Shown here: piece by piece, positions 1-64,000 of the stretch | How the letters are laid out: each line of letters starts with the position of its first letter | How positions within the stretch are numbered: position 1 is the stretch's first letter | Assembly (NCBI RefSeq): GCF_963675165.1 | Contig: NC_087392.1 | Location: 4,609,442-4,673,441 of the forward strand | DNA length: 64,000 nt | Source of the DNA: Halichondria panicea | Lineage: Eukaryota; Porifera; Demospongiae; Suberitida; Halichondriidae | Direction of reading: 5' to 3' | The notes under the pieces: model-generated | The model's database searches: none | Seen by the model: only the letters and a program-made list of their open reading frames with translations | What the model was told of the DNA's origin: nothing | Position numbers and translations under genes: made by a program

Positions 1-2246
1 GTACTGATATATGTCTTTAGTGTTATCTCTATTGGAGTCCACCCCACCCACTGCCAGCATGTAGCCATTGATGGTAATAAGAGTGGAGTTGCTAACTGGC
101 AAAGGGGAAATCTTCTCCCATATAGCTGAGCTTGGCTGGGACTGAGTTAGTTTTCTTAACGAGCATTTGTACACTGAATACTTCTCTTGAGCATCCTCAG
201 TTCGTGGGTGTATGTACACATAGTCTCCACAGTTCGTTGTTGATGGATTGTCGGTTCGCACAGGTAGTGAGCTAACAATAGACCATTGCATATTAGCAGT
301 GTTTAATACTTCGACTGTATTAAAATTCTTATAATCACGCCATCCCCCAGTCACTACAAGTGTGTTTTTAGCGTACACAGCTCCAGGACTCCACCGTCTG
401 GTTGGCATAGGAGGGAAGTGTTCGGCCCATTTGTTGTTAATGTAGCTGTAGAGTTTGTTACTATAGACTTGTGTGTCTGACCCTCCCCCCACAGTTGTGA
501 GCATGTCATCAACACTGACAATAATGAAGTAGCTGTTAGGGCAAGGTGGTAACTTGTGCCATTGATTGTTGCTGAACTCAAAAACAGTGTTACTTCCGTA
601 AGGTCTAAAGTATGCCTTGTCTCCAATCACGCCTGATGATGATCCATACCCAATATCAACAGGTGCATCAGGTAGTGACTCGATTGTAACAGGTTTCATT
701 GGTGTAGGTTGCTCATCTTGCAGTGCGACTTGGTGCATTCGAGTCAATAGATCGTGAGATTCCTCGTTCTTGCTTGCCAAAGCTTGTCTCAGTTCAGTGA
801 CTTCTCTGTCTCGTTGATCGATGGCTTGTTGGAGGGCAGCAGTGTTCTCCTCACTTGATTGCAACTCTTGGTTGAGTCTCCTCAGCTGTCTCTCTCTGGC
901 TCCAGCTTCCTTTTGAAGTGTTGCTTTGTCTTGTTGGAGGGCAGCAGTGTTCTTCTCACTTGATTGCAACTCTTGGTTGAGTCTCCTCAGCTGTCTCTCT
1001 CTGGCTCCAGCTTCCTTTTGAAGTGTTGCTTTGTCTTGCTGGAGGGTTTGGTTTTCTTGTGTTGCTTGGCCTAGTCTCGTAGTGAGTTGACCATTTTCAA
1101 TGTCCTTTGTTTGTAACTGTTCATTGTTTTGTGTTATTGTCTCTCGATTGGCTTGTAGCTGTGTGTCTTTTTCTGTTATAAGCTGTTGATTTTCTTGCAG
1201 TTGTTGTTCGCTCATTTGTATTTGCTCATTTTTTTCTGTTATAATCTGTTGATTTGCTTGTAGTTGTTCATATTTTTCTCTATGAGCATCTGGTGCAGGT
1301 CTTCTTGTTGGGAGCTTTCCTGGTACCGTGGTGTCCTCTTGAGAGCATCCAGTGTTTGGCAGAGCTGTTGGGAAGATGGTCGTTCAACATCTCTGTCTTT
1401 GAGGCAGTTACGAGCAATCGGCAGTAGAGGGTGGGTGGGCTCAATCAGGTTTATGTGAGCTTGTCTTCTCTCTATCTCTGGCACTGGAACGTTGGCTCGA
1501 ATTGCTTGGTTCGGAAATCGTAAATCAAACAGTTCTCTTATTTGAAATCGATCTGTTGGCTTTGGAAATTGTCGAGTTGTGGTCTGAACTAGAAGCACAC
1601 CGAATGAGAAGTTGTCTAGTTTCTCTGTGTACACTGGTGGTTCGTTTAGTGCCTCGGGAGACATGAAGGCTGGTGTTCCCGGGCATGTGGTCATTGTGGC
1701 TTGTCGGGTGACGTTTATGTCCCTGAATTTGGACATTCCGAAATCGGTGACTTTGGCTCGAGTGCCTGCAATGAGTAGGACATTGTTGCTAGAAAGGTCA
1801 CGATGGATGATCCCATTGGAGTGGAGAAAGGCAAGTGCTTGAGCTATGTCATAGGAGAGGTCGATTTGGATATGGTAGGGAATATCTCCGAGTGATGACT
1901 CCAGGAAGTGTGTCAGACTCTCGTCCATGAGCTCCATGAGAAGAACTGGTGCATTTGTGTCGGTATCACGATAGGTCCCTAAGTACTGTACAATATTGGG
2001 ATGGTTGATGCGTTTCAGAAATGCACACTCTTTTTCGAATCTTCTAAATGGATGTCTATGTTCTTTACCAGGATCTGGAACAATCATTTGGAAGAGCACT
2101 GGGTAGAGTAGCTTGGCAGCACAGAGTAGCTGGTCACACTTGGCTTTACACACTGCCCCGTAGGAGCCAGTACCAAGGGTATCATTCTTGAAGAGTTGAA
2201 CATTTCTGAATATGTACTCTTGTTCACGGTCTTGTCTCTCAGCCAT
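1..2246 (-). pseudogene. Kinase-coiled coil-Kelch protein, copy 1 (frameshifted, cut by window edge)
   Basis: The start codon is at 2244-2246. The first 335 codons encode a complete protein kinase domain with a glycine loop (GTGSYGAV), an AAK lysine, HRDLSSNN catalytic loop, DFG and SPE (APE-type) motifs. At about 1270-1283 the sequence has two extra bases compared with copy 4 (ATTTTTCTC against CTTTCTC), which shifts the frame at the start of the coiled coil. After the shift the old frame runs open to base 1 through a coiled coil and most of a Kelch domain, with no other lesion seen. The last Kelch blade lies beyond the window. The coiled coil carries a 34-residue internal duplication also seen in copy 4. 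The gene has no introns. A kinase-only protein ending shortly after the shift could still be made. Substrate and pathway are unknown; kinases of this build are TKL-like by the look of the catalytic loop. Confidence 0.8.
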
Positions 2247-2349
2247 AGCTAGTGACTTGTTAGCAAACTAATTTTCTAAATGATGAATGGTTTTTACCAT
2301 AATTATTTGCAAATGAGTTTGTATTTCTCATGAATAGTGAGTATTGACA

Positions 2350-2730
2350 TGACAATATAGCTTTGTAACATACAAACTGTCATTGTTAAACACATGACTC
2401 CTATTGTTTTAAATTATAGTACACCTGTTCATTGTAGGTTGGTGGTGTCAATAGGTTAGTGCAATGGCTTAGTTTTCATTAACACATGACTAGCTCTTAT
2501 TATGTATTGTGTATCTGCATTGTAGGTATTTGTGCCCCCATACTGAGCACCCCCTTGACGGACTCTTGTTCACAGTCTTGTCTTTTGGCCATATAGCTGC
2601 TAGTGACTTGTTCAACTAATTTTAAAAGTGAATGGTTTTTACCCTATTATAACTGTAAACAATATAAGGAGTGATAAGAGTCATGTGCTAACAATGACAG
2701 GTTTGTATGTTACAAAGCTATATTGTTGCC
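2350..2730. repeat. Inverted repeat upstream of kinase copy 1
   Basis: About 58 bases at 2350-2408 reappear in reverse complement at about 2655-2730, sharing the core ATAGCTTTGTAACATACAAA. A direct repeat ACACCTGTTCATTGTAGGT (near 2422 and 2769) lies in the same stretch. The 5' flank of this copy is therefore rearranged and differs from the flanks of copies 2 and 4. Confidence 0.6.
2561..2645 (-). pseudogene. Duplicated 5' end of a kinase-Kelch gene
   Basis: This stretch repeats the start-codon region and 5' leader of kinase copy 1 (2215-2300) with substitutions. On the minus strand it would begin Met-Ala-Lys-Arg-Gln and ends after about a dozen codons. The rest of the gene is absent. It is a remnant of a further copy or a local duplication. 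Confidence 0.6.
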
Positions 2731-2832
2731 AATAATTATGTCTGAAAATACGAACTCATCTGCACACCTAACACCTGTTCATTGTAGGTCTTTGTATCCC
2801 ATGACATACTGAGAACCCCCTCTCCACTACAG

Positions 2833-2995
2833 GTGCATGGTGAGCTCAACAAGAGGATGGATGTGATGGTAGACCTTTGCAAGGCCACCAACCATCCCCT
2901 ACTCCTGAGACACCACCACTACACTGACCACACCCTACACTGCATAGTGAGGGCCATCCTAAAGGAGCCCAGTCACAGTCACGTGGGAGGATATA
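2833..2995 (+). pseudogene. SMARCAD1-like helicase exon (between the two RecA lobes), copy in unit 1
   Basis: The stretch follows a good acceptor (CCACTACAG). It translates to a segment containing KATNHPLLLRHHHYTD, which matches the conserved RKxANHPLLxRxxYT block of SMARCAD1/Fun30 SNF2 helicases. A paralogous exon lies at 28128-28339. This copy diverges after the LKEPSH motif and lacks the downstream acidic part. It stands alone, with no preceding or following exon in order, so it is an exon remnant to the right of kinase copy 1. Confidence 0.65.
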
Positions 2996-3537
2996 AATGT
3001 AATGTTGAGCTGCACAACCTCTGCACACTATATATATATAAGGTGTGTGGGTGTGTGGGTGTGTATTATGCACAATTTTTCATATTTCACCACGTTTCGT
3101 CTGACTGACTAAGTAAGTTAGTAAGTAAGTAACATTCTTGAAAAGCATTTCCTCCTTCTTTTCTTACCTACGCAATTCCGCCATCTTTAAATGACTGCCA
3201 TAGCAACGCACATCCATAGCAACGCACATGGCAACTTATGAGATGGGCGTGGCTTTGACATCGATAACACAAAACCTCCTCCTTCCTTCAACTCAGCTCT
3301 CCATTCTCTCATGCTATTTATGCTAGACTTATGCTCTGACTGGATCTACCGTAGGCCTCCATGCTTTTGCACTTGGGAGTATAAACATGACTGCCATTTT
3401 ACCACAGAATAAAATAATAATGTTTATTTCAGTCCTGTCTTCTCTTCTTGAACTTCTCTTGTTTCTTGCTTGATATTCCTCTTAGGTATTTCACTTTCAT
3501 TATTGAGGAATATACTTCTGTCCAACGACCACTTATA

Positions 3538-3948
3538 TACCGTATAGCGCAGTATTACAGTAGTACATTAATGATAAGATAAATGTGACGTTTATTAATT
3601 TGTCATCGTCCTGTAATCTTGTTGATGATAATACCGTATAGCGCGAAATTTTCGAGGGGCTTAATTTTCGCTGATTTCGTGGGTTAGAATTCTACACGAA
3701 AATTAAGTCTACAAAAATTATTCTTTAATTAGAATTACCTGCTATAATGCAAATATTTAAAGGCGTGGCTTCCGGTAAGCAGTCATTCCGCGAACATTGT
3801 GCAACGAAATGGCTTTTAGAGGCTAATCCACGAAATATAAGTGCCTCGAAAATTTCGCGCTATACGGTATTATCATCAACAAGATTACAGGACGATGACA
3901 AATTAATAAACGTCACATTTATCTTATCATTAATGTACTACTGTAATG
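3538..3948. repeat. Foldback element with a nested MITE in its centre
   Basis: The outer arms (about 3550-3631 and 3870-3948) are long reverse complements that share GACGTTTATTAATTTGTCAT. Between them sits a roughly 240-bp element bounded by TACCGTATAGCGCGAAA and its inverse. The open reading frame that crosses the right part is incidental. No transposase is present. Confidence 0.65.
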
Positions 3949-3959
3949 AAAAAAGAAAG

Positions 3960-5110
3960 GGAATTAAAACTAAAAACATTTGCAATGTGAACGTTGCTAG
4001 GATTGCCAGAAAAAAAAGCGCGAAAAAGCAAAGAAACAAGAAATTCGGCGAGTGCATAACTCTAATCCGTTACAACGTCAATGTACAGTCGAGTGGCCTA
4101 CTGTTGATAAGGAATTTTAAAATCAAAATACAGGTTGGGTAATAGCCTCGATTTCGTTTACATAGAAGTATTGTGCAAAGATGACTGAGTTCTTACGCCC
4201 TTTATTTTATCAAGCCAAGTCTCTATTTAACGACACCCTACACAGTAAGGCTACAGATGTTATAGAAAGGCATGGTGTGTTCCTGTGGGTCCCCTGATGA
4301 GGCTGTGGTAATATGGACCAGGCAAGCCTTCTGCTACTAAATCTTGCCTTTATGTTCGACAGGAAGTCATTGCTGAAGATAAAGAAGCTAATGATTACTC
4401 CTGAAAGCTTTTAACTCGACACTCAGGAAGTTTAATATTCACTCAAGATCTACTGATGTATTAAAGAGTCAACCACTCTTCCTAGCTGGCGCTCTACTAT
4501 CTGGGAGGCTTTCTTGAACTATCTCTTTGATAAACAGAGCTAGAAGAAGCAACACTGCTGCAGCGTAATTATTCTACTTTGATTAGTGTCTCTGAAAGCT
4601 GCCATATTGTCATACGTATTGTAACTTCGTCCAGTTTTTTTACAATTTGTATGATGAAATTGTTGTCAATTATTTCGCGCATGCGCATATAAAGTATAAC
4701 AGGCCGCCTTTCTCTTCGCGGCCTGGAATCGAGGCTAGTTGGGTAAATGCACAGTCATATCTTTATCTGCTGGTCGTGAATAACTTTAAGTACTTTCACC
4801 CACACATCCAACACTTAATTGCGTGTTTGCTCAACACTGTAAGGGTCATAAACACATTACTATATAGCCTCCAAAAAATGCACATATCATTAACATCACT
4901 ATGATTATTACTTGCAATGTGAAAGGATTGGCCAGGAAAAGTACCAAAACAAAAATAACTTATTGAAACAGTACAATTCATGTAAATGACGTTGTACCGG
5001 ATTGGAGTTATGCACTAGCTGAATTTCTTGCTTCTTCGCTTTTTCACGCTTTTTTTCCTGGCAATCCTAGCAACGTTCACATTGCAAATGTTTTTTAGTT
5101 TTGATTATGT
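3960..5110. repeat. Outer inverted repeat split by a MULE-like insertion
   Basis: Bases about 3965-4100 and about 4975-5105 are inverted copies; both contain a GCAATGTGAACGTTGCTAGG-type block followed by an A-rich (or T-rich) run. A third, more decayed copy of the same block lies near 4910-4980. The 595-bp element at 4143-4737 sits inside this structure, so the outer repeat is older. Confidence 0.55.
4143..4737. mobile_element. Non-autonomous DNA element with TAGCCTCGAT ends and 9-bp target duplication
   Basis: The left end reads TAGCCTCGATT and the right end AATCGAGGCTA. The flanks carry a perfect 9-base direct repeat, GTTGGGTAA, at 4134-4142 and 4738-4746. A 9-bp duplication is typical of Mutator-like (MULE) elements, so that superfamily is inferred. 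No coding capacity was found inside. Related ends occur at 31746, 33183, 36969 and 37581. Confidence 0.65.
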
Positions 5111-5129
5111 ATACATAATTATAGGATAT

Positions 5130-5290
5130 AATTATAATAGTTAGACACTGTTTAGGAATATTTAGAAGCCCAAAGGGCTGGTTGTAGTATCCCGAACGCA
5201 GTGAGGGTTCTACTAGCCCTGAGGACTTCTAAATCATGTAGCAACTTCCTAAACAGTGCATGTCTAAGCATTTTAGATCATATAGCAACC
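5130..5290. repeat. Imperfect hairpin repeat
   Basis: The sequence GACACTGTTTAGGAA on the left returns inverted as TTCCTAAACAGTGCATGTC on the right, with CTTCTAAA-type and AGCCC blocks also mirrored. It belongs with the other short palindromic repeats in this window. Confidence 0.5.
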
Positions 5291-5444
5291 ATGAGTATTT
5301 AGCCAATCTAATCTTTGCTACATGATTTTCTAAGTAAGTACATATAAATAAGTACATGATTTTCTAAGTTGGAAATAGAACACTTCCTTTAGCCAATCAA
5401 ATTGTAGTATTTATGGCAAACATGATCTAATACAATATATATAG

Positions 5445-5765
5445 AACAAATTAGGCACTGTACAAAAGTAAATACTTCACATTTTCTGCCTGTATGATGT
5501 CCATGCACCCACCACCATGCAGTTGAGAGAGTAGTTAGCAGTCTGCACAGGTAGTGAGCTAACAATAGATCATTGCCTGTTAGCAGTGTTTAATATCTCG
5601 ACTGTATTTAAACGTGTTGCATTACAAAATCTCCCAGCCACTACTAGTGTGTTGTTAGCATACACAGCTCCAGGTTAGTGTGTTGTTAGCATACACAGCT
5701 CCAGGTCCCCACCATGGGAGGGGAAGTGTTTGACCCATTTGTTGTTAATGTAGCTGTAGAGTAAA
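5445..5765 (-). pseudogene. Decayed Kelch-end fragment of a kinase-Kelch gene
   Basis: On the minus strand this matches the last part of copies 2-4, including the terminal coding and 3' flank (AACAAATTAGGCACT...). Large parts are deleted, and a 27-base piece (GTGTGTTGTTAGCATACACA onward) is tandemly duplicated near 5650-5703. No kinase domain accompanies it. It is the stub of a further copy of the family. Confidence 0.65.
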
Positions 5766-5984
5766 ATCTCTTTGTGAGATCAGAAGTGGGCCAGGGATTC
5801 TTGTGATTACGATGGTTTATACAGAGGACCTTTGGATACAAGTCAGAGTAAATGGACTGAGCAGGACCTTGCACCATGTGTACACCTAGTTTATTATTTG
5901 TGTAGAACACAGCCTCGATTAAACTGCAGAGAAATACGGATTGTACTTCGAGGGTGCTTCTGTTTTCAATCCCCCTTTTTTCTC

Positions 5985-6385
5985 TATCTATATATGACAC
6001 AACCAAGCCAAAGAAGCTCGCCTCGACACTGCTGGAACACAGCTCAAGCCCTCAGCAAAAAGAGCCGCTTCTAGATGCTTAGTGCGAAGCAGAATTAAAG
6101 GATTTATATAAGCCATGCATCATGCACGAGGACTAGGAACACAAAATCTTCCACAAAATGAACCTAGGCCTTGGACCGTGCATGGTTGTAAAAAAGAAAT
6201 TCCAGCAGTGCTGAACATTAACAGTCTCCTAGCTGCATGTTATTCATTTTAATATGTCAGTCTAATGCCAGAGGGGCGTTTGTAGTTAGTGCATTTGACT
6301 TTGCGGTTGGTGCATTATGCTGCACATTGCACTTAGCAACAACGTAGCAGCGGGATATAAAAGACGCATAATTTAGTGTGTTTTT
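5985..6385 (+). repeat. Interspersed repeat, copy A (SINE/MITE-like)
   Basis: This stretch matches 52880-53310 in the same orientation over about 400 bases with scattered changes. Shared landmarks are CAAAAAGAGCC, GCAGTGCTGAACATT and AGAGGGGCGTTT. No open frame, transposase or clear tRNA head was seen, so the class is undecided. Confidence 0.6.
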
Positions 6386-6443
6386 TAGCTCCCAAAAATG
6401 TGATTGAGCCACATCCCCACACACACACACACACATTCCACAG

Positions 6444-6639
6444 AGAGTGGACGAGTCGAGTGCCTACTACCAGGAGCAAGCGAGACAGGCCAAGCAGATC
6501 ATGACACCCTACACACTGCAGAGGCTCAAATTACAAGTGCTGAGTCAGTTCCCGGCCAAGGTATCCAGTACGAAGACTCAGTGGACGTTGTACAGGGGCG
6601 TGGTGGAGAGGTCACTCATAGTCAATCAGGGCCGACATG
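6444..6639 (+). pseudogene. SMARCAD1-like helicase exon (end of RecA lobe 1)
   Basis: It follows a CA-rich tract and acceptor CCACAG, and ends at donor ATG|GTGAGT. The product contains YYQEQARQAKQIM and LQRLKLQVLSQ, matching the IAHAKQIIKPF-RRVKEEVL region of SMARCAD1. Compared with the copy at 24995 it lacks 18 bases in frame. It lies alone to the left of kinase copy 2. Confidence 0.65.
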
Positions 6640-7737
6640 GTGAGTGCCTGCAGGGAAATGTTATGTGTTGGGAGATTGTGGCTTGTTTGTGCTGTGGGTT
6701 AGTTGTAAGAGAGGCAGTGGGTGTGGCTTCCGTTTACAGCTACTCAAACATTATGTTGTCTCAATATTGTAGCAGGTGCGTTCAAGTTCGGTATTGTTAT
6801 CGGGCTGGAGAGTGACAAGGGGGGTGCATGCTGCATCACTACCATAGCAACCATATATTGCACTGTGTGTAAATGTAGTGGATGAAATCTGCGTTTTATG
6901 CCTCGAGGCGTAGCCGCACGAAGGATACGGTAAAGCTGACTGACTGTGTGTGTGTGTGTGTATTCCAGCTGTAACTGCATGCTCAACGGTTGCAATGCGA
7001 CGAAAACTAACAGCTTCTATAGCACGTTCTCTTGGATTTTGATTTGTGGATTAGCAAACTAAAGCTTCTTTCTCGAGTTATGGCTAGTTTGACTCACATT
7101 GAAGGCTGTTGCAGCATGGTTGCAGTCTCTTCAGAATCTTTCATAGCATCATCTGTTCGCACAAACTTTCTATTCAACATATAAGTTAGCCTTGCACTAA
7201 AGCGCTAGCTTTTTGTTAGCTACAAGAGTCAGAAGCAACTAGCTATAGTAGCCATTTGTGACTTGATCTCTTTGCAACACACCCTAATAACTATTCCTGT
7301 GGATGTAATGCGCATGCGTGCTCATCCCCACATGTTAGAGAATCCAGTGGCAGAATCAACTTACTTCTTTCTGGTATACCGGTAAGCCACAAAACAATTA
7401 ATGATACCATTTAGAATTGCATGTACACAAGTCTGGTAACAATAGGTACATGTACACAAGTTTTTTTTCTCAGTTATAGATAAAACAATAACGTAATCTA
7501 ATAGTTTTTGAGCGAAAGCAAGCGAGAGGCATTAGCTTGCACCACTCGTTGACTTGTTGCATTTTGAGTGGGCAGATCAAAGGAAACACTGTGCCAATAT
7601 CTGCCATATGGCACAGGTCAAATGGTGAACTGTGCCACTCTCTAGATACTGGCATAGTATGGCTGAAGTGACCTAAAGCCCACGCTCCACCCAGTAACCT
7701 GAAACGGTCCCTTTTATAGTATAACACTGTTAACAGA
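6640..7737. other. Non-coding stretch between helicase exon and hairpin repeats
   Basis: No supportable gene is seen. The first about 140 bases continue the intron that follows the homologous helicase exons at 25209 and 32241. A short (GT)n tract is at 6944-6961. Confidence 0.4.
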
Positions 7738-8005
7738 TTCAGTGGTAGGCAGAAAACGTTTTTCATGCATCTGGTGCATTCCACAGCCGACCACAAGTAG
7801 TTGCAAACTAGTTGTCCTATAAAAGGAGTGATGTGTACACGAAAGGAATGCAACAAGGAATGCAGTTGTTACACAGCTCACTCGTGTGCACATTGGATAT
7901 ATTGGCTCAGTAGTGCCTTTGCCCTCGAGGCCTGCGGCCCTCGGGCCTAAAGTCACTACTGAGCCAATATATCCCATGTGGCACTCGTGTATGTGTCACA
8001 ACTAT
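7738..8005. repeat. Hairpin repeat with GC-rich loop, copy A
   Basis: Perfect 21-base arms (GGATATATTGGCTCAGTAGTG at 7895-7915 and its inverse at 7954-7974) enclose a GC-rich loop containing CCTCGAGGCCTGCGGCCCTC. Weaker outer arms extend to about 7866 and 8005. The same unit plus about 130 bases of left flank recurs at 32708-32952. Confidence 0.7.
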
Positions 8006-8154
8006 AACTTATGTACCGCCCTCCCACGCAATACTTCAATTGATAGGCTCCTTCTCTATGCACTAGTTGTGGGAAGCAAAACTACTATGGAATTCAGCAA
8101 AACTGATGAATTCACTCAAAACACATGTCAATTTATTTATAGGGAAAAACTTGA

Positions 8155-8275
8155 CCAATCAGAAGAGTTTAATGTCATTGGGCAACAACTTAGTTATTGC
8201 AGGCGCCCTCGTGCAATATTTGGCATGTTATACTCGTGCTGGGCAATAACTAATACATATAGCATGACTGTGTAG
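8155..8275. repeat. Hairpin repeat ending in TTAGTTATTGC/GCAATAACTAA
   Basis: The arms TTAGTTATTGC and GCAATAACTAA flank a loop with GCGCCCTCGTGCAATA. It resembles the hairpin repeats at 7866 and 52435 in layout and in its GC-rich centre. Confidence 0.45.
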
Positions 8276-8624
8276 CATAATAACCAAGTCAAGCAATGTC
8301 CTTTGCTGTTTTGCTTCACAGCAGGGAAAGAGACATAGAGTAATTCAAGCTAAACTCAACAAAATTGAAAACAGAGTAAAGAAAACAGACAGTCAGTGGT
8401 ATAAACTTACTTCTCTAGAGTACCTCCCAGCCCCTGAGTGATCGCTAGTGGATAGGAGAGCTAGAAACAGTTGAAATACAACCACAGAACAATCAACCAC
8501 ACAAATATTCGCGAGCGCAAAATATAATGCGGAGTGTTTCAACCTTTTACACAGGGGGGGGCCCAGTCGTTTTTCTAATCTCTATCCTTTTCTATCTATG
8601 TCTTAACCCCAGCTAATTCAACAA

Positions 8625-8832
8625 CCTTTAGTTTGTCATCAAAAGTTATTTTCACCTGCATAAACTCGAACTCTGCCATGAGAAAGTCTTTGTGAAGCAC
8701 TAACAAGCTTGTAAATATAGCTAGCTGCTAGTATTACGTGCAGAAATGCTAGAGTCAAAGTTCACTGAGGCTACTATTTGAGAGCGGCTACCATTTGCTG
8801 GCAAAGGAGGCTACTATTTGAGAGCGGCCTCT
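8625..8832 (-). repeat. Truncated copy of the 61,600 MITE
   Basis: In reverse complement this matches about 61,610-61,880, including blocks CAAAGTTCACTGAGGCTACT and TCATGAGAAAGTCTTTGTGA-like sequence. One terminal inverted repeat is missing, so the copy is incomplete. Confidence 0.6.
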
Positions 8833-9052
8833 GATCAAGAGTTATTTAAATTTTATTGGGTATACTTTTGTTCAATTGAAGTAATTAGCCATGCACCTGG
8901 TAATTTTAATGACGACTCGCCTCAATCTATCCCACATTACTATTATACGCAGGAACAGTTTAATGCTTGCCTAATTTATTTTTTACGTTGTCATGCTGAT
9001 AACTTTCAACATAAGTATCTTGTACATAGGATATAAAACACAAAAAAACAAA

Positions 9053-11248
9053 TTAGGCACTATGTACAAAAGTAAATGCTTCACATTTTCTGTATGTACG
9101 ATCTCCTCCCACCACCATCAGTTTGTTCCCAGGAAGGGCAGCAGTGTGGCATAATGAGCGAGGTGTTGACATTTGACTAATGACAGTCCATGATGTCATT
9201 ACGTACTGATATATGTCCTTGGTGTTATCTCTATTGGAGTCCAGCCCACCCACTGCCAGCAGGTGACCATTGATGGTAACAAGGGTGGAATGGCTAACTG
9301 GCAAAGGGACAATCTTCTCCCATATAGCTGAGATTGGCTGGAACTGAGTTAGTTGTCTTAATGAGCATTTGTACACTGAATATTTCTCCTGAGCATCACT
9401 AGTTTGTGGGTGTATGTACACATCGTCTCTACAGATCGTTGATGATAGGTCATCGGTTCGCACAGGTAGTGAGGCAACAATAGACCAATGTTTGTTAGCG
9501 GTGTTTAATATCTCAACTATATTTAAAGTTTTTGAGTCACCATATCCCCCGGTCACTACAAGCGTGTTGTTAGCATACACAGCTCCAGGTCCCCACCGTC
9601 TAGTTGGCATGGGAGGGAAATGTTTGACCCATTTGTTGTTAATGTAGCTGCAGAGTTTGTTACTATAGCATTGTCTGCCTGACCGTCCCCCCACAGTTGT
9701 GAGCACGCCATCAACACTGACAATAGTGAAGCGGTCATTAGGGCAAGGTGGTAACTCGTGCCACTGGTTGTTGCTGAACTCAAAAATAGTTATACTTGTG
9801 TATGGACTGAAGTATGCCTTGTCTCCAATCACGGCTGATGATGATGATCCATACCTCATAACAACAGGTACATCGGGTAGTGACTCTATTGTAACAGGTT
9901 TCATTGGTGTAGCTTGAGCATCTTGTAGTGCAACTTGGTGTATTCGAGTCGATAGATCGTGAATTTTGTCGTTCTTGCTTGCCAACGTTTGTCTCAGTTG
10001 AGTCACTTTTCTGTCTCGTTGATCGATGGCTTGTTGGAGGGCAGCAGTGTTCACCTCACTCGATTGCAACTCTTGGTTGAGTTTCCTCAGCTGTCTCTCC
10101 CTGGCTTCAGCCTCCTGTTGAAGTGTTTGGTTTTCTTGTGTTGCTTGGTCTAGTCTTGTAGTGAGTTGACCATTTTCAATGTGTAACTGTTCATTGTTTT
10201 GTGTAATTGTCTCTCGATTGGCTTGTAGCTGTGTGTCTTTTTCTGTGATAAGCTGTTGATTTGCTTGTAGTTGTTCATCTTTCTCTCTGAGCATCTGGTG
10301 CAGGTCTTGTTGGGAGCTTTCCTGATACCGTGGTGTCATCTTGAGAGCATCCAGTGTTTGGCAAAGCTGTTGGGAAGATGGTCGTTCAACATCTCTGTTT
10401 TTGAGGCAGTGACGAGCAATCGGCAGTAGAGGGTGGGTGGGCTCAATCAGGCTCATGTGGGCTTCTCGTCTCTCCAGTTCTGGAATTGCTATTTTAGCTT
10501 CAATTGTGCGACCTGGATTTCGTGGATCAGGAATTTGAATACTCTCAAATCGATCTGTTGGATTTGGAAACAGTTGAGTTGTGGTCTGAACTAGAAGCAC
10601 ACCAAATGAGAAGTTGTCTAGTTTCTCTGTGTACACTGGTGGTTCGTTTAGTGCCTCGGGAGACATGAAGGCTGGTGTTCCCGGGCATGTGGTCATTGTG
10701 GCTAGTCGGGTAACGTTTATGTCCCTGAATTTGGACATTCCAAAATCAGTGACTTTGGCCCGAGTGCCTGCAATCAGTAGGACATTGTTGCTGGAGAGGT
10801 CGCGATGGATGATCCCATTGGAGTGGAGAAAGGCAAGTGCTTGAGCTATGTCATAGGAGAGGTTGACTTGAATGTGGTAGGGAATGTCTCCAGGTGATGA
10901 CTCCAGGAAGTGTGTCAGACTCTCGTCCATGAGCTCCATGAGAAGAACTGGTGCATTTGTGTCGGGATCGCGATAGGTCCCCAAGTACTGTACAATGTTG
11001 GGATGGTTGATACGACTCAGAAATGCACACTCTGTTTCGAATCTTCTAAACGGGTGTCTATGTTCTTTGCCAAGATCTGGAACAGTCATTTGGAAGAGCA
11101 CTGGATAGAGTAGCTTGGCAGCACAGAGTAGCTGGTCACACTTGGCTTTACACACTGCCCCGTAAGAGCCAGTACCCAGGGTATCATTCTTGAAGAGTTG
11201 AATATTTCGAAATATGTATTCTTGTTCAGGATCTTGTCTATCAGCCAT
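9053..11248 (-). CDS. Kinase-coiled coil-Kelch protein, copy 2 (intact)
   Basis: A single open frame of 731 residues with no introns. Residues about 18-300 are a protein kinase domain: glycine loop GTGSYGAV (25-32), lysine 45 in CAAK, HRDLSSNN (148-155) with catalytic Asp150 and Asn155, DFG (168-170), and SPE (196-198) in place of APE. Residues about 315-435 are a Gln/Glu-rich coiled coil. Residues about 455-731 form a Kelch beta-propeller, with repeated Gly-Gly turns such as TVGG, VTGGYG, AVGGLD and VVGGD. All residues needed for catalysis are present, so it should be an active Ser/Thr or dual-specificity kinase, probably cytosolic, as no signal peptide or membrane segment is seen. Kelch domains usually bind partners. 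Its target is unknown. It lies antisense between two helicase exons (6444 and 11737). Its 5' flank to about 12,060 matches that of copy 4. Confidence 0.9.
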   Translation of the reverse strand: MADRQDPEQEYIFRNIQLFKNDTLGTGSYGAVCKAKCDQLLCAAKLLYPVLFQMTVPDLGKEHRHPFRRFETECAFLSRINHPNIVQYLGTYRDPDTNAPVLLMELMDESLTHFLESSPGDIPYHIQVNLSYDIAQALAFLHSNGIIHRDLSSNNVLLIAGTRAKVTDFGMSKFRDINVTRLATMTTCPGTPAFMSPEALNEPPVYTEKLDNFSFGVLLVQTTTQLFPNPTDRFESIQIPDPRNPGRTIEAKIAIPELERREAHMSLIEPTHPLLPIARHCLKNRDVERPSSQQLCQTLDALKMTPRYQESSQQDLHQMLREKDEQLQANQQLITEKDTQLQANRETITQNNEQLHIENGQLTTRLDQATQENQTLQQEAEARERQLRKLNQELQSSEVNTAALQQAIDQRDRKVTQLRQTLASKNDKIHDLSTRIHQVALQDAQATPMKPVTIESLPDVPVVMRYGSSSSAVIGDKAYFSPYTSITIFEFSNNQWHELPPCPNDRFTIVSVDGVLTTVGGRSGRQCYSNKLCSYINNKWVKHFPPMPTRRWGPGAVYANNTLVVTGGYGDSKTLNIVEILNTANKHWSIVASLPVRTDDLSSTICRDDVYIHPQTSDAQEKYSVYKCSLRQLTQFQPISAIWEKIVPLPVSHSTLVTINGHLLAVGGLDSNRDNTKDIYQYVMTSWTVISQMSTPRSLCHTAALPGNKLMVVGGDRTYRKCEAFTFVHSA

Positions 11249-11736
11249 AGCTATTGACTTGTTAGCAAACTATAGGTGTGCTAGAAAAGGGGTGAACATG
11301 TGCTTGTTGGATCAGTGATCATGTGCAGAGTAGATATTCACGACCATATGCATCATTAGTAACTATATAGTTATAATACCACGGAATACCTTACATTGTG
11401 ATGGTCGTTTCTTAGCAACAAAAATGGCTTGTATTGTGTATCTCTGCATTGTGCCGTATTACTAGAATGTTTTGTGAGTTCAGATTTAACAATTACATGC
11501 GACCATAGAACATAGAGACCAGTTTAGAATGGCATGGTGTATATATAATTATATATTGCTGAGATAGATGTATTAAAGCAGGTTTTAACGGTAGCCGGAA
11601 TTTTGTGAGATCGCAAAAACCTATACTGGTATTAGTATGACATACGATCCTTGCCGGAACACCTTGAGTTTCTGCATGCATGTTCATACTGATACTCTCT
11701 CATTCATTTGTATGTCCCCTCCATGCATGCATGCAG

Positions 11737-11853
11737 GGATGTGACGGTGCTGAGGCTGGTGGGTGGTGGGACAGTGGAAGAGGACATCATCCAGTGCATG
11801 TGTACAGATCAAGCTGCGAATGGAGCAGGACCTCACAGCCTCCACTGACCACG
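11737..11853 (+). pseudogene. SMARCAD1-like helicase exon (after motif VI), copy to the right of kinase 2
   Basis: It follows acceptor CATGCAG and reads VLRLVGGGTVEEDI, matching VIKLISQGTIEESML of SMARCAD1, which lies just C-terminal to motif VI. After GACATCATCCAGTGC the frame shifts relative to the better copy at 39179, so the LRLEHDVTAST part is read out of frame. The donor ACG|GTGAGG is kept. This is an exon remnant. Confidence 0.65.
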
Positions 11854-12074
11854 GTGAGGGAAGAGGGGTGCATGGTCACAATATTGACACTGTGTTTACA
11901 CAGTATAGGGAGTTGCATCTAGTGAATTTAATGACTATGCACAATGTACACCGAGGGTGGTATTTTCAACCTGTGAGAGTTTGTTTTGTATAATTATAGC
12001 AGATTAACAAGCAACTAATTAATGTATGCCTGTTACTGGTACCTATATATTATAGTTAATGTACACAGTATTCG

Positions 12075-12350
12075 TTGAGGCCTTGTAAAGGAGGCTATAG
12101 CATTGCGCATGCTCAGGTAGATGGAACATAAGTAAAAAGTTTATGCCCAACTAGCTTTTTAAGAATGTCTTGAACTGGACAATGAGAGACAATTGTGGAA
12201 AAAATTATGGAAGACAGTCCTCCTTTGGAATCTCCAAAATAGGTAATCCCCGGGCCAGAAACCCCCTCCTCCCTCCTCCCCTCTCTGACAGTCCCTGCAG
12301 TTGAGAAACGACCTCTCCTAGACGATTTGGTGCCCTAGCAAAGAAACAAA
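12075..12350 (+). pseudogene. SMARCAD1-like N-terminal exon remnant plus flank
   Basis: This segment is nearly identical to 37600-37875 and more distantly to 42668-42840. The coding part in the better copy is a Pro/Ser-rich stretch ending in a basic and acidic serine tract, as expected for the disordered N-terminus of SMARCAD1. This copy stops at AAAGAAACAAAAAATG, before the acidic part. It marks the edge of a duplicated segment just upstream of the CRYL1-like exons. Confidence 0.5.
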
Positions 12351-12486
12351 AAATGCCAAAAGCCTGTTACAACACTCAGCAGCCTGCAAGCTACGTGTGT
12401 ACGTGTACATTACTTGAATGATGGTTGCTATAGTAGTTATGCAGCTAATTTACTATAATTAATATTCACTGTTGCCCACCTTGCAG

Positions 12487-13707
12487 GAGTGTGTGCCTGA
12501 GAATGTTGATCTCAAGAGAAAGGTGTTTGAGCAGTTGGATGCTCTGGCTGATGACAGGGTCATCCTCGCCAGCTCCACCTCTTGTATCATGCCCTCCCTC
12601 TTTACAGCTGACCTCAAACACAAGACTCAGTGCATCGTCGTCCATCCTGTGAGTGCAGCTGTACAACTCTTGCTATATATTGGTTGAGGATACAGTTGAG
12701 CTAGAATTATTTTATTGATATTGCACAGATTTCAGAAAGCTTATGGTTTACTCTAAAAATAGACAACTACACTGTAAGCAACTCTTTTCAAATTGCCCAA
12801 TTTGTGTACGCAACTTATTAACTTTGCACGATATATTATTTTATCTGTTCGGTATTTTCATACTTATGAATCCCCTCCTCCTCAGATCAACCCTCCCCAA
12901 TATATTCCACTGGTGGAGGTGATCCCAGCTTCCTGGACCGACCCCTCTTTCGTCACGACAACAGTAGAGATCTTGAAGGGGATTGGTCAGGCTCCAGTTG
13001 TGGCTAAGAAGGAGATCAATGGCTTCATTGTCAACAGGCTGCAATATGCCCTCATCATGGAGGCATGGAGGCTGGTAGAGGTGGGCACACTTACAAGTGA
13101 CGCCTTTGCTGTTAAATCAACGTTGTTTTGTACCACTAAATGTTCTGTTCGTGTACCAGTGATGTCCCCAGAAGTGGTGGCTATTTCAATCCTTGGACTC
13201 AATTCAACAAACACATTTATAATAAAATAGGCCTAGGAGGCGGTTTAGTACCAACCACCACCGACCAGTGTGGGCACATCCCTGATATAGCTTATCTGTT
13301 TCAACACATTTGTAATGCTTCAGTAAGTGTGAATCTTCTCTCTCATGGACACACAGGATGGTGTGGTGTCCCCTGAAGATGTGGACACTGCCATCTCCCA
13401 TGGCCTCGGATTGCGATACTCTTTCATGGGACCGTTTGAAACCATGCACCTCAATGCCACCGGTATGCAAGACTACTGCCAGAAATACGGGGAGAATATT
13501 GTGAACGTGTGTGAGAGTCAAGGGTCGCCCAGGCCTCTGGCTGGAGACATTCTTGGGCTGGTGAGTGAGGCGATGGAGAGGAGGATACCATTGGAGCAGC
13601 TGGGAGCTAGGAGGAGTTGGAGGGACGAGAGGCTTGCAGCATTGGCTATACACACACGAGGGATGCAGGAGAAGGAGAACACTAGCTCTAGTAACAGTGA
13701 TGTTTAG
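12487..13707 (+). CDS. CRYL1-like L-gulonate 3-dehydrogenase / 3-hydroxyacyl-CoA dehydrogenase family (C-terminal exons only)
   Basis: Three exons in frame, 12487-12648, 12886-13080 and 13357-13707, give 235 codons and a stop. The product matches lambda-crystallin/CRYL1 from about residue 90 to the end: [67 protein letters not shown] and [10 protein letters not shown]. The catalytic His of this family is in the HP-x-NPP block, which the first splice joint rebuilds. CRYL1 oxidises L-gulonate with NAD+ in the uronate/pentose route and acts in the cytosol. The N-terminal Rossmann fold with its GxGxxG motif, about 90 residues, is not visible upstream; instead there is duplicated helicase sequence. 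Either the 5' exons lie very far away or this is a truncated copy. The splice sites and frame are intact in what remains, and a poly(A) signal follows. Confidence 0.8.
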
Positions 13708-13791
13708 GTTTTTACCATGACTTGTGTTTTTTTTTGCTAGCTTAATAATTGTATATAGATGGATTATAAAGAGCGATAACTGATGTGTGGC

Positions 13792-13797
13792 AATAAA
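13792..13797 (+). terminator. Polyadenylation signal of the CRYL1-like gene
   Basis: AATAAA lies 85 bases past the stop codon, in a normal position for the 3' end of this gene. An A-run follows directly, so a chance match is possible. Confidence 0.5.
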
Positions 13798-13980
13798 AAA
13801 AAAATTAATAATACCACCATAATTATAATTATATCACCCTTTACCAGGAGTTTGCCTTTACCCAGCTACCAGCCCCACCCTCCCTGTGTCCTAGAAGAGA
13901 AACCCCATCAGATAGATATATCCTCACACCAGAGTGCATGCAAAACCAAGAAGTAGACAAAACAAACTGGCCGGCCGGCC

Positions 13981-14192
13981 ATGGTCCTCTCTACTTGCAT
14001 GGTCTTGCTGGTCTGCACAGCTCTGCTTCTCTACCTTTAGGTTACAGGTATGTAGTGAGTAGTCTACATTCTGCCCTATTGTATTGTGTACCATTTAGCC
14101 AAGGTCTCTTATAACGTTCTATGCAGACTACTCTTTGCTCCCAGCTGCCGAATATTTAATGGCAGCAATATACCGATCAAGGGACCACCACT
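13981..14192 (+). pseudogene. 5' fragment of a cytochrome P450 gene
   Basis: The first two exons of the P450 gene at 50951 are recognisable: a start codon and hydrophobic anchor ([12 protein letters not shown]) at 13981, and an exon-2 start after acceptor CTATGCAG at 14127. The anchor exon ends in an in-frame stop (TAG at 14038-14040), and homology is lost after about 14192. Upstream sequence from about 13850 also matches the 5' flank of that gene. It is a dead fragment. Confidence 0.7.
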
Positions 14193-14289
14193 GTGTGTGC
14201 ATGTTTGTTTATTGTATAGGATAAGTGGAGATCGATGACGATAAATTAATGAATGGGTTTGTGGATTGCAGAATTTATGTCTCAATACG

Positions 14290-15372
14290 TGTACAGGGTT
14301 TTGCAAAATCCTTGCAACAGGGCTAAACAGACATTGCAATGACTTCCATATATGGAAGTCAACTAATAATTATTTTGTGTACATGTACATGTATATGCAG
14401 CATACAGGGATGTATGATTATTCCCCTCTGGCTCCAATCCACTCAGTCATACGACTGAGTATCCATATAGCCGGTAGGGTATTGAAATAACTGTTGACTT
14501 TTTTTTTTAATGTTCTGGTGACTCTTCAAAATCCCCTCTAATTCAAAATCCTGTATGACAGACACCCTGGTATGTGTATAATCATTTCACGAATTGAAAT
14601 ATGTCCAGAGAGCATCAGCTTATATTCATACGTTTGTAAGAACTGTTGCTCTTTTCAATGATATACCGGAACAGTTGATAAATGACACCCTCCAAACAGT
14701 GGTATTGGCTGATATTGATAAGCTTGAAGACAGATGCCTTGCCCCTTATAGGCCTTATATTGTAACCAACATTTCAGACTTATCTGGTAACGAGTAATTT
14801 ACTGGAAGCTACACTCCTACTTTCATTGATTTCCAGCCTATTAGCTTAGCTAAAAGCAGTCACACATGACCGTGCTAATAAATTAATCTACACTTGGATG
14901 AGATTTCTTTAAAAATAATGTAAACAGGTACAAAACTTGTTTAACAGGTCAAGCTGTACACCAGGATGACCATTGAAAATTTGCATGTCTTGAAGGTATG
15001 CTCCTCTCACTTCTTTGCTTTGCCATCTTCTGTCTGGTTATTATTTTGAAGAATGCAAAAACCTCCAAATGGTACTAAAAACAACTGATAATGATCAGTC
15101 AATACACAGCTATGCCAACAGTTCTGCACACACCAACATCACAACAATATTTGCCTTGCATCCACCTGGTGTACCATCCACCACCTTAATTAAATGTTGT
15201 GAATAATTATAAATAAGCTGATGCTCTCTTTAGGCTCACAGGACATCTTTCATTATACATATACCTGGACATGTACACTATAATATTATTATAAGTCAGC
15301 AGTTGACTTCCATATATGGAAGTCATTGCTGTGTCTGTTTAGCTTGTTGCAAGAATTCTGCAAAACCCTGCA
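14290..15372. mobile_element. Element with 70-bp inverted ends carrying a perfect 20-base palindrome
   Basis: About 14290-14362 and 15302-15372 are inverted copies of each other. Each contains the perfect palindrome GACTTCCATATATGGAAGTC and a CAGGGTTTTGCAAAAT-type end. The interior of about 940 bases has no transposase. It contains a decayed copy of the MITE found at 23108 (about 14400-14570). A small open frame at 14594-14797 has a faint resemblance to the C-terminus of LINE reverse transcriptases, too weak to annotate. Confidence 0.55.
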
Positions 15373-15474
15373 AAAAACAAAACAATGCAGTTCTGTTGGC
15401 CATCAGAGGAGGTACAACAGGCGCGGTGCAGCTCAAGCAATTAGCCTCAGTAAAACATACGACGTGGGCGGGAT

Positions 15475-15536
15475 TTTTTGTATGGATTCAATTTTCATAA
15501 ATACACTTAACGCTTCACTAATAAATTGAATCCATA
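15475..15536. repeat. Short hairpin repeat
   Basis: TTGTATGGATTCAATTT is mirrored by AAATTGAATCCATACAAA about 30 bases later. It resembles a tiny MITE between the inverted-end element and the NLR gene. Confidence 0.5.
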
Positions 15537-15720
15537 CAAATAATAGGCCCATCACCTCTTAGTTGACCTGCATAGTAGAATAGTTGCCTTAGTGATTCAT
15601 TACTGAGTTATTATGTAAAAAACATTTTGGAAATTTATGCTGAACGTCTTCTATATTACACTAATTATAATACTCTGAGCAAAACAAAGTATGCCCGAGG
15701 CATTGCAATGATAGCAGTCT

Positions 15721-18700
15721 CTAAATCTGCAGTAGTGGTTTATGTTTGTTTTTGATGTTGTACTCCTTATCAGTATCTGTTTCAAGTCCCTCGATCTCTT
15801 TCACTAACTCATCTTCCAATTTTCCAACAGTTAAATCTAAGACAGGTTTTCTCTGAATGTATGCCGTTGCAAACTCTTTTAAATGACCCTCAATCAATTT
15901 ATCGGCAATATTTAGATTTTGAAGGCCTTGATTGTGTATTAGCATTTCACACACAGATTTAGCGACTTCATCTTTTGGGTCGAGTTCTTGTAAATAAGCT
16001 TCACTACAGTCTAACGTGTTTAACGTTGTGTTTTCGTGTAAGCTTTCAAATAGTTTTGTACATCCCAGAATGCTTAATGTGTATTTGCTGATTGTTAGTT
16101 CCATCAGCGAGCAATTTTGTGACAGAGTGTCAGCAATACAACAAACCACATCGTCATTTGTCTTACTTCGACGACTTATTTTTAGAACAGTCAGTGTTTT
16201 GTTGTTAATGAGTAGACATTTCAAAGCTGTGCAACACTCTTCTCCATCCAATATATTATCACTGACATCTAGTGTGGTGATGCATGATGAACAAAGACCA
16301 TTGAAAAGTTCTGTCCAACCTTTCTTTACTTCATAATTATTGTTGAGACTAAGTTTTTTCAAAGGAGAGTCCTTTGTAAAAGTAATTCCCTTAAATGCTT
16401 CTTCCGTTAAACGAAACTGGTCAACTCTCAAAACAGTTAGTACTTTACTTCCACGAATGTACTGTTTAAAGGCTAAAGATCCCTCATTTCCAAATCCTTC
16501 ACTGTTGAAAGGCGCTGATAAGTCTAAAGTGGTGATGGAGGTTGATGGGAGTGTTTGAAACAACAATACTGCCATCTTACCAGTAGTCTGGACACTGAGT
16601 TCTCGCAGGCTTTGATTTTCTGATAGAACATGAAAGAAACTTTCTGAATTATCCTTTAATATTACTTTCAAGACTTGTAACTGCTTGCATGTTGTGACTA
16701 TCTCTGAAAGTTGTTTCACATATTCTTCATTCAAAGTACATCTTAAATTTAGTTCACAAAGATTTTGGGACTTCACTGTAAGTAGTGCATTGAGCCAGCT
16801 GCTGTCTTCCCAACTATAGTATCTCCAACTAGAGTCTTCTAACTTGAGTGCCACAGTTGAATTGAGTGAGAGTCCATCCTCCAATTGTTTGATAGCTGTG
16901 TCATTCAGTTGACATGTGTCCAGTTTCAGTGTTTGTAATCTATTAGTTTTCTTAAGCATATCTTGAAAATTTCCAGCACATTTTGTGAAATTCTTCTTAG
17001 AAAGATTGGCTATTGTTAAACTAGTTACTGTTTTGCTATTTCCTATTGACCTGAGTAGAGCCTTGGACACGAATGATTTAGTGGTAACAGTTACTCCATG
17101 TAGTTCCAATGGCAAATCTTCTTCTAGCAAGGGCTTAAAGGGCATAAATAGATCCTCTGAGTCAAAATCATGTATGTACTCGTCAGGTGACTCAATATCA
17201 ACATGAACAAGTTTGTCTTCGTGTACTGACATTGCCAATTTAACCTTATTAGATATTGAAATGTGACCACGTACATTCAGTGGCAAGTTATTTCGAAAAT
17301 GTGTTAGACCTTCGTGGCTTATTTTGTCTCCATATAAATGTAAGGTACGCAGGTTTCTCTTGTTTTGCAAAGCTGTTATTAGTGTTGTAATATCATTTAA
17401 ATGGAACTGGCTCTTGTGAAGTTGAAGGTGTTTTATACGCTTACTATTTTTGATGACACTGCAAACACTTTCCCAAGCCTCATCTCCAGAACCAGAGCAA
17501 TCTGGGCAATCTTCAAAAGCTTTGAGGCCAGCCAGTGACAGTTGTTTCAAAATTTCAGGTCGAATAAACTTAAAACATGTTGTAAGAATTCCTGAGCAAA
17601 TTTTGGAATGTGTGGGAATGATCATCTCTCTATTTGATAGCACTGTTTGATCGTGATATGAAAGGTGTTGACGAAAATTAAAATTTATTAATTTCTTTAA
17701 TTTCCTTAATCTTTTCACAATTGCACCTCCTAACTGAGTGCATGATTCGTGGTGTGGGATACTAATATTAATGCTGTCCACTTTCGACTCTTCTGATAAT
17801 AGCGGCATCAATATATCCTCAGCATTGACTTCGTTTGAAGTCACATCTAATTGTTTAGTTAAGCACAATACTGGAACATCTCTTAGTGAATGTTTCTTTG
17901 TAATTATTGTCTTGAAGCAGTCATTATTAAGACTGCACTCGGACAAGTTTATCTCATTCCACACGTGATCTTTGGGAGTTAGGGCGAGAAAGTTGGCCAA
18001 GACAAGGCAGTCGAACTGAGAGAGACTCTGCTTTGACAAGTTGAGTGAATTTATCACCAGACAGGGCAAAAGCCAGTTGTATGTTGTTTGTCGGCTTTCA
18101 TATTGAAGATGGGCTAGGAACAAGAAGCAAGATCTCTTATTAGTGTCTATTGATTTCGGAGCTGGGAAGGCTTGTTCAATGGGAAGAAAATCAAGTTGAG
18201 TCAATCCAGAGAGAAAGAGTAAAGTCATTCTAAATCTATCATCACCAATTTTGGATGTAATAAACTCTAGTTTGTCTTTGTTGCTCTTTGTTAGTGCGAG
18301 ATGTCTGGCTGCTAGAAACTCTTGAATGGTTAAATGAAGGAACTGATAATAATGAGCCTCCATTACTCCCATGCACTTTATTAGGTTTAGCAGTCCCAGT
18401 GACAAAGTACCTTTTTCTTCGGTGACTTCTGTATATTCAAAGACCAGTTTGTCTTGAGTCATTCCTGTGAATGCAGTCTCTGATAGGCAGTCTAGACACT
18501 TGATAACTTGAGTTGGTAATTTCTTTATAGTATTAGCATGTTCTATCTGGTCATAGTCAATTTCATGCTCTCGTTCTTGAAATATTTTGTTCTTGTAGTG
18601 TTTGACTGTGTACAGAATGAATACCTCATAGAGTTGTGTGAGTGTGTCGGGTAAGGTATCTTGTTGCTGGTAGACATACAGTACAATTCTGCAGTTTAGA

Positions 18701-20433
18701 GGGATATAGCATAGGGAGACAATATCCAACCTCTCTTTCAGCATCTGTATTAGCTTCTCTGCTTTTGTCTTGTCTGTAACGTTTTGCTTAATACAATGTT
18801 TAATATCCTTTTTCTTGAATCCTAATACTTCGACATATCGATTGACACGATTGAGTTCCTGTAGTGGGCCTGAGGCGTATGAGCGTGATGTAACCAGCAC
18901 AGAACAGTTGTGTAGGCGATTCCCTCGAATTATATCCCAGAAAATAGTATTTTTATTAGATCGTTGCTTACTGCTCAGCTCGTCAAAACCATCAAAGATG
19001 AACATGACTCCCAAACCAAACGTGCCCTTGACGTGATCGAGGATTTCCTCTCTTTCATGTTGCTTAAGGTCGTCAGTGTTTAATAGGTCAGATAATGAGG
19101 CAGCTGTGTGACTTAGTTCCCTTAGTGGTTTGAGAATAACAATGTGGTGGTCCTTGATGAGCTTCCCTTGTGCCCAATCAATGCATATCTTCCTGCTGAG
19201 TGAGGTTTTGCCTACTCCTGGGGCTCCGTCCATTACAACAGTGTACCTTTTTGGTGCAGCTATTTTGGAATCGCCACCTAAAGGCTCGAAGATCTGTTCT
19301 AGCATAATCACTGTCTTTCTCTCGACAATATTGTCCACATTACCAGTAGCGTAATCATACTCGATTGATGGTTGGGGTTTAGCGTGTTTCTTTCTCTCTA
19401 TTAGAGCTAGTTTTGTAAACTTCTCTTTCAATGGTGGTGGCCAATCGTCTGGAAAAGGTGACATCTGTTTGTACCTGTCTTTGAGGAAGCTGGAGTACCT
19501 CACAACACATTCTGGAGTGGGGTCACTGCTAGGTTGTGAGCTACTTGTTGATAAGCTTTTTCTCAAGATTTTTTCTTGTATTTTATCAGCCAATGCATTC
19601 ATTAGAACAGTAGATTGTCTTAAAGCTTTGTCTATTTCTTCCCATGTTAACTTTGTGGCGTTATCTCGTTGTTTTAGGACTTCCCTTAAACAAGTTTCGC
19701 ATGTCCTACGTTCAATTTCAATGCTATCAAGTGTACCTGCATCAAGACCCAGTGCTAGGCCTAGATTGTACCATTTTGAACGAGCTTCGAAAAGTTCTGT
19801 ATACATTTCGTTGAGGTCTATAAACTGATTAGTGCATGTAACCGGTGTTGTTTGACTTGAACTTGCTATAGAATATTCATCAATCTCATTATGTTCATCG
19901 GCAGATTGCAGTGAGTTATCACTTTCATAAGGCTGTATACATGTATCATCACTCTCGTACTGATGTGAGCTACCTACCAACTGATCGAGGTGAACCCTTG
20001 TGGCAGGCGGAATATCTGAAGGACTAGTTTCGCAAATTTTCCTTCCAGTTCCAGTAGTCAACGGACGTGTACATGTAGCTATAGAATTGAGCTGTTGAGG
20101 ACTATCGAAACACACCCTTCTAGCTGGTGGAGTACTCAGACAACCGTAATCTTGAGGACTAGCCTCTATTTGTTCAGTGTTAGTTCTAATGGACGATTGG
20201 AAATGAGCACTTGACTGTGAATGAGTGGTAGTAGTCATCTGAGTGGTGTCTGAAACAGTGATACATTGATCTGTTGTAGTGTGAGAGGAGTGTGGGCCGT
20301 AAACAGTTGGTGGCCAACTAGTGTGTTGAGCTAACGGACTGTGACTGCTCACTTGTTGTGGCTGTTCATTCTTTTGTTCCCCTTGTGTCGATTGAGATAG
20401 ACCCATTGCTTTCGTACATGTGTCTTTATTCAA
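15721..20433 (-). CDS. Death-NACHT-LRR receptor (NLR family)
   Basis: A single open frame of 1570 residues without introns. Residues 1-200 are Ser/Thr/Gln-rich and probably disordered, with two similar motifs PPARRVCFD and PPATRVHLD. Residues about 205-290 fit a Death-fold domain (WYNLGLALGLDAGTLDSIE, CLREVLKQ, TWEEIDKALRQ). Residues about 398-560 are a NACHT ATPase with Walker A GAPGVGKTS (403-411) and Walker B MFIFDGFDEL (477-486). A helical region follows, and residues about 860-1540 hold ribonuclease-inhibitor-type leucine-rich repeats such as LQTLKLDTCQLND and LDVSDNILDGE. This is the layout of animal NLR innate sensors, which bind ligand through the LRRs, oligomerise through NACHT and signal through the Death fold. 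Sponges are known to carry many such genes. All nucleotide-binding residues seen are intact. The ligand is unknown. The upstream start choice is the first Met; MGLSQ ten residues later is an alternative. Confidence 0.92.
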   Translation of the reverse strand: MNKDTCTKAMGLSQSTQGEQKNEQPQQVSSHSPLAQHTSWPPTVYGPHSSHTTTDQCITVSDTTQMTTTTHSQSSAHFQSSIRTNTEQIEASPQDYGCLSTPPARRVCFDSPQQLNSIATCTRPLTTGTGRKICETSPSDIPPATRVHLDQLVGSSHQYESDDTCIQPYESDNSLQSADEHNEIDEYSIASSSQTTPVTCTNQFIDLNEMYTELFEARSKWYNLGLALGLDAGTLDSIEIERRTCETCLREVLKQRDNATKLTWEEIDKALRQSTVLMNALADKIQEKILRKSLSTSSSQPSSDPTPECVVRYSSFLKDRYKQMSPFPDDWPPPLKEKFTKLALIERKKHAKPQPSIEYDYATGNVDNIVERKTVIMLEQIFEPLGGDSKIAAPKRYTVVMDGAPGVGKTSLSRKICIDWAQGKLIKDHHIVILKPLRELSHTAASLSDLLNTDDLKQHEREEILDHVKGTFGLGVMFIFDGFDELSSKQRSNKNTIFWDIIRGNRLHNCSVLVTSRSYASGPLQELNRVNRYVEVLGFKKKDIKHCIKQNVTDKTKAEKLIQMLKERLDIVSLCYIPLNCRIVLYVYQQQDTLPDTLTQLYEVFILYTVKHYKNKIFQEREHEIDYDQIEHANTIKKLPTQVIKCLDCLSETAFTGMTQDKLVFEYTEVTEEKGTLSLGLLNLIKCMGVMEAHYYQFLHLTIQEFLAARHLALTKSNKDKLEFITSKIGDDRFRMTLLFLSGLTQLDFLPIEQAFPAPKSIDTNKRSCFLFLAHLQYESRQTTYNWLLPCLVINSLNLSKQSLSQFDCLVLANFLALTPKDHVWNEINLSECSLNNDCFKTIITKKHSLRDVPVLCLTKQLDVTSNEVNAEDILMPLLSEESKVDSINISIPHHESCTQLGGAIVKRLRKLKKLINFNFRQHLSYHDQTVLSNREMIIPTHSKICSGILTTCFKFIRPEILKQLSLAGLKAFEDCPDCSGSGDEAWESVCSVIKNSKRIKHLQLHKSQFHLNDITTLITALQNKRNLRTLHLYGDKISHEGLTHFRNNLPLNVRGHISISNKVKLAMSVHEDKLVHVDIESPDEYIHDFDSEDLFMPFKPLLEEDLPLELHGVTVTTKSFVSKALLRSIGNSKTVTSLTIANLSKKNFTKCAGNFQDMLKKTNRLQTLKLDTCQLNDTAIKQLEDGLSLNSTVALKLEDSSWRYYSWEDSSWLNALLTVKSQNLCELNLRCTLNEEYVKQLSEIVTTCKQLQVLKVILKDNSESFFHVLSENQSLRELSVQTTGKMAVLLFQTLPSTSITTLDLSAPFNSEGFGNEGSLAFKQYIRGSKVLTVLRVDQFRLTEEAFKGITFTKDSPLKKLSLNNNYEVKKGWTELFNGLCSSCITTLDVSDNILDGEECCTALKCLLINNKTLTVLKISRRSKTNDDVVCCIADTLSQNCSLMELTISKYTLSILGCTKLFESLHENTTLNTLDCSEAYLQELDPKDEVAKSVCEMLIHNQGLQNLNIADKLIEGHLKEFATAYIQRKPVLDLTVGKLEDELVKEIEGLETDTDKEYNIKNKHKPLLQI

Positions 20434-20940
20434 TAAGCTGTATGTATAAAAAACAATTACATATAAGCTTAGTGCTTGTATAAGTCTTCTTTGCTGGCAC
20501 TTACATTGTTTGTAGATAAGAAAATACTGTTCACGTTCCTTTGACAGACCTCAAACAATGTCTAAACGGCACAACTTGTACTGAATGCTTTATCATGTAG
20601 TGTACTGTTTGTTGTCTCTGTGGTCTGCTCTAGGTAAACATTGGTCACATGACTATCATTATATCATTGTGATTGTCGGCACTATAGCTTCGGGCATTAG
20701 CTGAAGTATTTCTTCAGCTTCTGGTCAATGAATTGTCTAATTGTGAGAGCCTTAATTAAGGGCCATGTGAGAGCTTATATAGAGCATGATGGTTGAAGCT
20801 ATAGCCCTATTTTACACAGGACATCATGCACAACATATTGATCTTATTTTATGGTGCATCCATGCCTATTAATTTTTAATGATCGATCATAATGTAAGGT
20901 AGGGATGTGTGTGATGGTATATATCCATTTTCTTATATTA
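20434..20940. other. 5' flank of the NLR gene
   Basis: No gene is seen here. This is the expected promoter region of the minus-strand NLR. Around 20690-20730 there is a small inverted motif (AGCTTCGGGCATTAGCTGAAG). No convincing TATA box or operator-like repeat was recognised. Confidence 0.4.
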
Positions 20941-20989
20941 GACAAGAGATGCACAGGGAGATTGCTACTATGCTGACACGTGAGCTATA

Positions 20990-22062
20990 TATTAGTCCAA
21001 CCAAACTGACATCGATGGGTATATGGTGGACCTGAACTACGAGGCCTGGCTGGCAGCTGATGTAAGGTAGGGATGTGTGTGATGGTGTATGGTGGACCTG
21101 AACTACGAGGCCTGGCTAGCAGTTGATATAAGGTAGGGATGTGTGATGGTATATGGTGGACCTGAACTATGAGGCCAGGCTGGCAACTGATATAAAAGAT
21201 GTGTGTGATGGTGTATGGTGGACCTGAACTACGAGGCCTGGCTGGCAGCTGATGTAAGGTAGGGATGTGTGTGATGGTGTATGGTGGACCTGAACTACGA
21301 GGCCTGGCTGGCAGCTGATGTAAGGTAGGGATGTGTGATGGTGTATGGTGGACCTGAACTACGAGGCCTGGCTGGCAGCTGATGTAAGGTAGGGATGTGT
21401 GATGGTGTATGGTGGACCTGAACTACGAGGCCTGGCTGGCAGCTGATGTAAGGTAGGGATGTGTGATGGTGTATGGTGGACCTGAACTACGAGGCCTGGC
21501 TGGCAGCTGATGTAAGGTAGGGATGTGTGATGGTGTATGGTGGACCTGAACTACGAGGCCTGGCTGGCAGCTAATCTAAGGTAGGGATGTGTGTGATGGT
21601 ATATGGTGGACCTGAACTACGAGGCCTGACTGGCAGCTGATGTAAGGTAGGGATGTGTGTGATGGTGTATGGTGGACCTGAACTACGAGGCCTGGCTGGC
21701 AGCTGATGTAAGGTAGGGATGTGTGATGGTGTATGGTGGACCTGAACTACGAGGCCTGGCTGGCAGCTGATGTAAGGTAGGGATGTGTGTGATGGTGTAT
21801 GGTGGACCTGAACTACGAGGCCTGACTGGCAGCTGATGTAAGGTAGGGATGTGTGTGATGGTATATGGTGGACCTGAACTACGAGGCCTGGCTGGCAGCT
21901 GATGTAAGGTAGGGATGTGTGTGATGGTGTATGGTGGACCTGAACTACGAGGCCTGGCTGGCAGCTGATGTAAGGTAGGGATGTGTGATGGTGTATGGTG
22001 GACCTGAACTACGAGGCCTGGCTGGCAGCTGATGTAAGGTAGGGATGTGTGTGATGGTGTAT
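20990..22062 (+). repeat. Satellite array, 16 copies of a 64/66-bp unit
   Basis: The unit contains GGTGGACCTGAACTACGAGG, CCTGGCTGGCAGCTGATGTA and GGTAGGGATG. Sixteen copies can be counted, most differing only by one extra TG (64 or 66 bases). Early copies are more divergent and the central ones are nearly identical, as expected for recent unequal crossing over or slippage. One frame of each unit reads MVDLNYEAWLAAD and then hits GTAAGG, a good splice donor, so the array may be an amplified exon edge. The sequence at 20941-21016, before the array, also looks like a short exon (acceptor TATTAG, donor GG|GTATAT), but its gene is not recognised. Confidence 0.9.
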
Positions 22063-22155
22063 GAATGCACAGGTCTACTTGGAATCCAACACAGAGAAAA
22101 TAGTGTACAGTTCACATGCAGTTATACACGTATACCTTATTGTTATACTTTTATA

Positions 22156-22412
22156 AACGGGTACTAATTTTAGTGAATTTGTAATTAACGTTAAATTAAG
22201 TACGCGCTAATAATAAAACGCAATTAAAAATGATGAATCTCAATAAAAAAATTTGCTTTTTTTAATGTACTTTTGTATAATGTAATGTACTTTTTAGAGT
22301 ATGCTAAGCAAGCTAGCCCTTTTTTCATCTGTATCTGACTCCAAACTTTCCATTCAACGAGATATTATTGTGGTAATGAATGCTACAAATCCGCCAAAAT
22401 TAGTACCCTAAA
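22156..22412. repeat. MITE with GGGTACTAATTTT ends
   Basis: GGGTACTAATTTTAG near 22158 is mirrored by CCAAAATTAGTACCC near 22396. The 250-base interior is AT-rich and non-coding. Confidence 0.5.
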
Positions 22413-23107
22413 AACAGAGAAAAATCTGAAAATTATTGCCCGTCTATAATAGTAACATTAAGGTAATGCATGTTTAACCTTCCTTATAGCAAAAAATATT
22501 GTACATTGACAGGGATGTACACACACTGATCTGTGTAGACAAAAAAATTAGCTAGAAATGTGTTGTGCTTGTGGATTGAACCACTTTAACATTCTAACCA
22601 CCTCTGCTTATGGTCGTCATGGTTGTGCCCTCGATCAACCTGAGTGTACTCATTTTCTGATGATATGGCCCAATACCTACTAGACCAGTGGCAGTACTCC
22701 CCAAACCCTCTGTGCTATTGTGTGTTCACTTGCTATGGACTCTCTTTGGTTGTAATGGTAGAGCTTGTCTCAGTGGAGAAACTGCATGGCTGCAATGCTA
22801 CATATTTATAGGACCTCCTATAGTCTACTGGTTTGTGGTAAAATAATGAGGGTAAGACCATATGTATGTATCTGGAAAGAGCTCAGTGACTCAGTTACTG
22901 AATTGCTGTTTCGTTGTGACTAGCTGGCTATACCTTGTCATCGTCGGTGAGCTTTGAAGACCAGAGTTTTCAGTAAAAGAATTACATCATTTTGAGAGTT
23001 AGCCAGTGCGCATACGTGTATTATCCTTGTGACTTGAAATTGTATTATTGTACACTTTCTCATTCATCGTTGTACAATACTCAAACACTTGCATACACAT
23101 TCACAGA
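22413..23107. other. Non-coding stretch
   Basis: No gene, RNA gene or repeat could be supported in this stretch. Confidence 0.35.
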
Positions 23108-23297
23108 GCAGGGTGTCATACAGGGGGTGGGATATCCCCCCCTAGCTCCAATTCCCCTCCCCTTTCAAGTACTAGAGTAGTTGTATGACTGAGTGTCCAT
23201 AGCTGGGTATTGAAATAACAGTTGACCTTTTTTTTAGCAAAATTTTCTGGTTACTTTTCTCATTTCCCTCAAAATACTGTATGACACCCTGCAGAGC
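23108..23297. mobile_element. MITE with CAGGGTGTCATACAG ends
   Basis: The element begins CAGGGTGTCATACAGG and ends CTGTATGACACCCTG, a 15-base terminal inverted repeat. It is flanked by CAGAG on both sides, a likely target duplication. A decayed relative lies at about 14400-14570. CAGGG ends are frequent in hAT elements, but those duplicate 8 bases, so the superfamily is left open. Confidence 0.6.
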
Positions 23298-24241
23298 TTA
23301 TAACAGCACAGCAAGACGACATTCAAAAAGTGATACTATAATTATACTAACATGAGTGATTGATACTAACGACTACATGTATTGGCTACCTTGACTTGTG
23401 CTATCTCCCTGAATGCATGTGCTTAGCTTCATGCGTGCTTGTACCACCACCACTTTGTATACAGTTACAATGTCATGACATGTACAGCCAGTGTTGATAC
23501 ATCACTACATCCGATTGACAATCATCATTAACCTAAACGAATGGTTAAAAATTGTAATTGTCTATTGACTGCCAATCTAGGCTATACTCATTCTTGCACA
23601 TGTTCATGACGTTGTAATAGATAGACGTACGGCTCACTCCTCCTGCTTGCTTGTTTCCACGTTTTTTGGTGCTTTCCCCGCCCAATCCTAACAAGATCAT
23701 GTGTTTTGATGTACTGTACATGTTTGTATTGCAATGTCACTTTCCATCACCAGATTGCTTTCCCTTGTAGATAATTATTGGGTTCGTAAGTTTGAGGTAT
23801 GGTGTCCAGCCATGACAGTCATAGCGCACTAGGGTGAGTGCTTGTGTGTACAGTACTGCTCTCACTGCATGTCATCGATCTACACAGTGTATGGTATTTG
23901 CTCTATGTGAAGGGACTGACTTGTGTACGATTCACTGCAGGTTACCAACAGGACAGGTCTCAGATGAGATATGAGCAATCGTGATAACTTTGATGTCATC
24001 CTTACAATGTATATGTACTATCATTAATTTAATATCCTACTCTGGCACTTGTTTAATCCCAGTGGTTCCAACTTTAAGACTGTTGACATTTGTGTTAACC
24101 TGACCTACATAATTTATAGCTGTAGGTACAATGTGTGCATCTGTTGTGAGCATTCTACACAACTGCTATAGATCTCAAGCACACAGTTGAATCTGTTCAC
24201 TCAATGCATCAGTTATGGTCTATCCCTGTGTCTCCATGCAG
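23298..24241. other. Intronic-looking stretch upstream of the helicase exon
   Basis: No gene was recognised. The last about 240 bases are homologous to 43070-43311, which precedes the paralogous helicase exon. Confidence 0.4.
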
Positions 24242-25208
24242 GTACAATGTGTGTATAGGTCAGGCTGAGGACAGGAAGTTTTAGGAAGCTCTCTCTAGAC
24301 TGTCTCGTACTAGACGAGGGACACATGCTCAAGAACAGGAACTTACTGCAATACACACACCTCATGAAAATACAGGTATGCTCACAAACATAGTGTGCTT
24401 CTGTGCAAGGCTTGTAGTATATTGAGCGTGTGTACACATGCATACTTAAAGTGTGTTTAATGTTGTGTGGAGTTAGTAAATATATGCAGTGGGTGATCAC
24501 ATGTACAGACTTGCAACTGTACCAGAGACTGTAATGATTATGATGTCTCTTTGTGCCTGTAGTGCGCTGTACAGCAAATCTCTATATTTGCCCTGTCATG
24601 CTCAAACCTTGTCCCAATGACTCACACAATCGTGTGGTATTGCTACAGGCTAAGAGGAGACTCCTGCTCACGGGGACTACACTACAGAACAACCTGCTGG
24701 AGCTCATGTCTCTACTCAGTTTCGTTATTCCTTTCAAACAGTTCTCTGCTCAAATCAGAAACACCTTCTCTAGAGCTAGGGTGAGTGATTCAATAGGAGG
24801 TTGCCCTTGAGTTATGAGAACTATAATAATTAAAATAGATATTCTGGAAACTTAAAGAGAGCTCTTATATTGGATGTATTTTCCAGGAGATAAATTAAAT
24901 TTTGTCATTCCCAGTATATACAATGTAGTTCAAAGTTTTACTACACTGCCCCCCCCCTCCCCCCCCCCCCCACACACACACATGCACTCCACAGAGAGTG
25001 GACAAGTCGAGTGCCTACTACCAGGAGCAAGCAAGACAGGCCAAGCAGATCATGGCACCCTTCACACTGCAGAGGCTCAAGTTACAAGTGTTGAGTCAGC
25101 TCCCGGCCAAGGTGTCCAGTACGGAGCATTGTCAGCTGACGGATACTCAGTGGACGTTGTACAGGGGCGTGGTGGAGAGGTTACTCATGGTCAATCAGGG
25201 TCGACATG
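24242..25208 (+). pseudogene. SMARCAD1-like helicase, exons for motifs II-III and end of lobe 1
   Basis: Three exons in correct order: 24242-24375, 24649-24780 and 24995-25208. They carry the motif II block (VLDEGHMLKN, DEGH box), motif III (RRLLLTGTTLQNNLLELMSLLSF) and the YYQEQARQAKQIM-LQRLKLQVLSQLP segment, all typical of SMARCAD1/Fun30 remodellers. Exon 1 lacks two T residues in GAAGTTTTAGGAAG (the copy at 43312 has GAGTTCTTTAGGAAG), which shifts the frame and gives a stop before the DEGH box. Exons 2 and 3 are open with good splice sites. Upstream ATPase exons (motif I) are not in place to the left. SMARCAD1 slides and evicts nucleosomes in the nucleus; this copy should not make a full enzyme. 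Confidence 0.75.
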
Positions 25209-25682
25209 GTGAGTGCCTGCAGGGGAATGTTGTGTGTTGGGAGATTGTGGCTAGTTTGTGTTGTGGGCTAGTCGTAAGAGAGGCAGTGGGTATGGTTTGA
25301 TGTGCAGAGATTGCTTTCCGTTCACAGTCCCTCAAAAATTGTGTTGTCCTCAATATTGTAGCAGATGCATGGTTGTCAATTGACCTGCTATGTTATCATG
25401 CAACTCTTAACAAGTTATTATTTACTGAGTAAGTATACTGCTCGTTCAGTTAAAGTAATTAACCTACCGTATAACTGATATTTGACGATTTAACTAATCT
25501 AAGTTTATATTTATAGTTCGCCAATGTTTTAGGAACTGCGTGTCAATTGCCAATTACTTTTCATCGATCTGCTAAATTTAAGGCTGAGCTAATTTATTTA
25601 TTGTCTGCTGTCTGCTGTCATGATGATTTGCAACATATTGTCAAATATTTTACTAACATAACACAAAAGAATAAATTTGGCA

Positions 25683-27881
25683 CTATTTAAAAGTAACTAT
25701 TTCACATTTTTTTAGTGCACCAACTCCTCCCATCACCATCAGTTTGTTCCCAGGGAGGGGAGCAGTGGAGCATGCATATCGAAGTGTTGAAATTTGACTA
25801 ATAACAGTCCATGATGTCTTGTTGTACTGATATATGTCCTTGGTGTTATCTATATTGGAGTCCAGCCCACCCACTGCTAGCAGGTGGCCATTGATAGTGA
25901 CAAGAGTGGAATAGTAAACTGGCAAATTGGCAATCTTCTCCCATATAGCTGAGCTTGGCTGGGACTGAGTTAGTTGTCTTAATGAGCATTTGTACACTGA
26001 ATACTTCTCTTGAGCATCCTCAGCTCGTGGGTGTATGTACACAAAGTCTCCACAGGTCGTTGTTGATGGGCGACTGGTTGGCACAGGTAATGAGCTAACA
26101 ATAGACCATCGCATGTTAGCAGTGTTTAATATTTCGACCGTACTTAAACTTTTTGGATCACCCCATCCTCCAGTGACTACAAGTGTGTTGTTAGCGTACA
26201 CAGCTCCAGGCCACCACCGTCTGGTTGGCATGGAAGGGAAGCGTTCGTCGATGCATTTGTTGTTAATGTAGCTGTAGAGGTTGTTACTATGGCTTCCCCC
26301 CACAGTTGTGAGCATGTCATCAACACTGACAACAGTGAAGTGCCTGTTAGGGCAAGGTGGTAACTTGTGCCACTGATTGTTGCTGAACTCATAAACAGTT
26401 TTACTTCCGTATGGATTAAAGTATACCTTGTCTCCAATCACGGCTGATGATCCAGACCCCATATCAACAAGTGCATCAGGTAGTGACCCTATTGTAACAG
26501 GTTTCATTGGTGTAGCTTGCTCATCTTGCAGTGCAACTTGGTGCATTCGAGTTGATAGATCGTAAATTTCCTCGTTCTTGCCTACCAGCGTTTGTCTCAG
26601 TTGAGTGACTTCTCTGTGTCGTTGATCTATGGCTTGTTTGAGGGCAACAGTGTACTCCTCACTTGATTGCAACTCTTCGTTGAGTCTTCTCAGCTGTCTC
26701 TCCCTGGCTTCACCCTCATGTTGAAGGGTTGCTTTATCTTGTTGAAGGGTTTGGATTTCAGTGTCTTTTGTATCTAACTGTTCTTTGTGTTGTGTAATTA
26801 TCTCTTGATTTTCTGCTATAATCTGGTCATTTGTTTGTAGCTGTGTGTCTTTTTCTGTAATTTGCTTATCTTTTTCTGTGATAATGCGTTGGTTTGCTTG
26901 TAGTTGTTCATTTTTCTCTCTGAGCATCTGGTGCAAGTCTTGTTGGGAGCTTTCCTGGTACCGTGGTGTCCTCTTGAGAGCATCTAGTGTTTGGCAGAGC
27001 TGTTGGGAAGATGGTCGTTCAACATCTCTGTCTTTGAGGCAGTGGCGAGCAATTGGCAGTAGAGAGTGGGTGGGCTCAATCAGGCTTATGTGGGCTTGAC
27101 GTCTTTCCTGTTCTGGGATTGCTATTTTAGCCTCAATTGTGCGACTTGAGTTTCGTGGATGGGGAACTTGAATACTTTCAAATCGATCTGTTGGCTTTGG
27201 AAACTGTCGAGTTGTAGTCTGAACTAGAAGAACACCAAATGAGAAGTTGTCTAGTTTCTCTGTGTACACTGGTGGTTCGTTTAGTGCCTCCGGAGACATG
27301 AAGGCTGGTGTTCCCGGGCATGTGGTCATTGTGGCTAGTCGGCTGACGTTTATTTCCCTGAATTTGGACATTCCGAAATCGGTGACTTTGGCTCGAGTGC
27401 CTGCAATGAGTAGGACGTTGTTACTGGAGAGGTCGCGATGGATGATCCCATTGGAGTGGAGAAAGGCAAGTGCTTGAGCTATGTCATAGGAGAGGTTGAC
27501 TTGGATGTGGTAGGGAATGTCTCCAGGTGATGACTCCAGGAAGTGTGTCAGACTCTCATCCATGAGCTCCATGAGAAGAACTGGTGCATTTGTGTCGGGA
27601 TCACGATAGGTCCCCAAGTACTGCACAATGTTAGGGTGGTTGATACGACTCAGAAATGCACACTCTGTTTCGAATCTTCTAAACGGGTGTCTATGTTCTT
27701 TACCAGAATCTGGAACAATCATTTGGAAGAGCACTGGATAGAGTAGCTTGGCAGCACAGAGTAGCTGGTCACACTTGGCTTTACACACTGCCCCGTAGGA
27801 GCCAGTTCCAAGGGTATCATTCTTGAAGAGTTGAACATTTCTGAATATGTACTCTTGTTCACGGTCTTGTCTCTCAGCCAT
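25683..27881 (-). CDS. Kinase-coiled coil-Kelch protein, copy 3 (intact)
   Basis: A single open frame of 732 residues, intronless. The kinase domain has the GTGSYGAV loop, CAAK lysine, HRDLSSNN, DFG and SPE motifs at the same positions as in copy 2, and its C-lobe cassette is of the copy-2 type (FESIQVPHPRN). The coiled coil differs from copy 2: it has extra KDKQITEKD and KDTEIQTLQQDK heptads. The Kelch domain (about 455-732) has TVGG, VTGGWGD, AVGGLD and VMGG turns but differs at many surface positions from copy 2, e.g. a shorter loop after TTVGG. The stop falls in TTTAAATAG. It lies antisense between helicase exons 24995-25208 and 28128-28339. It is likely functional; partner unknown. Confidence 0.9.
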   Translation of the reverse strand: MAERQDREQEYIFRNVQLFKNDTLGTGSYGAVCKAKCDQLLCAAKLLYPVLFQMIVPDSGKEHRHPFRRFETECAFLSRINHPNIVQYLGTYRDPDTNAPVLLMELMDESLTHFLESSPGDIPYHIQVNLSYDIAQALAFLHSNGIIHRDLSSNNVLLIAGTRAKVTDFGMSKFREINVSRLATMTTCPGTPAFMSPEALNEPPVYTEKLDNFSFGVLLVQTTTRQFPKPTDRFESIQVPHPRNSSRTIEAKIAIPEQERRQAHISLIEPTHSLLPIARHCLKDRDVERPSSQQLCQTLDALKRTPRYQESSQQDLHQMLREKNEQLQANQRIITEKDKQITEKDTQLQTNDQIIAENQEIITQHKEQLDTKDTEIQTLQQDKATLQHEGEARERQLRRLNEELQSSEEYTVALKQAIDQRHREVTQLRQTLVGKNEEIYDLSTRMHQVALQDEQATPMKPVTIGSLPDALVDMGSGSSAVIGDKVYFNPYGSKTVYEFSNNQWHKLPPCPNRHFTVVSVDDMLTTVGGSHSNNLYSYINNKCIDERFPSMPTRRWWPGAVYANNTLVVTGGWGDPKSLSTVEILNTANMRWSIVSSLPVPTSRPSTTTCGDFVYIHPRAEDAQEKYSVYKCSLRQLTQSQPSSAIWEKIANLPVYYSTLVTINGHLLAVGGLDSNIDNTKDIYQYNKTSWTVISQISTLRYACSTAPLPGNKLMVMGGVGALKKCEIVTFK

Positions 27882-28127
27882 AGTTATTGGTGTACACTTT
27901 AAGCTAGCTAGAAAAGAGGTGGATGGTTTTTGTGAGCTTTTTGGGTGTCAGTGTTAGGCATTTGCAGTTTATTCATGGTGATTTGCATTGTTTTGTACCA
28001 TGGTTACAGAAGTAATGAATATAGCTTTTAATTATGTATTGTTCACCTTTTCATTGAATTGTGTTGTGTATCTGTTCTGCATTGTACATCTTTGTACCCC
28101 ATACTGGGCACCCCCTCTCCACTACAG

Positions 28128-28339
28128 GTGATGAGCTCAACAAGAGGATGGACGTGATGGACCTTCGCAAGGCCACCAACCATCCCCTACTCCTGAGACA
28201 CCACTACACTGACCACACCCTACACTGCATGGTGAGAGACATCCTAAAGGAGTCCAGTCACACAGATGCTGCTCCCAACCTCGTGTGGGAGGATATGAGT
28301 GTAATGTCCGATTTGAGCTACACAACCACTGTACAAGGT
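28128..28339 (+). pseudogene. SMARCAD1-like helicase exon between the RecA lobes, copy to the right of kinase 3
   Basis: This is the best copy of the exon. It is open through LRKATNHPLLLRHHYTDH, MVRDILKESSHTDAAPNLVW and EDMSVMSDL, matching [41 protein letters not shown]-type sequence of SMARCAD1. The exon follows the 24995 exon in normal gene order, with kinase copy 3 occupying the intron on the other strand. The exons that should come next (motifs IV-V) are absent; instead N-terminal exons restart at about 28740. Hence it is part of a broken unit. Confidence 0.7.
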
Positions 28340-28739
28340 GTGAAGTGTGAGGGTGTGAGGGTGTGTGGGTGTTTAGTAATGTATAGGATAAAAGGATCGG
28401 AAATGATTGGGTTTGTGGATTGCAGAGTTTATGTCTTTAGTAGCTCAATATATATGTACACACGTACACACGATGCATTATTGTTGGTCATTATTAGGAG
28501 GTGTGATCACATGCTACGTAATGCACATGTACACACATATGTAGTCACTATCAGAATACGCCCTACCCGGGAGCTTGGTGGGAATGTTAGGAAAATTTGA
28601 AAAAGAATGTAACAACATTTTCGTTGCCTAATTTCATTTTTCCCCCCACTATAGGGTGATCGTGTGTTGGTGTTCAAACGTATCATTTAGCGACAGTTTC
28701 GTACAAGTGAAAGGTGTCTCAGTAAAGACACTATAGAGG

Positions 28740-30532
28740 ATAATGTTCGATTCTGATTCTTCTCCAGATTTGATAAGAAACCAAAAACAGCTCCTGAGTT
28801 GTCATCAATGGAAACACAGTCTTGTACCATTACTGCTGATGTAGTGGAGTTGACTGATGTATCCTATAGGTGAAACTGTATTCACATTGATAAGATTTGA
28901 ACGTTTTACTTGTTGCAAGCAGCTAGAGTTAGGGATGTGCTGGAGCTATAGTTACCGTGATGAGTATACAGTGGGTCAGAATCAGAGGAAGATGGTTATT
29001 CTGTCAAACAGAAGAAATCAATCCTCAAGTTTATGTGATTCCTCCATGGATGAGCTGTGTTATATTCCACGCTGCTCTGTTCTATATAATTATTTCTAGT
29101 GCTATTAATTACATGGTCATAGGCTGCCTACAAATTAACGTTTAGTTTACCTTTATTGTGTCATTTCAGCCTTGTATAGTGTACTTGCGTAATTTGTGTG
29201 TGTATTTGTACTGTAGGTGGAGGCTCTTGTTGCAAAGAAGGGTCTTAGTGAGCAGGTAGGTCTCCCCATCTATAATCTAGAGCTTTGACCACCCCTCAGT
29301 TGCTGGAGGGCTGTCTGACACTACTGGCAGAGAGGAAGGTTCTTGTTAGACTATACTGGCTCAATGCAGGACCATCTCCGCCTCCATCCAAGACAAGTTC
29401 TCTCACCTGCAAAACTCAGAGGTACGTATCTTTAGCAGCCGAGGGGATGCTTCTGTATTGTAGCTACTGGAGATTGGCCATTCTCATTGTGAAATATCCA
29501 CTCTATTAGACATTTTGTTATTGCTTTTATAGTGTGTGAGTACTATACTGGAGGTGATATGGTGTACTCGGCACATGTAGCAAGATCAACCAGTTGAGAC
29601 CAAGCAATTGATATACTCCTTCAACTTCATGCAGGGACTATATACGTGACCCACTGAACACTGAGTGCACTATTTCACACACCATGCAACGTGCAATAGA
29701 TTTGTTTGTTGACTGCTCACCTTGGGTTCATAACAGCAGGTATACTCTCAAGACCTCAATGCAATACTGGCTGATGAAATGGTGAGCTAGTCTCTTAGTG
29801 TGTACTCTCCAATGCATAATGTAGTTGAGGAGCTGCAACCTGTTCTGTTCTGGTTAGGAAATCAGAATGTGTTGTCTAGACCAGCCACTAGCTGTTTGTG
29901 TGTATTGGTGGAGTAATTACTGTGTGGCTGTATATATAACTAGTTCCAGGAAGAGAGCTTGTGTACATGTTGGTAGTGGAAGTGTCCCCTTCGAATTCCC
30001 CTTTGTAGACTATCACCACTTCCACTGTGTGAGGGCAAATAATACCTCTACACTTTTGGACATTTAATCCTCATCAAAGTTCCTGGTGTGTTTTTAAGTG
30101 CCGTATTTTGGTTGTGAAAAACCTTTGTGAATGAGCCAAATCAGCAGAAAAATTGACATCTAACTACTGTGTTCTGGAAAATATTGTGTTATTAATTTAG
30201 ATATTGCGATTTTATTGTTACGAAATGATCAACCCACGCAAAGTTCACATATTGTTTGATGCTCGCAAAACATTCTAGTATATATAATACGGTATTCACA
30301 TTGCCTGAGGCATTACTATTGTCTATATTGTAGTTTGTTAATTTTGCCACCAGATTTGCTTGCAATATTATTAAAGCAATGCTCCACACTAATCCAGTGT
30401 ATTCAACAATATCCCCCCTCCCTCCAATGCAGAGCCTTGGTAAGACAGTGGAGGCGATATCGTTCCTGTCCCACCTCTATCAGCAGGGCTCCAGTGGTCA
30501 CTTCCTCATCGTGGTCCCCTCCTCCACTCTAG
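28740..30532 (+). pseudogene. SMARCAD1-like helicase, N-terminal and motif I exons
   Basis: Exon-like blocks in normal order: a Ser-rich linker near 28740-28790, the CUE-like block (VGQNQRKMV, MDELCYIPRCS) near 28960-29080, 29217-29255 (VEALVAKKGLSEQ), 29300-29421 (LTLLAERKVLVRL), 29740-29781 (LNAILADEM) and 30433-30532 ([25 protein letters not shown]). These match the CUE, linker and helicase motif I/Ia region of SMARCAD1. Splice sites are good. The motif I junction gives ADEM-S-LGKT where the family has a Gly, a change in the Walker A loop. The CUE block is truncated after PRCS. A conserved GILADEMGLGKT core was used to recognise the 29740-30433 pair. Motif Ib-III exons do not follow, so the unit is incomplete. 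Confidence 0.7.
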
Positions 30533-30771
30533 GTACTCACTAGGGGAGAGTAAACAAAGCTCTTCCTACACTAGATAAGCTTTGTAGGGGATTGTTAGTA
30601 CTTTGTAGCGTCATTTTTCGACCTTGAACTTTAATCTTATAGTCCGTGGTATGGCCAAATTTTATCTCTCTTTAATGAAAATTGGTGACACTATTTAGAA
30701 GGTCTCTTTCGATAGGAGGTTGCCCTTGAGTCATTGGAGTTAACACAACTTACTCGGATTGCCTCACACGA

Positions 30772-31593
30772 GATCAACTTTCACGAGATCAACTCCCACG
30801 AAATCAAATCAACTTTGCATGAGGTTAACTCTCAGTAGATCAACTCTCACAGAATCAACTTTTCAAATGATAAATTTCATAGGATCAACTCAGAACCAGA
30901 ATTGAAAATCGTTAAATTACAAAAAAGAGATTGAAGTCCAGTAAGATGCTTGATGCGCTGATAAATACGCATTGCATGAGAGTCATGCCTCCTGTGTTGA
31001 CCCCTTTTCCTTCTGCGTCTCTGTGGCTAGCTCCAGACGTGTTGGTCACTGCCTCCTCTCTCTGCATGTACATTCAATCCATTTAGGTGAGGGTTGCTTT
31101 TTTCATCCTAGAACCTACTCTCATCTCTGGCCCTCTTCCTCATCCTGCAATGGAAACTTGAGTGGTATAATCTCAGCTGGATTGGGTGGGTGATCATGCT
31201 CGTTCTTTACAACCACACTCAAACGTGGGCAACCAGCTCAGCCTTATGGTTTTTGCACCTCCAGAATTGAAATCATTTTTGTCTCTTATGCTTAAACTTT
31301 CCTCCTCGGTTTGTCTTGATGAATTAAACCATTGCGAATAAATGCATTGTGCTAGATGTGACTTATATTTTGCTCAATACCTTTCCCATAATTAAATTGT
31401 AGTAATTGACCTTTAGAAATAGGATTTTAAAATTGAAGAGTTGATTTTCGTTCATTTCAGGAGTTGAGTTGATTCTATGAAAAGTTGATTCTATGAGAGT
31501 TGATCTATACTGAGAGTTGACCTCATGCAAAGTTGATCTAGTAAGAATTGATCTCGTGGGAGTTGATCTCGTAAAAGTTGATTTCGTGTGCAC
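30772..31593. mobile_element. Foldback-type element with tandem-repeat arms
   Basis: Both ends are inverted copies of each other (about 30772-30925 and 31435-31593). Each arm is itself a run of degenerate 15-17-base repeats of the type CACGAGATCAACT, about eight to ten per arm. The central about 500 bases carry no recognised gene. This is the layout of Foldback (FB) elements, whose long arms consist of short direct repeats. No transposase is present. Confidence 0.7.
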
Positions 31594-31745
31594 ACACCCT
31601 TACTTGGATAGTAGATATAATGTCCTGGAAACAACAAAAATGTCATTGAGCCAAAATTTGCTGTTTTCCCCTGTACAGTTCACAGTTCTTACTACACTGC
31701 CCCCCACTAAACCACAAACACTCAATCCATGGTCAAGTATGAACT

Positions 31746-31793
31746 TAGCCTCGACTCCACGCCGATTAAATAATCGGCGTGGATTCGAGGCTA
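31746..31793. mobile_element. 48-bp palindromic insertion with target duplication
   Basis: Two 23-base arms (beginning TAGCCTCGACTCCACGCCG) with one mismatch surround a 2-base centre. The flanks carry AGTATGAACT on both sides (31736-31745 and 31795-31804). The arm matches the ends of the 595-bp element at 4143. It looks like a minimal element made of two fused ends. Confidence 0.75.
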
Positions 31794-32054
31794 TAGTATG
31801 AACTATAATAATGTACTGTGTTATGGACTGGAAATATCTTAGTTGTTCTAGTGCTGTTCTAGAGTATTCTTATACACTTATAGCATTCTGTGTATTGTTC
31901 TTGTTTGTTCTAGTTTTGCTGTTTTGAGTTCAGTTTTGTTTGCAAGGAGTGCATGTTCTTTCATATGATCAAGACAGTTGTTTAATTAAGTCAATTCTCC
32001 TATAGTCAAGAATACTACGTTACACCCCCCCCTACACACACACACATTCCACAG

Positions 32055-32240
32055 AGAGTGGACGAGTCGAGTGCCTACTACCAGGAGCAAGTGAGACAGG
32101 CCAAGCAGATCATGACACCCTTCACACTGCAGAGGCTCAAGTCACAAGTGCTGAGTCAGCTCCCAGCCAAGGTGTCCAGTACGGAGCATTGTACAGGGGC
32201 GTGGTGGAGAGGTCAATCAGGGTTAATCAGGGCCGACATG
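32055..32240 (+). pseudogene. SMARCAD1-like helicase exon (end of lobe 1), copy to the left of kinase 4
   Basis: It is the third copy of the exon seen at 6444 and 24995, with the same acceptor and donor. Between two TTGT repeats, 28 bases are missing relative to 24995 (the segment encoding QLTDTQWTL), a frame-breaking deletion that looks like microhomology repair. The product is otherwise YYQEQVRQAKQIMTPF and LQRLKSQVLSQLP. Confidence 0.7.
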
Positions 32241-32374
32241 GTGAGTGCCTGCAGGGGAATGTTGTGTGTTGGGGAGATTGTGGCTAGTTTGTGTTGTGGG
32301 TTTAGTCATAAGAGAGGCAGTGGGTGTGGTTTGATATGCAGAGATTGCTTCTGTTCACAGTCTCTCAAAAATAT

Positions 32375-33530
32375 ATTGGGGTGTCTTGAATCGGTGGAAT
32401 GGGCTACTCCTGGAATACTGGAATGACCTTTGACCTTGTTGCGCATGCGCAATACATTCATCACCTATTATAATAGTTGAACTGCACTATAAAATCATTG
32501 GTGGCTGAAAAACTCTCTCTGACTAGTACTGTCACAAACCATACAATAATTTATTAGCAACATCAACAACATAAAGTACAAGATTATTATTATAAAGCAA
32601 ATTGAATATGAAATATAATATAATTACAACTGTCCAAGCATTTTGTTTCTTCAGAATCTTCCAGACGTTTGTCTTTTCAGAAACTCAATCAGAGACTTTT
32701 GTGAACAGTGGTAGGCAGAAAAGGTGCATTCCATAGCCGACCACAAGTAGTTGCAAACTAGTTGCCCTATAAAAGGAGTGATGTGTACACGGAAAGGAAT
32801 GCAACAACAAATCAGTTGTTACACAGCTCACTCGTGCGCACATTGGATATATTGGCTCAGTAGTGCCTTTGCCCTCGAGGCCTGCGGCCCTCGGGCCTAA
32901 GTCACTACTGAGCCAATATATCCCATGTGGCACTCGTGCATGTGTCACAACTATAACATAATGAACATTTATAAACTCATGACACCATCGATCACTCTTT
33001 GCATTACAATAATAGTTGCCAAAACAGGATATGGGCAGAGGATGGTATTTGTGGCCTATAAGTCTCATCGATGCACTCTTATATATATGTTTCAACTTAC
33101 ATTCATACTCGACAGGTTCATCATTGATATCAGAATAGCTCCTATAGCCTCTTTCACAGGCCTTCCATGCATTGCAGAGGAGAGGAAGTGCGGCCTGGGA
33201 TAGAGGCTAGATACATCCATGAAAACTTACAGAAACTCTTCACCATAATTATATCCCTAAATTGTGTACATCAAAATGTTAAAAATGAATTCACCTGAAC
33301 TTATAACAATTATCTCCAGCAACAATTTTCACTGGTGAGGAACTGCAACGGTGAGCAATTGTGTCTAAGATGCTATCTAAGCCAATAGCACACTCAGCAC
33401 TATACCTCTTGACTATTCAAAACTTAAGATTTTTTAGACCTCCATGTATTAGCACATGGTCAAAGGTCATTCCAGTATTCCAGTATTCCAAGTCAAGTAG
33501 TCCATTCCACCGATTCAAGACACCTCAAAC
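32375..33530. mobile_element. 1.15-kb element with about 65-bp inverted ends, inserted beside kinase 4
   Basis: GGTGTCTTGAATCGGTGGAA at about 32380 is mirrored by CACCGATTCAAGACACC at about 33510, and the arms extend about 65 bases (CTGGAATACTGGAATGACCT and inverse). The paralogous sites at 25330-25360 and 6735-6765 lack it and read straight through (CTCAAA...TTGTCCTCAATATTG). It contains hairpin repeat copy B (32816-32952). No transposase is seen. Confidence 0.6.
32708..32952. repeat. Hairpin repeat with GC-rich loop, copy B
   Basis: It is nearly identical to 7738-7990, including the perfect stem and the loop CCTCGAGGCCTGCGGCCCTC, with only a few base changes and one short deletion in the left flank (the ACGTTTTTCATGCATCT segment). 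Confidence 0.7.
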
Positions 33531-33710
33531 ATTGTGTTGTCCTCAATATTGTAGCAGACAGTTATCAATTGACCTGCTATATTATCAAACTATATAATTA
33601 TTTACTGAGTGTATTGCTCGTTTAGTTGAAGTAATTGACATACTGTAATAACTTTCAACATAATGTAAAGTATTTTACAGCATATTACAATAACACGAAA
33701 GAATTAGACA

Positions 33711-36098
33711 CTACTTAAAAGTAAACATTTCACATTTTGTCGGTGCACCAAATCCTCCCACTACCATTAGTTTGTTCCCAGGGAGGGCAGCAGTGACGCA
33801 TGCTAATCGAGGTGTTGACATTTGACTAACGACAGTCCATGATGCCATATTGTACTGATATAATTATGTCCTTGGTGTTATCTCTATTGGAGTCCACCCC
33901 ACCCACTGCCAGCAGGTAGCCATTGATTGTAATAAGAGTGGAGTTGCTAACTGGCAAAGGGGCAATCTTCTGCCATATAGCTGAGCTTGGCTGGGACTGA
34001 GTTAGTTTTCTTAACGAGCATTTGTGCACTGAATACTTCTCTTAAGCATCCTCAGTTCGTGGGTATATGTACACATAGTCTCCACAGTTCGTTGTTGATG
34101 GGTTGTCGGTTCGCACAGGTATTGAGCTAACAATAGACCATTGCATATTAGCAGTGTTTAATACTTCGACTGTATTAACATTCTTATAATCACGCCATCC
34201 CCCAGTCACTACAAGTGTGTTTTTAGCGTACACAGCTCCAGGACTCCACCGTCTGGTTAGCATAGGAGGAAAGTATTCGGCCCATTTGTTGTTAATGTAG
34301 CTGTAGAGTTTGTTACTATAGACTTGTGTGTCTGACCCTCCCCCCACAGTTGTGAGCATGCATCAACACTGACAATAGTGAAGTACACGTTAGGGCAAGG
34401 TGGTAACTTGTGCCACTGATTGTTGCTGAACTCAAAAACAGTATTACTTCCGTAAGGACTAAAGTATCCCTTGTCTCCAATCACGCCTGATGATGATCCA
34501 TACCCAATATCAACAGGTGCATCAGGTAGTGACTCTATTATAACAGATTTCATTGGTGTAGCTTGCTCATCTTGCAGTGCGACTTGATGCATTCGAGTCA
34601 ATAGATCGTGAGATTCCTCGTTCTTGCTTGCCAAAGCTTGTCTCAGTTCAGTGACTTCTCTGTCTCGTTGATCTATGGCTTGTTGGAGGGCAGCAGTGTT
34701 CTCCTCACTTGATTGCAACTCTTGGTTGAGTCTCCTCAGCTGTCTCTCTCTGGCTCCAGCTTCCTTTTGAAGTGTTGCTTTGTCTTGTTGGAGGGCAGCA
34801 GTGTTCTTCTCACTTGATTGCAACTCTTGGTTGAGTCTCCTCAGCTGTGTCTCTCTGGCTCCAGCTTCCTTTTGAAGTGTTGCTTTGTCTTGCTGGAGGG
34901 TTTGGGTTTCTTGTGTTGCTTGGCCTAGTCTCGTAGTGAGTTGACCATTTTCAATGTCCTTTGTTTGTAACTGTTCATTGTTTTGTATTATTGTCTCTCG
35001 ATTTGTTTGTAGCTGTGTGTCTTTTTCTGTTATAAGCTGTTGATTTTCTTGCAGTTGTTGTTCGCTCATTTGTATTTGCTCATCTTTTTCGGTTATAATC
35101 TGTTGATTTGCTTGTAGTTGTTCATCTTTCTCTATGAGCATCTGGTGCAGGTCTTCTTGTTGGGAGCTTTCCTGGTACCGTGGTGTCCTCTTGAGAGCAT
35201 CCAGTGTTTGGCAGAGCTGTTGGGAAGATGGTCGTTCAACATCTCTGTCTTTGAGGCAGTTACGAGCAATCGGCAGTAGAGGGTGGGTGGGCTCAATCAG
35301 GCTCATGTGAGCTTGTCTTCTCTCTATCTCAGGCACTGGAACGTTGGCTCGAATTGCTTGGTTCGGAAATCGTAAATCAAACAGTTCTCTTATTTGAAAT
35401 CGATCTGTTGGCTTTGGAAATTGTCGAGTTGTGGTCTGAACTAGAAGCACACCGAATGAGAAGTTGTCTAGTTTCTCTGTGTACACTGGTGGTTCATTTA
35501 GTGCCTCGGGAGACATGAAGGCTGGTGTTCCCGGGCATGTGGTCATTGTGGCTAGTCGGGTGACGTTTATGTCCCTGAATTTGGACATTCCGAAATCAGT
35601 GACTTTGGCTCGAGTGCCTGCAATGAGTAGGACATTGTTGCTAGAGAGGTCGCGATGGATGATCCCATTGGAGTGGAGAAAGGCAAGTGCTTGAGCTATG
35701 TCATAGGAGAGGTTGACTTGGATGTGGTAGGGAATGTCTCCAGGTGATGACTCCAGGAAGTGTGTCAAACTCTCGTCCATGAGCTCCATGAGAAGAACTG
35801 GTGCATTTGTATCGGGATCGCGATAGGTCCCCAAGTACTGTACAATGTTAGGGTGGTTGATACGACTCAGAAATGCACACTCTGTTTCAAATCTTCTAAA
35901 GGGGTGTCTATGTTCTTTGCCAGGATCTGGAACAATCATTTGGAAGAGCACTGGATAGAGCAGCTTGGCAGCACAGAGTAGCTGGTCACACTTGGCTTTA
36001 CACACTGCCCCGTAGGAGCCAGTACCAAGGGTATCATTCTTGAAGAGTTCAACATTTCTGAATATGTACTCTTGTTCACGGTCTTGTCTCTCAGCCAT
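33711..36098 (-). pseudogene. Kinase-coiled coil-Kelch protein, copy 4 (broken in the Kelch domain)
   Basis: The frame is open from the start at 36098 for about 580 codons, covering an intact kinase domain and the coiled coil. It is very close to copy 1, sharing the C-lobe cassette FQIRELFDLRFPNQ and the 34-residue coiled-coil duplication. Three lesions hit the Kelch part: a 1-base deletion near 34360 (GAGCATGCATC against GAGCATGTCATC), a CAA-to-TAA stop at 34042-34044, and a 4-base insertion near 33862. The first shift appends about 35 foreign residues and stops near 34257. A protein with kinase and coiled coil but no propeller could still be made. The 5' flank to 36,920 matches that of copy 2. 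Confidence 0.85.
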
Positions 36099-36583
36099 AG
36101 CTATTGACTTATTAACAAACTATAGGTGTGCTAGAAAAGGGGTGAACATGTGTGCTTGTTGGGTGTGTTAGATCAGTAATCATGCAGAGTAGATATTCAC
36201 GACCATATACGTCATTAGTAACTATATAGTTATATTAATACCACGGAATACCTTACATTGTGATGGTCGTTTCTTAGCAACAAAAATGGCTTGTATTGCG
36301 TATCTCTACATTGTGCCGTATTACTAGTGAATTCAGATTTAACAATTACATGCGACCATAGAACATAGAAACCAGTTTAGAATGGCATGGTGTATATATA
36401 ATTATACATTGCTGAGACAGATGTATTAAAGCAGGTTTTAACGGTAGCCGGAAGTTTGTGAGATCGCAAAAACCCATACTGGTATTAGTATGACATACGA
36501 TCCTTGCCAGAACACCTTGAGCTGCATGCATGTTCATGTACTCTCTCATTCATTTTGTATGTCCCCTCCATGCATGCATGCAG

Positions 36584-36706
36584 GGATGTGACAGTGCTGA
36601 GGCTGGTGGGTGGTGGGACAGTGGAAGATAACATCCTCCACTACCAGTGCATGTGTACAGAACAAGCTGCAACTGGAGCACGACCTCACAGCCTCCACTG
36701 ACCACG
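36584..36706 (+). pseudogene. SMARCAD1-like helicase exon after motif VI, copy to the right of kinase 4
   Basis: It reads VTVLRLVGGGTVEDNIL after acceptor CATGCAG, then carries an insertion (CACTACCAG plus CATGT) and a shift relative to 39179. The donor ACG|GTGAGG remains. The segment and its flanks are close to 11737-12060. Confidence 0.65.
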
Positions 36707-36968
36707 GTGAGGGAAGAGGGGTGCATGGTAACAATATTGACACTGTGTTTACACAGTATAGGGAGTTGCATCTAGTGAATTTAATGACTATGCACAATGA
36801 CATTGTATACACTGAGGTGGTATTTTCAACCTGTGAGAGTTTGTTTTGTATAATTATAGCAGATTAACAAGCAACTAATTAATGTATGCCTGTTACTGGT
36901 ACCTATATATTATAGTTAACGTACACAGTATTTCATAGCTAGTTATTTGCCTAACTGTTATAAAAGCG

Positions 36969-37601
36969 AAAACTCGGCCTGGGATCGAGGCTAAGTGATT
37001 TTACACATTAAACCTAACATTAACTATATAGTTCTCCTTCATTGAATTCCCTCAACATCAATCAGATCAGTCATGTTATTATCAGTGCGTGCATGAATGC
37101 AGTGATTTTGCGAAAGAAAACAATTATTGTTATGTTTTTGTGAGTGTTTGACAATTTGCTATTTAGGCCTGTCATTCGAGTTGAATAGTATTATTTACTG
37201 TGACACACACTATACAGCTAGATACGAAAATTGTGAACTGTGAACTGCATTGATCGAATTACAACAATCAGTAGTGCACCTGGAAGTAAGAGTACTATTA
37301 TCTCTCCATGTAACGTTGTCCAGTCATTATGTTTAGGTTTTTATGCAATTTTATGCAGGTGATGTGGTTAAATGAATTGGTTTGTCTATGCATGCATGTG
37401 GGGCACATGTTGCAAGTTTGGACGCCAATTTATGCAGTGTTGTTTACTACTGGTCACAGCTTTTATCTTTTATCTGATCGATCAGAGTGGAGTTCCTCAA
37501 CAAGGAAAGATTCACACTGCAAATCTGGGACACACTCTGCATGATCTATAGTCAACTAGTGGGCAGGTTTCAAGCATTGTGCTAGCCTCGATTCCAGGCC
37601 G
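36969..37601. repeat. Two isolated TAGCC-type element ends
   Basis: CGGCCTGGGATCGAGGCTA ends at about 36993 and TAGCCTCGATTCCAGGCCG starts at about 37582. They face away from each other, so they are a right and a left end of separate or rearranged members of the 4143 family. The stretch between them holds no gene that I can support. Confidence 0.5.
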
Positions 37602-37738
37602 CACTTGTTGAGGCCTTGTGAAGGAGGCTATAGCATTGTGCATGCTCAGATAGATGGAACATAAGTAAAAAGTTTGTGCCCAACTAGCTTTTTAAGAATG
37701 TCTTGAACTGGACAATGAGAGACAATTGTGAAAAAAAT

Positions 37739-39688
37739 TATGGTAGACAGTCCTCCTTTGGAATTCCCAAAAGAGGTAATCCCCGGGCCAGAAACCCCCT
37801 CCTCCCTTCTCCCCTCTCTGACAGTCCCTGCAGTTGAGGAACGACCTCTCCTAGACGATTTGGTGCCCTAGCAAAGAAGCGAAGAAAATGTGCACAAATT
37901 GTTAGCTCAGATGAAGAAGATGGAGAAAGTTCTTCTGAAGTGAATGGGATGTAAAAATTATATGATTCCAATTCTTCTCCAGATTTGAAACGAAACCGAA
38001 AAAAACAGGTCCCTAGACCTAGACACTCAGTGTACATACAGAGTGACAGTGAATCAGATGCACCCTCCAGCAATGATAGACCTCATGCCATTGAACTCAA
38101 AGAATATCGAAAACAGCTCGTAAGTTGTTGTGGAGACCAAACAAACTGCATGTGCAGTCTTGTGACACTAATAGTACCGTGATGAGTATATATATACAGT
38201 GGGTCAGAATCAGAGGAAGATGGTTATTCCGTCAACAGTACTGAATGATTCCTCCCTAGATGAGCTGTGCGATATTCCACGCTGCTCTATTGCTAAGGCT
38301 AAACTGATTGACAAAAATCGACCCTTTGATGCTTTTGTATGTATTGAGTGCTTTGATTGCAGGCAAGGGCTAATAGACCAGTTCAATAAACAGGAGAGTA
38401 TCTTCGTGTTCCTACTATCAACAAGGGCTGGTGAGTTGATGGTGACCTGTACACATTATAGTCTAGCCTGTCCATTATATGTATAGTTTAGCTAATGTCT
38501 GACTAGACACATCTCATGGTCTTCACTGATGAACTTTTCTTCTAGTGATGTGTAGAACGCCCACACACTTGTACAGACTCATTGAGAAGCTTGTGCTGTA
38601 CATTATTGCAGTGACTGTATTGTGTTCCCATGCATGCAGGGGGTCTTGGCATCAACCTCACCTCAGCCAATGTGGTCATCATCCATGATATAGACTTTAA
38701 CCCCTACAACGACAAGTAGGCCGAGGACCATTGTCACAGGGTCAGCCAGACCAGGTGCATGGGCTTAAACTAGTCATTGAGTGTGTTTGCTCAAAAAATT
38801 GACGTTGTAAAAAGTTTCAGCAGCTATAGTCAAAATAATTATATTATACAGCTGCATGAGAGTGTGATCTTGTTTGTGCTCACTGAATGTTTGTTCACAT
38901 TTAAGCAATGGTCGGGCAAACAAAATATCCACTGCATACATGTTCAATGATGTGCCCACACTGCATGATCGGTGGTTATAGTCTCGCAAGCCAGCCGTTA
39001 CATTATAGGGTCTGGTCCATGAGACTATTATGGTGGTTATAGTACTAACCTGGCAAAAATATCCCCACTCTTAGGCCTAGTTTACATCACCTGCATGTTA
39101 GAAAATTCTGGGCCACCTTCCTGCATGTCACACTCTCCCATTCATTTCATATGCCCCTCCGTACATGCATACATACCAGTGCTGAGGCTGGTGGGTGGTG
39201 GGACAGTGGAAGAGGACATCCTCCAGTGTGCACAGAGCAAGCTGCGACTGGAGCACGACGTCACAGCCTCCACTGACCACAGTGAGGCACGAGGGGGACA
39301 TGGTCACAATATTGACACTTTGTTTTCACTGTATGGGGAGTTGCATCTAAACGGCTTTGGTGAATGTAATTATTCATGGCTGTACACAGTGTACACTAAC
39401 AGTGCTATGGTAGCTAGCTGAGGGTGGTATTTTCAACTTGTTATGTCAAAAGTTTGTTTTTATAATCATAGCAGATTGCCTGTACATGAACTAATTCTTC
39501 TCCATGTGCATGTGATGTATGCCTGTTAGTGGCACCTATAGTTAACGAACACAGTATTGTATACCTATTGCATTTACTGTTCTTTACTGTTTCCTCTTCA
39601 TTCTCCAGATGATAAATTGGACGTGACTGGTCTCCTACAGAAGGCTCTAGCTAGCAAGATCTCAAACTATATGAACCTCCTAACCTAA
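37739..39688 (+). pseudogene. SMARCAD1-like helicase, internally deleted copy (N-terminus joined to C-terminal lobe)
   Basis: Blocks in order: N-terminal Pro/Ser exon and acidic SSDEEDGESSSE tract (37739-37953), Ser-rich linker (about 37970-38105), CUE-like exon (about 38190-38336, LDELCDIPRCSIAKAKLIDK), then motif V (38363-38430, LIDQFNKQESIFVFLLST), motif VI (38640-38754, [20 protein letters not shown]), the LRLVGGGTVEEDI exon (39179-39291) and the last exon (39609-39688, LLQKALASK, stop). The whole first ATPase lobe is missing: donor 38337 and acceptor 38362 lie only 26 bases apart. Further lesions are a 1-base deletion in the N-terminal exon and an in-frame TAG at 38717-38719, where the family has Gln in NDKQAEDRCHR. 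It is a clear pseudogene of a chromatin remodeller. Confidence 0.8.
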
Positions 39689-40100
39689 CGTTGACTATTG
39701 AGTATACTTCTCATCAATAATATTATCAGATCAGTGTTGTGTTTTATTGTCAGTGAAAATATGTGATTTTGTAACTATTATTATGATTATTCCAAAGCAT
39801 CAAGCCATCAGATCAGTTTTTATTGTACAGTATAATTTCAAAAGATACAATGAGACCACACATTAATTATATGAATTGTAGTATCGTGTAGATTTGTTGT
39901 CATTTGACTTTTAGACATAAAGACTCATCATTGTAACAACACAACAGTATTTATACAAAACACCAAGACAGTTCCTAGAAGGTTCTAGATCTATCTAATA
40001 ACAACTAGCATAGTACAAACAATCTACCAGAACATTCTAGAATACTCTACTAAATACATAATACAATTAGTTCACATTCCACATGAATGATCGTAGTTTA
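39689..40100. other. 3' flank of the helicase pseudogene
   Basis: An AT-rich stretch without a recognised gene. It separates the last helicase exon from the 3' tail of the LINE. Confidence 0.35.
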
Positions 40101-41650
40101 ATATAATAATAATAATAATAATAATATATATCTTTACAGTGATATTATACAGTGTGATAGTAGTGACATATTTAATATAAAGCTATAGAGTCACTGAAAG
40201 CTTGGACCATTTAAGGAACAGCTTGGTAATTATATATATACATGGTTATATTATACATGGTATGTACGTGTATTAGCTATACATTTGTAACACGGACAGA
40301 GAAAATGAAAGGTGCAAAGATTGTTCGGGTCGAAGTTCTCCATAAAATGTTTCCACAGGTATTTTGTAAGGTGTGTTTTGTTTGTGTTCAACGATGACTC
40401 TAGATCCAAAACACCTCTTGGGAGTGCATTCCAGAGCCGGACTATACGGATGAAAAAGAAATTTCTCGTAGTCGTTAGCCTCGCGAATTTGTGCTCCAGT
40501 TTGACACCATTTGCTCTTGTCCTATTATTAACAAACTTGATGTACTTTTTCAAGTCATTTGCATCAGATGTGTCTTTCAGATTCCTGATTAACAGCATTA
40601 TGTCTTGAATTTCAAGCCAGTACATGAGCGGTAGATTCCTAAGCTCAAGAAGTCGAGATTTATAGTTATTTGAGTAGTCATTCAGAATATACTTCGTTGC
40701 TTTACGCTGTATTCTTTCTAGACTTTGAATGTGTTTTATAAGTTGCGGCCGCCACAATTGACAGCAGTAAGATATTTGGGATTTCACCAGTGAGCAATAT
40801 AGTATTTTCTTCAGGTGTATGGGTGAGTGGGGACGTATATTTCTTCTAATAACATAGAGCGCTTGGTAGGCTTTGGAGCAGATAAGGTCAAAATGCTCGC
40901 TCCACGATAGGCTATTTGAAACTATTACACCTAGGTCTTTCTGTGAATTTACAAAGGGAATATCAATCTGGCCAATGGTGTAAGGGGCTAATTCTTGAGA
41001 TGGAGTTTGGGTGGAGAACTGAATCGCACTGCATTTGGTGGGATTTAGGGCTAAGTTCCACTGCTTACACCAATCACTGATTGCCTTTAGGTCATCTTCA
41101 AGCCTTTGGTGATCTTCCATAGTATTTATGGTCTTTAGTAGCTTGACATCATCAGCAAAAAGGAAGCAGCTGGAATAGGTTATAATGTCAGGTATATCAT
41201 TTACATAAATTATGAAGAGGAGTGGCCCTAGGATACTTCCTTGGGGAACTCCGGATAACACTGCTTCTGTAGAAGACGCTATGTTGTTGAATTGTACATA
41301 GTGGGAGCGGTCACTTAAGTAATTCTTGAACCATAACCACAAGTCGCCTGTGATGCCTATTCTCCACAGTTTGTAGAGGAGTTCTTTATGAGGGACTGAG
41401 TCGAAAGCCTTACAAAAATCTAGATATATCATGTCGACCTTATTTCTTTTGTCCAGGGCCTCATATACAATAGCAAATGCTGATAATAGTTGAGAACAAC
41501 ATAATTTGTTTTTCATGAAGCCATACTGCTGTTTAGATATTTTTGGACGAACAAAATCAATAATTTTGCTTGAAATGATAGACTCTAGAACCTTTGATAG
41601 AATACACATGTATAGTAGTTCAGAGCTATTCATCGTAAAGTTAACCCTGC
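40101..41650 (-). mobile_element. 5'-truncated non-LTR retrotransposon (CR1/Jockey-type LINE)
   Basis: The 472-residue frame at 40251-41669 is the C-terminal part of a LINE ORF2. It has reverse transcriptase motifs A (YLDFCKAFDSVPH), B (SGVPQGSILGPLLF) and C (FLFADD, a common variant of YADD) and a following thumb with QKDLGVIVS and RIVRLWNALP. The endonuclease and the start of the RT (the NYRPISL block) are missing, with the homology beginning about 20 residues into the frame, so the copy is 5'-truncated, as usual for LINEs. The element ends at an (ATT)n tail at 40101-40130, read on the minus strand. RT itself is unbroken; without endonuclease it is not expected to move. It sits to the right of the helicase pseudogene. 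Confidence 0.85.
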
Positions 41651-41669
41651 CTGTAGCTATTATGTTCAC

Positions 41670-42660
41670 CAGCTGATGTCATATGAAGAGAGTGTCCCAA
41701 ACTGCTCTATAGTGAGTGCCTGTGCGTGGTCTCCTCCACATGCACCACTGATCTGAACAGCTCCTCCACTACAGCCTCGATCTCTCTCTCTGCCCCTTTG
41801 TTTGACTCTCCTCCTCCAAGAATAGCAACCTATACACTTAATAGTGTCAGTTTATGAAATTCAGTAGGAGAAATCCGGATCTATAATTTTGTATGGAGTT
41901 GAGGAGAGCATTATAATAATAAAGCGGGGAAATGAGGAGAGAATGGGACGGATAGATCAACAATACATCACTTGTCAGTGTTATACTATTAGAATTGCCA
42001 CTCAACATGAATGCATTCTGTACTCAGAGTAGGCTAACCTAGGGATAGTTGCATGTTGATGTGCATGAGTGCTTTCCCACGCACAGATCTTGAAGCCCCA
42101 CTTGACGACAGACACCACAGCATGACACTCGAATAAACGCTCTGCAAAATCAACCAAATTTTTGACCAACATTCAATCGATTTTCTCTGTTTAAAAAAGA
42201 TATATAATATTTATAGGGCTCCATACAGTGAATGTAGTGGAGGCTAAAATGTGTGATCTGCATTCAGTTATAGATGCTGGAATAGTACACATTGCGTTCC
42301 GTACACATTAGCTACCTCATGATATTGACTGTGGTACACACTATATAGATCTACAGCTAGATAGGGAGTGAATCACTTACTGTGGATCTTAGCTTCATGA
42401 TCAAACCACAACCATTAGAAGTTTGTGCATCCATGCACCTAGTAGCACTATTACATATGTGCATGTAAGACCTTGTTCAGCTTTCACAGGTTATGCATGG
42501 ATTGATGTGGTCAAATGAACAACTTCTTTGACTTGTGTTTACTTTCTGGTTACAGCTTTTATCATCTAGCTAGTGGGCAGTTGCCAGGTATTTTACACAT
42601 CATGAGCAAAGACCTTTGTCCAACTACCTTTTATATAGTCTACTAATGTCAAATTTTGCA
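41670..42660. other. Non-coding stretch
   Basis: No gene is supported. The last about 300 bases resemble 37190-37560, so it is a duplicated flank of the helicase N-terminal exon. Confidence 0.35.
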
Positions 42661-42915
42661 TTAAGGATGGATGGAAATGAGAAAGAAAACGGGAGGGAAA
42701 AACAGTCCTCCTGTGGAAGCCTCAAAAGAGATAATCCCAGAAACCCCTCCTCCCTCCTCCCTCCTCCCCTCTCTGACAATCCCTGCAGCTGAGGAACAGA
42801 CCTCTCCTAGACGATTTGGTTCCCTAGCAGAAGCGAAGAAAATGTGCACGAATTGTTAGCTCAGACGAAGAGGATGAAGAAAGTTCTTCTGAAGTGAATG
42901 GATTATTTAAACATA
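42661..42915 (+). pseudogene. SMARCAD1-like N-terminal exon, third copy
   Basis: It encodes a Pro/Ser-rich stretch (IIPETPPPSSLLPSLTIPA) and PRRFGSLA, then loses two bases in CTAGCAGAAGCGAAG (37867 reads CTAGCAAAGAAGCGAAG), which shifts the KRRKCARIVSSDEED tract out of frame. Copies at 12225 and 37739 carry different lesions. Confidence 0.6.
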
Positions 42916-43130
42916 GAAAACCCAGCGACAGTTATTATTAAGTAATGTCCGATTCAGATTTAGATGCAAGTTATGGCACCTGATCATGAAAGAGTCCCCG
43001 AACTAGATCTACTGTGATGAAATGATTAAACTAGAGGTATATAGATGAGTATCTTTCAGCCACTACTGTACTTGGGACTTGTTTAATCTCGTGGTTCCTA
43101 CTTTTTAAGACTGTTGACATTTGTGTCAAC

Positions 43131-43179
43131 CTGACCATACATTGAAGAGGAGAACTCCTCTTCAATCTATGACCTGACC
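43131..43179. mobile_element. Hairpin micro-insertion
   Basis: A perfect 12-base stem (ATTGAAGAGGAG, 2-base loop AA, CTCCTCTTCAAT) at 43141-43166 sits between two copies of CTGACC. The paralogous site at about 24096-24110 reads AACCTGACCTACAT without it. The inserted piece is about 37-43 bases. Confidence 0.65.
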
Positions 43180-43311
43180 TACATATAGCTGTAGGTACAA
43201 TGTGTGCATCTGCTGTGAGCATTTCTACACAACTGCTATAGATCTCATGCACACAGTTGAATCTGTTCACTCAATGCCTCAGTTATGGTCTATCCCTGTG
43301 TCCCCATGCAA

Positions 43312-43445
43312 GTACAATGTGTGTATAGGTCAGGCTGAGGATAAGGAGTTCTTTAGGAAGCGCTCTAGACTGTCTCATACTGGAGGAGGGACACATGCTC
43401 AAGAACATGAACTCACTGCGATACACACACCTCATGAAAATACAG
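43312..43445 (+). pseudogene. SMARCAD1-like helicase exon for motif II, second copy
   Basis: It is the paralogue of 24242-24375 and encodes EDKEFFRK, then LILEEGHMLKN in another frame: two bases are missing at AAGCGCTCTAGAC (24290 has AAGCTCTCTCTAGAC). The acceptor CAGG is altered to CAAG. The donor ACAG|GTATG is kept. The BEL/Pao element begins 81 bases downstream. Confidence 0.65.
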
Positions 43446-43526
43446 GTATGATCACAAACCACAAACATAGTGTGCTTCTATGTAAGGCTTGAGCGTGTGT
43501 ACACATACTTAAAGTGTGTTTGATAT

Positions 43527-43942
43527 TGTTGAGCTCTTATCTTGGTGTAGAGGGATTCTAGACAGGCTAGACAAATTAGCTAGAGACAGGCCCCTAGCTA
43601 TAGGCAACAACAACTAGTTATAGACAAATTGACTTCACAGTGTAGCTCTTAACCAAATTCTTAGATTGAGAAGCAAAACATCAACTGACAATACAGGGTA
43701 AAGTGAGGGTAAAACGAAGTTAAAGTGAAGTGAGGCAAAAAAAGTAAACAAAACCTTAAATACGTGGAGCGGGGCCCCAGAAGCTCGCATAACAACAAAG
43801 GGAGGAAGTGGAGCACTAACAATGAGAAAAGAGTATGATATCAACATCAACATCAAATCATGGTTAAGGTAGTAGTAAATATTACATAACATAAGGTGTT
43901 AATAAGGTTCTAATTTAAAGTAAGGTACATTGAGCGTGAACA
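43527..43942 (-). repeat. 3' LTR of the BEL/Pao element
   Basis: On the minus strand it begins TGTTCACGCTCAATG and ends AGAGCTCAACA, so it has TG...CA ends. It is 416 bases and differs from the 5' LTR by several small indels and substitutions, so the insertion is not recent. No purine-rich tract was seen at its inner edge. Confidence 0.85.
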
Positions 43943-44000
43943 TACCACCGGCCAAGACCGGATGGTCTTACAAAACAAAAGAGGTGAGGAGATTGAGTGT

Positions 44001-45427
44001 TCAATTGTCAAATTGTTCATCATTCGGCAGGGTTACTGCGAGTTTCGTTATTGGCCGAGTATAAGTTCCGTTAGTGGTTCTAATCGTTGCCACGCATACT
44101 AAATTGTCTTTTCCTGGGTGAACTTCGATTACGTGGGCAAGAGGCCATTTGGTAGATATCAGAGAATCTTCATGGATTACAATTAAATCACCAGGTTGAA
44201 TATTTCGAGTGGGGTGCCGCCATTTGTTAAAGCGTCCAAGTTGGGAGATGTATTCTAAGGACCATCGCTTCCAGAAGTGCCTGAGTAGAGACTTGCACAA
44301 CTGCCAACGCTTGAGGGGGGAGGTGCATCCTGTGGGGGTGACTTCTGGGAGAGCTGTCAGTGGCTTCCCGATGAGGAAATGACCAGGTGTGAGAGCTTCA
44401 ATTCCATCGTCATTATTAGGGAGTGGAATGAGAGGTCGCTTCAATTTGGGTCAAGAGGGTGGAAAGTTCTTCATACGTCAATTTTACATCACCTAGAATT
44501 CATCTCAAATGAGTCTTTGTAGATTTGACCGCTGCTTCCCAGATGCCGCCAAAGTGAGGTGCATGCTGGGGAATGAACTTCCAGGTAATCTTCTTATCAC
44601 TGAGGTAGTGATTAACATTTTCTTGAGTGGATTGCATTTGGGAATTGGTAGAGATCTTTGAGTTCTCGAGCAGCTCCAACGAAGTTAGTGCCATTATCAC
44701 TCTAAATGAGCGAGGGGAGGCCGCGTCGAGAGATGAAGCGTTTCAGACACGCAATAAATGCGTCTGAGGTGAGGTCAGTCACTAATTCAAGATGGACTGC
44801 CTTCACTGTTAGAGAAACAAACACACAGATGTAGGCTTTAAATTGACTACTGTGAGTTTACGAACGTGTCCATATTTGATCATCAAAGGACCAGCATAGT
44901 CGACTCTGACTTTGTCAAATACCGAGCCAGGTGTGATCCTTTTGATAGGGAGTTGTCCAAGCATCTGAGGTTTGGGTCTTGCTGTGTACCTGTGGCAAAT
45001 AATGCATTTCCTAGCAACTGATCTGACTACCTTACGTCCACCAACAATGTGACAACGTCTGGATAGGGAGGCAGAGAGTAGAGTAGGACCTGCATGTAGT
45101 AATCGCTGGTGTTCATGTCGTATCATTAAGTGGGTGAGAGGATGTAAAATACCTGGTCGAGACTGATAGTTGGAGGTTTGAGAAAGTTGTTTTCTACCGC
45201 CTACTCTGAGAATATCAGAATCATCGATAAATGGTTGCAGAGACAAGAGTGAACTGGAGTTGGAGAGATCCTTTGGAGTGAATCCAGGTCAGCTGCGAAG
45301 TGAGTTGCTTGAATGACCTTGATCCAGTAATTTTCTGCTGCTTGCAATTCAGTGGTTGTGAGATGAATTGATCCGTTCTGCTATATTCGAGAATTTCGAT
45401 TGAAACGAAGGGTCCAAGCAGCAACAC
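44001..45427 (-). pseudogene. BEL/Pao integrase and C-terminal region (fragmented)
   Basis: Pieces in order on the minus strand: continuation of RNase H and linker (to about 45225), a His/Cys zinc-binding region and start of the integrase core (44809-45246; LLHAGPTLLSASLSRRCHIVGGR, CIICHRY, VRVDYAGP with the first catalytic Asp), the end of the core (44500-44700; FIPQHAPHFGGIWEAAVK with the catalytic Glu), and the DUF5641-type tail (44001-44444; LTPGHFLIGKPL). The frames do not connect: shifts fall near 45250 and 44810 and between the later pieces. The enzyme is dead in this copy. Confidence 0.8.
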
Positions 45428-48194
45428 GTTTTAAGGAGTCATCATTTGAAAATCGATCCATAGGGATGATGGGTGTGAGATCTTGAGTGAGTACAAGTAG
45501 TGACACTTCTTTTTCATCAACTTTAAGTTTGTTTGGAGGGAGAGGTAGTCTTTCAGGCCAATTAGTTGGTGGTTCTTTAAGCCAAGTGGGTCCATTCCAC
45601 CAGAGAGAGTGGTCAAGGAGTTCTGAGGGGTAGAGTCCTCTTGAGGCACAGTCAGCTGGGTTGTCAGCTGAGTGAACATGTCTCCATTTGTCAGGAGGGA
45701 TGAGATCGACTATGGTTGAGATTCTGTTTCCAACATATGTCTTGTAGCGTCTAGGACTTCCATCCAGCCAATTTAGTACAATTGTGCTGTCGGTCCAAGC
45801 ATGTGTGAGTGAGAGGGGAATATCGAGTACTTGTATGATATGATGGATTAGTCGAGCCAGTAGTTGAGCTCCACAGAGCTCTAGGTGAGGGATAGTTAGC
45901 CGCTTGATGGGTGCCACCTTGCTCTTAGACATCACCAAAGCAATGTGGATACGATTAGAGGTGTCTGTGATGCGTAGATAGACTACAGCTGCATAAGCAA
46001 GTTCAGAAGCGTCCGAGAAACCATGGATTTCTGTTAAGAAGGGTTTGGACTTCTTGTCAAAGTAGCATCGGGGAATGGGTATCTGTGAGAGTAGGTGCAG
46101 TTCTGTTCTCCATTGTAGCCAGGCGTCATGGACATGTTCAGGCACAGTGTCAACCTTTAGCTCCCATAGCTGCTGCATGAGAATCTTGGCCTTGATAGTA
46201 GAGGGAGAAAACCAACCTAGGGCATCAAAAGTCTTGGCAACATCTGAGACAAGACCACGTTTTGTCAGAGTTTCCAGTGGTGTGGGAGAAGGTACAGACA
46301 GTTTGAAACAATCCTTGGGAGCATTCCATTGAATTCCAAGTGTCTTTGTGTATTCTTCCATCGAGGGCATTTCTTGAATAGACTTGGGGTCTTTGAGGTT
46401 TGCTGGCAAGTGCTGGATAGCTCGTAGATCGCTAGAGTTCCACTTTCTTAGAAGAAATCCTCCTGCAGAGAATAAGTCCTGGAGTTGCCGTTGAAGCTCA
46501 ATAGCTTCTTGAACAGTATCAGCTCCTGTGAGTCCATCATCAACATAGAATGAAGTGTCCACGCTCTTGGCTGCAAGTGGGTATTCCATAGCGTGGTCGA
46601 TAGCATTTTGCTTGACAGCCATGTTAGCTGCAAATGAGGAAGCAGATACTCCGAAGGTGATGCGAGTCATCCTGTAGTCAAGCAGAGGGTCCTTTGGGTT
46701 GTTCCGCCACACAAAGCGATGGAGATCGCGATCGGTAGTGGTTAGTTCGACAGCCCGATACATTTTGCTAACGTCTGTGGTGAGAACAATTCGATGTGTA
46801 CGGAATCGAAGGAGAACATCAATAAGAGGGGGGTGAATGGTAGGTCCGACAAGCAGGCTGTCATTGAGTGAGATACCATTGCTGGATTTGGCAGAGGCGT
46901 CAAATACAACTCTGAGTTTTGTTGTCGTACTGTCTTCTTTTCGGACAGCATGCATGGGCAAATAGAACGTTTCTTGAGAGGGTTTGTGCATGTCTGCTTC
47001 TGGTACACATTCAGCGTGTTTGAGATCCATGTATTCGTTCATGACAGTAGCAAATTCATCAAATTGATCCTTTGAGTGGAGATATCGCTCAAGAGAGAGG
47101 AATCGGCGTACAGCAGATGATCTTGACTCTCCAAGAGGTTTTGTCCGAGGGTTTTTTGGAAGTGGTACGACAAATCTACCATCTTCACCTTTCTTGTGGG
47201 TTTCAGCAAAATGACGAACAACAGAGCGTTCTTCTGGTGAGTGATTTGAGACATCTCTTGGGCATTCTTCAATTTCCCAGAACTTGCGGAGAATGTCGTC
47301 ACCAGAGAGTGTGATTGCATGGTTAGCTGCAACATTTGAGGGGACTTTGAGATTGTCTGTTTTGCCAGTGAGTACCCATCCAAACTTAGTTTCAAAGGCA
47401 GTAGGTGTACCAGGGGGTCCATTCCGCCGGCCTTGCAACAGCACATCAGCGTAGACGTCTACTCCCAGGAGTATGTCAATTTTGTTAGGTTGGCCAAAGT
47501 CGGGATCTGCAAGGTGTAGATCGTTGAGGTGACTCCATTTGGCATTTAAGTGAACAGGTTGAGTGGGTAGATCACAGGTGACACGTGGGACAACAATTGC
47601 AGATATTTGAAGCCTTTCAACGGGTGGGCACAGAGTTGAGATTGAGAATGTGGCAACTGATTGCAAGGGAGATCCGCGAGACATACCAGTGATGCCAGAG
47701 ATGCGAATGTTCTGAGTTGACAATGGTAGTTGGAGAGATTGAGCCAATCGCTTGGATATGAATGAAGTGGAAGAGCCTGAGTCCAGTAGACCGCGCGCTC
47801 GGACACAAGTGCCATCGGGTGCGTTTACAAACATTTGACAAGTCATGAGTAGTGTAGTTCCAGAGCCAGACTGAGCATAACTTGAGACCATTGGTGCTAC
47901 TGCTAGAGCAGAAGATTCGGTAGAGGGAGGCTCTGACTGTTCTTTGTTTTTTGCAGACTCACGGTGAAGCAACGTGTGATGTGGCTTCTGGCATTTCCTG
48001 CAACGATTGTTGCTTCCGCAATTCTTTGAGAAGTGACCTGGTTTGAGACAATTAAGACATACATTGCTTGAGCGGACAGTGGACAACATCTTGTCGTGAG
48101 GGAGCAACTTGAACTGCGGACAAGCATACAAGGGATGCTTCTGAGTCTTACATATCGAACAATTAGGTGCATCTGGCGATTGTGAATTCGCCAC
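45381..48194 (-). pseudogene. BEL/Pao pol: zinc knuckles, protease, reverse transcriptase, RNase H
   Basis: An open stretch of 937 residues. Near the start are Cys/His zinc knuckles (CSICKTQKHPLYAC, CLNCLKPGHFSKNC), then an aspartic protease (RGLLDSGSSTSFIS), a reverse transcriptase with VVFDASAKS, LTTDVSKMYRAVEL and the catalytic FYVDDGLTGAD, and an RNase H-like region (LTHAWTDSTIVLNWLDG). It overlaps the gag frame by about 290 bases in another frame. It ends at a TAG (45381-45383) after RFNRNSRI; the same frame stays open beyond for about 40 codons, so this stop is probably a mutation. Retroelement family knowledge places these functions in cytoplasmic virus-like particles. Confidence 0.88.
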
Positions 48195-49489
48195 AAAGGA
48201 GGCTGCTGATTTGGGAAATGGTTTCCGTATATCTGATGATAATATCTTCTAGGCTCACTTGAGCAGGTTTCTGAGGCTTGGGCATGAAGGTCAAGAAACT
48301 TGAGCAAATCATCGTAGTGAGGTGTTTTCTTGGAGTCTTGGCTAGCCTTTTGCCATTCAAACATAGTGTCCTTGTCAAGTTTCAATTCCAACAGGGCAGT
48401 GATGAAGGAGCCAGTGGGTTCTTTGTCCATAGCTTTGAGTGCTCGCAGATGCTGTTGAACAGTGTCATGGAAACGTCTGAGTTCTTTGCCTGATCCATCC
48501 TTTAAGCTTGGTACATCATATATTTTCCTGACGTGAGTTTGGTGTACGATACGTGGTCGATCATATCGAGCTTTGAGAGAGTCGATGGCTTCTTTGTACT
48601 GATTGCCTGAGTGCGATAGGCCTTCAATTACATGCTTGGCTGAACCGTCCTTTAGAGAGTGACGGAGGTATACTAGTTTCTCGGTATCGGAGATGTGAGG
48701 TTGTTCGTCAACTGCAATGCCAAATTGCTCCCAAAAGGTTTGCCAATGTAGCATTTCGCCATCGAATGTAGGAATATCGATTTTTGGTAGTTTAACACTG
48801 TGGGTTTCTGGGGTAGCCTTTGTGGAAGTAGAGTGTTCCTTTGAGCTTGAGCTTGAGAAGAGTAGTTTCTTAACTTTGACTGCCATACCAAATATGTTGT
48901 CTTCCTGCTTCTGTGTGTTGCTCATGAGTGGATCTGAAGTGTCAACAGTTATAGCGAGAATCTCGTTCCTGAGTTCAGAGAGTTCTTTCTTTAGGTCAGC
49001 CAGGTATTCTTGGTACAGTGAGATGAGATGAATCTCGCTACCATCATCTTTGAAATCATCAATCTTTTCGTTAATTGAAATAAGCCTTGCTTGGAATTGT
49101 GTCGAGCGTCGCTCGAGGATGCTGCGATTTGGGAGAGAATGAGTATCAACAGCAGGGGTAGATGGAGCGAGAGTTGGAGTGGTGGATCTGGCAAGATCCA
49201 TTACTGTTTGGATTCTGAGACTGAGATCAGCTATATCATCATCATGTTGGTCAAGGGTTTCTTGCCCTGTGGTAAGCTGACCTTCATCTTCAATGACATC
49301 GAGGATTGCGAAGTGACGGGTCTTGTAGTCACTGTCCAGATTCTCAAGACGTTTAGAGAGTTGTTGTGCATGAGTTACGATTGTTGGGTTGGGTTCTTTG
49401 TCTTCCAGCTCAGCCACCTTGGTAGCTAGTTTTGTGATGCTGGCCTTAATTGCACCTCTTCTTCTCTTGAGAGCTGGTAATTGAGACAT
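47903..49489 (-). CDS. BEL/Pao gag-like protein
   Basis: A 528-residue frame beginning MSQLPALKRRRGAIKASI. The first about 190 residues are coiled-coil-like. The DUF1759/gag part follows (KLPKIDIPTFDGEMLHWQTF, WEQFGIAVDE, LRHSLKDGSAKHVIEGL). Near residue 415, around 48245, the natural frame appears to switch to that of pol: the pol frame upstream of its first Met reads sensibly through KPFPKSAASFVANSQ. The last about 100 residues here are therefore out-of-frame sequence. Whether the switch is a mutation or a programmed frameshift cannot be told; BEL/Pao gag-pol is usually one frame, which favours mutation. Confidence 0.8.
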   Translation of the reverse strand: MSQLPALKRRRGAIKASITKLATKVAELEDKEPNPTIVTHAQQLSKRLENLDSDYKTRHFAILDVIEDEGQLTTGQETLDQHDDDIADLSLRIQTVMDLARSTTPTLAPSTPAVDTHSLPNRSILERRSTQFQARLISINEKIDDFKDDGSEIHLISLYQEYLADLKKELSELRNEILAITVDTSDPLMSNTQKQEDNIFGMAVKVKKLLFSSSSSKEHSTSTKATPETHSVKLPKIDIPTFDGEMLHWQTFWEQFGIAVDEQPHISDTEKLVYLRHSLKDGSAKHVIEGLSHSGNQYKEAIDSLKARYDRPRIVHQTHVRKIYDVPSLKDGSGKELRRFHDTVQQHLRALKAMDKEPTGSFITALLELKLDKDTMFEWQKASQDSKKTPHYDDLLKFLDLHAQASETCSSEPRRYYHQIYGNHFPNQQPPLWRIHNRQMHLIVRYVRLRSIPCMLVRSSSCSLTTRCCPLSAQAMYVLIVSNQVTSQRIAEATIVAGNARSHITRCFTVSLQKTKNSQSLPLPNLLL

Positions 49490-49577
49490 AGTTAATCAAA
49501 GTCAAGTTCGACCACAACTATTTCGTGGTATAAAGTGTTCAATTCGCAAAGTTGCAAGAGTGTCGCGTCGATAATTG

Positions 49578-49771
49578 TGCACCCTTGTGCAGTAGATACA
49601 TCGATACTTGCACCTTTGTGCAGTAGAGTCAATGAGCGCGCACCCTTGTGCGGAATATACAACAATTGTGCACCTTTGTACAATCGAGAGGTATCGTGCC
49701 TCTGTGGTAGGGAATCGGCAAGTGAGCACCTTTGTGCAACGTTGCGAGGTTCGTTCGTGCACCTTTGTGCA
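49578..49771 (-). promoter_or_regulatory. Periodic hairpin repeats in the BEL/Pao 5' leader
   Basis: Six copies of TGCAC-NNNN-GTGCA or close variants occur at 49578, 49609, 49639, 49669, 49726 and 49758. Most are spaced 30-31 bases apart; the larger gap holds a decayed copy near 49696. At 49639 both arms change together (CGCAC...GTGCG), keeping the stem. They lie between the primer-binding site and gag, where packaging or dimerisation signals are usual. Role inferred. Confidence 0.6.
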
Positions 49772-49854
49772 GGCGATTGAGTGGACTGTATTCGGGTTTC
49801 GGTGTGAACGCAAGAAAGGAGCTAGTCGTCAACAATTGATCCGTGGAGTAGTTA

Positions 49855-49871
49855 TCCGGTTCGAAGGACCA
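49855..49871 (-). promoter_or_regulatory. Primer-binding site (probably tRNA-Tyr)
   Basis: On the plus strand TCCGGTTCGAAGGACCA ends in CCA, five bases from the 5' LTR. From memory, the 3' end of eukaryotic tRNA-Tyr is TCCGGCTCGAAGGACCA, which would match at 16 of 17 positions. Confidence 0.65.
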
Positions 49872-49876
49872 AATAA

Positions 49877-50304
49877 TGTTGAGCTCTTATCTTGGTGTAG
49901 AGGGATTCTAGACAGGCTAGACAAATTAGCTAGAGACAGGCTCCTAGCTATAGGCAACAACAACTAATTATAGACAAATTGACTTCACAGTGTAGCTTAA
50001 CCAAATTCTTAGATTGAGAAGCAAAACATCAACTGACAATACAGGGTAAAACGAAGTTAAAGTGAAGTGAGTCAAAAAAGGTAAACAAAAACCTTAAATA
50101 CGTGGAGCAGGGCCCCAGAGGCTCGCACAACAACAAAGGGAGGAAGTGGAGCACTAACAATGAGAATTGTTAGAAAAGAGTATGATATCAACATCAACAT
50201 CAAATCATGGTTAAGGTAGTTACGTAGTACATATTACATAACGTAAGGTGTTAATAAGGTTCTAATAAATGTTAATTTAAAGTAAGGTACATTGAGCGTG
50301 AACA
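49877..50304 (-). repeat. 5' LTR of the BEL/Pao element
   Basis: It is 428 bases with the same TG...CA ends as the 3' LTR. It should carry the promoter on the minus strand. A TATA-like site was not assigned. Confidence 0.85.
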
Positions 50305-50429
50305 TCAGTTATGCTCTATATAAAAAGCAAATTTGTGTGTTGATGGATTGAAAATCGTCACCACTTATGGGTACCTTCCTGCACGCCACACTCTCCCATT
50401 AATTTCGTATGCCCCCTCCATGCATGCAT

Positions 50430-50550
50430 GACGGTGCTGAGGTGCTGAGGCTGGTGGGTGGTGGGACAGTGGAAGAGGACACCCTCCACTACCAGTGTGC
50501 ACAGAGCAAGCTGCGACTGGAGCACGACGTCACAGCCTCCACTGACCACG
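50430..50550 (+). pseudogene. SMARCAD1-like helicase exon after motif VI, stray copy upstream of the P450 genes
   Basis: It contains LRLVGGGTVEEDT and, in frame, CAQSKLRLEHDVTAST and donor ACG|GTGAGG. The acceptor region is altered (CATGCATGACGG) and GCTGAGGT is duplicated at the start. It is an isolated exon at the right edge of the helicase duplications. Confidence 0.6.
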
Positions 50551-50950
50551 GTGAGGGATGAGGGGGACATGGTCACAATATTGACACTGTGTTCAGTTAC
50601 ACGGTATGGGGAGTTACATCTAAAAGGCTTTGGTGGATGTAATCATTCATGGCTGTATACACAATATATTAACAGTGCTATGGCGGGGGGGGTCGGACAA
50701 GGATGAACCGTTACGTGAATTCTTATAGCCTCATTCCAAACTGATTTTTCTCCAAAATGGGGGGAAATCGAGGTTTTGCAAGCCTCTGTAGACACAGCTG
50801 GTCGAAAATATCCTGAGATTGTAAGCAGATTACATATTGGATTCTGTGGTAGATTGGTGCCTTTACTAATTACTACCAGCCACACCCTCCCTGTTTCCTG
50901 TAGAAGAGGGAAAACCCCATCCAAAGATACAAAAACAAAGTAGATCTAGC

Positions 50951-53900
50951 ATGGCTATGGTCCTTTCTACTTGGGTCTTGCTGGTCTGCACAGCTCTGCT
51001 TCTCTACCTAGGAAAGAGGTATAATAATAACAGTATTGTACACATTTAGCCAAGGTTGTGTAAATGAGTGAGTGTCCATATAAATATCTCCCAAAGCAGT
51101 CTTAGAACGCACTGAAACACGTTACGGTCTGTTGTTTGTAGCTATGTCTCTTATAACCTTCCATGCAGACTACTCTTTGCTCCATACCGAATATTTAATG
51201 GCAGTAGTATACCAATCAAGGGACCACCACCCAAACCCATTGTGGGAAATTTCTTCGCAAGACATGAAATGGTATAAACTCATTTAGCAATAATTATTGA
51301 TTATAATTATATACTGATCATTATTCTCAGGGTTATATGAAATGGCATGAGCACATTGCTAAGGAATATGGCTCAGTGGCTGGGTGAGATCTCCTAGTTG
51401 TATATGTATGATTTAATATACTCTTGTAAGGGTATAACGCCAGCGTGTACGTGTAAACATGTACACGCTGACATTGTGTGTGTTATACTGGTAGGCCTCT
51501 GTGATTATAATGTGTTCAGTGAATAACAATTAATGTTGCGATTTTGTGTAGATTTTTCTTGGGTTTCATGCCGTTTCTAGCAGTGACTGACATTGACATG
51601 TTAAAGCCAATCTTGGTGAAAGACTTTGACTCGTTCACAAACCGACCAGTAAGCCACGATGTCATTCATTCATTCATGCATGTACATATCTCTAATCGTG
51701 TCTTGTTGTGCAGTTTGTTCCTGACATTTCCAGAGAAGCTTCAGCCCCCGTTGGTCTTGTGGGTGCACAGGGAGAGACGTGGAAGACAGCTAGACACACC
51801 CTCTCCCCCTCGTTCTCTGCTGCCAAGATGAAAGCCGTGAGTGTATGCTATATATACCCCTAACCATTCATAACAATTAATATATCAACTTTTTCGATAG
51901 ATGGTGCCTCTGATTGAAAAGAGTGCTAAAACTCTTGTAGAGGTTATAAGTGAGTCAGCAGATACTAATCAGAGTGTGGATGTACATAGGTACGTATACG
52001 TTAGCTCATGGACAATTTAATTTAAAGTTTTTATACAGAATTTATGGTAACTTCACCATGGAGACGATCTTAGCAACGGCTTTTGGGCGGAGTGCGGACA
52101 TACAGAGAGGAGAGAGTGATCAGATTGTGGATATAGCCAAACTTATGTTTAGTGGGTCGGACGAGAAAAAGGGACTGTCTTTCCTTATCTTGATGCCACT
52201 TTTGAGTGAGTTTGAACTACTACCTGTAGCCAAATCTGACCATAAAATCTGTCAATTTTGGTCTAGATTCATTCCCATGGCTCGAGTCCATTCTCAGGGT
52301 CTTGGCTGCCAGAGCCCCTGTTGTGAAGAACGTACGCACAATGTTCTCCATCGCCACGGAAATGGTCAGGCAAAGACGGCTGAATCCACAACCACAGAAG
52401 GTATATATTACGTACATATCATTATGTATAATTATGTTATAGTTATAACACAGGCACGAGGGATGTATGGAATATATTGTACTGAAGCACGAGGGCGCCA
52501 GCCCCGAGGGCTGAGTGCAATATATGCCATGCAGCCCGAGTGCACGTGTTATAACTAGTTTATATCCCGAGGGCATAGCAACATAACACTGTCCTAGTAA
52601 CACAATATAAACAGTACAAAAAAAGACAGAGACAACTCTAGACACAGCTCCATCTCTTCTCTCTTCTAGACGCCAGTATCTGCAGCGTATAAGATTGGCA
52701 TGACCGACGAATGGCTTGACACAAAATTGTTGGAGTTTCAACTGAAATCTGCAAAACAGCCCCACCCCACGTACGTACTTCTGGTGCTGCAAAACAGCCC
52801 CGCCCCACTTACTGCTGCAAAGAAACAGCCCCACCCCACTACTCAGTGAATACATGTATTAGCTGCTGGTGTACGCTCGTCCTCATAACCAAGCCAAGAA
52901 AGCTCGCTTCTACACTGCTGCAAAACAGCTCATGCCCCCAGCAAAAAGAGCCACTTCTAGTGCTACGGTGAAGCAGAATTGACATGCATCACGATGTCGA
53001 GGACTAGGTCGATCTAAGAACACAGAATTTTCCACAAAATGAATCTTGGACAATTTTAAAACCTGCATGGTTGCAAGAAGAAACTCCAGCAGTGCTGAAC
53101 ATTCATTCCTGCATGGCTGGACATACTTTGATACTTGTTATTTCTCATGCGTATTAATTTAATTTTAATTTAATTGTCTGTCTAATTGCCAGAGGGGCGT
53201 TTTGCGGTCAGTGCAATATGACTTTCAGCAGTGCAATATGACTTTCAGCAGTGCAATATGCTTCATATTGCACTTGGCAACAACGTAGCAACGGGATATA
53301 AGCTCTAGTTAATCCTGTGTGCTTGTGTACATATTGCACATCATTGTTTGTAAACACTATGTGTGTATTCTCTATACAGTACAAGGATCTGCTGCAGCTG
53401 ATGATAGACGCTCGTACAGACAATCCCAGCGGAGGAGGAGCTAGTCAGCAGAAACTCACGGATGATCAGATTGTTGCTCATTCTGCTACTTTTCTCGTGG
53501 CCGGTTATGAGACCACCTCCACTGCCCTAGCGTACGTGTCATACCTGTTGGCCCTCAACCCCATAATCCAGGAGAAACTGCAGCAGGAAATTGACAACTA
53601 CTTTGACAACAATCCAGTAAGTATATACAATGTCTCTGTTATTGCTAACCTCCCTCCCGCCACCTTCTCAGGAGGCCCCACTGTACGAGGCTGCTCAGGA
53701 GATAGAGTACCTGGAGAAGGTCATACACGAAACACTACGACTTTATTCACCAGCTGGAGCGTGAGTCTCTTAGTATAAAATTTAAAGCATACATACATAA
53801 TTATAAGTTGACTCAATCAATAGACTCAGTGCATTAAATCATACGCGCGTACACAATTAAACAGAAATTACAGGAAAACTCTAAACATTAATTGCTTGCT

Positions 53901-54626
53901 GTTTCTTACACCAGGCTGTTGCGTTACTGCCAAAAAACGACTATTGTGAATGGAGTCACTATACCCAAGGGATGTACTGTAGATGTACCAATTCACATCA
54001 TACACAGGGACCCAAAATATTGGCCCAATCCAGAGGTCTTTGATCCAGAAAGGTAACTTCTATTAGCGACTGTGTTAATTTAGCTAGCTCTAAAAACATT
54101 GCTGAAAAGTGTTGTTGTACTTGTAATCCACCCATGTCCAAAGACGCCAATTAAAACATGTCCATGTAATCCTAAGTTGCCCATGAGTATGTACAATTTT
54201 AGTATCATCCTAGGATGTCTCAGCATTATAATTATATACCTCTCACTAGTGTACCACGTACATATATTTTGCTATAGCTCTGACAGTGTTGTTGTATATA
54301 TATACCTTTCTATATTGATTGATGACACTACAGGTTTTCCCCTGAGGAGAAGTCCAAGCGCCCTCCACTGAGTTATATCCCATTTGGTTACGGTCCAAGG
54401 AACTGTATTGGTATGAGGTTTGCAATGCTGGAGGCTAAACTGGCTCTCATCCACCTGCTCAGGAGGTTCACGTTCATACAGGCACCAGACACAGAGGTGG
54501 GTTGCTGTGGAGTACATATACAACATGTGTAGGTTACTATGCTTGCAGGTTCCTATTGAGACCTCTTTTGGATTAGCTGTGACTCCCAAAAATGGAGTGT
54601 TCCTCAGGATATCGAAGAGACACTGA
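50951..54626 (+). CDS. Cytochrome P450, CYP3 clan, gene 1
   Basis: Thirteen exons splice in frame to 512 residues: 50951-51018, 51169-51271, 51331-51383, 51552-51648, 51714-51836, 51901-51989, 52039-52205, 52267-52400, 53380-53616, 53672-53760, 53915-54052, 54334-54496, 54549-54626. An N-terminal anchor ([11 protein letters not shown]) and a Pro-rich hinge ([11 protein letters not shown]) place it on the ER face. Motifs: I-helix AGYETTS, ExxR in ETLR, DPER, and heme loop [14 protein letters not shown] with the axial Cys. The C-terminal [16 protein letters not shown] pattern is CYP3-clan. It is a monooxygenase needing a P450 reductase; substrate unknown. Intron 8 (52401-53379) is enlarged by a hairpin repeat and an interspersed repeat. 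Complete and presumably functional. Confidence 0.9.
52435..52560. repeat. Hairpin repeat in P450 gene 1 intron
   Basis: GTTATAACAC on the left is mirrored by GTGTTATAAC on the right, with GCACGAGGG/CCCGAGTGC arms and a GC-rich centre (CGCCAGCCCCGAGGGCTG). Same layout as the hairpins at 7866 and 8155. Confidence 0.55.
52880..53310 (+). repeat. Interspersed repeat, copy B (in P450 gene 1 intron)
   Basis: It matches 5985-6385 in the same orientation. Inside it, a 20-base piece (AGTGCAATATGACTTTCAGC) is tandemly repeated near 53207-53250, which copy A lacks. Confidence 0.6.
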
Positions 54627-55063
54627 TGAAAAGAAAACGATTGTACGTATTGTGTGTTTATCAAAGCTTTTAGTTATTGATCGACGTTCCATTGTGATGC
54701 TAATTTTTCAGTATGCAACAGACCATTACATTTGTTTTTATATTTAAGAATTACAGTACATGCACTTTTACTACGTATATGACAGCTATTTATTGCACTG
54801 GAGGATTGCCTAGTAGATTCCATATTGATTGTCGTTAATTGAGTGGATTTTTTTCACAAGCACAAGTATGTGTAACCTTATCTATGTTACCTATGGTTAC
54901 CATAATTATCACGTTACATCAATGAGTGAACATAATTAAATATTATGGTTGCCCAATAGATTCAAAATCTCTAGGCATAACTGAAGTCCTTCAATTTTTG
55001 TTCAATAGCACATGAATGTGTACCTGACTTGTGTGTACCTAAAGTATCTATAGCTAGCTACTG
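54627..55063. other. Intergenic spacer between the P450 genes
   Basis: It holds the 3' end of gene 1 and the promoter of gene 2. No further gene or clear poly(A) signal was recognised. Confidence 0.4.
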
Positions 55064-58000
55064 ATGGCTCTGAGTTGGCTACTCCTGCTGATATGCTTCA
55101 TTCTGGCTTATATAGGATACAAGTGAGCTATAGCTAATATGTATGTTGATATGATCTGCATACAGAAAAGGGTTAGTATTAGCTAAGTGTTGTATGCAAG
55201 CGCATCAGAAGCACTGACTATTGGCTGAATCGACAGTACGTATCTCTTCTGTAGGCTCTTTTCATCGCTTTGGCTCCTACAGAACAGTGGCATTCAGTGC
55301 CCCCTTCCCTTCCCCATTGTCGGCAACAACTGTCTGAGATACAAAATGGTAACAAATGTCTATTTTTTGCATGAATGTATAAACTCATATCATGTAGCTA
55401 TAATCATAGTGCATGCATGATAATTACATTATACTGATGCTGCTTTTTCTCCATGACGTGTCAGGGATACATGAAATTTCACGAACACCTCAAGAAACAA
55501 CATGGCCCTATGCCAGGGTACGTTCTAGTATTAATAATACAGCACTGTAAGATTTCAAGAAGGCATACACACGCCTTAATTATAATTTCGGTCAACATTT
55601 TTGGGACCCGCAATGTGAACATGTATATATCATCGGTGTGCTTTATAGCTATTTTATAAAACTTTTTGCAGGTTTTATTTGGGGCATGTGCCATTTCTAG
55701 CAGTTACGGACGGAGATATGTTGAAGCAAATCATGGTCAAAGAGTTCAATTGTTTCCCTGATCGCCCAGTACGTTTCATTTAGCTTATAATTATATTGAC
55801 AGGCCAACTCCATTCATGATAATACATATTACCGGCCTGCACAGCTCCTGGCCTTGACCAAGAAAGGGTCTGCTCCTAGAGGGCTGTTGAGTGCCCGAGG
55901 GGAGGAATGGAAGACGGCTAGACACACCCTCTCCCCCTCATTCTCTGCTGCCAAGATGAAAGCCGTGAGTCTCCCTATATTATACTCAGCTTAGTGATCA
56001 TTGATTACCCTAAAAATGTGCATGCTGAGAAAAACTCATATTTATACCGGTGTATGTATGCATACAGGAGTATGAATTCATGCACTCTTGGTACATACGT
56101 ATCAGAGTAGCATTAATTATGAATGTAGGACCTATGCTATACTATATGAACGTGTTCCTGTGATAATTTGTATTCACTGACTGTAGATGGTACCACAAAT
56201 TGAAAAGAGTGTCGAAACACTGGCTGATATTTTCAGAGAGCAGGCAGATTCAGCTGAGAGTGTTAATGTTTGTAGGTAAATTGTCACTTTAATACTAGCT
56301 ATAGTTATGTATAAATGTTGCACTAATTTAACAAAGGATATTCGGTAACTATACCATGGAGACGATCTTAATGATGGCGTTTGGGCAGAGTGTGGACATA
56401 CAGAGGGGAGAGAGTGATGAGATTGTTGAAGCTGCTAGGAAGATCTTTCTTCTCTCTGATGAACGAAAGAGTACCTTTCTTGTTCTCGTAATACTACCAC
56501 TAATGCGTAAGTTTGAAGTCATTTGCCATTTTTAGTATAATTATATACATGCATGTACCTAGATGCCTTTCCATGGCTGGAATTCTTTCTACGATTTCTG
56601 GTATCACAAACGCAACTTGCAAAGTACTCAAAAATTATATCTTCTGTGGCAAAGCAACTGGTCAGGCAGAGGAGAAACAGCCCAATCCCTCAAAAGGTGC
56701 ATCTTAATTGATTTTAGTACAATGTCATGTATTTGTCACTTTGCTTTGATTTACTGCAGTACAAGGATTTGCTTCAGTCGATGATAGAGGCTATAAAAGA
56801 TGACCAAATGAAACTGACTGACGAACAGATTGTAGCACATTCTACCACATTCCTATTGGCCGGTTATGAGACCACCTCCAATACTCTAGCGTACGTATCA
56901 TACCTGTTGGCCCTCAACCCCATAATCCAGGAGAAACTGCAGCAGGAAATTGACAACTACTTTGACAACAATCCAGTAAGTATACAATGTCTCTGTTATA
57001 ATTATTGCTAACCCCCCTCCCGCCACCTTCCCAGGAGGCCCCACCTTATGAGGCTGCTCAGGAGATAGAGTACCTGGAGAAGGTCATACACGAAACACTA
57101 CGACTGCACTGTCCTGTTGGAAGGTGCGTTTGCCCTAATAACTGCATGTTAATCGCCCTCTTGATTTGAATAAGCAACGTTTATGTTAGTATCCATGTAC
57201 TGTTGTTCAATTTCATGCAGCATATTGCGCTACTGTCAGAAGAGTACTGTCCTAAATGGAGTGACTGTTCCTAAAGGAGTCATTGTTGATGTGCCAGTGT
57301 ATACAATACACAAGGACCCAAGATATTGGCCTAATCCAGAGGTCTTTGATCCTGAGAGGTGGATGGATGTTTGTATTGTAACAGTACAAACATTTCACAT
57401 TTAAGCTATTAGCTTGTAACAGCAAAGCTTTAAAGCAAGCTACCTTTACTGCTAATTCTACATAATATACAGGTTCTCCCCTGAGGAGAAGTCCAAGCGC
57501 CCTCCACTGAGTTATATCCCATTTGGTTACGGTCAAAGAAAGTGTCTAGGTATGAGATTTGCACTGCTGGAGGCTAAACTGGCTCTCATTCACCTGCTCA
57601 GGAGATTCACGTTCACACAGACACCAGACACAGAGGTACGTTGCTCAAACTATACAGTTGCCGTACCTTCCAACAGTCGTCTAAATTAACAAAAGTTTTG
57701 GAAAACCAGATTGTCTCAAAACAGTTGCTAAAAGCAATTGTGTCTTAATTGACGTCCATGGTATTCAGGCACACCCACCCACACACACATCACAAGTACA
57801 CCCACCCACACATCACAGGCATATCCCCACACACACACATCACAAGTACACCCACCCACACATCACAGGCATATCCCCACACACACATCACAAGTACACC
57901 CACCCACACATCACAAGTACACCCACACACACATCACAAGTACACCCACCCACACATCACAGGCATATCCCCACACACACACATCACAAGTACACCCACC

Positions 58001-58150
58001 CACACACACATCACAAGTACACCCACCCACACATCACAGGCATATCCCCACACACACATATCAAAGGTACCACTGCAAGTGTCAATTGGGATGTCTGTTG
58101 CTCCCAAGAATGGTATCTTCCTGAAAATCAAGAGAAGAGAGCACCATTAA
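55064..58150 (+). CDS. Cytochrome P450, CYP3 clan, gene 2
   Basis: Thirteen exons with the same intron positions as gene 1 give 501 residues: 55064-55122, 55255-55348, 55465-55517, 55672-55768, 55845-55964, 56187-56275, 56337-56506, 56563-56696, 56760-56975, 57035-57123, 57221-57358, 57473-57635, 58067-58150. It has an N-terminal anchor (LLLLICFILAYI), AGYETTS, ETLR, DPER and heme loop FGYGQRKCLGMRFA. Exons 9, 10 and 12 are much closer to gene 1 than exons 1-4, which suggests gene conversion of the C-terminal half. The last intron is filled with CA-rich minisatellite and its acceptor abuts it. A tandem duplicate, presumably active with a different substrate range. Confidence 0.9.
57768..58062 (+). 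repeat. CA-rich minisatellite in the last intron of P450 gene 2
   Basis: Units CACAAGTACACCCACCCACA and CACAGGCATATCCCCACACA alternate in higher-order groups of about 45-60 bases, over about 290 bases. It runs to within five bases of the splice acceptor (TCAAAG), replacing the usual polypyrimidine tract. Confidence 0.85.
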
Positions 58151-58794
58151 TTTTACATAATTATACCATGCAATTTCATAATTATCCATATTATTATTTC
58201 GACATGTACGTATTGTCCCTGCATGTGCAATAATTATAATCTGATCGTAAGAATTATAGTTGTGGTCATGCACTGTGTGTATGGTGGGCCGTTTCATCGA
58301 ACCTTTCATAAGATAGCCAAACTAGCTATAAATTATACTGATCTATATAAATGTTGTGACAAGTTCCAACTTAGCCGGAAACCGTTGGCCTTTTCTCTCC
58401 CTAACCGATTACCCACTATAACAATTGTTTACTGTTTTATTAATCACCACAAACCTACCACCTTATGTTGTCATGGAAACAATTTTGGATATGTTGTAAC
58501 TTATTCATTCGACAGGCACAATACGATGCATGGCTCCTATTTAGCTAGGTTACCATAATTATAAACCCTAATATAGCTGGATTATACAGTGTAGCAACAG
58601 ATCTAGAGTCATTCATATTGACAAACAATCTTGATTAATGGTATACGTAGGACATGCATGTATTTTGCCACCTGCGATAAATGAGTGCATGCTCTTAATA
58701 ATTATTATTATGAATGGAAACTGAAACACAATCATGCACGGTGATAATAGGAGAGATGGTTGCATGACAAAGAACATAAATATTGATTGACTGG
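58151..58794. other. Intergenic spacer between convergent P450 and SENP genes
   Basis: No gene could be supported. It must hold the 3' ends of both convergent genes. Confidence 0.4.
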
Positions 58795-61700
58795 TTATGG
58801 TTCTTGTTTATCTGTAGTGGTCTGGTTTAAGTCATTACTCTGTATTTCACCCAATTCCGTTATCAAAGTCTCAATTTCTTTTCGTTTGCTTCCTGTCTTC
58901 TCGTAACTGCCCCACCCCTCTGATGTCTCCGGGTACGTTAGCCCATCCTCCATACGCTGCAAGGACGAACATATCTATTACGTAAACGTGCAAAACAATA
59001 ATGTGTCACTGCATGTACCATATGTGCAATCCAGAGATTCGATAAACAGAGAAACCAATGAAGTGCTCACCACTTAGGTATAATTATACACAGATAGGAT
59101 TTTACACAGCGAGTATAGTGACAATTCCACAGATTACACAAGTTAATGAAGCAACATACTCATTTGGGGTCTGTATCATAGCAACTGAATGGGTGGGGTT
59201 TAACTACCATAAACTCGGCATTCATCTCAAACTCCCTTGCCTTGAGGGCGTATTGATTTTACACAGCCCAAAAGAAGCTAGACATTAGGGGCTTGCTAAA
59301 TACCAAAAAGGGTGGGGCTCACTGCTTGGACATGGACAAGTTAGTGCTTGGAAGCTAGAAGCTTATAGCACTGGCTTATAGCACTGGCTACAAGCTATAT
59401 GCAGCTATACGCACAAGCTTTTTGTCCGTTTCAATGGTTTTTGAGACTGTTAGCTCCAAGGTTAGGTAGCTTAGGTAGCAAGCATTTTTCATTTCAGTGG
59501 ATATATAACATTTATTGTCCACTACATTTGAATTTATGGCAACGTTAACCATCCTTGGCCTCGGGGCTTCGCCCTCGTCCTCGGAGGTTTACTGCCATAA
59601 ATTATGATGTAGTGGACCATAACATAGGGTGGAACTAGCTGCCACTCAAGCTCTGTGAATAAAACACAAAAAACTGATTGAAGAACATTCACTATAATGA
59701 AAGCACCACGGGTGCTGATGCCTCGGTGGATGTGTCAAACGTCGATAACATTAAGCTACTAGCTGTTCAATGGCTAATACACACATGCATGATATCATGA
59801 TGAACATTTTTGCACTGCATGCAGGCAGAATCACAGGGAAACTCAAAGAGTGGGAAATGGCGACTGTGATTGTTGCTATAAAAAGGATGCCAAAAGTCTA
59901 AAACTAATGGCTGCTGCATCAGTAGAGCCTTGCAGCTCTCTTCTCACTCTTGCAACTACCAATTAATAGCTAGCGTTCTAGTGCAGAGCTAACTACTACA
60001 AGTAGAGTAGCAACACTCTATGAACAAGTTTTGCTACGCACTCTTCTGAAAGGTTGCAATGGTATTCCAAGTAAGCAAAACAGTATTATTTTACACAGCG
60101 ACGAATTAAAATCCAAGAAAGCATGATTATAGAAGCTATAGAAACTTTTACTTGCATTTCATTTATCTTTGAGCAGCTGTTAGCAGTCCAGTATACATAC
60201 ACAGACACACACCCTTGCTTGCGCATGCGCACCGAAGCATAAATATAGTGCACTAGAACAGTGGCTATAGTACACAATCATGTACAGTACAGGTAGGATT
60301 GCTCACCAGAAGCAGGCTCTCCACATACTGCAACATGAAGAGCCCACAATCAGAAGAGTTGTTCTGGAGAGGAATCTGGAGAAATAATTAGCTGAAATTT
60401 GATGCCATAAGTGTTGTGTTGTGGTGACATTTTTGTAGTCACAGAATCAAAGGCTGCATGACTACCAACCACGTACACAGAAGCCATGCACGCAAGCACA
60501 CACGCAAGCACACACGCAAGCACACACCACGGGGTACTTTGCTGGTAGCAGGTCGTAGTTCAGCTCCTCCACACCACCTCTTGCCTTCCTCTCCCTCCAC
60601 TCCACTGTCAGGTAACTAGGGTGAGGAGGCGGTAATCTAGAGCACCGGTGTGATAGTGGTGTAGCTTACTTTCGTATGGTCTTGACTATTCCCGTTCTCC
60701 GCACCCCAAGAGAGTCCAATACAAGAACACAAGGCCTGGAAATAACGTACATGTACATAATATGTAATTCTACAAATTCTGGAGAGAAGTTAAAATAGAG
60801 TACCGTATTTATTACATTTAATGTAAGTCACAGACACATAAAAAAATAATTACCAGACTCCGTATATATTATGTAAATGTATATGGGCGAAATATATACT
60901 CCGAGGCCCGTACATTCAAACTGGCCTGCTAAAACACAGTCTCACCTAGTCTCCTCTGTCAGAATGTCTAGCTCCTCTGTACTGGAGTCTCCCACTAGCT
61001 CACGCTCTGGACTGACCAGCTCACGCTCTGGACTAACCTCTTCCCCTATTGTCCCCTCCTCCAAAGAGTCCTCCACACTCACTACAACCCCCTCTGGTTG
61101 ACCTACATCCACGTAAGCATCCTCTGGGGGAGTGGCTCCACCCTCATGTACCCGTTCATCACTCGTAGTTGTGGAGTATGCGTCTGTCGTCAGTGGATCA
61201 GTAGCTGCTTCAATTATAGTATCGACTGTTGCCATGGCAGCAGCAGCGTCTATACGAAGAGTGTCTTCTGTTTCCATGGGAATCTCTGCTGCAGCATCGA
61301 CCTGTGGAGGCACAATAGTATAGATAGTACTTAACCCCACTAGGCCCTGTGGCAAAACTGTACTAGATAGGAAATATGGTATACCTTACACATGCATGCA
61401 TGCAGTAGCTTGTACAACGCATGCTACATGCATGTACGAAAGTCATCTTAGCTGTACAGTACATGTACGTATGTTTGGGAGGATTATTGGCAGTGTACAC
61501 GTATTTCAATTATGTATTATATTTACAAATTTCTACATTATGTGTCTAGATTGAGTGAATGCAAATTGGCACGGCTACAATAAGGGAAAATATTATGGCT
61601 ACCGTATATGCTTGATCAGAGGCCGCTCTTGTATAAAGGCCGCACTCAAATAGTAGCCTCCCTTGCCAGCAAAATGAAACATTTAGTAGCCGCTCTCAAA

Positions 61701-64000
61701 TAGTAGCCTCAGTGAACTTTGACTCTAGCATTTCTGCACGTGGCAGCCAAAAAAATTATTACTAGCAGCTAGCTACATGTACGTAGCTATGAGTAGCAGC
61801 TTGTTAGTGCTTCACAAAGACTTTCTCATGGCAGAGTTCAAGTTTATGCAGGTGAAAACAACTTTTGATGACAAACTAAATTATCTGGAGCTAATAAACG
61901 CCGCTCTTGAACTGTGGCCCCTCTTGAATTGTAGCCTCCTCTTCCAGCAAAATGAAACATTTAGTAGCCGCGGCTCCTGATCAAGCATATACGGTATATA
62001 TAATATATGTAATTTGTATATCTATAGCTCTGAACACCAGCTGCAATACAATACCCCTTCTCTCTTGTATACATATAATATTCTGTACGACAGGCTCTCT
62101 GCTACATGTACCTACATACCTGGATAGCACCGCCCTCATCATCAGACGGAGGCATCTGGATGAAGTCACCAAACACAGGTTGAGGAGGCTGGAAATACAA
62201 CACAACATAATTATAGTCACTTCTAACAACCTCCCAGCATTCAGTAGTGCATTTTGTTTGTGATAATGATGCAGACAATAAATAGCCTAGCTGTAAAACA
62301 GCCACTTCCCCCCCTCACGATACATACATGTATAGAGGCTAATGGATGTACCCGTCCATTGGCAGCCCTCATCAGCTGTGCTCCGGGTGCTAAGAAATCC
62401 TCTTCTTGGGGGATCGGCTCTGTACATAGGGAAGGAAATAGCAATGAAATAACTAACACTAAATAATCATACTATACAGATAGAATCTAATTAGCACTTA
62501 AGAGACTGCTTTAAATATTTCCTCGTAATGTATTACAAAGAGCACACAATGTAGACTTTACCCTCAGGCTAAACGAAATGTTGACTCTTACCCTCTGTAT
62601 CTCCCTCGAGGAGCGTATCATTGATCACCACTGGACTGGCTACATTCTGCTGCATGAGAACAGTAACAACTACATACTATATGAGTATATAGTCTTTTAT
62701 AGTGATTTTTTTCGAAATGATATGTTTTTAGAGGTAACTTTGAGTGCCCGTAACTGATTGTCCAATTTCATGATTCATTTTGCAACCCTTTGTAATGCCT
62801 ATTGAATATTGCGTTTAAAATACAGATACTGTGCTTAGTAAATTTACCGGTTTCTTTTTTAAAGGTTTTTTCTTGTTTTTCTTTGCTGCCTTTGCCTCTC
62901 GTGTGGCCAGCTCTCTCACAGGATCAAACTCCCCAGCCTTGTACACAAACGCCACAAACCAGTGGGCCCTGCATGAAACACATACACACGAAAATATCAA
63001 CTTAAATAAGGCTTTTTGCCGTCATGGGACTTTACTACTGTAATTGACATGTAAGATAAAACGTTAGTACACTCTACCTGTCACAAACTGGCAGCACAAT
63101 GTACTCCTTGTCAAACAAGTCCACTCGTCTAGTCCACGTCTTGACACGGTTATGCTGTCTCTCGGGGGTTCTGTGTGGTGTGGTGTGTGTGGTGTGTGTG
63201 GAAGGGGGGGGCAATTATAACTATGGGAGGGGTGATAAGAATACATCAGTGAATTTTAAAGGATTGAACTGTAAGTTCTAATATTAAGCCTCGTCTTGTA
63301 ACATTTACAGTGGCATTGGGGTACACACTGCTATGACTCACTGGAGACACTTGAGTTCTTTGTTGTCTCTGGAGGCATCCTTTAGTCGAGTGTGGAAGAA
63401 GGAGCTAAAGATGTGGACTTTGGACCGCAGCCTCTCAGCCAACCGCTCATACCACATGTACCTGGATGGGGGGAGGGGTTAGGCTCATTTGCAAGCATTT
63501 TTCACTAGCAAGGAACACATTATGTAATACAGTGGAGCCCCTCTTAATGGCCACCTCTGAATAAAGGTCAACTGTGATTTAAAGGCCAGGTCTCACATAA
63601 ACAGTCTGTGTACAAAACAACCCCTCAACAAAGGCCATGCACACCTCTGTAATAATGGCTGAAACTTAGTTCCCTAAAGATTTCCATTATACATGTATCT
63701 ATGAGTACGTAAACAATACAGTAGCAGTGTACACGTGCGTGCGTGCGTACCTGAGGTAGAAGTCCACGACCTTATCGTTGATGTATTCCCCCGGGGCGAG
63801 TGTGTCCACATCGTGAGTGGAGACCTCTATGTTGACCTTGCTACCAGCTGGCACATTGTACGCCAGCAGTCTGTGTCATAGGTTAAGAGTGAAACACCAG
63901 TAATATGATACAATAAGAGCAAATCAGTCACAATACTGGAATAACTGGACACCAGTACTACTAGACACATACTAATTGCTTTTTGGTACAGCGAAAGTAG
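58795..64000 (-). CDS. SENP6/SENP7-like SUMO protease (catalytic part; 5' end beyond window)
   Basis: Twelve exons splice in frame on the minus strand: 63751-63870, 63342-63461, 63078-63170, 62848-62968, 62592-62649, 62352-62419, 62120-62188, 60946-61301, 60670-60735, 60531-60615, 60307-60375, 58795-58956. The start matches the SENP6/7 entry to the peptidase C48 domain (LAPGEYINDKVVDFYLRY). The triad is visible: His in AHWFVAF (codon 62962-62964), Asp in LVLDSL (60714-60716) and Cys in NNSSDCG (60346-60348). Between His and Asp lies an insert of about 230 residues, first Lys-rich, then acidic, as in SENP6/7, which carry large loops there. It contains a tandem SPERELV repeat. SENP6/7 trim poly-SUMO chains in the nucleus. 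Upstream exons (the long N-terminus) lie to the right of base 64000. Confidence 0.9.
59517..59617. repeat. Hairpin repeat with GC-rich loop in a SENP intron
   Basis: GTCCACTACAT and its inverse ATGTAGTGGAC bound a 101-base unit; inner arms ATTTATGGCA/TGCCATAAAT are also mirrored. The centre is CCTCGGGGCTTCGCCCTCG. Confidence 0.65.
60489..60530 (+). repeat. CGCAAGCACACA microsatellite at a SENP splice donor
   Basis: Three and a half copies of CGCAAGCACACA abut the exon at 60531. Read on the minus strand, the intron starts GTGGTGTGTGC, so the repeat begins inside the donor region. Confidence 0.7.
61600..61996. mobile_element. 397-bp MITE with TACCGTATATGCTTGATCA ends
   Basis: A perfect 19-base terminal inverted repeat. 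If the outer TA is taken as the target duplication, it fits Tc1/mariner-type MITEs (inferred). A block TAGTAGCC(G/T) occurs four times inside. It lies in the SENP intron between 61301 and 62120. A truncated copy is at 8625-8832. Confidence 0.7.
63529..63725 (+). repeat. Interspersed repeat fragment starting TACAGTGGAGCCCCTCTTAA
   Basis: The start resembles the CAGTGGAACC(C/T)C ends of Tc1/mariner-derived MITEs in invertebrates, with tandem AAAGG(C/T)CA motifs inside. A matching right end was not found. It sits in a SENP intron. Confidence 0.4.

Follow-up and report, generated by a model that had tools for sequence, protein, structure and literature searches.

Sponge kinase genes with diversified Kelch pockets look like an intracellular recognition repertoire

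Known kinase and Kelch systems

ALPK1 and PKR each combine ligand sensing and kinase output within one cytosolic protein; both are single genes serving a fixed kind of ligand. The kinase-coiled coil-Kelch architecture analyzed here is common to three large gene families of the sponge Halichondria panicea, designated A, B and C, which, unlike ALPK1 and PKR, comprise over 200 loci and have diversified pockets. Like the BTB-Kelch substrate receptors KEAP1 and KLHL, these families have a six-bladed Kelch propeller with a central pocket, and their selected sites lie at the same motif positions. In contrast to those receptors, the propeller is fused to a kinase, the pocket is hypervariable among many paralogues, and no Pfam match to BTB or BACK was found in the kinase genes scanned. 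Kinase and Kelch also occur in one protein in Entamoeba (PMC2939887) and in one Leishmania kinase (PMC1266030); unlike the sponge families, these comprise few genes, with neither expansion nor pocket selection reported in the portions of the two papers drawn on here.

The IRAK/Pelle/Tube kinases resemble family B in carrying a Death-like domain ahead of the kinase, and IRAK4 is among the best PDB matches of the family A kinase (CTR1, IRAK4, BIK1, TNNI3K and TAK1, plus one EGFR entry among them). The sponge families differ in their Kelch tail and huge copy number, and A and B lack the gatekeeper tyrosine described for the IRAK family (PMC3498205): read by eye from the motif, the gatekeeper place holds Met in A (LLMELM) and Val in B (LVVELM). 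PDB matches of the B kinase were headed by one EGFR entry, followed by TAO, LIMK and B-Raf, and IRAK was absent among the 60 matches listed. On the strength of the gatekeeper residue and these B matches, we rejected IRAK membership; the B matches do not imply a Toll-like pathway. Animal NLR expansions, with 135 NLR genes given for Amphimedon in one account (PMC6208332), are likewise large germline repertoires of proteins thought to be cytosolic. Here, however, the putative output is a kinase rather than a NACHT ATPase and the putative sensor a Kelch pocket rather than LRR; NACHT plus LRR had no Pfam match in the kinase genes scanned.

Gene copies in the window and across the genome

The window is a stretch of 64,000 nucleotides and carries the following features, all on the minus strand, with copy 3 as the reference for residue numbers.

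1..2246, minus: family A copy 1, frameshifted; kinase at 1242-2246, coiled coil and Kelch at 1-1383 in a different frame
5447..5761, minus: family A Kelch fragment, about 46% identical (tblastn, E<=1e-3)
9056..11248, minus: family A copy 2, an intact kinase-coiled coil-Kelch gene in one exon, 731 aa
11249..12072, minus: upstream flank of copy 2, about 91% identical to its duplicate upstream of copy 4
25686..27881, minus: family A copy 3, intact, single-exon, 732 aa
26991..27821, minus: kinase domain of copy 3 (Pfam Pkinase; catalytic Lys45, HRD148-150, DFG168-170)
26523..26936, minus: predicted long helix or Q,E-rich coiled coil of copy 3 (residues 316-453, structure model)
25686..26501, minus: Kelch propeller of copy 3 (residues 461-732; Pfam, fold match to KLHL12 and KEAP1)
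25707..26459, minus: span of the 30 KEAP1-pocket-equivalent codons of copy 3 (six blades; Kelch coordinates 3, 4, 20, 22 and 25)
33714..36098, minus: family A copy 4; frame open at 34260-36098 through kinase, coiled coil and the first part of Kelch
36099..36932, minus: flank upstream of copy 4, homologous to the copy 2 flank

All four long minus-strand copies named in a preliminary description were recovered from open frames and tblastn, and alignments between copies over at least 1 kb show 84-96% identity, which excludes chance resemblance. Copies 2 and 3 proved to be fully open, as that description had it, with a frame uninterrupted from a conserved Met. The open frame of copy 1 is broken into two frames at about 1240-1383, and the copy overruns the left edge of the window, reaching about C16:4609304. 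The preliminary description ended at 36098, which is where copy 4 has its start codon; a frameshift inside the Kelch part of this copy leaves the remainder in other frames (33865-34359 and 33714-33863). Two fragments had also been claimed: one is the Kelch piece at 5447-5761, and the second was not recovered at E<=1e-3. One NACHT gene sits within the array, and retroelement frames are present elsewhere in the window.

The claimed order of kinase, coiled coil and Kelch was confirmed. Pfam Pkinase was matched in four of four copies (E 1.6e-36 to 3e-38; for copy 1 the scan covered the kinase frame only), and the four do not differ in G-loop, catalytic Lys, HRD or DFG, in agreement with the earlier reading of HRD, DFG and glycine loop. 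The middle segment, residues 316-453, is predicted to form a single long helix. Copies 2 and 3 gave Pfam Kelch matches; copy 4, whose scanned open frame stops early in Kelch, gave none, and the Kelch sequence of copies 1 and 4 was located by tblastn. Fold comparison of the Kelch part with PDB returned KLHL12 (E 4.9e-14) and KEAP1 (E 4.5e-13). The structure model was unreliable and unusable over the kinase, so pocket positions were assigned by motif register rather than by coordinates.

Whole-genome searches found many more loci, ruling out a set of only four genes, and the preliminary description covered a small part of a larger family set. Family A comprises at least 49 loci in the same genome, 36 of them on the window's contig, with copies spread over ten contigs; family B, with its N-terminal Death-like domain, at least 115; and family C, with one intron ahead of Kelch, at least 58. 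As expected of a TKL-type protein kinase, A and B have a complete kinase domain in which the catalytic Lys, HRD and DFG are present; the A reading frames begin about 20 residues ahead of it, and 13 of 14 B kinases retain the catalytic motifs, L035 lacking only a match to the Lys motif CA[VI]K. In family C, DLG replaces DFG, and the frame scanned in Pfam matched only the kinase, apart from a weak coiled-coil match. A profile of B first exons (n=13) matched only FADD Death-domain chains in PDB (11/11, best E 3.6e-4); as a single sequence this domain falls under the Pfam cut-off, with 5 of 13 members matching at E<=1.

The upstream flanks of copies 2 and 4 are homologous over 853 columns (91%), and shorter upstream blocks are common to many copies on C16. 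These common flanks indicate duplication at the DNA level, as expected from the tandem or segmental duplication proposed earlier, and led us to reject retroposition copy by copy. Intact copies adjoin broken ones, which supports the proposed birth-and-death decay. Two B and two C loci have a predicted phase-0 intron where the coiled coil meets Kelch, the position in L062 not being confident; A has none there. The suggested retroposed founder may fit the absence of this border intron from A; however, A-like genes at a greater distance, on C2, C9 and C10, likewise consist of a single exon, which dates the intronless state to before the window array.

Positive selection at the Kelch pocket

Family A loci were chosen for open frames, excluding beforehand the more divergent L015-L024, the disrupted L028 and copy 1. 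We examined 29 frames with a minimum length of 600 aa and kept 27 that reach 690 aa (copy 4 falls short of this, and the L070 frame lacks a Met ahead of the glycine loop); 24 were used after removal of L068, with no start Met, and of L003 and L006, near-identical to others. For the B Kelch domain, 29 loci were reduced to 28 (L082, a 319-aa frame, was not included) and then to 26 by removing the near-identical L036 and L079. For the C Kelch domain, 8 of 14 loci had a usable frame (L094, L096, L098, L101 and L102 had none, and L099 is split), and one near-identical sequence was dropped to leave 7.

All three families show a concentration of dN>dS codons at the KEAP1-pocket-equivalent positions: 11 of 30 pocket sites against 12 of 246 others in A (p 2.2e-6), 21/30 against 16/269 in B (p 1.2e-15) and 12/30 against 3/269 in C (p 3.9e-11, n=7 sequences). 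The test skips columns gapped in the reference, and 23 of the 25 selected A sites enter it; KEAP1 Ser602 was not placeable in the motif register. Blades 1 and 4 of family A have no literal GG and took their register from the preceding Tyr, fixed after the list of selected sites had been seen; with literal-GG blades only, the pocket holds 7/20 against 12/246 (p 1.3e-4). Selected Kelch sites outside the five pocket coordinates number 12 of 23 in A and 16 of 37 in B, many of them in adjacent loop positions.

Selection is focused on the KEAP1-equivalent ligand site, and the signalling module is more constrained. Median dN/dS in family A is 0.65 for Kelch, 0.41 for the coiled coil and 0.25 for the kinase; in family B, selected sites number 37/299 in Kelch, 3/260 in the kinase (on a tree leaving out the B-like kinases L047, L049, L050 and L051) and 4/95 in the Death exon. 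Because the fastest change in the sensor domain falls at the positions with which such domains hold their targets, these look like recognition proteins. Positive selection at the pocket backs the recognition-type family proposed at the outset and is silent about what the pocket binds.

Proposed function and alternatives

We lean towards reading the three families as cytosolic sensor kinases: variable ligands would be bound by a diversified Kelch pocket and the kinase clustered by the coiled coil, with non-self recognition the probable purpose. In the proposed mechanism, the C-terminal six-bladed propeller would take a ligand into its central pocket, where diversifying selection has made the residues differ between genes. 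Binding would gather chains via the coiled coil and, in B, also the Death-like domain; the kinase domains thus brought together would phosphorylate one another and pass on a conserved signal. A hypervariable pocket joined to its own kinase would allow one chain both to read a variable ligand and to send the signal. Gene number and pocket variety, in genes presumed to be expressed and to encode active kinases, would then constitute a repertoire whose most likely targets are microbes or other non-self. A cytosolic location is suggested by window copies 2 and 3, in which neither signal peptide nor membrane segment was seen.

It is unlikely that the Kelch pocket instead docks host proteins as kinase substrates, its diversity rewiring substrates with no role in defence. 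KEAP1 and KLHL Kelch pockets do read host peptides, according to PDB titles and the account in PMC6891428, but recurrent dN>dS at the same sites across dozens of close genes would be unusual for stable host partners, and intact copies adjoin broken ones. Self/non-self or reproductive recognition, such as allorecognition or mating, would also suit a diversified multigene family under strong positive selection. We consider this decidedly improbable beside microbial sensing: the lack of signal peptide and membrane segment in the intact copies 2 and 3 makes cell-surface contact unlikely for A, and the B Death-like domain suits intracellular alarm signalling.

Relaxed constraint, gene conversion or misalignment might mimic positive selection in loops; loops after GG differ in length in some columns, and conversion would be likely in tandem arrays. 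Simulations with no positive selection, however, yielded 0-2 sites in A and B, against 25 observed in A and 37 in B, and the concentration persists when each third of the domain is given its own tree (A p 3.8e-6, B p 1.6e-15). Tree-free all-pair dN/dS agrees, at 1.27 for the pocket and 0.57 for the rest in A, 3.65 and 0.69 in B, and 1.30 and 0.46 in C. Coordinates 3 and 4, which precede the strand, hold selected sites in every family (6/12 in A, 8/12 in B and 6/12 in C). Together, these four results largely refute an artefact, which we regard as very improbable. The weakest point is the six sister pairs of family A, where pocket dN/dS is 0.97, not above 1, and the rest 0.61; the support in A comes from particular sites and from the all-pair counts. 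Selfish amplification, in which an intronless founder spread useless copies by retroposition, would fit the single-exon A genes on ten contigs and the retroelement frames in the window, but is scarcely credible given the common upstream flanks of DNA-level duplication, the constrained kinase and the like expansion of the intron-bearing families B and C.

How animals without antibodies discriminate microbes or other non-self is an open question, and the known answers are a few receptor types. Whether Kelch-pocket receptor kinases, with more than 200 loci in three separately expanded families of one 131-Mb genome, form a large germline-diversified animal recognition system apart from NLR, Toll-like, SRCR and Ig receptors is in our view evenly balanced. 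The pocket analysis supplies a concrete list of residues for testing, and since KEAP1 has provided a good understanding of the Kelch pocket, ligand searches can begin immediately. On sequence grounds, these related animal kinase genes, which number in the hundreds, look like a large and so far undescribed intracellular recognition set; a kinase repertoire whose binding pocket is its fastest-changing part, in three gene families, would add a type of recognition to those known.

A kinase–coiled-coil–Kelch array and its neighbours

The window (C16:4609442-4673441; C1 to C17 are contigs of the same genome) belongs to a genome of 131.5 Mb in 39 contigs. The preliminary description had claimed four minus-strand kinase–coiled-coil–Kelch copies, two of them fully open, and two fragments. 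All four copies were recovered with one exon each, and two are indeed open from a conserved Met; one fragment was located, and the second was not found at E ≤ 1e-3. The features of the array and its surroundings are as follows.

1-2246, minus strand: copy 1, reading split between frames
5447-5761: Kelch fragment
9056-11248, minus strand: copy 2, open, 731 aa
15724-20550, minus strand: single-exon NACHT frame inside the array, 1609 aa (Pfam NACHT, E 1.9e-24)
21018-22063: minisatellite of ~64-66-bp units, immediately upstream of the NACHT gene
25686-27881, minus strand: copy 3, open, 732 aa
33714-36098, minus strand: copy 4, frameshift within Kelch
40257-41678: reverse transcriptase frame, retroelement remains adjoining the array
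45387-49495, minus strand: Pao-type peptidase and DUF1759 frames, likewise retroelement remains

By eye only, the NACHT frame also has a leucine-rich tail and, at its N-terminus, a Death-like stretch; neither was reported by Pfam.

The conserved Met is the likely start of these single-exon genes (family A), because the sequence 5' of it varies among copies, with in-frame stops in several; an intron in the 5'-UTR is possible. Many copies have in common an upstream block roughly 200-830 bases before the ATG (fetched loci L004, L005, L008, L011, L013 and L027, and window copies 3 and 1), which may be a promoter, 5' exon or repeat. AlphaFold models of the four window copies gave a Kelch pLDDT of ~74 (blocks from residue 481) and a helix at 316-453, the kinase part being unreliable, and Foldseek matches were KLHL12 (E 4.9e-14), designed Kelch propellers, KLHL17 and KEAP1. 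Copies 2 and 3 showed no apparent signal peptide or membrane segment, their highest hydropathy over 19 residues being 1.16 and 1.44.

Three gene families in the genome

A search of the genome with the family A kinase yielded at least 49 loci at ≥65% identity, plus two shorter fragments. At least 36 lie on C16 at 3.75-5.70 Mb and the remainder on C3, C5, C8, C9, C12, C13 and C14, with distant single-exon relatives on C2, C9 and C10. A larger array on C1, first indicated by a Kelch_1 search, defines family B, in which a Death-like exon, kinase exon, coiled-coil exons and a ~315-aa Kelch exon follow one another on one strand in the loci examined. Among the 139 kinase matches listed for this family, 118 at ≥75% represent at least 115 separate loci (at least 81 at C1 15.4-17.4 Mb, at least 22 on C6). 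In family C, kinase and coiled coil share one exon, followed by Kelch on the next; at least 58 kinase loci were found at ≥78%, some of them partial matches, with at least 57 on C3 and one on C16. All these counts are of kinase matches, the Kelch part being checked in a subset of loci, and are lower bounds since the search scored best candidates only. Among 12 downstream stretches fetched for family C, five contained no Kelch frame and one a split Kelch. Related kinases are probably present in other sponges and in cnidarians.

The family B region on C1 spans 15.49-17.36 Mb (about 1.9 Mb); the kinase matches listed there form a head-to-head mirror image, those up to ~16.13 Mb being on the minus strand and those from ~16.50 Mb onward on the plus strand. 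More kinase-frame clusters, ~37-44% identical to family C, occur at C11:4.4-6.5 Mb, C10:5.6-6.2 Mb and C13:4.26-4.31 Mb. Loci L047-L051 (C1, C5, C15, C3) carry B-like kinases with no B-type Kelch match in the fetched stretch, L047 and L048 having Death-like frames downstream by eye. L052 (C11:4363700-4367900) encodes at 431-3526 a 1032-aa family A-like kinase with a long coiled coil; Pfam reported the kinase alone, and the likeness of its C-terminus to SNAP25/29-type SNARE motifs was judged by eye only.

The N-terminal exon of family B is assigned, with moderate confidence from sequence profiles, as a Death domain. A single sequence scored 16.3 bits, below the Pfam Death cut-off of 22.6 bits, and 5 of 13 individual first exons gave a Death match at E ≤ 1. 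All 11 PDB sequences matched by a profile built from the 13 exons were FADD, the best at E 3.6e-4.

Selection at the Kelch pocket

Site selection was estimated using a purpose-written, FUBAR-like codon model with a separate tree per region and a 15x15 grid over the synonymous and the non-synonymous rate; a site was called selected at P(beta>alpha)>0.9. Family A (24 genes) had 7/312 such sites in the kinase, 5/143 in the coiled coil and 25/281 in Kelch; its median pairwise dN/dS rose from 0.25 through 0.41 to 0.65 in the same order, with similar dS for kinase (0.28) and Kelch (0.25). Family B had 37/299 in Kelch (26 genes), 3/260 in the kinase (14 genes) and 4/95 in the Death exon (12 genes), and family C 15/300 in Kelch (7 genes).

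Pocket residues of KEAP1, taken from a passage of PMC6891428, were located on the KEAP1 sequence and correspond to GG-relative Kelch coordinates 3, 4, 20, 22 and 25. Selected sites were concentrated at these positions in family A (11/30 versus 12/246 elsewhere; odds ratio 11, p=2.2e-6), family B (21/30 versus 16/269; odds ratio 37, p=1.2e-15) and family C (12/30 versus 3/269; odds ratio 59, p=3.9e-11). The position directly after GG was selected in all six blades of family B, and strand coordinates 5-19 held no selected site in A or C and one in B. Outside the pocket, seven selected sites of family A fall at coordinates 1, 21, 23 and 26 and five outside the register; in family B, 11 fall at 23, 24, 26 and 27, one at 6 and four outside the register.

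Neutral simulation on the same trees, for A and B only, produced 0 and 1 such sites in B and 1 and 2 in A, and simulation with non-synonymous rates at or below the synonymous rate produced 1 and 1. When a separate tree was used for each of three segments of Kelch in A and B, the pocket enrichment persisted (A 11/30 versus 13/246, B 20/30 versus 13/269), and therefore a single recombination-distorted tree is not the cause. All-pair dN/dS without a codon model was 1.27 in the pocket and 0.57 in the rest for A, 3.65 and 0.69 for B, and 1.30 and 0.46 for C. For sister pairs, the values were 3.12 and 0.70 in B (9 pairs), 8.06 and 0.57 in C (1 pair), and 0.97 and 0.61 in A (6 pairs); the A pocket does not exceed 1, and for family A, to which the window copies belong, this is the chief finding against the claim in its strongest form.

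Origin and proposed mechanism

A midpoint-rooted tree of 35 kinases shows three distinct groups: the A core (support 96), family B (100), and family C together with a lone C17 gene (100). The three expansions thus look separate, and in each of them selection has centred on the same pocket positions. Kelch-bearing A-like genes from C2, C9, C10 and C11 branch outside the A core, where kinases from C7, C9, C11 and C17 with no Kelch match in the fetched stretch mingle with them. A phase-0 GT-AG intron is predicted from genomic sequence at the coiled-coil/Kelch border in two B and two C loci, and is absent from family A and its distant relatives. A retroposed founder of family A, as first suggested, may have existed, but it would be old. 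The proposed segmental duplication held up: copies 2 and 4 have flanks that match over 853 columns at 91%, and upstream blocks are common to many C16 copies, so the copies spread as DNA.

The combination of kinase and Kelch is on record for Entamoeba (PMC2939887) and Leishmania (PMC1266030). Among the open-access titles and abstract openings listed, which include few subscription journals, none concerned an expansion of Kelch kinases or a diversified Kelch pocket in animals. In one of two MAMP-treated sponges (D. avara, according to the text), expression fell strongly for a Kelch-motif gene and rose for kinases (PMC6208332), and in Mycale grandis the expression of Kelch-type propeller and kinase families changed with niche (PMC11000336). 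These passages, neither of which places Kelch and kinase in one protein, back the following mechanism circumstantially. Beyond the selection pattern and architecture, which are observed, we propose from gene anatomy that a ligand would bind in the Kelch pocket, that chains would cluster via the coiled coil and, in B, via the Death-like domain, and that the conserved kinase domains would then trans-phosphorylate, leading to downstream alarm signalling.
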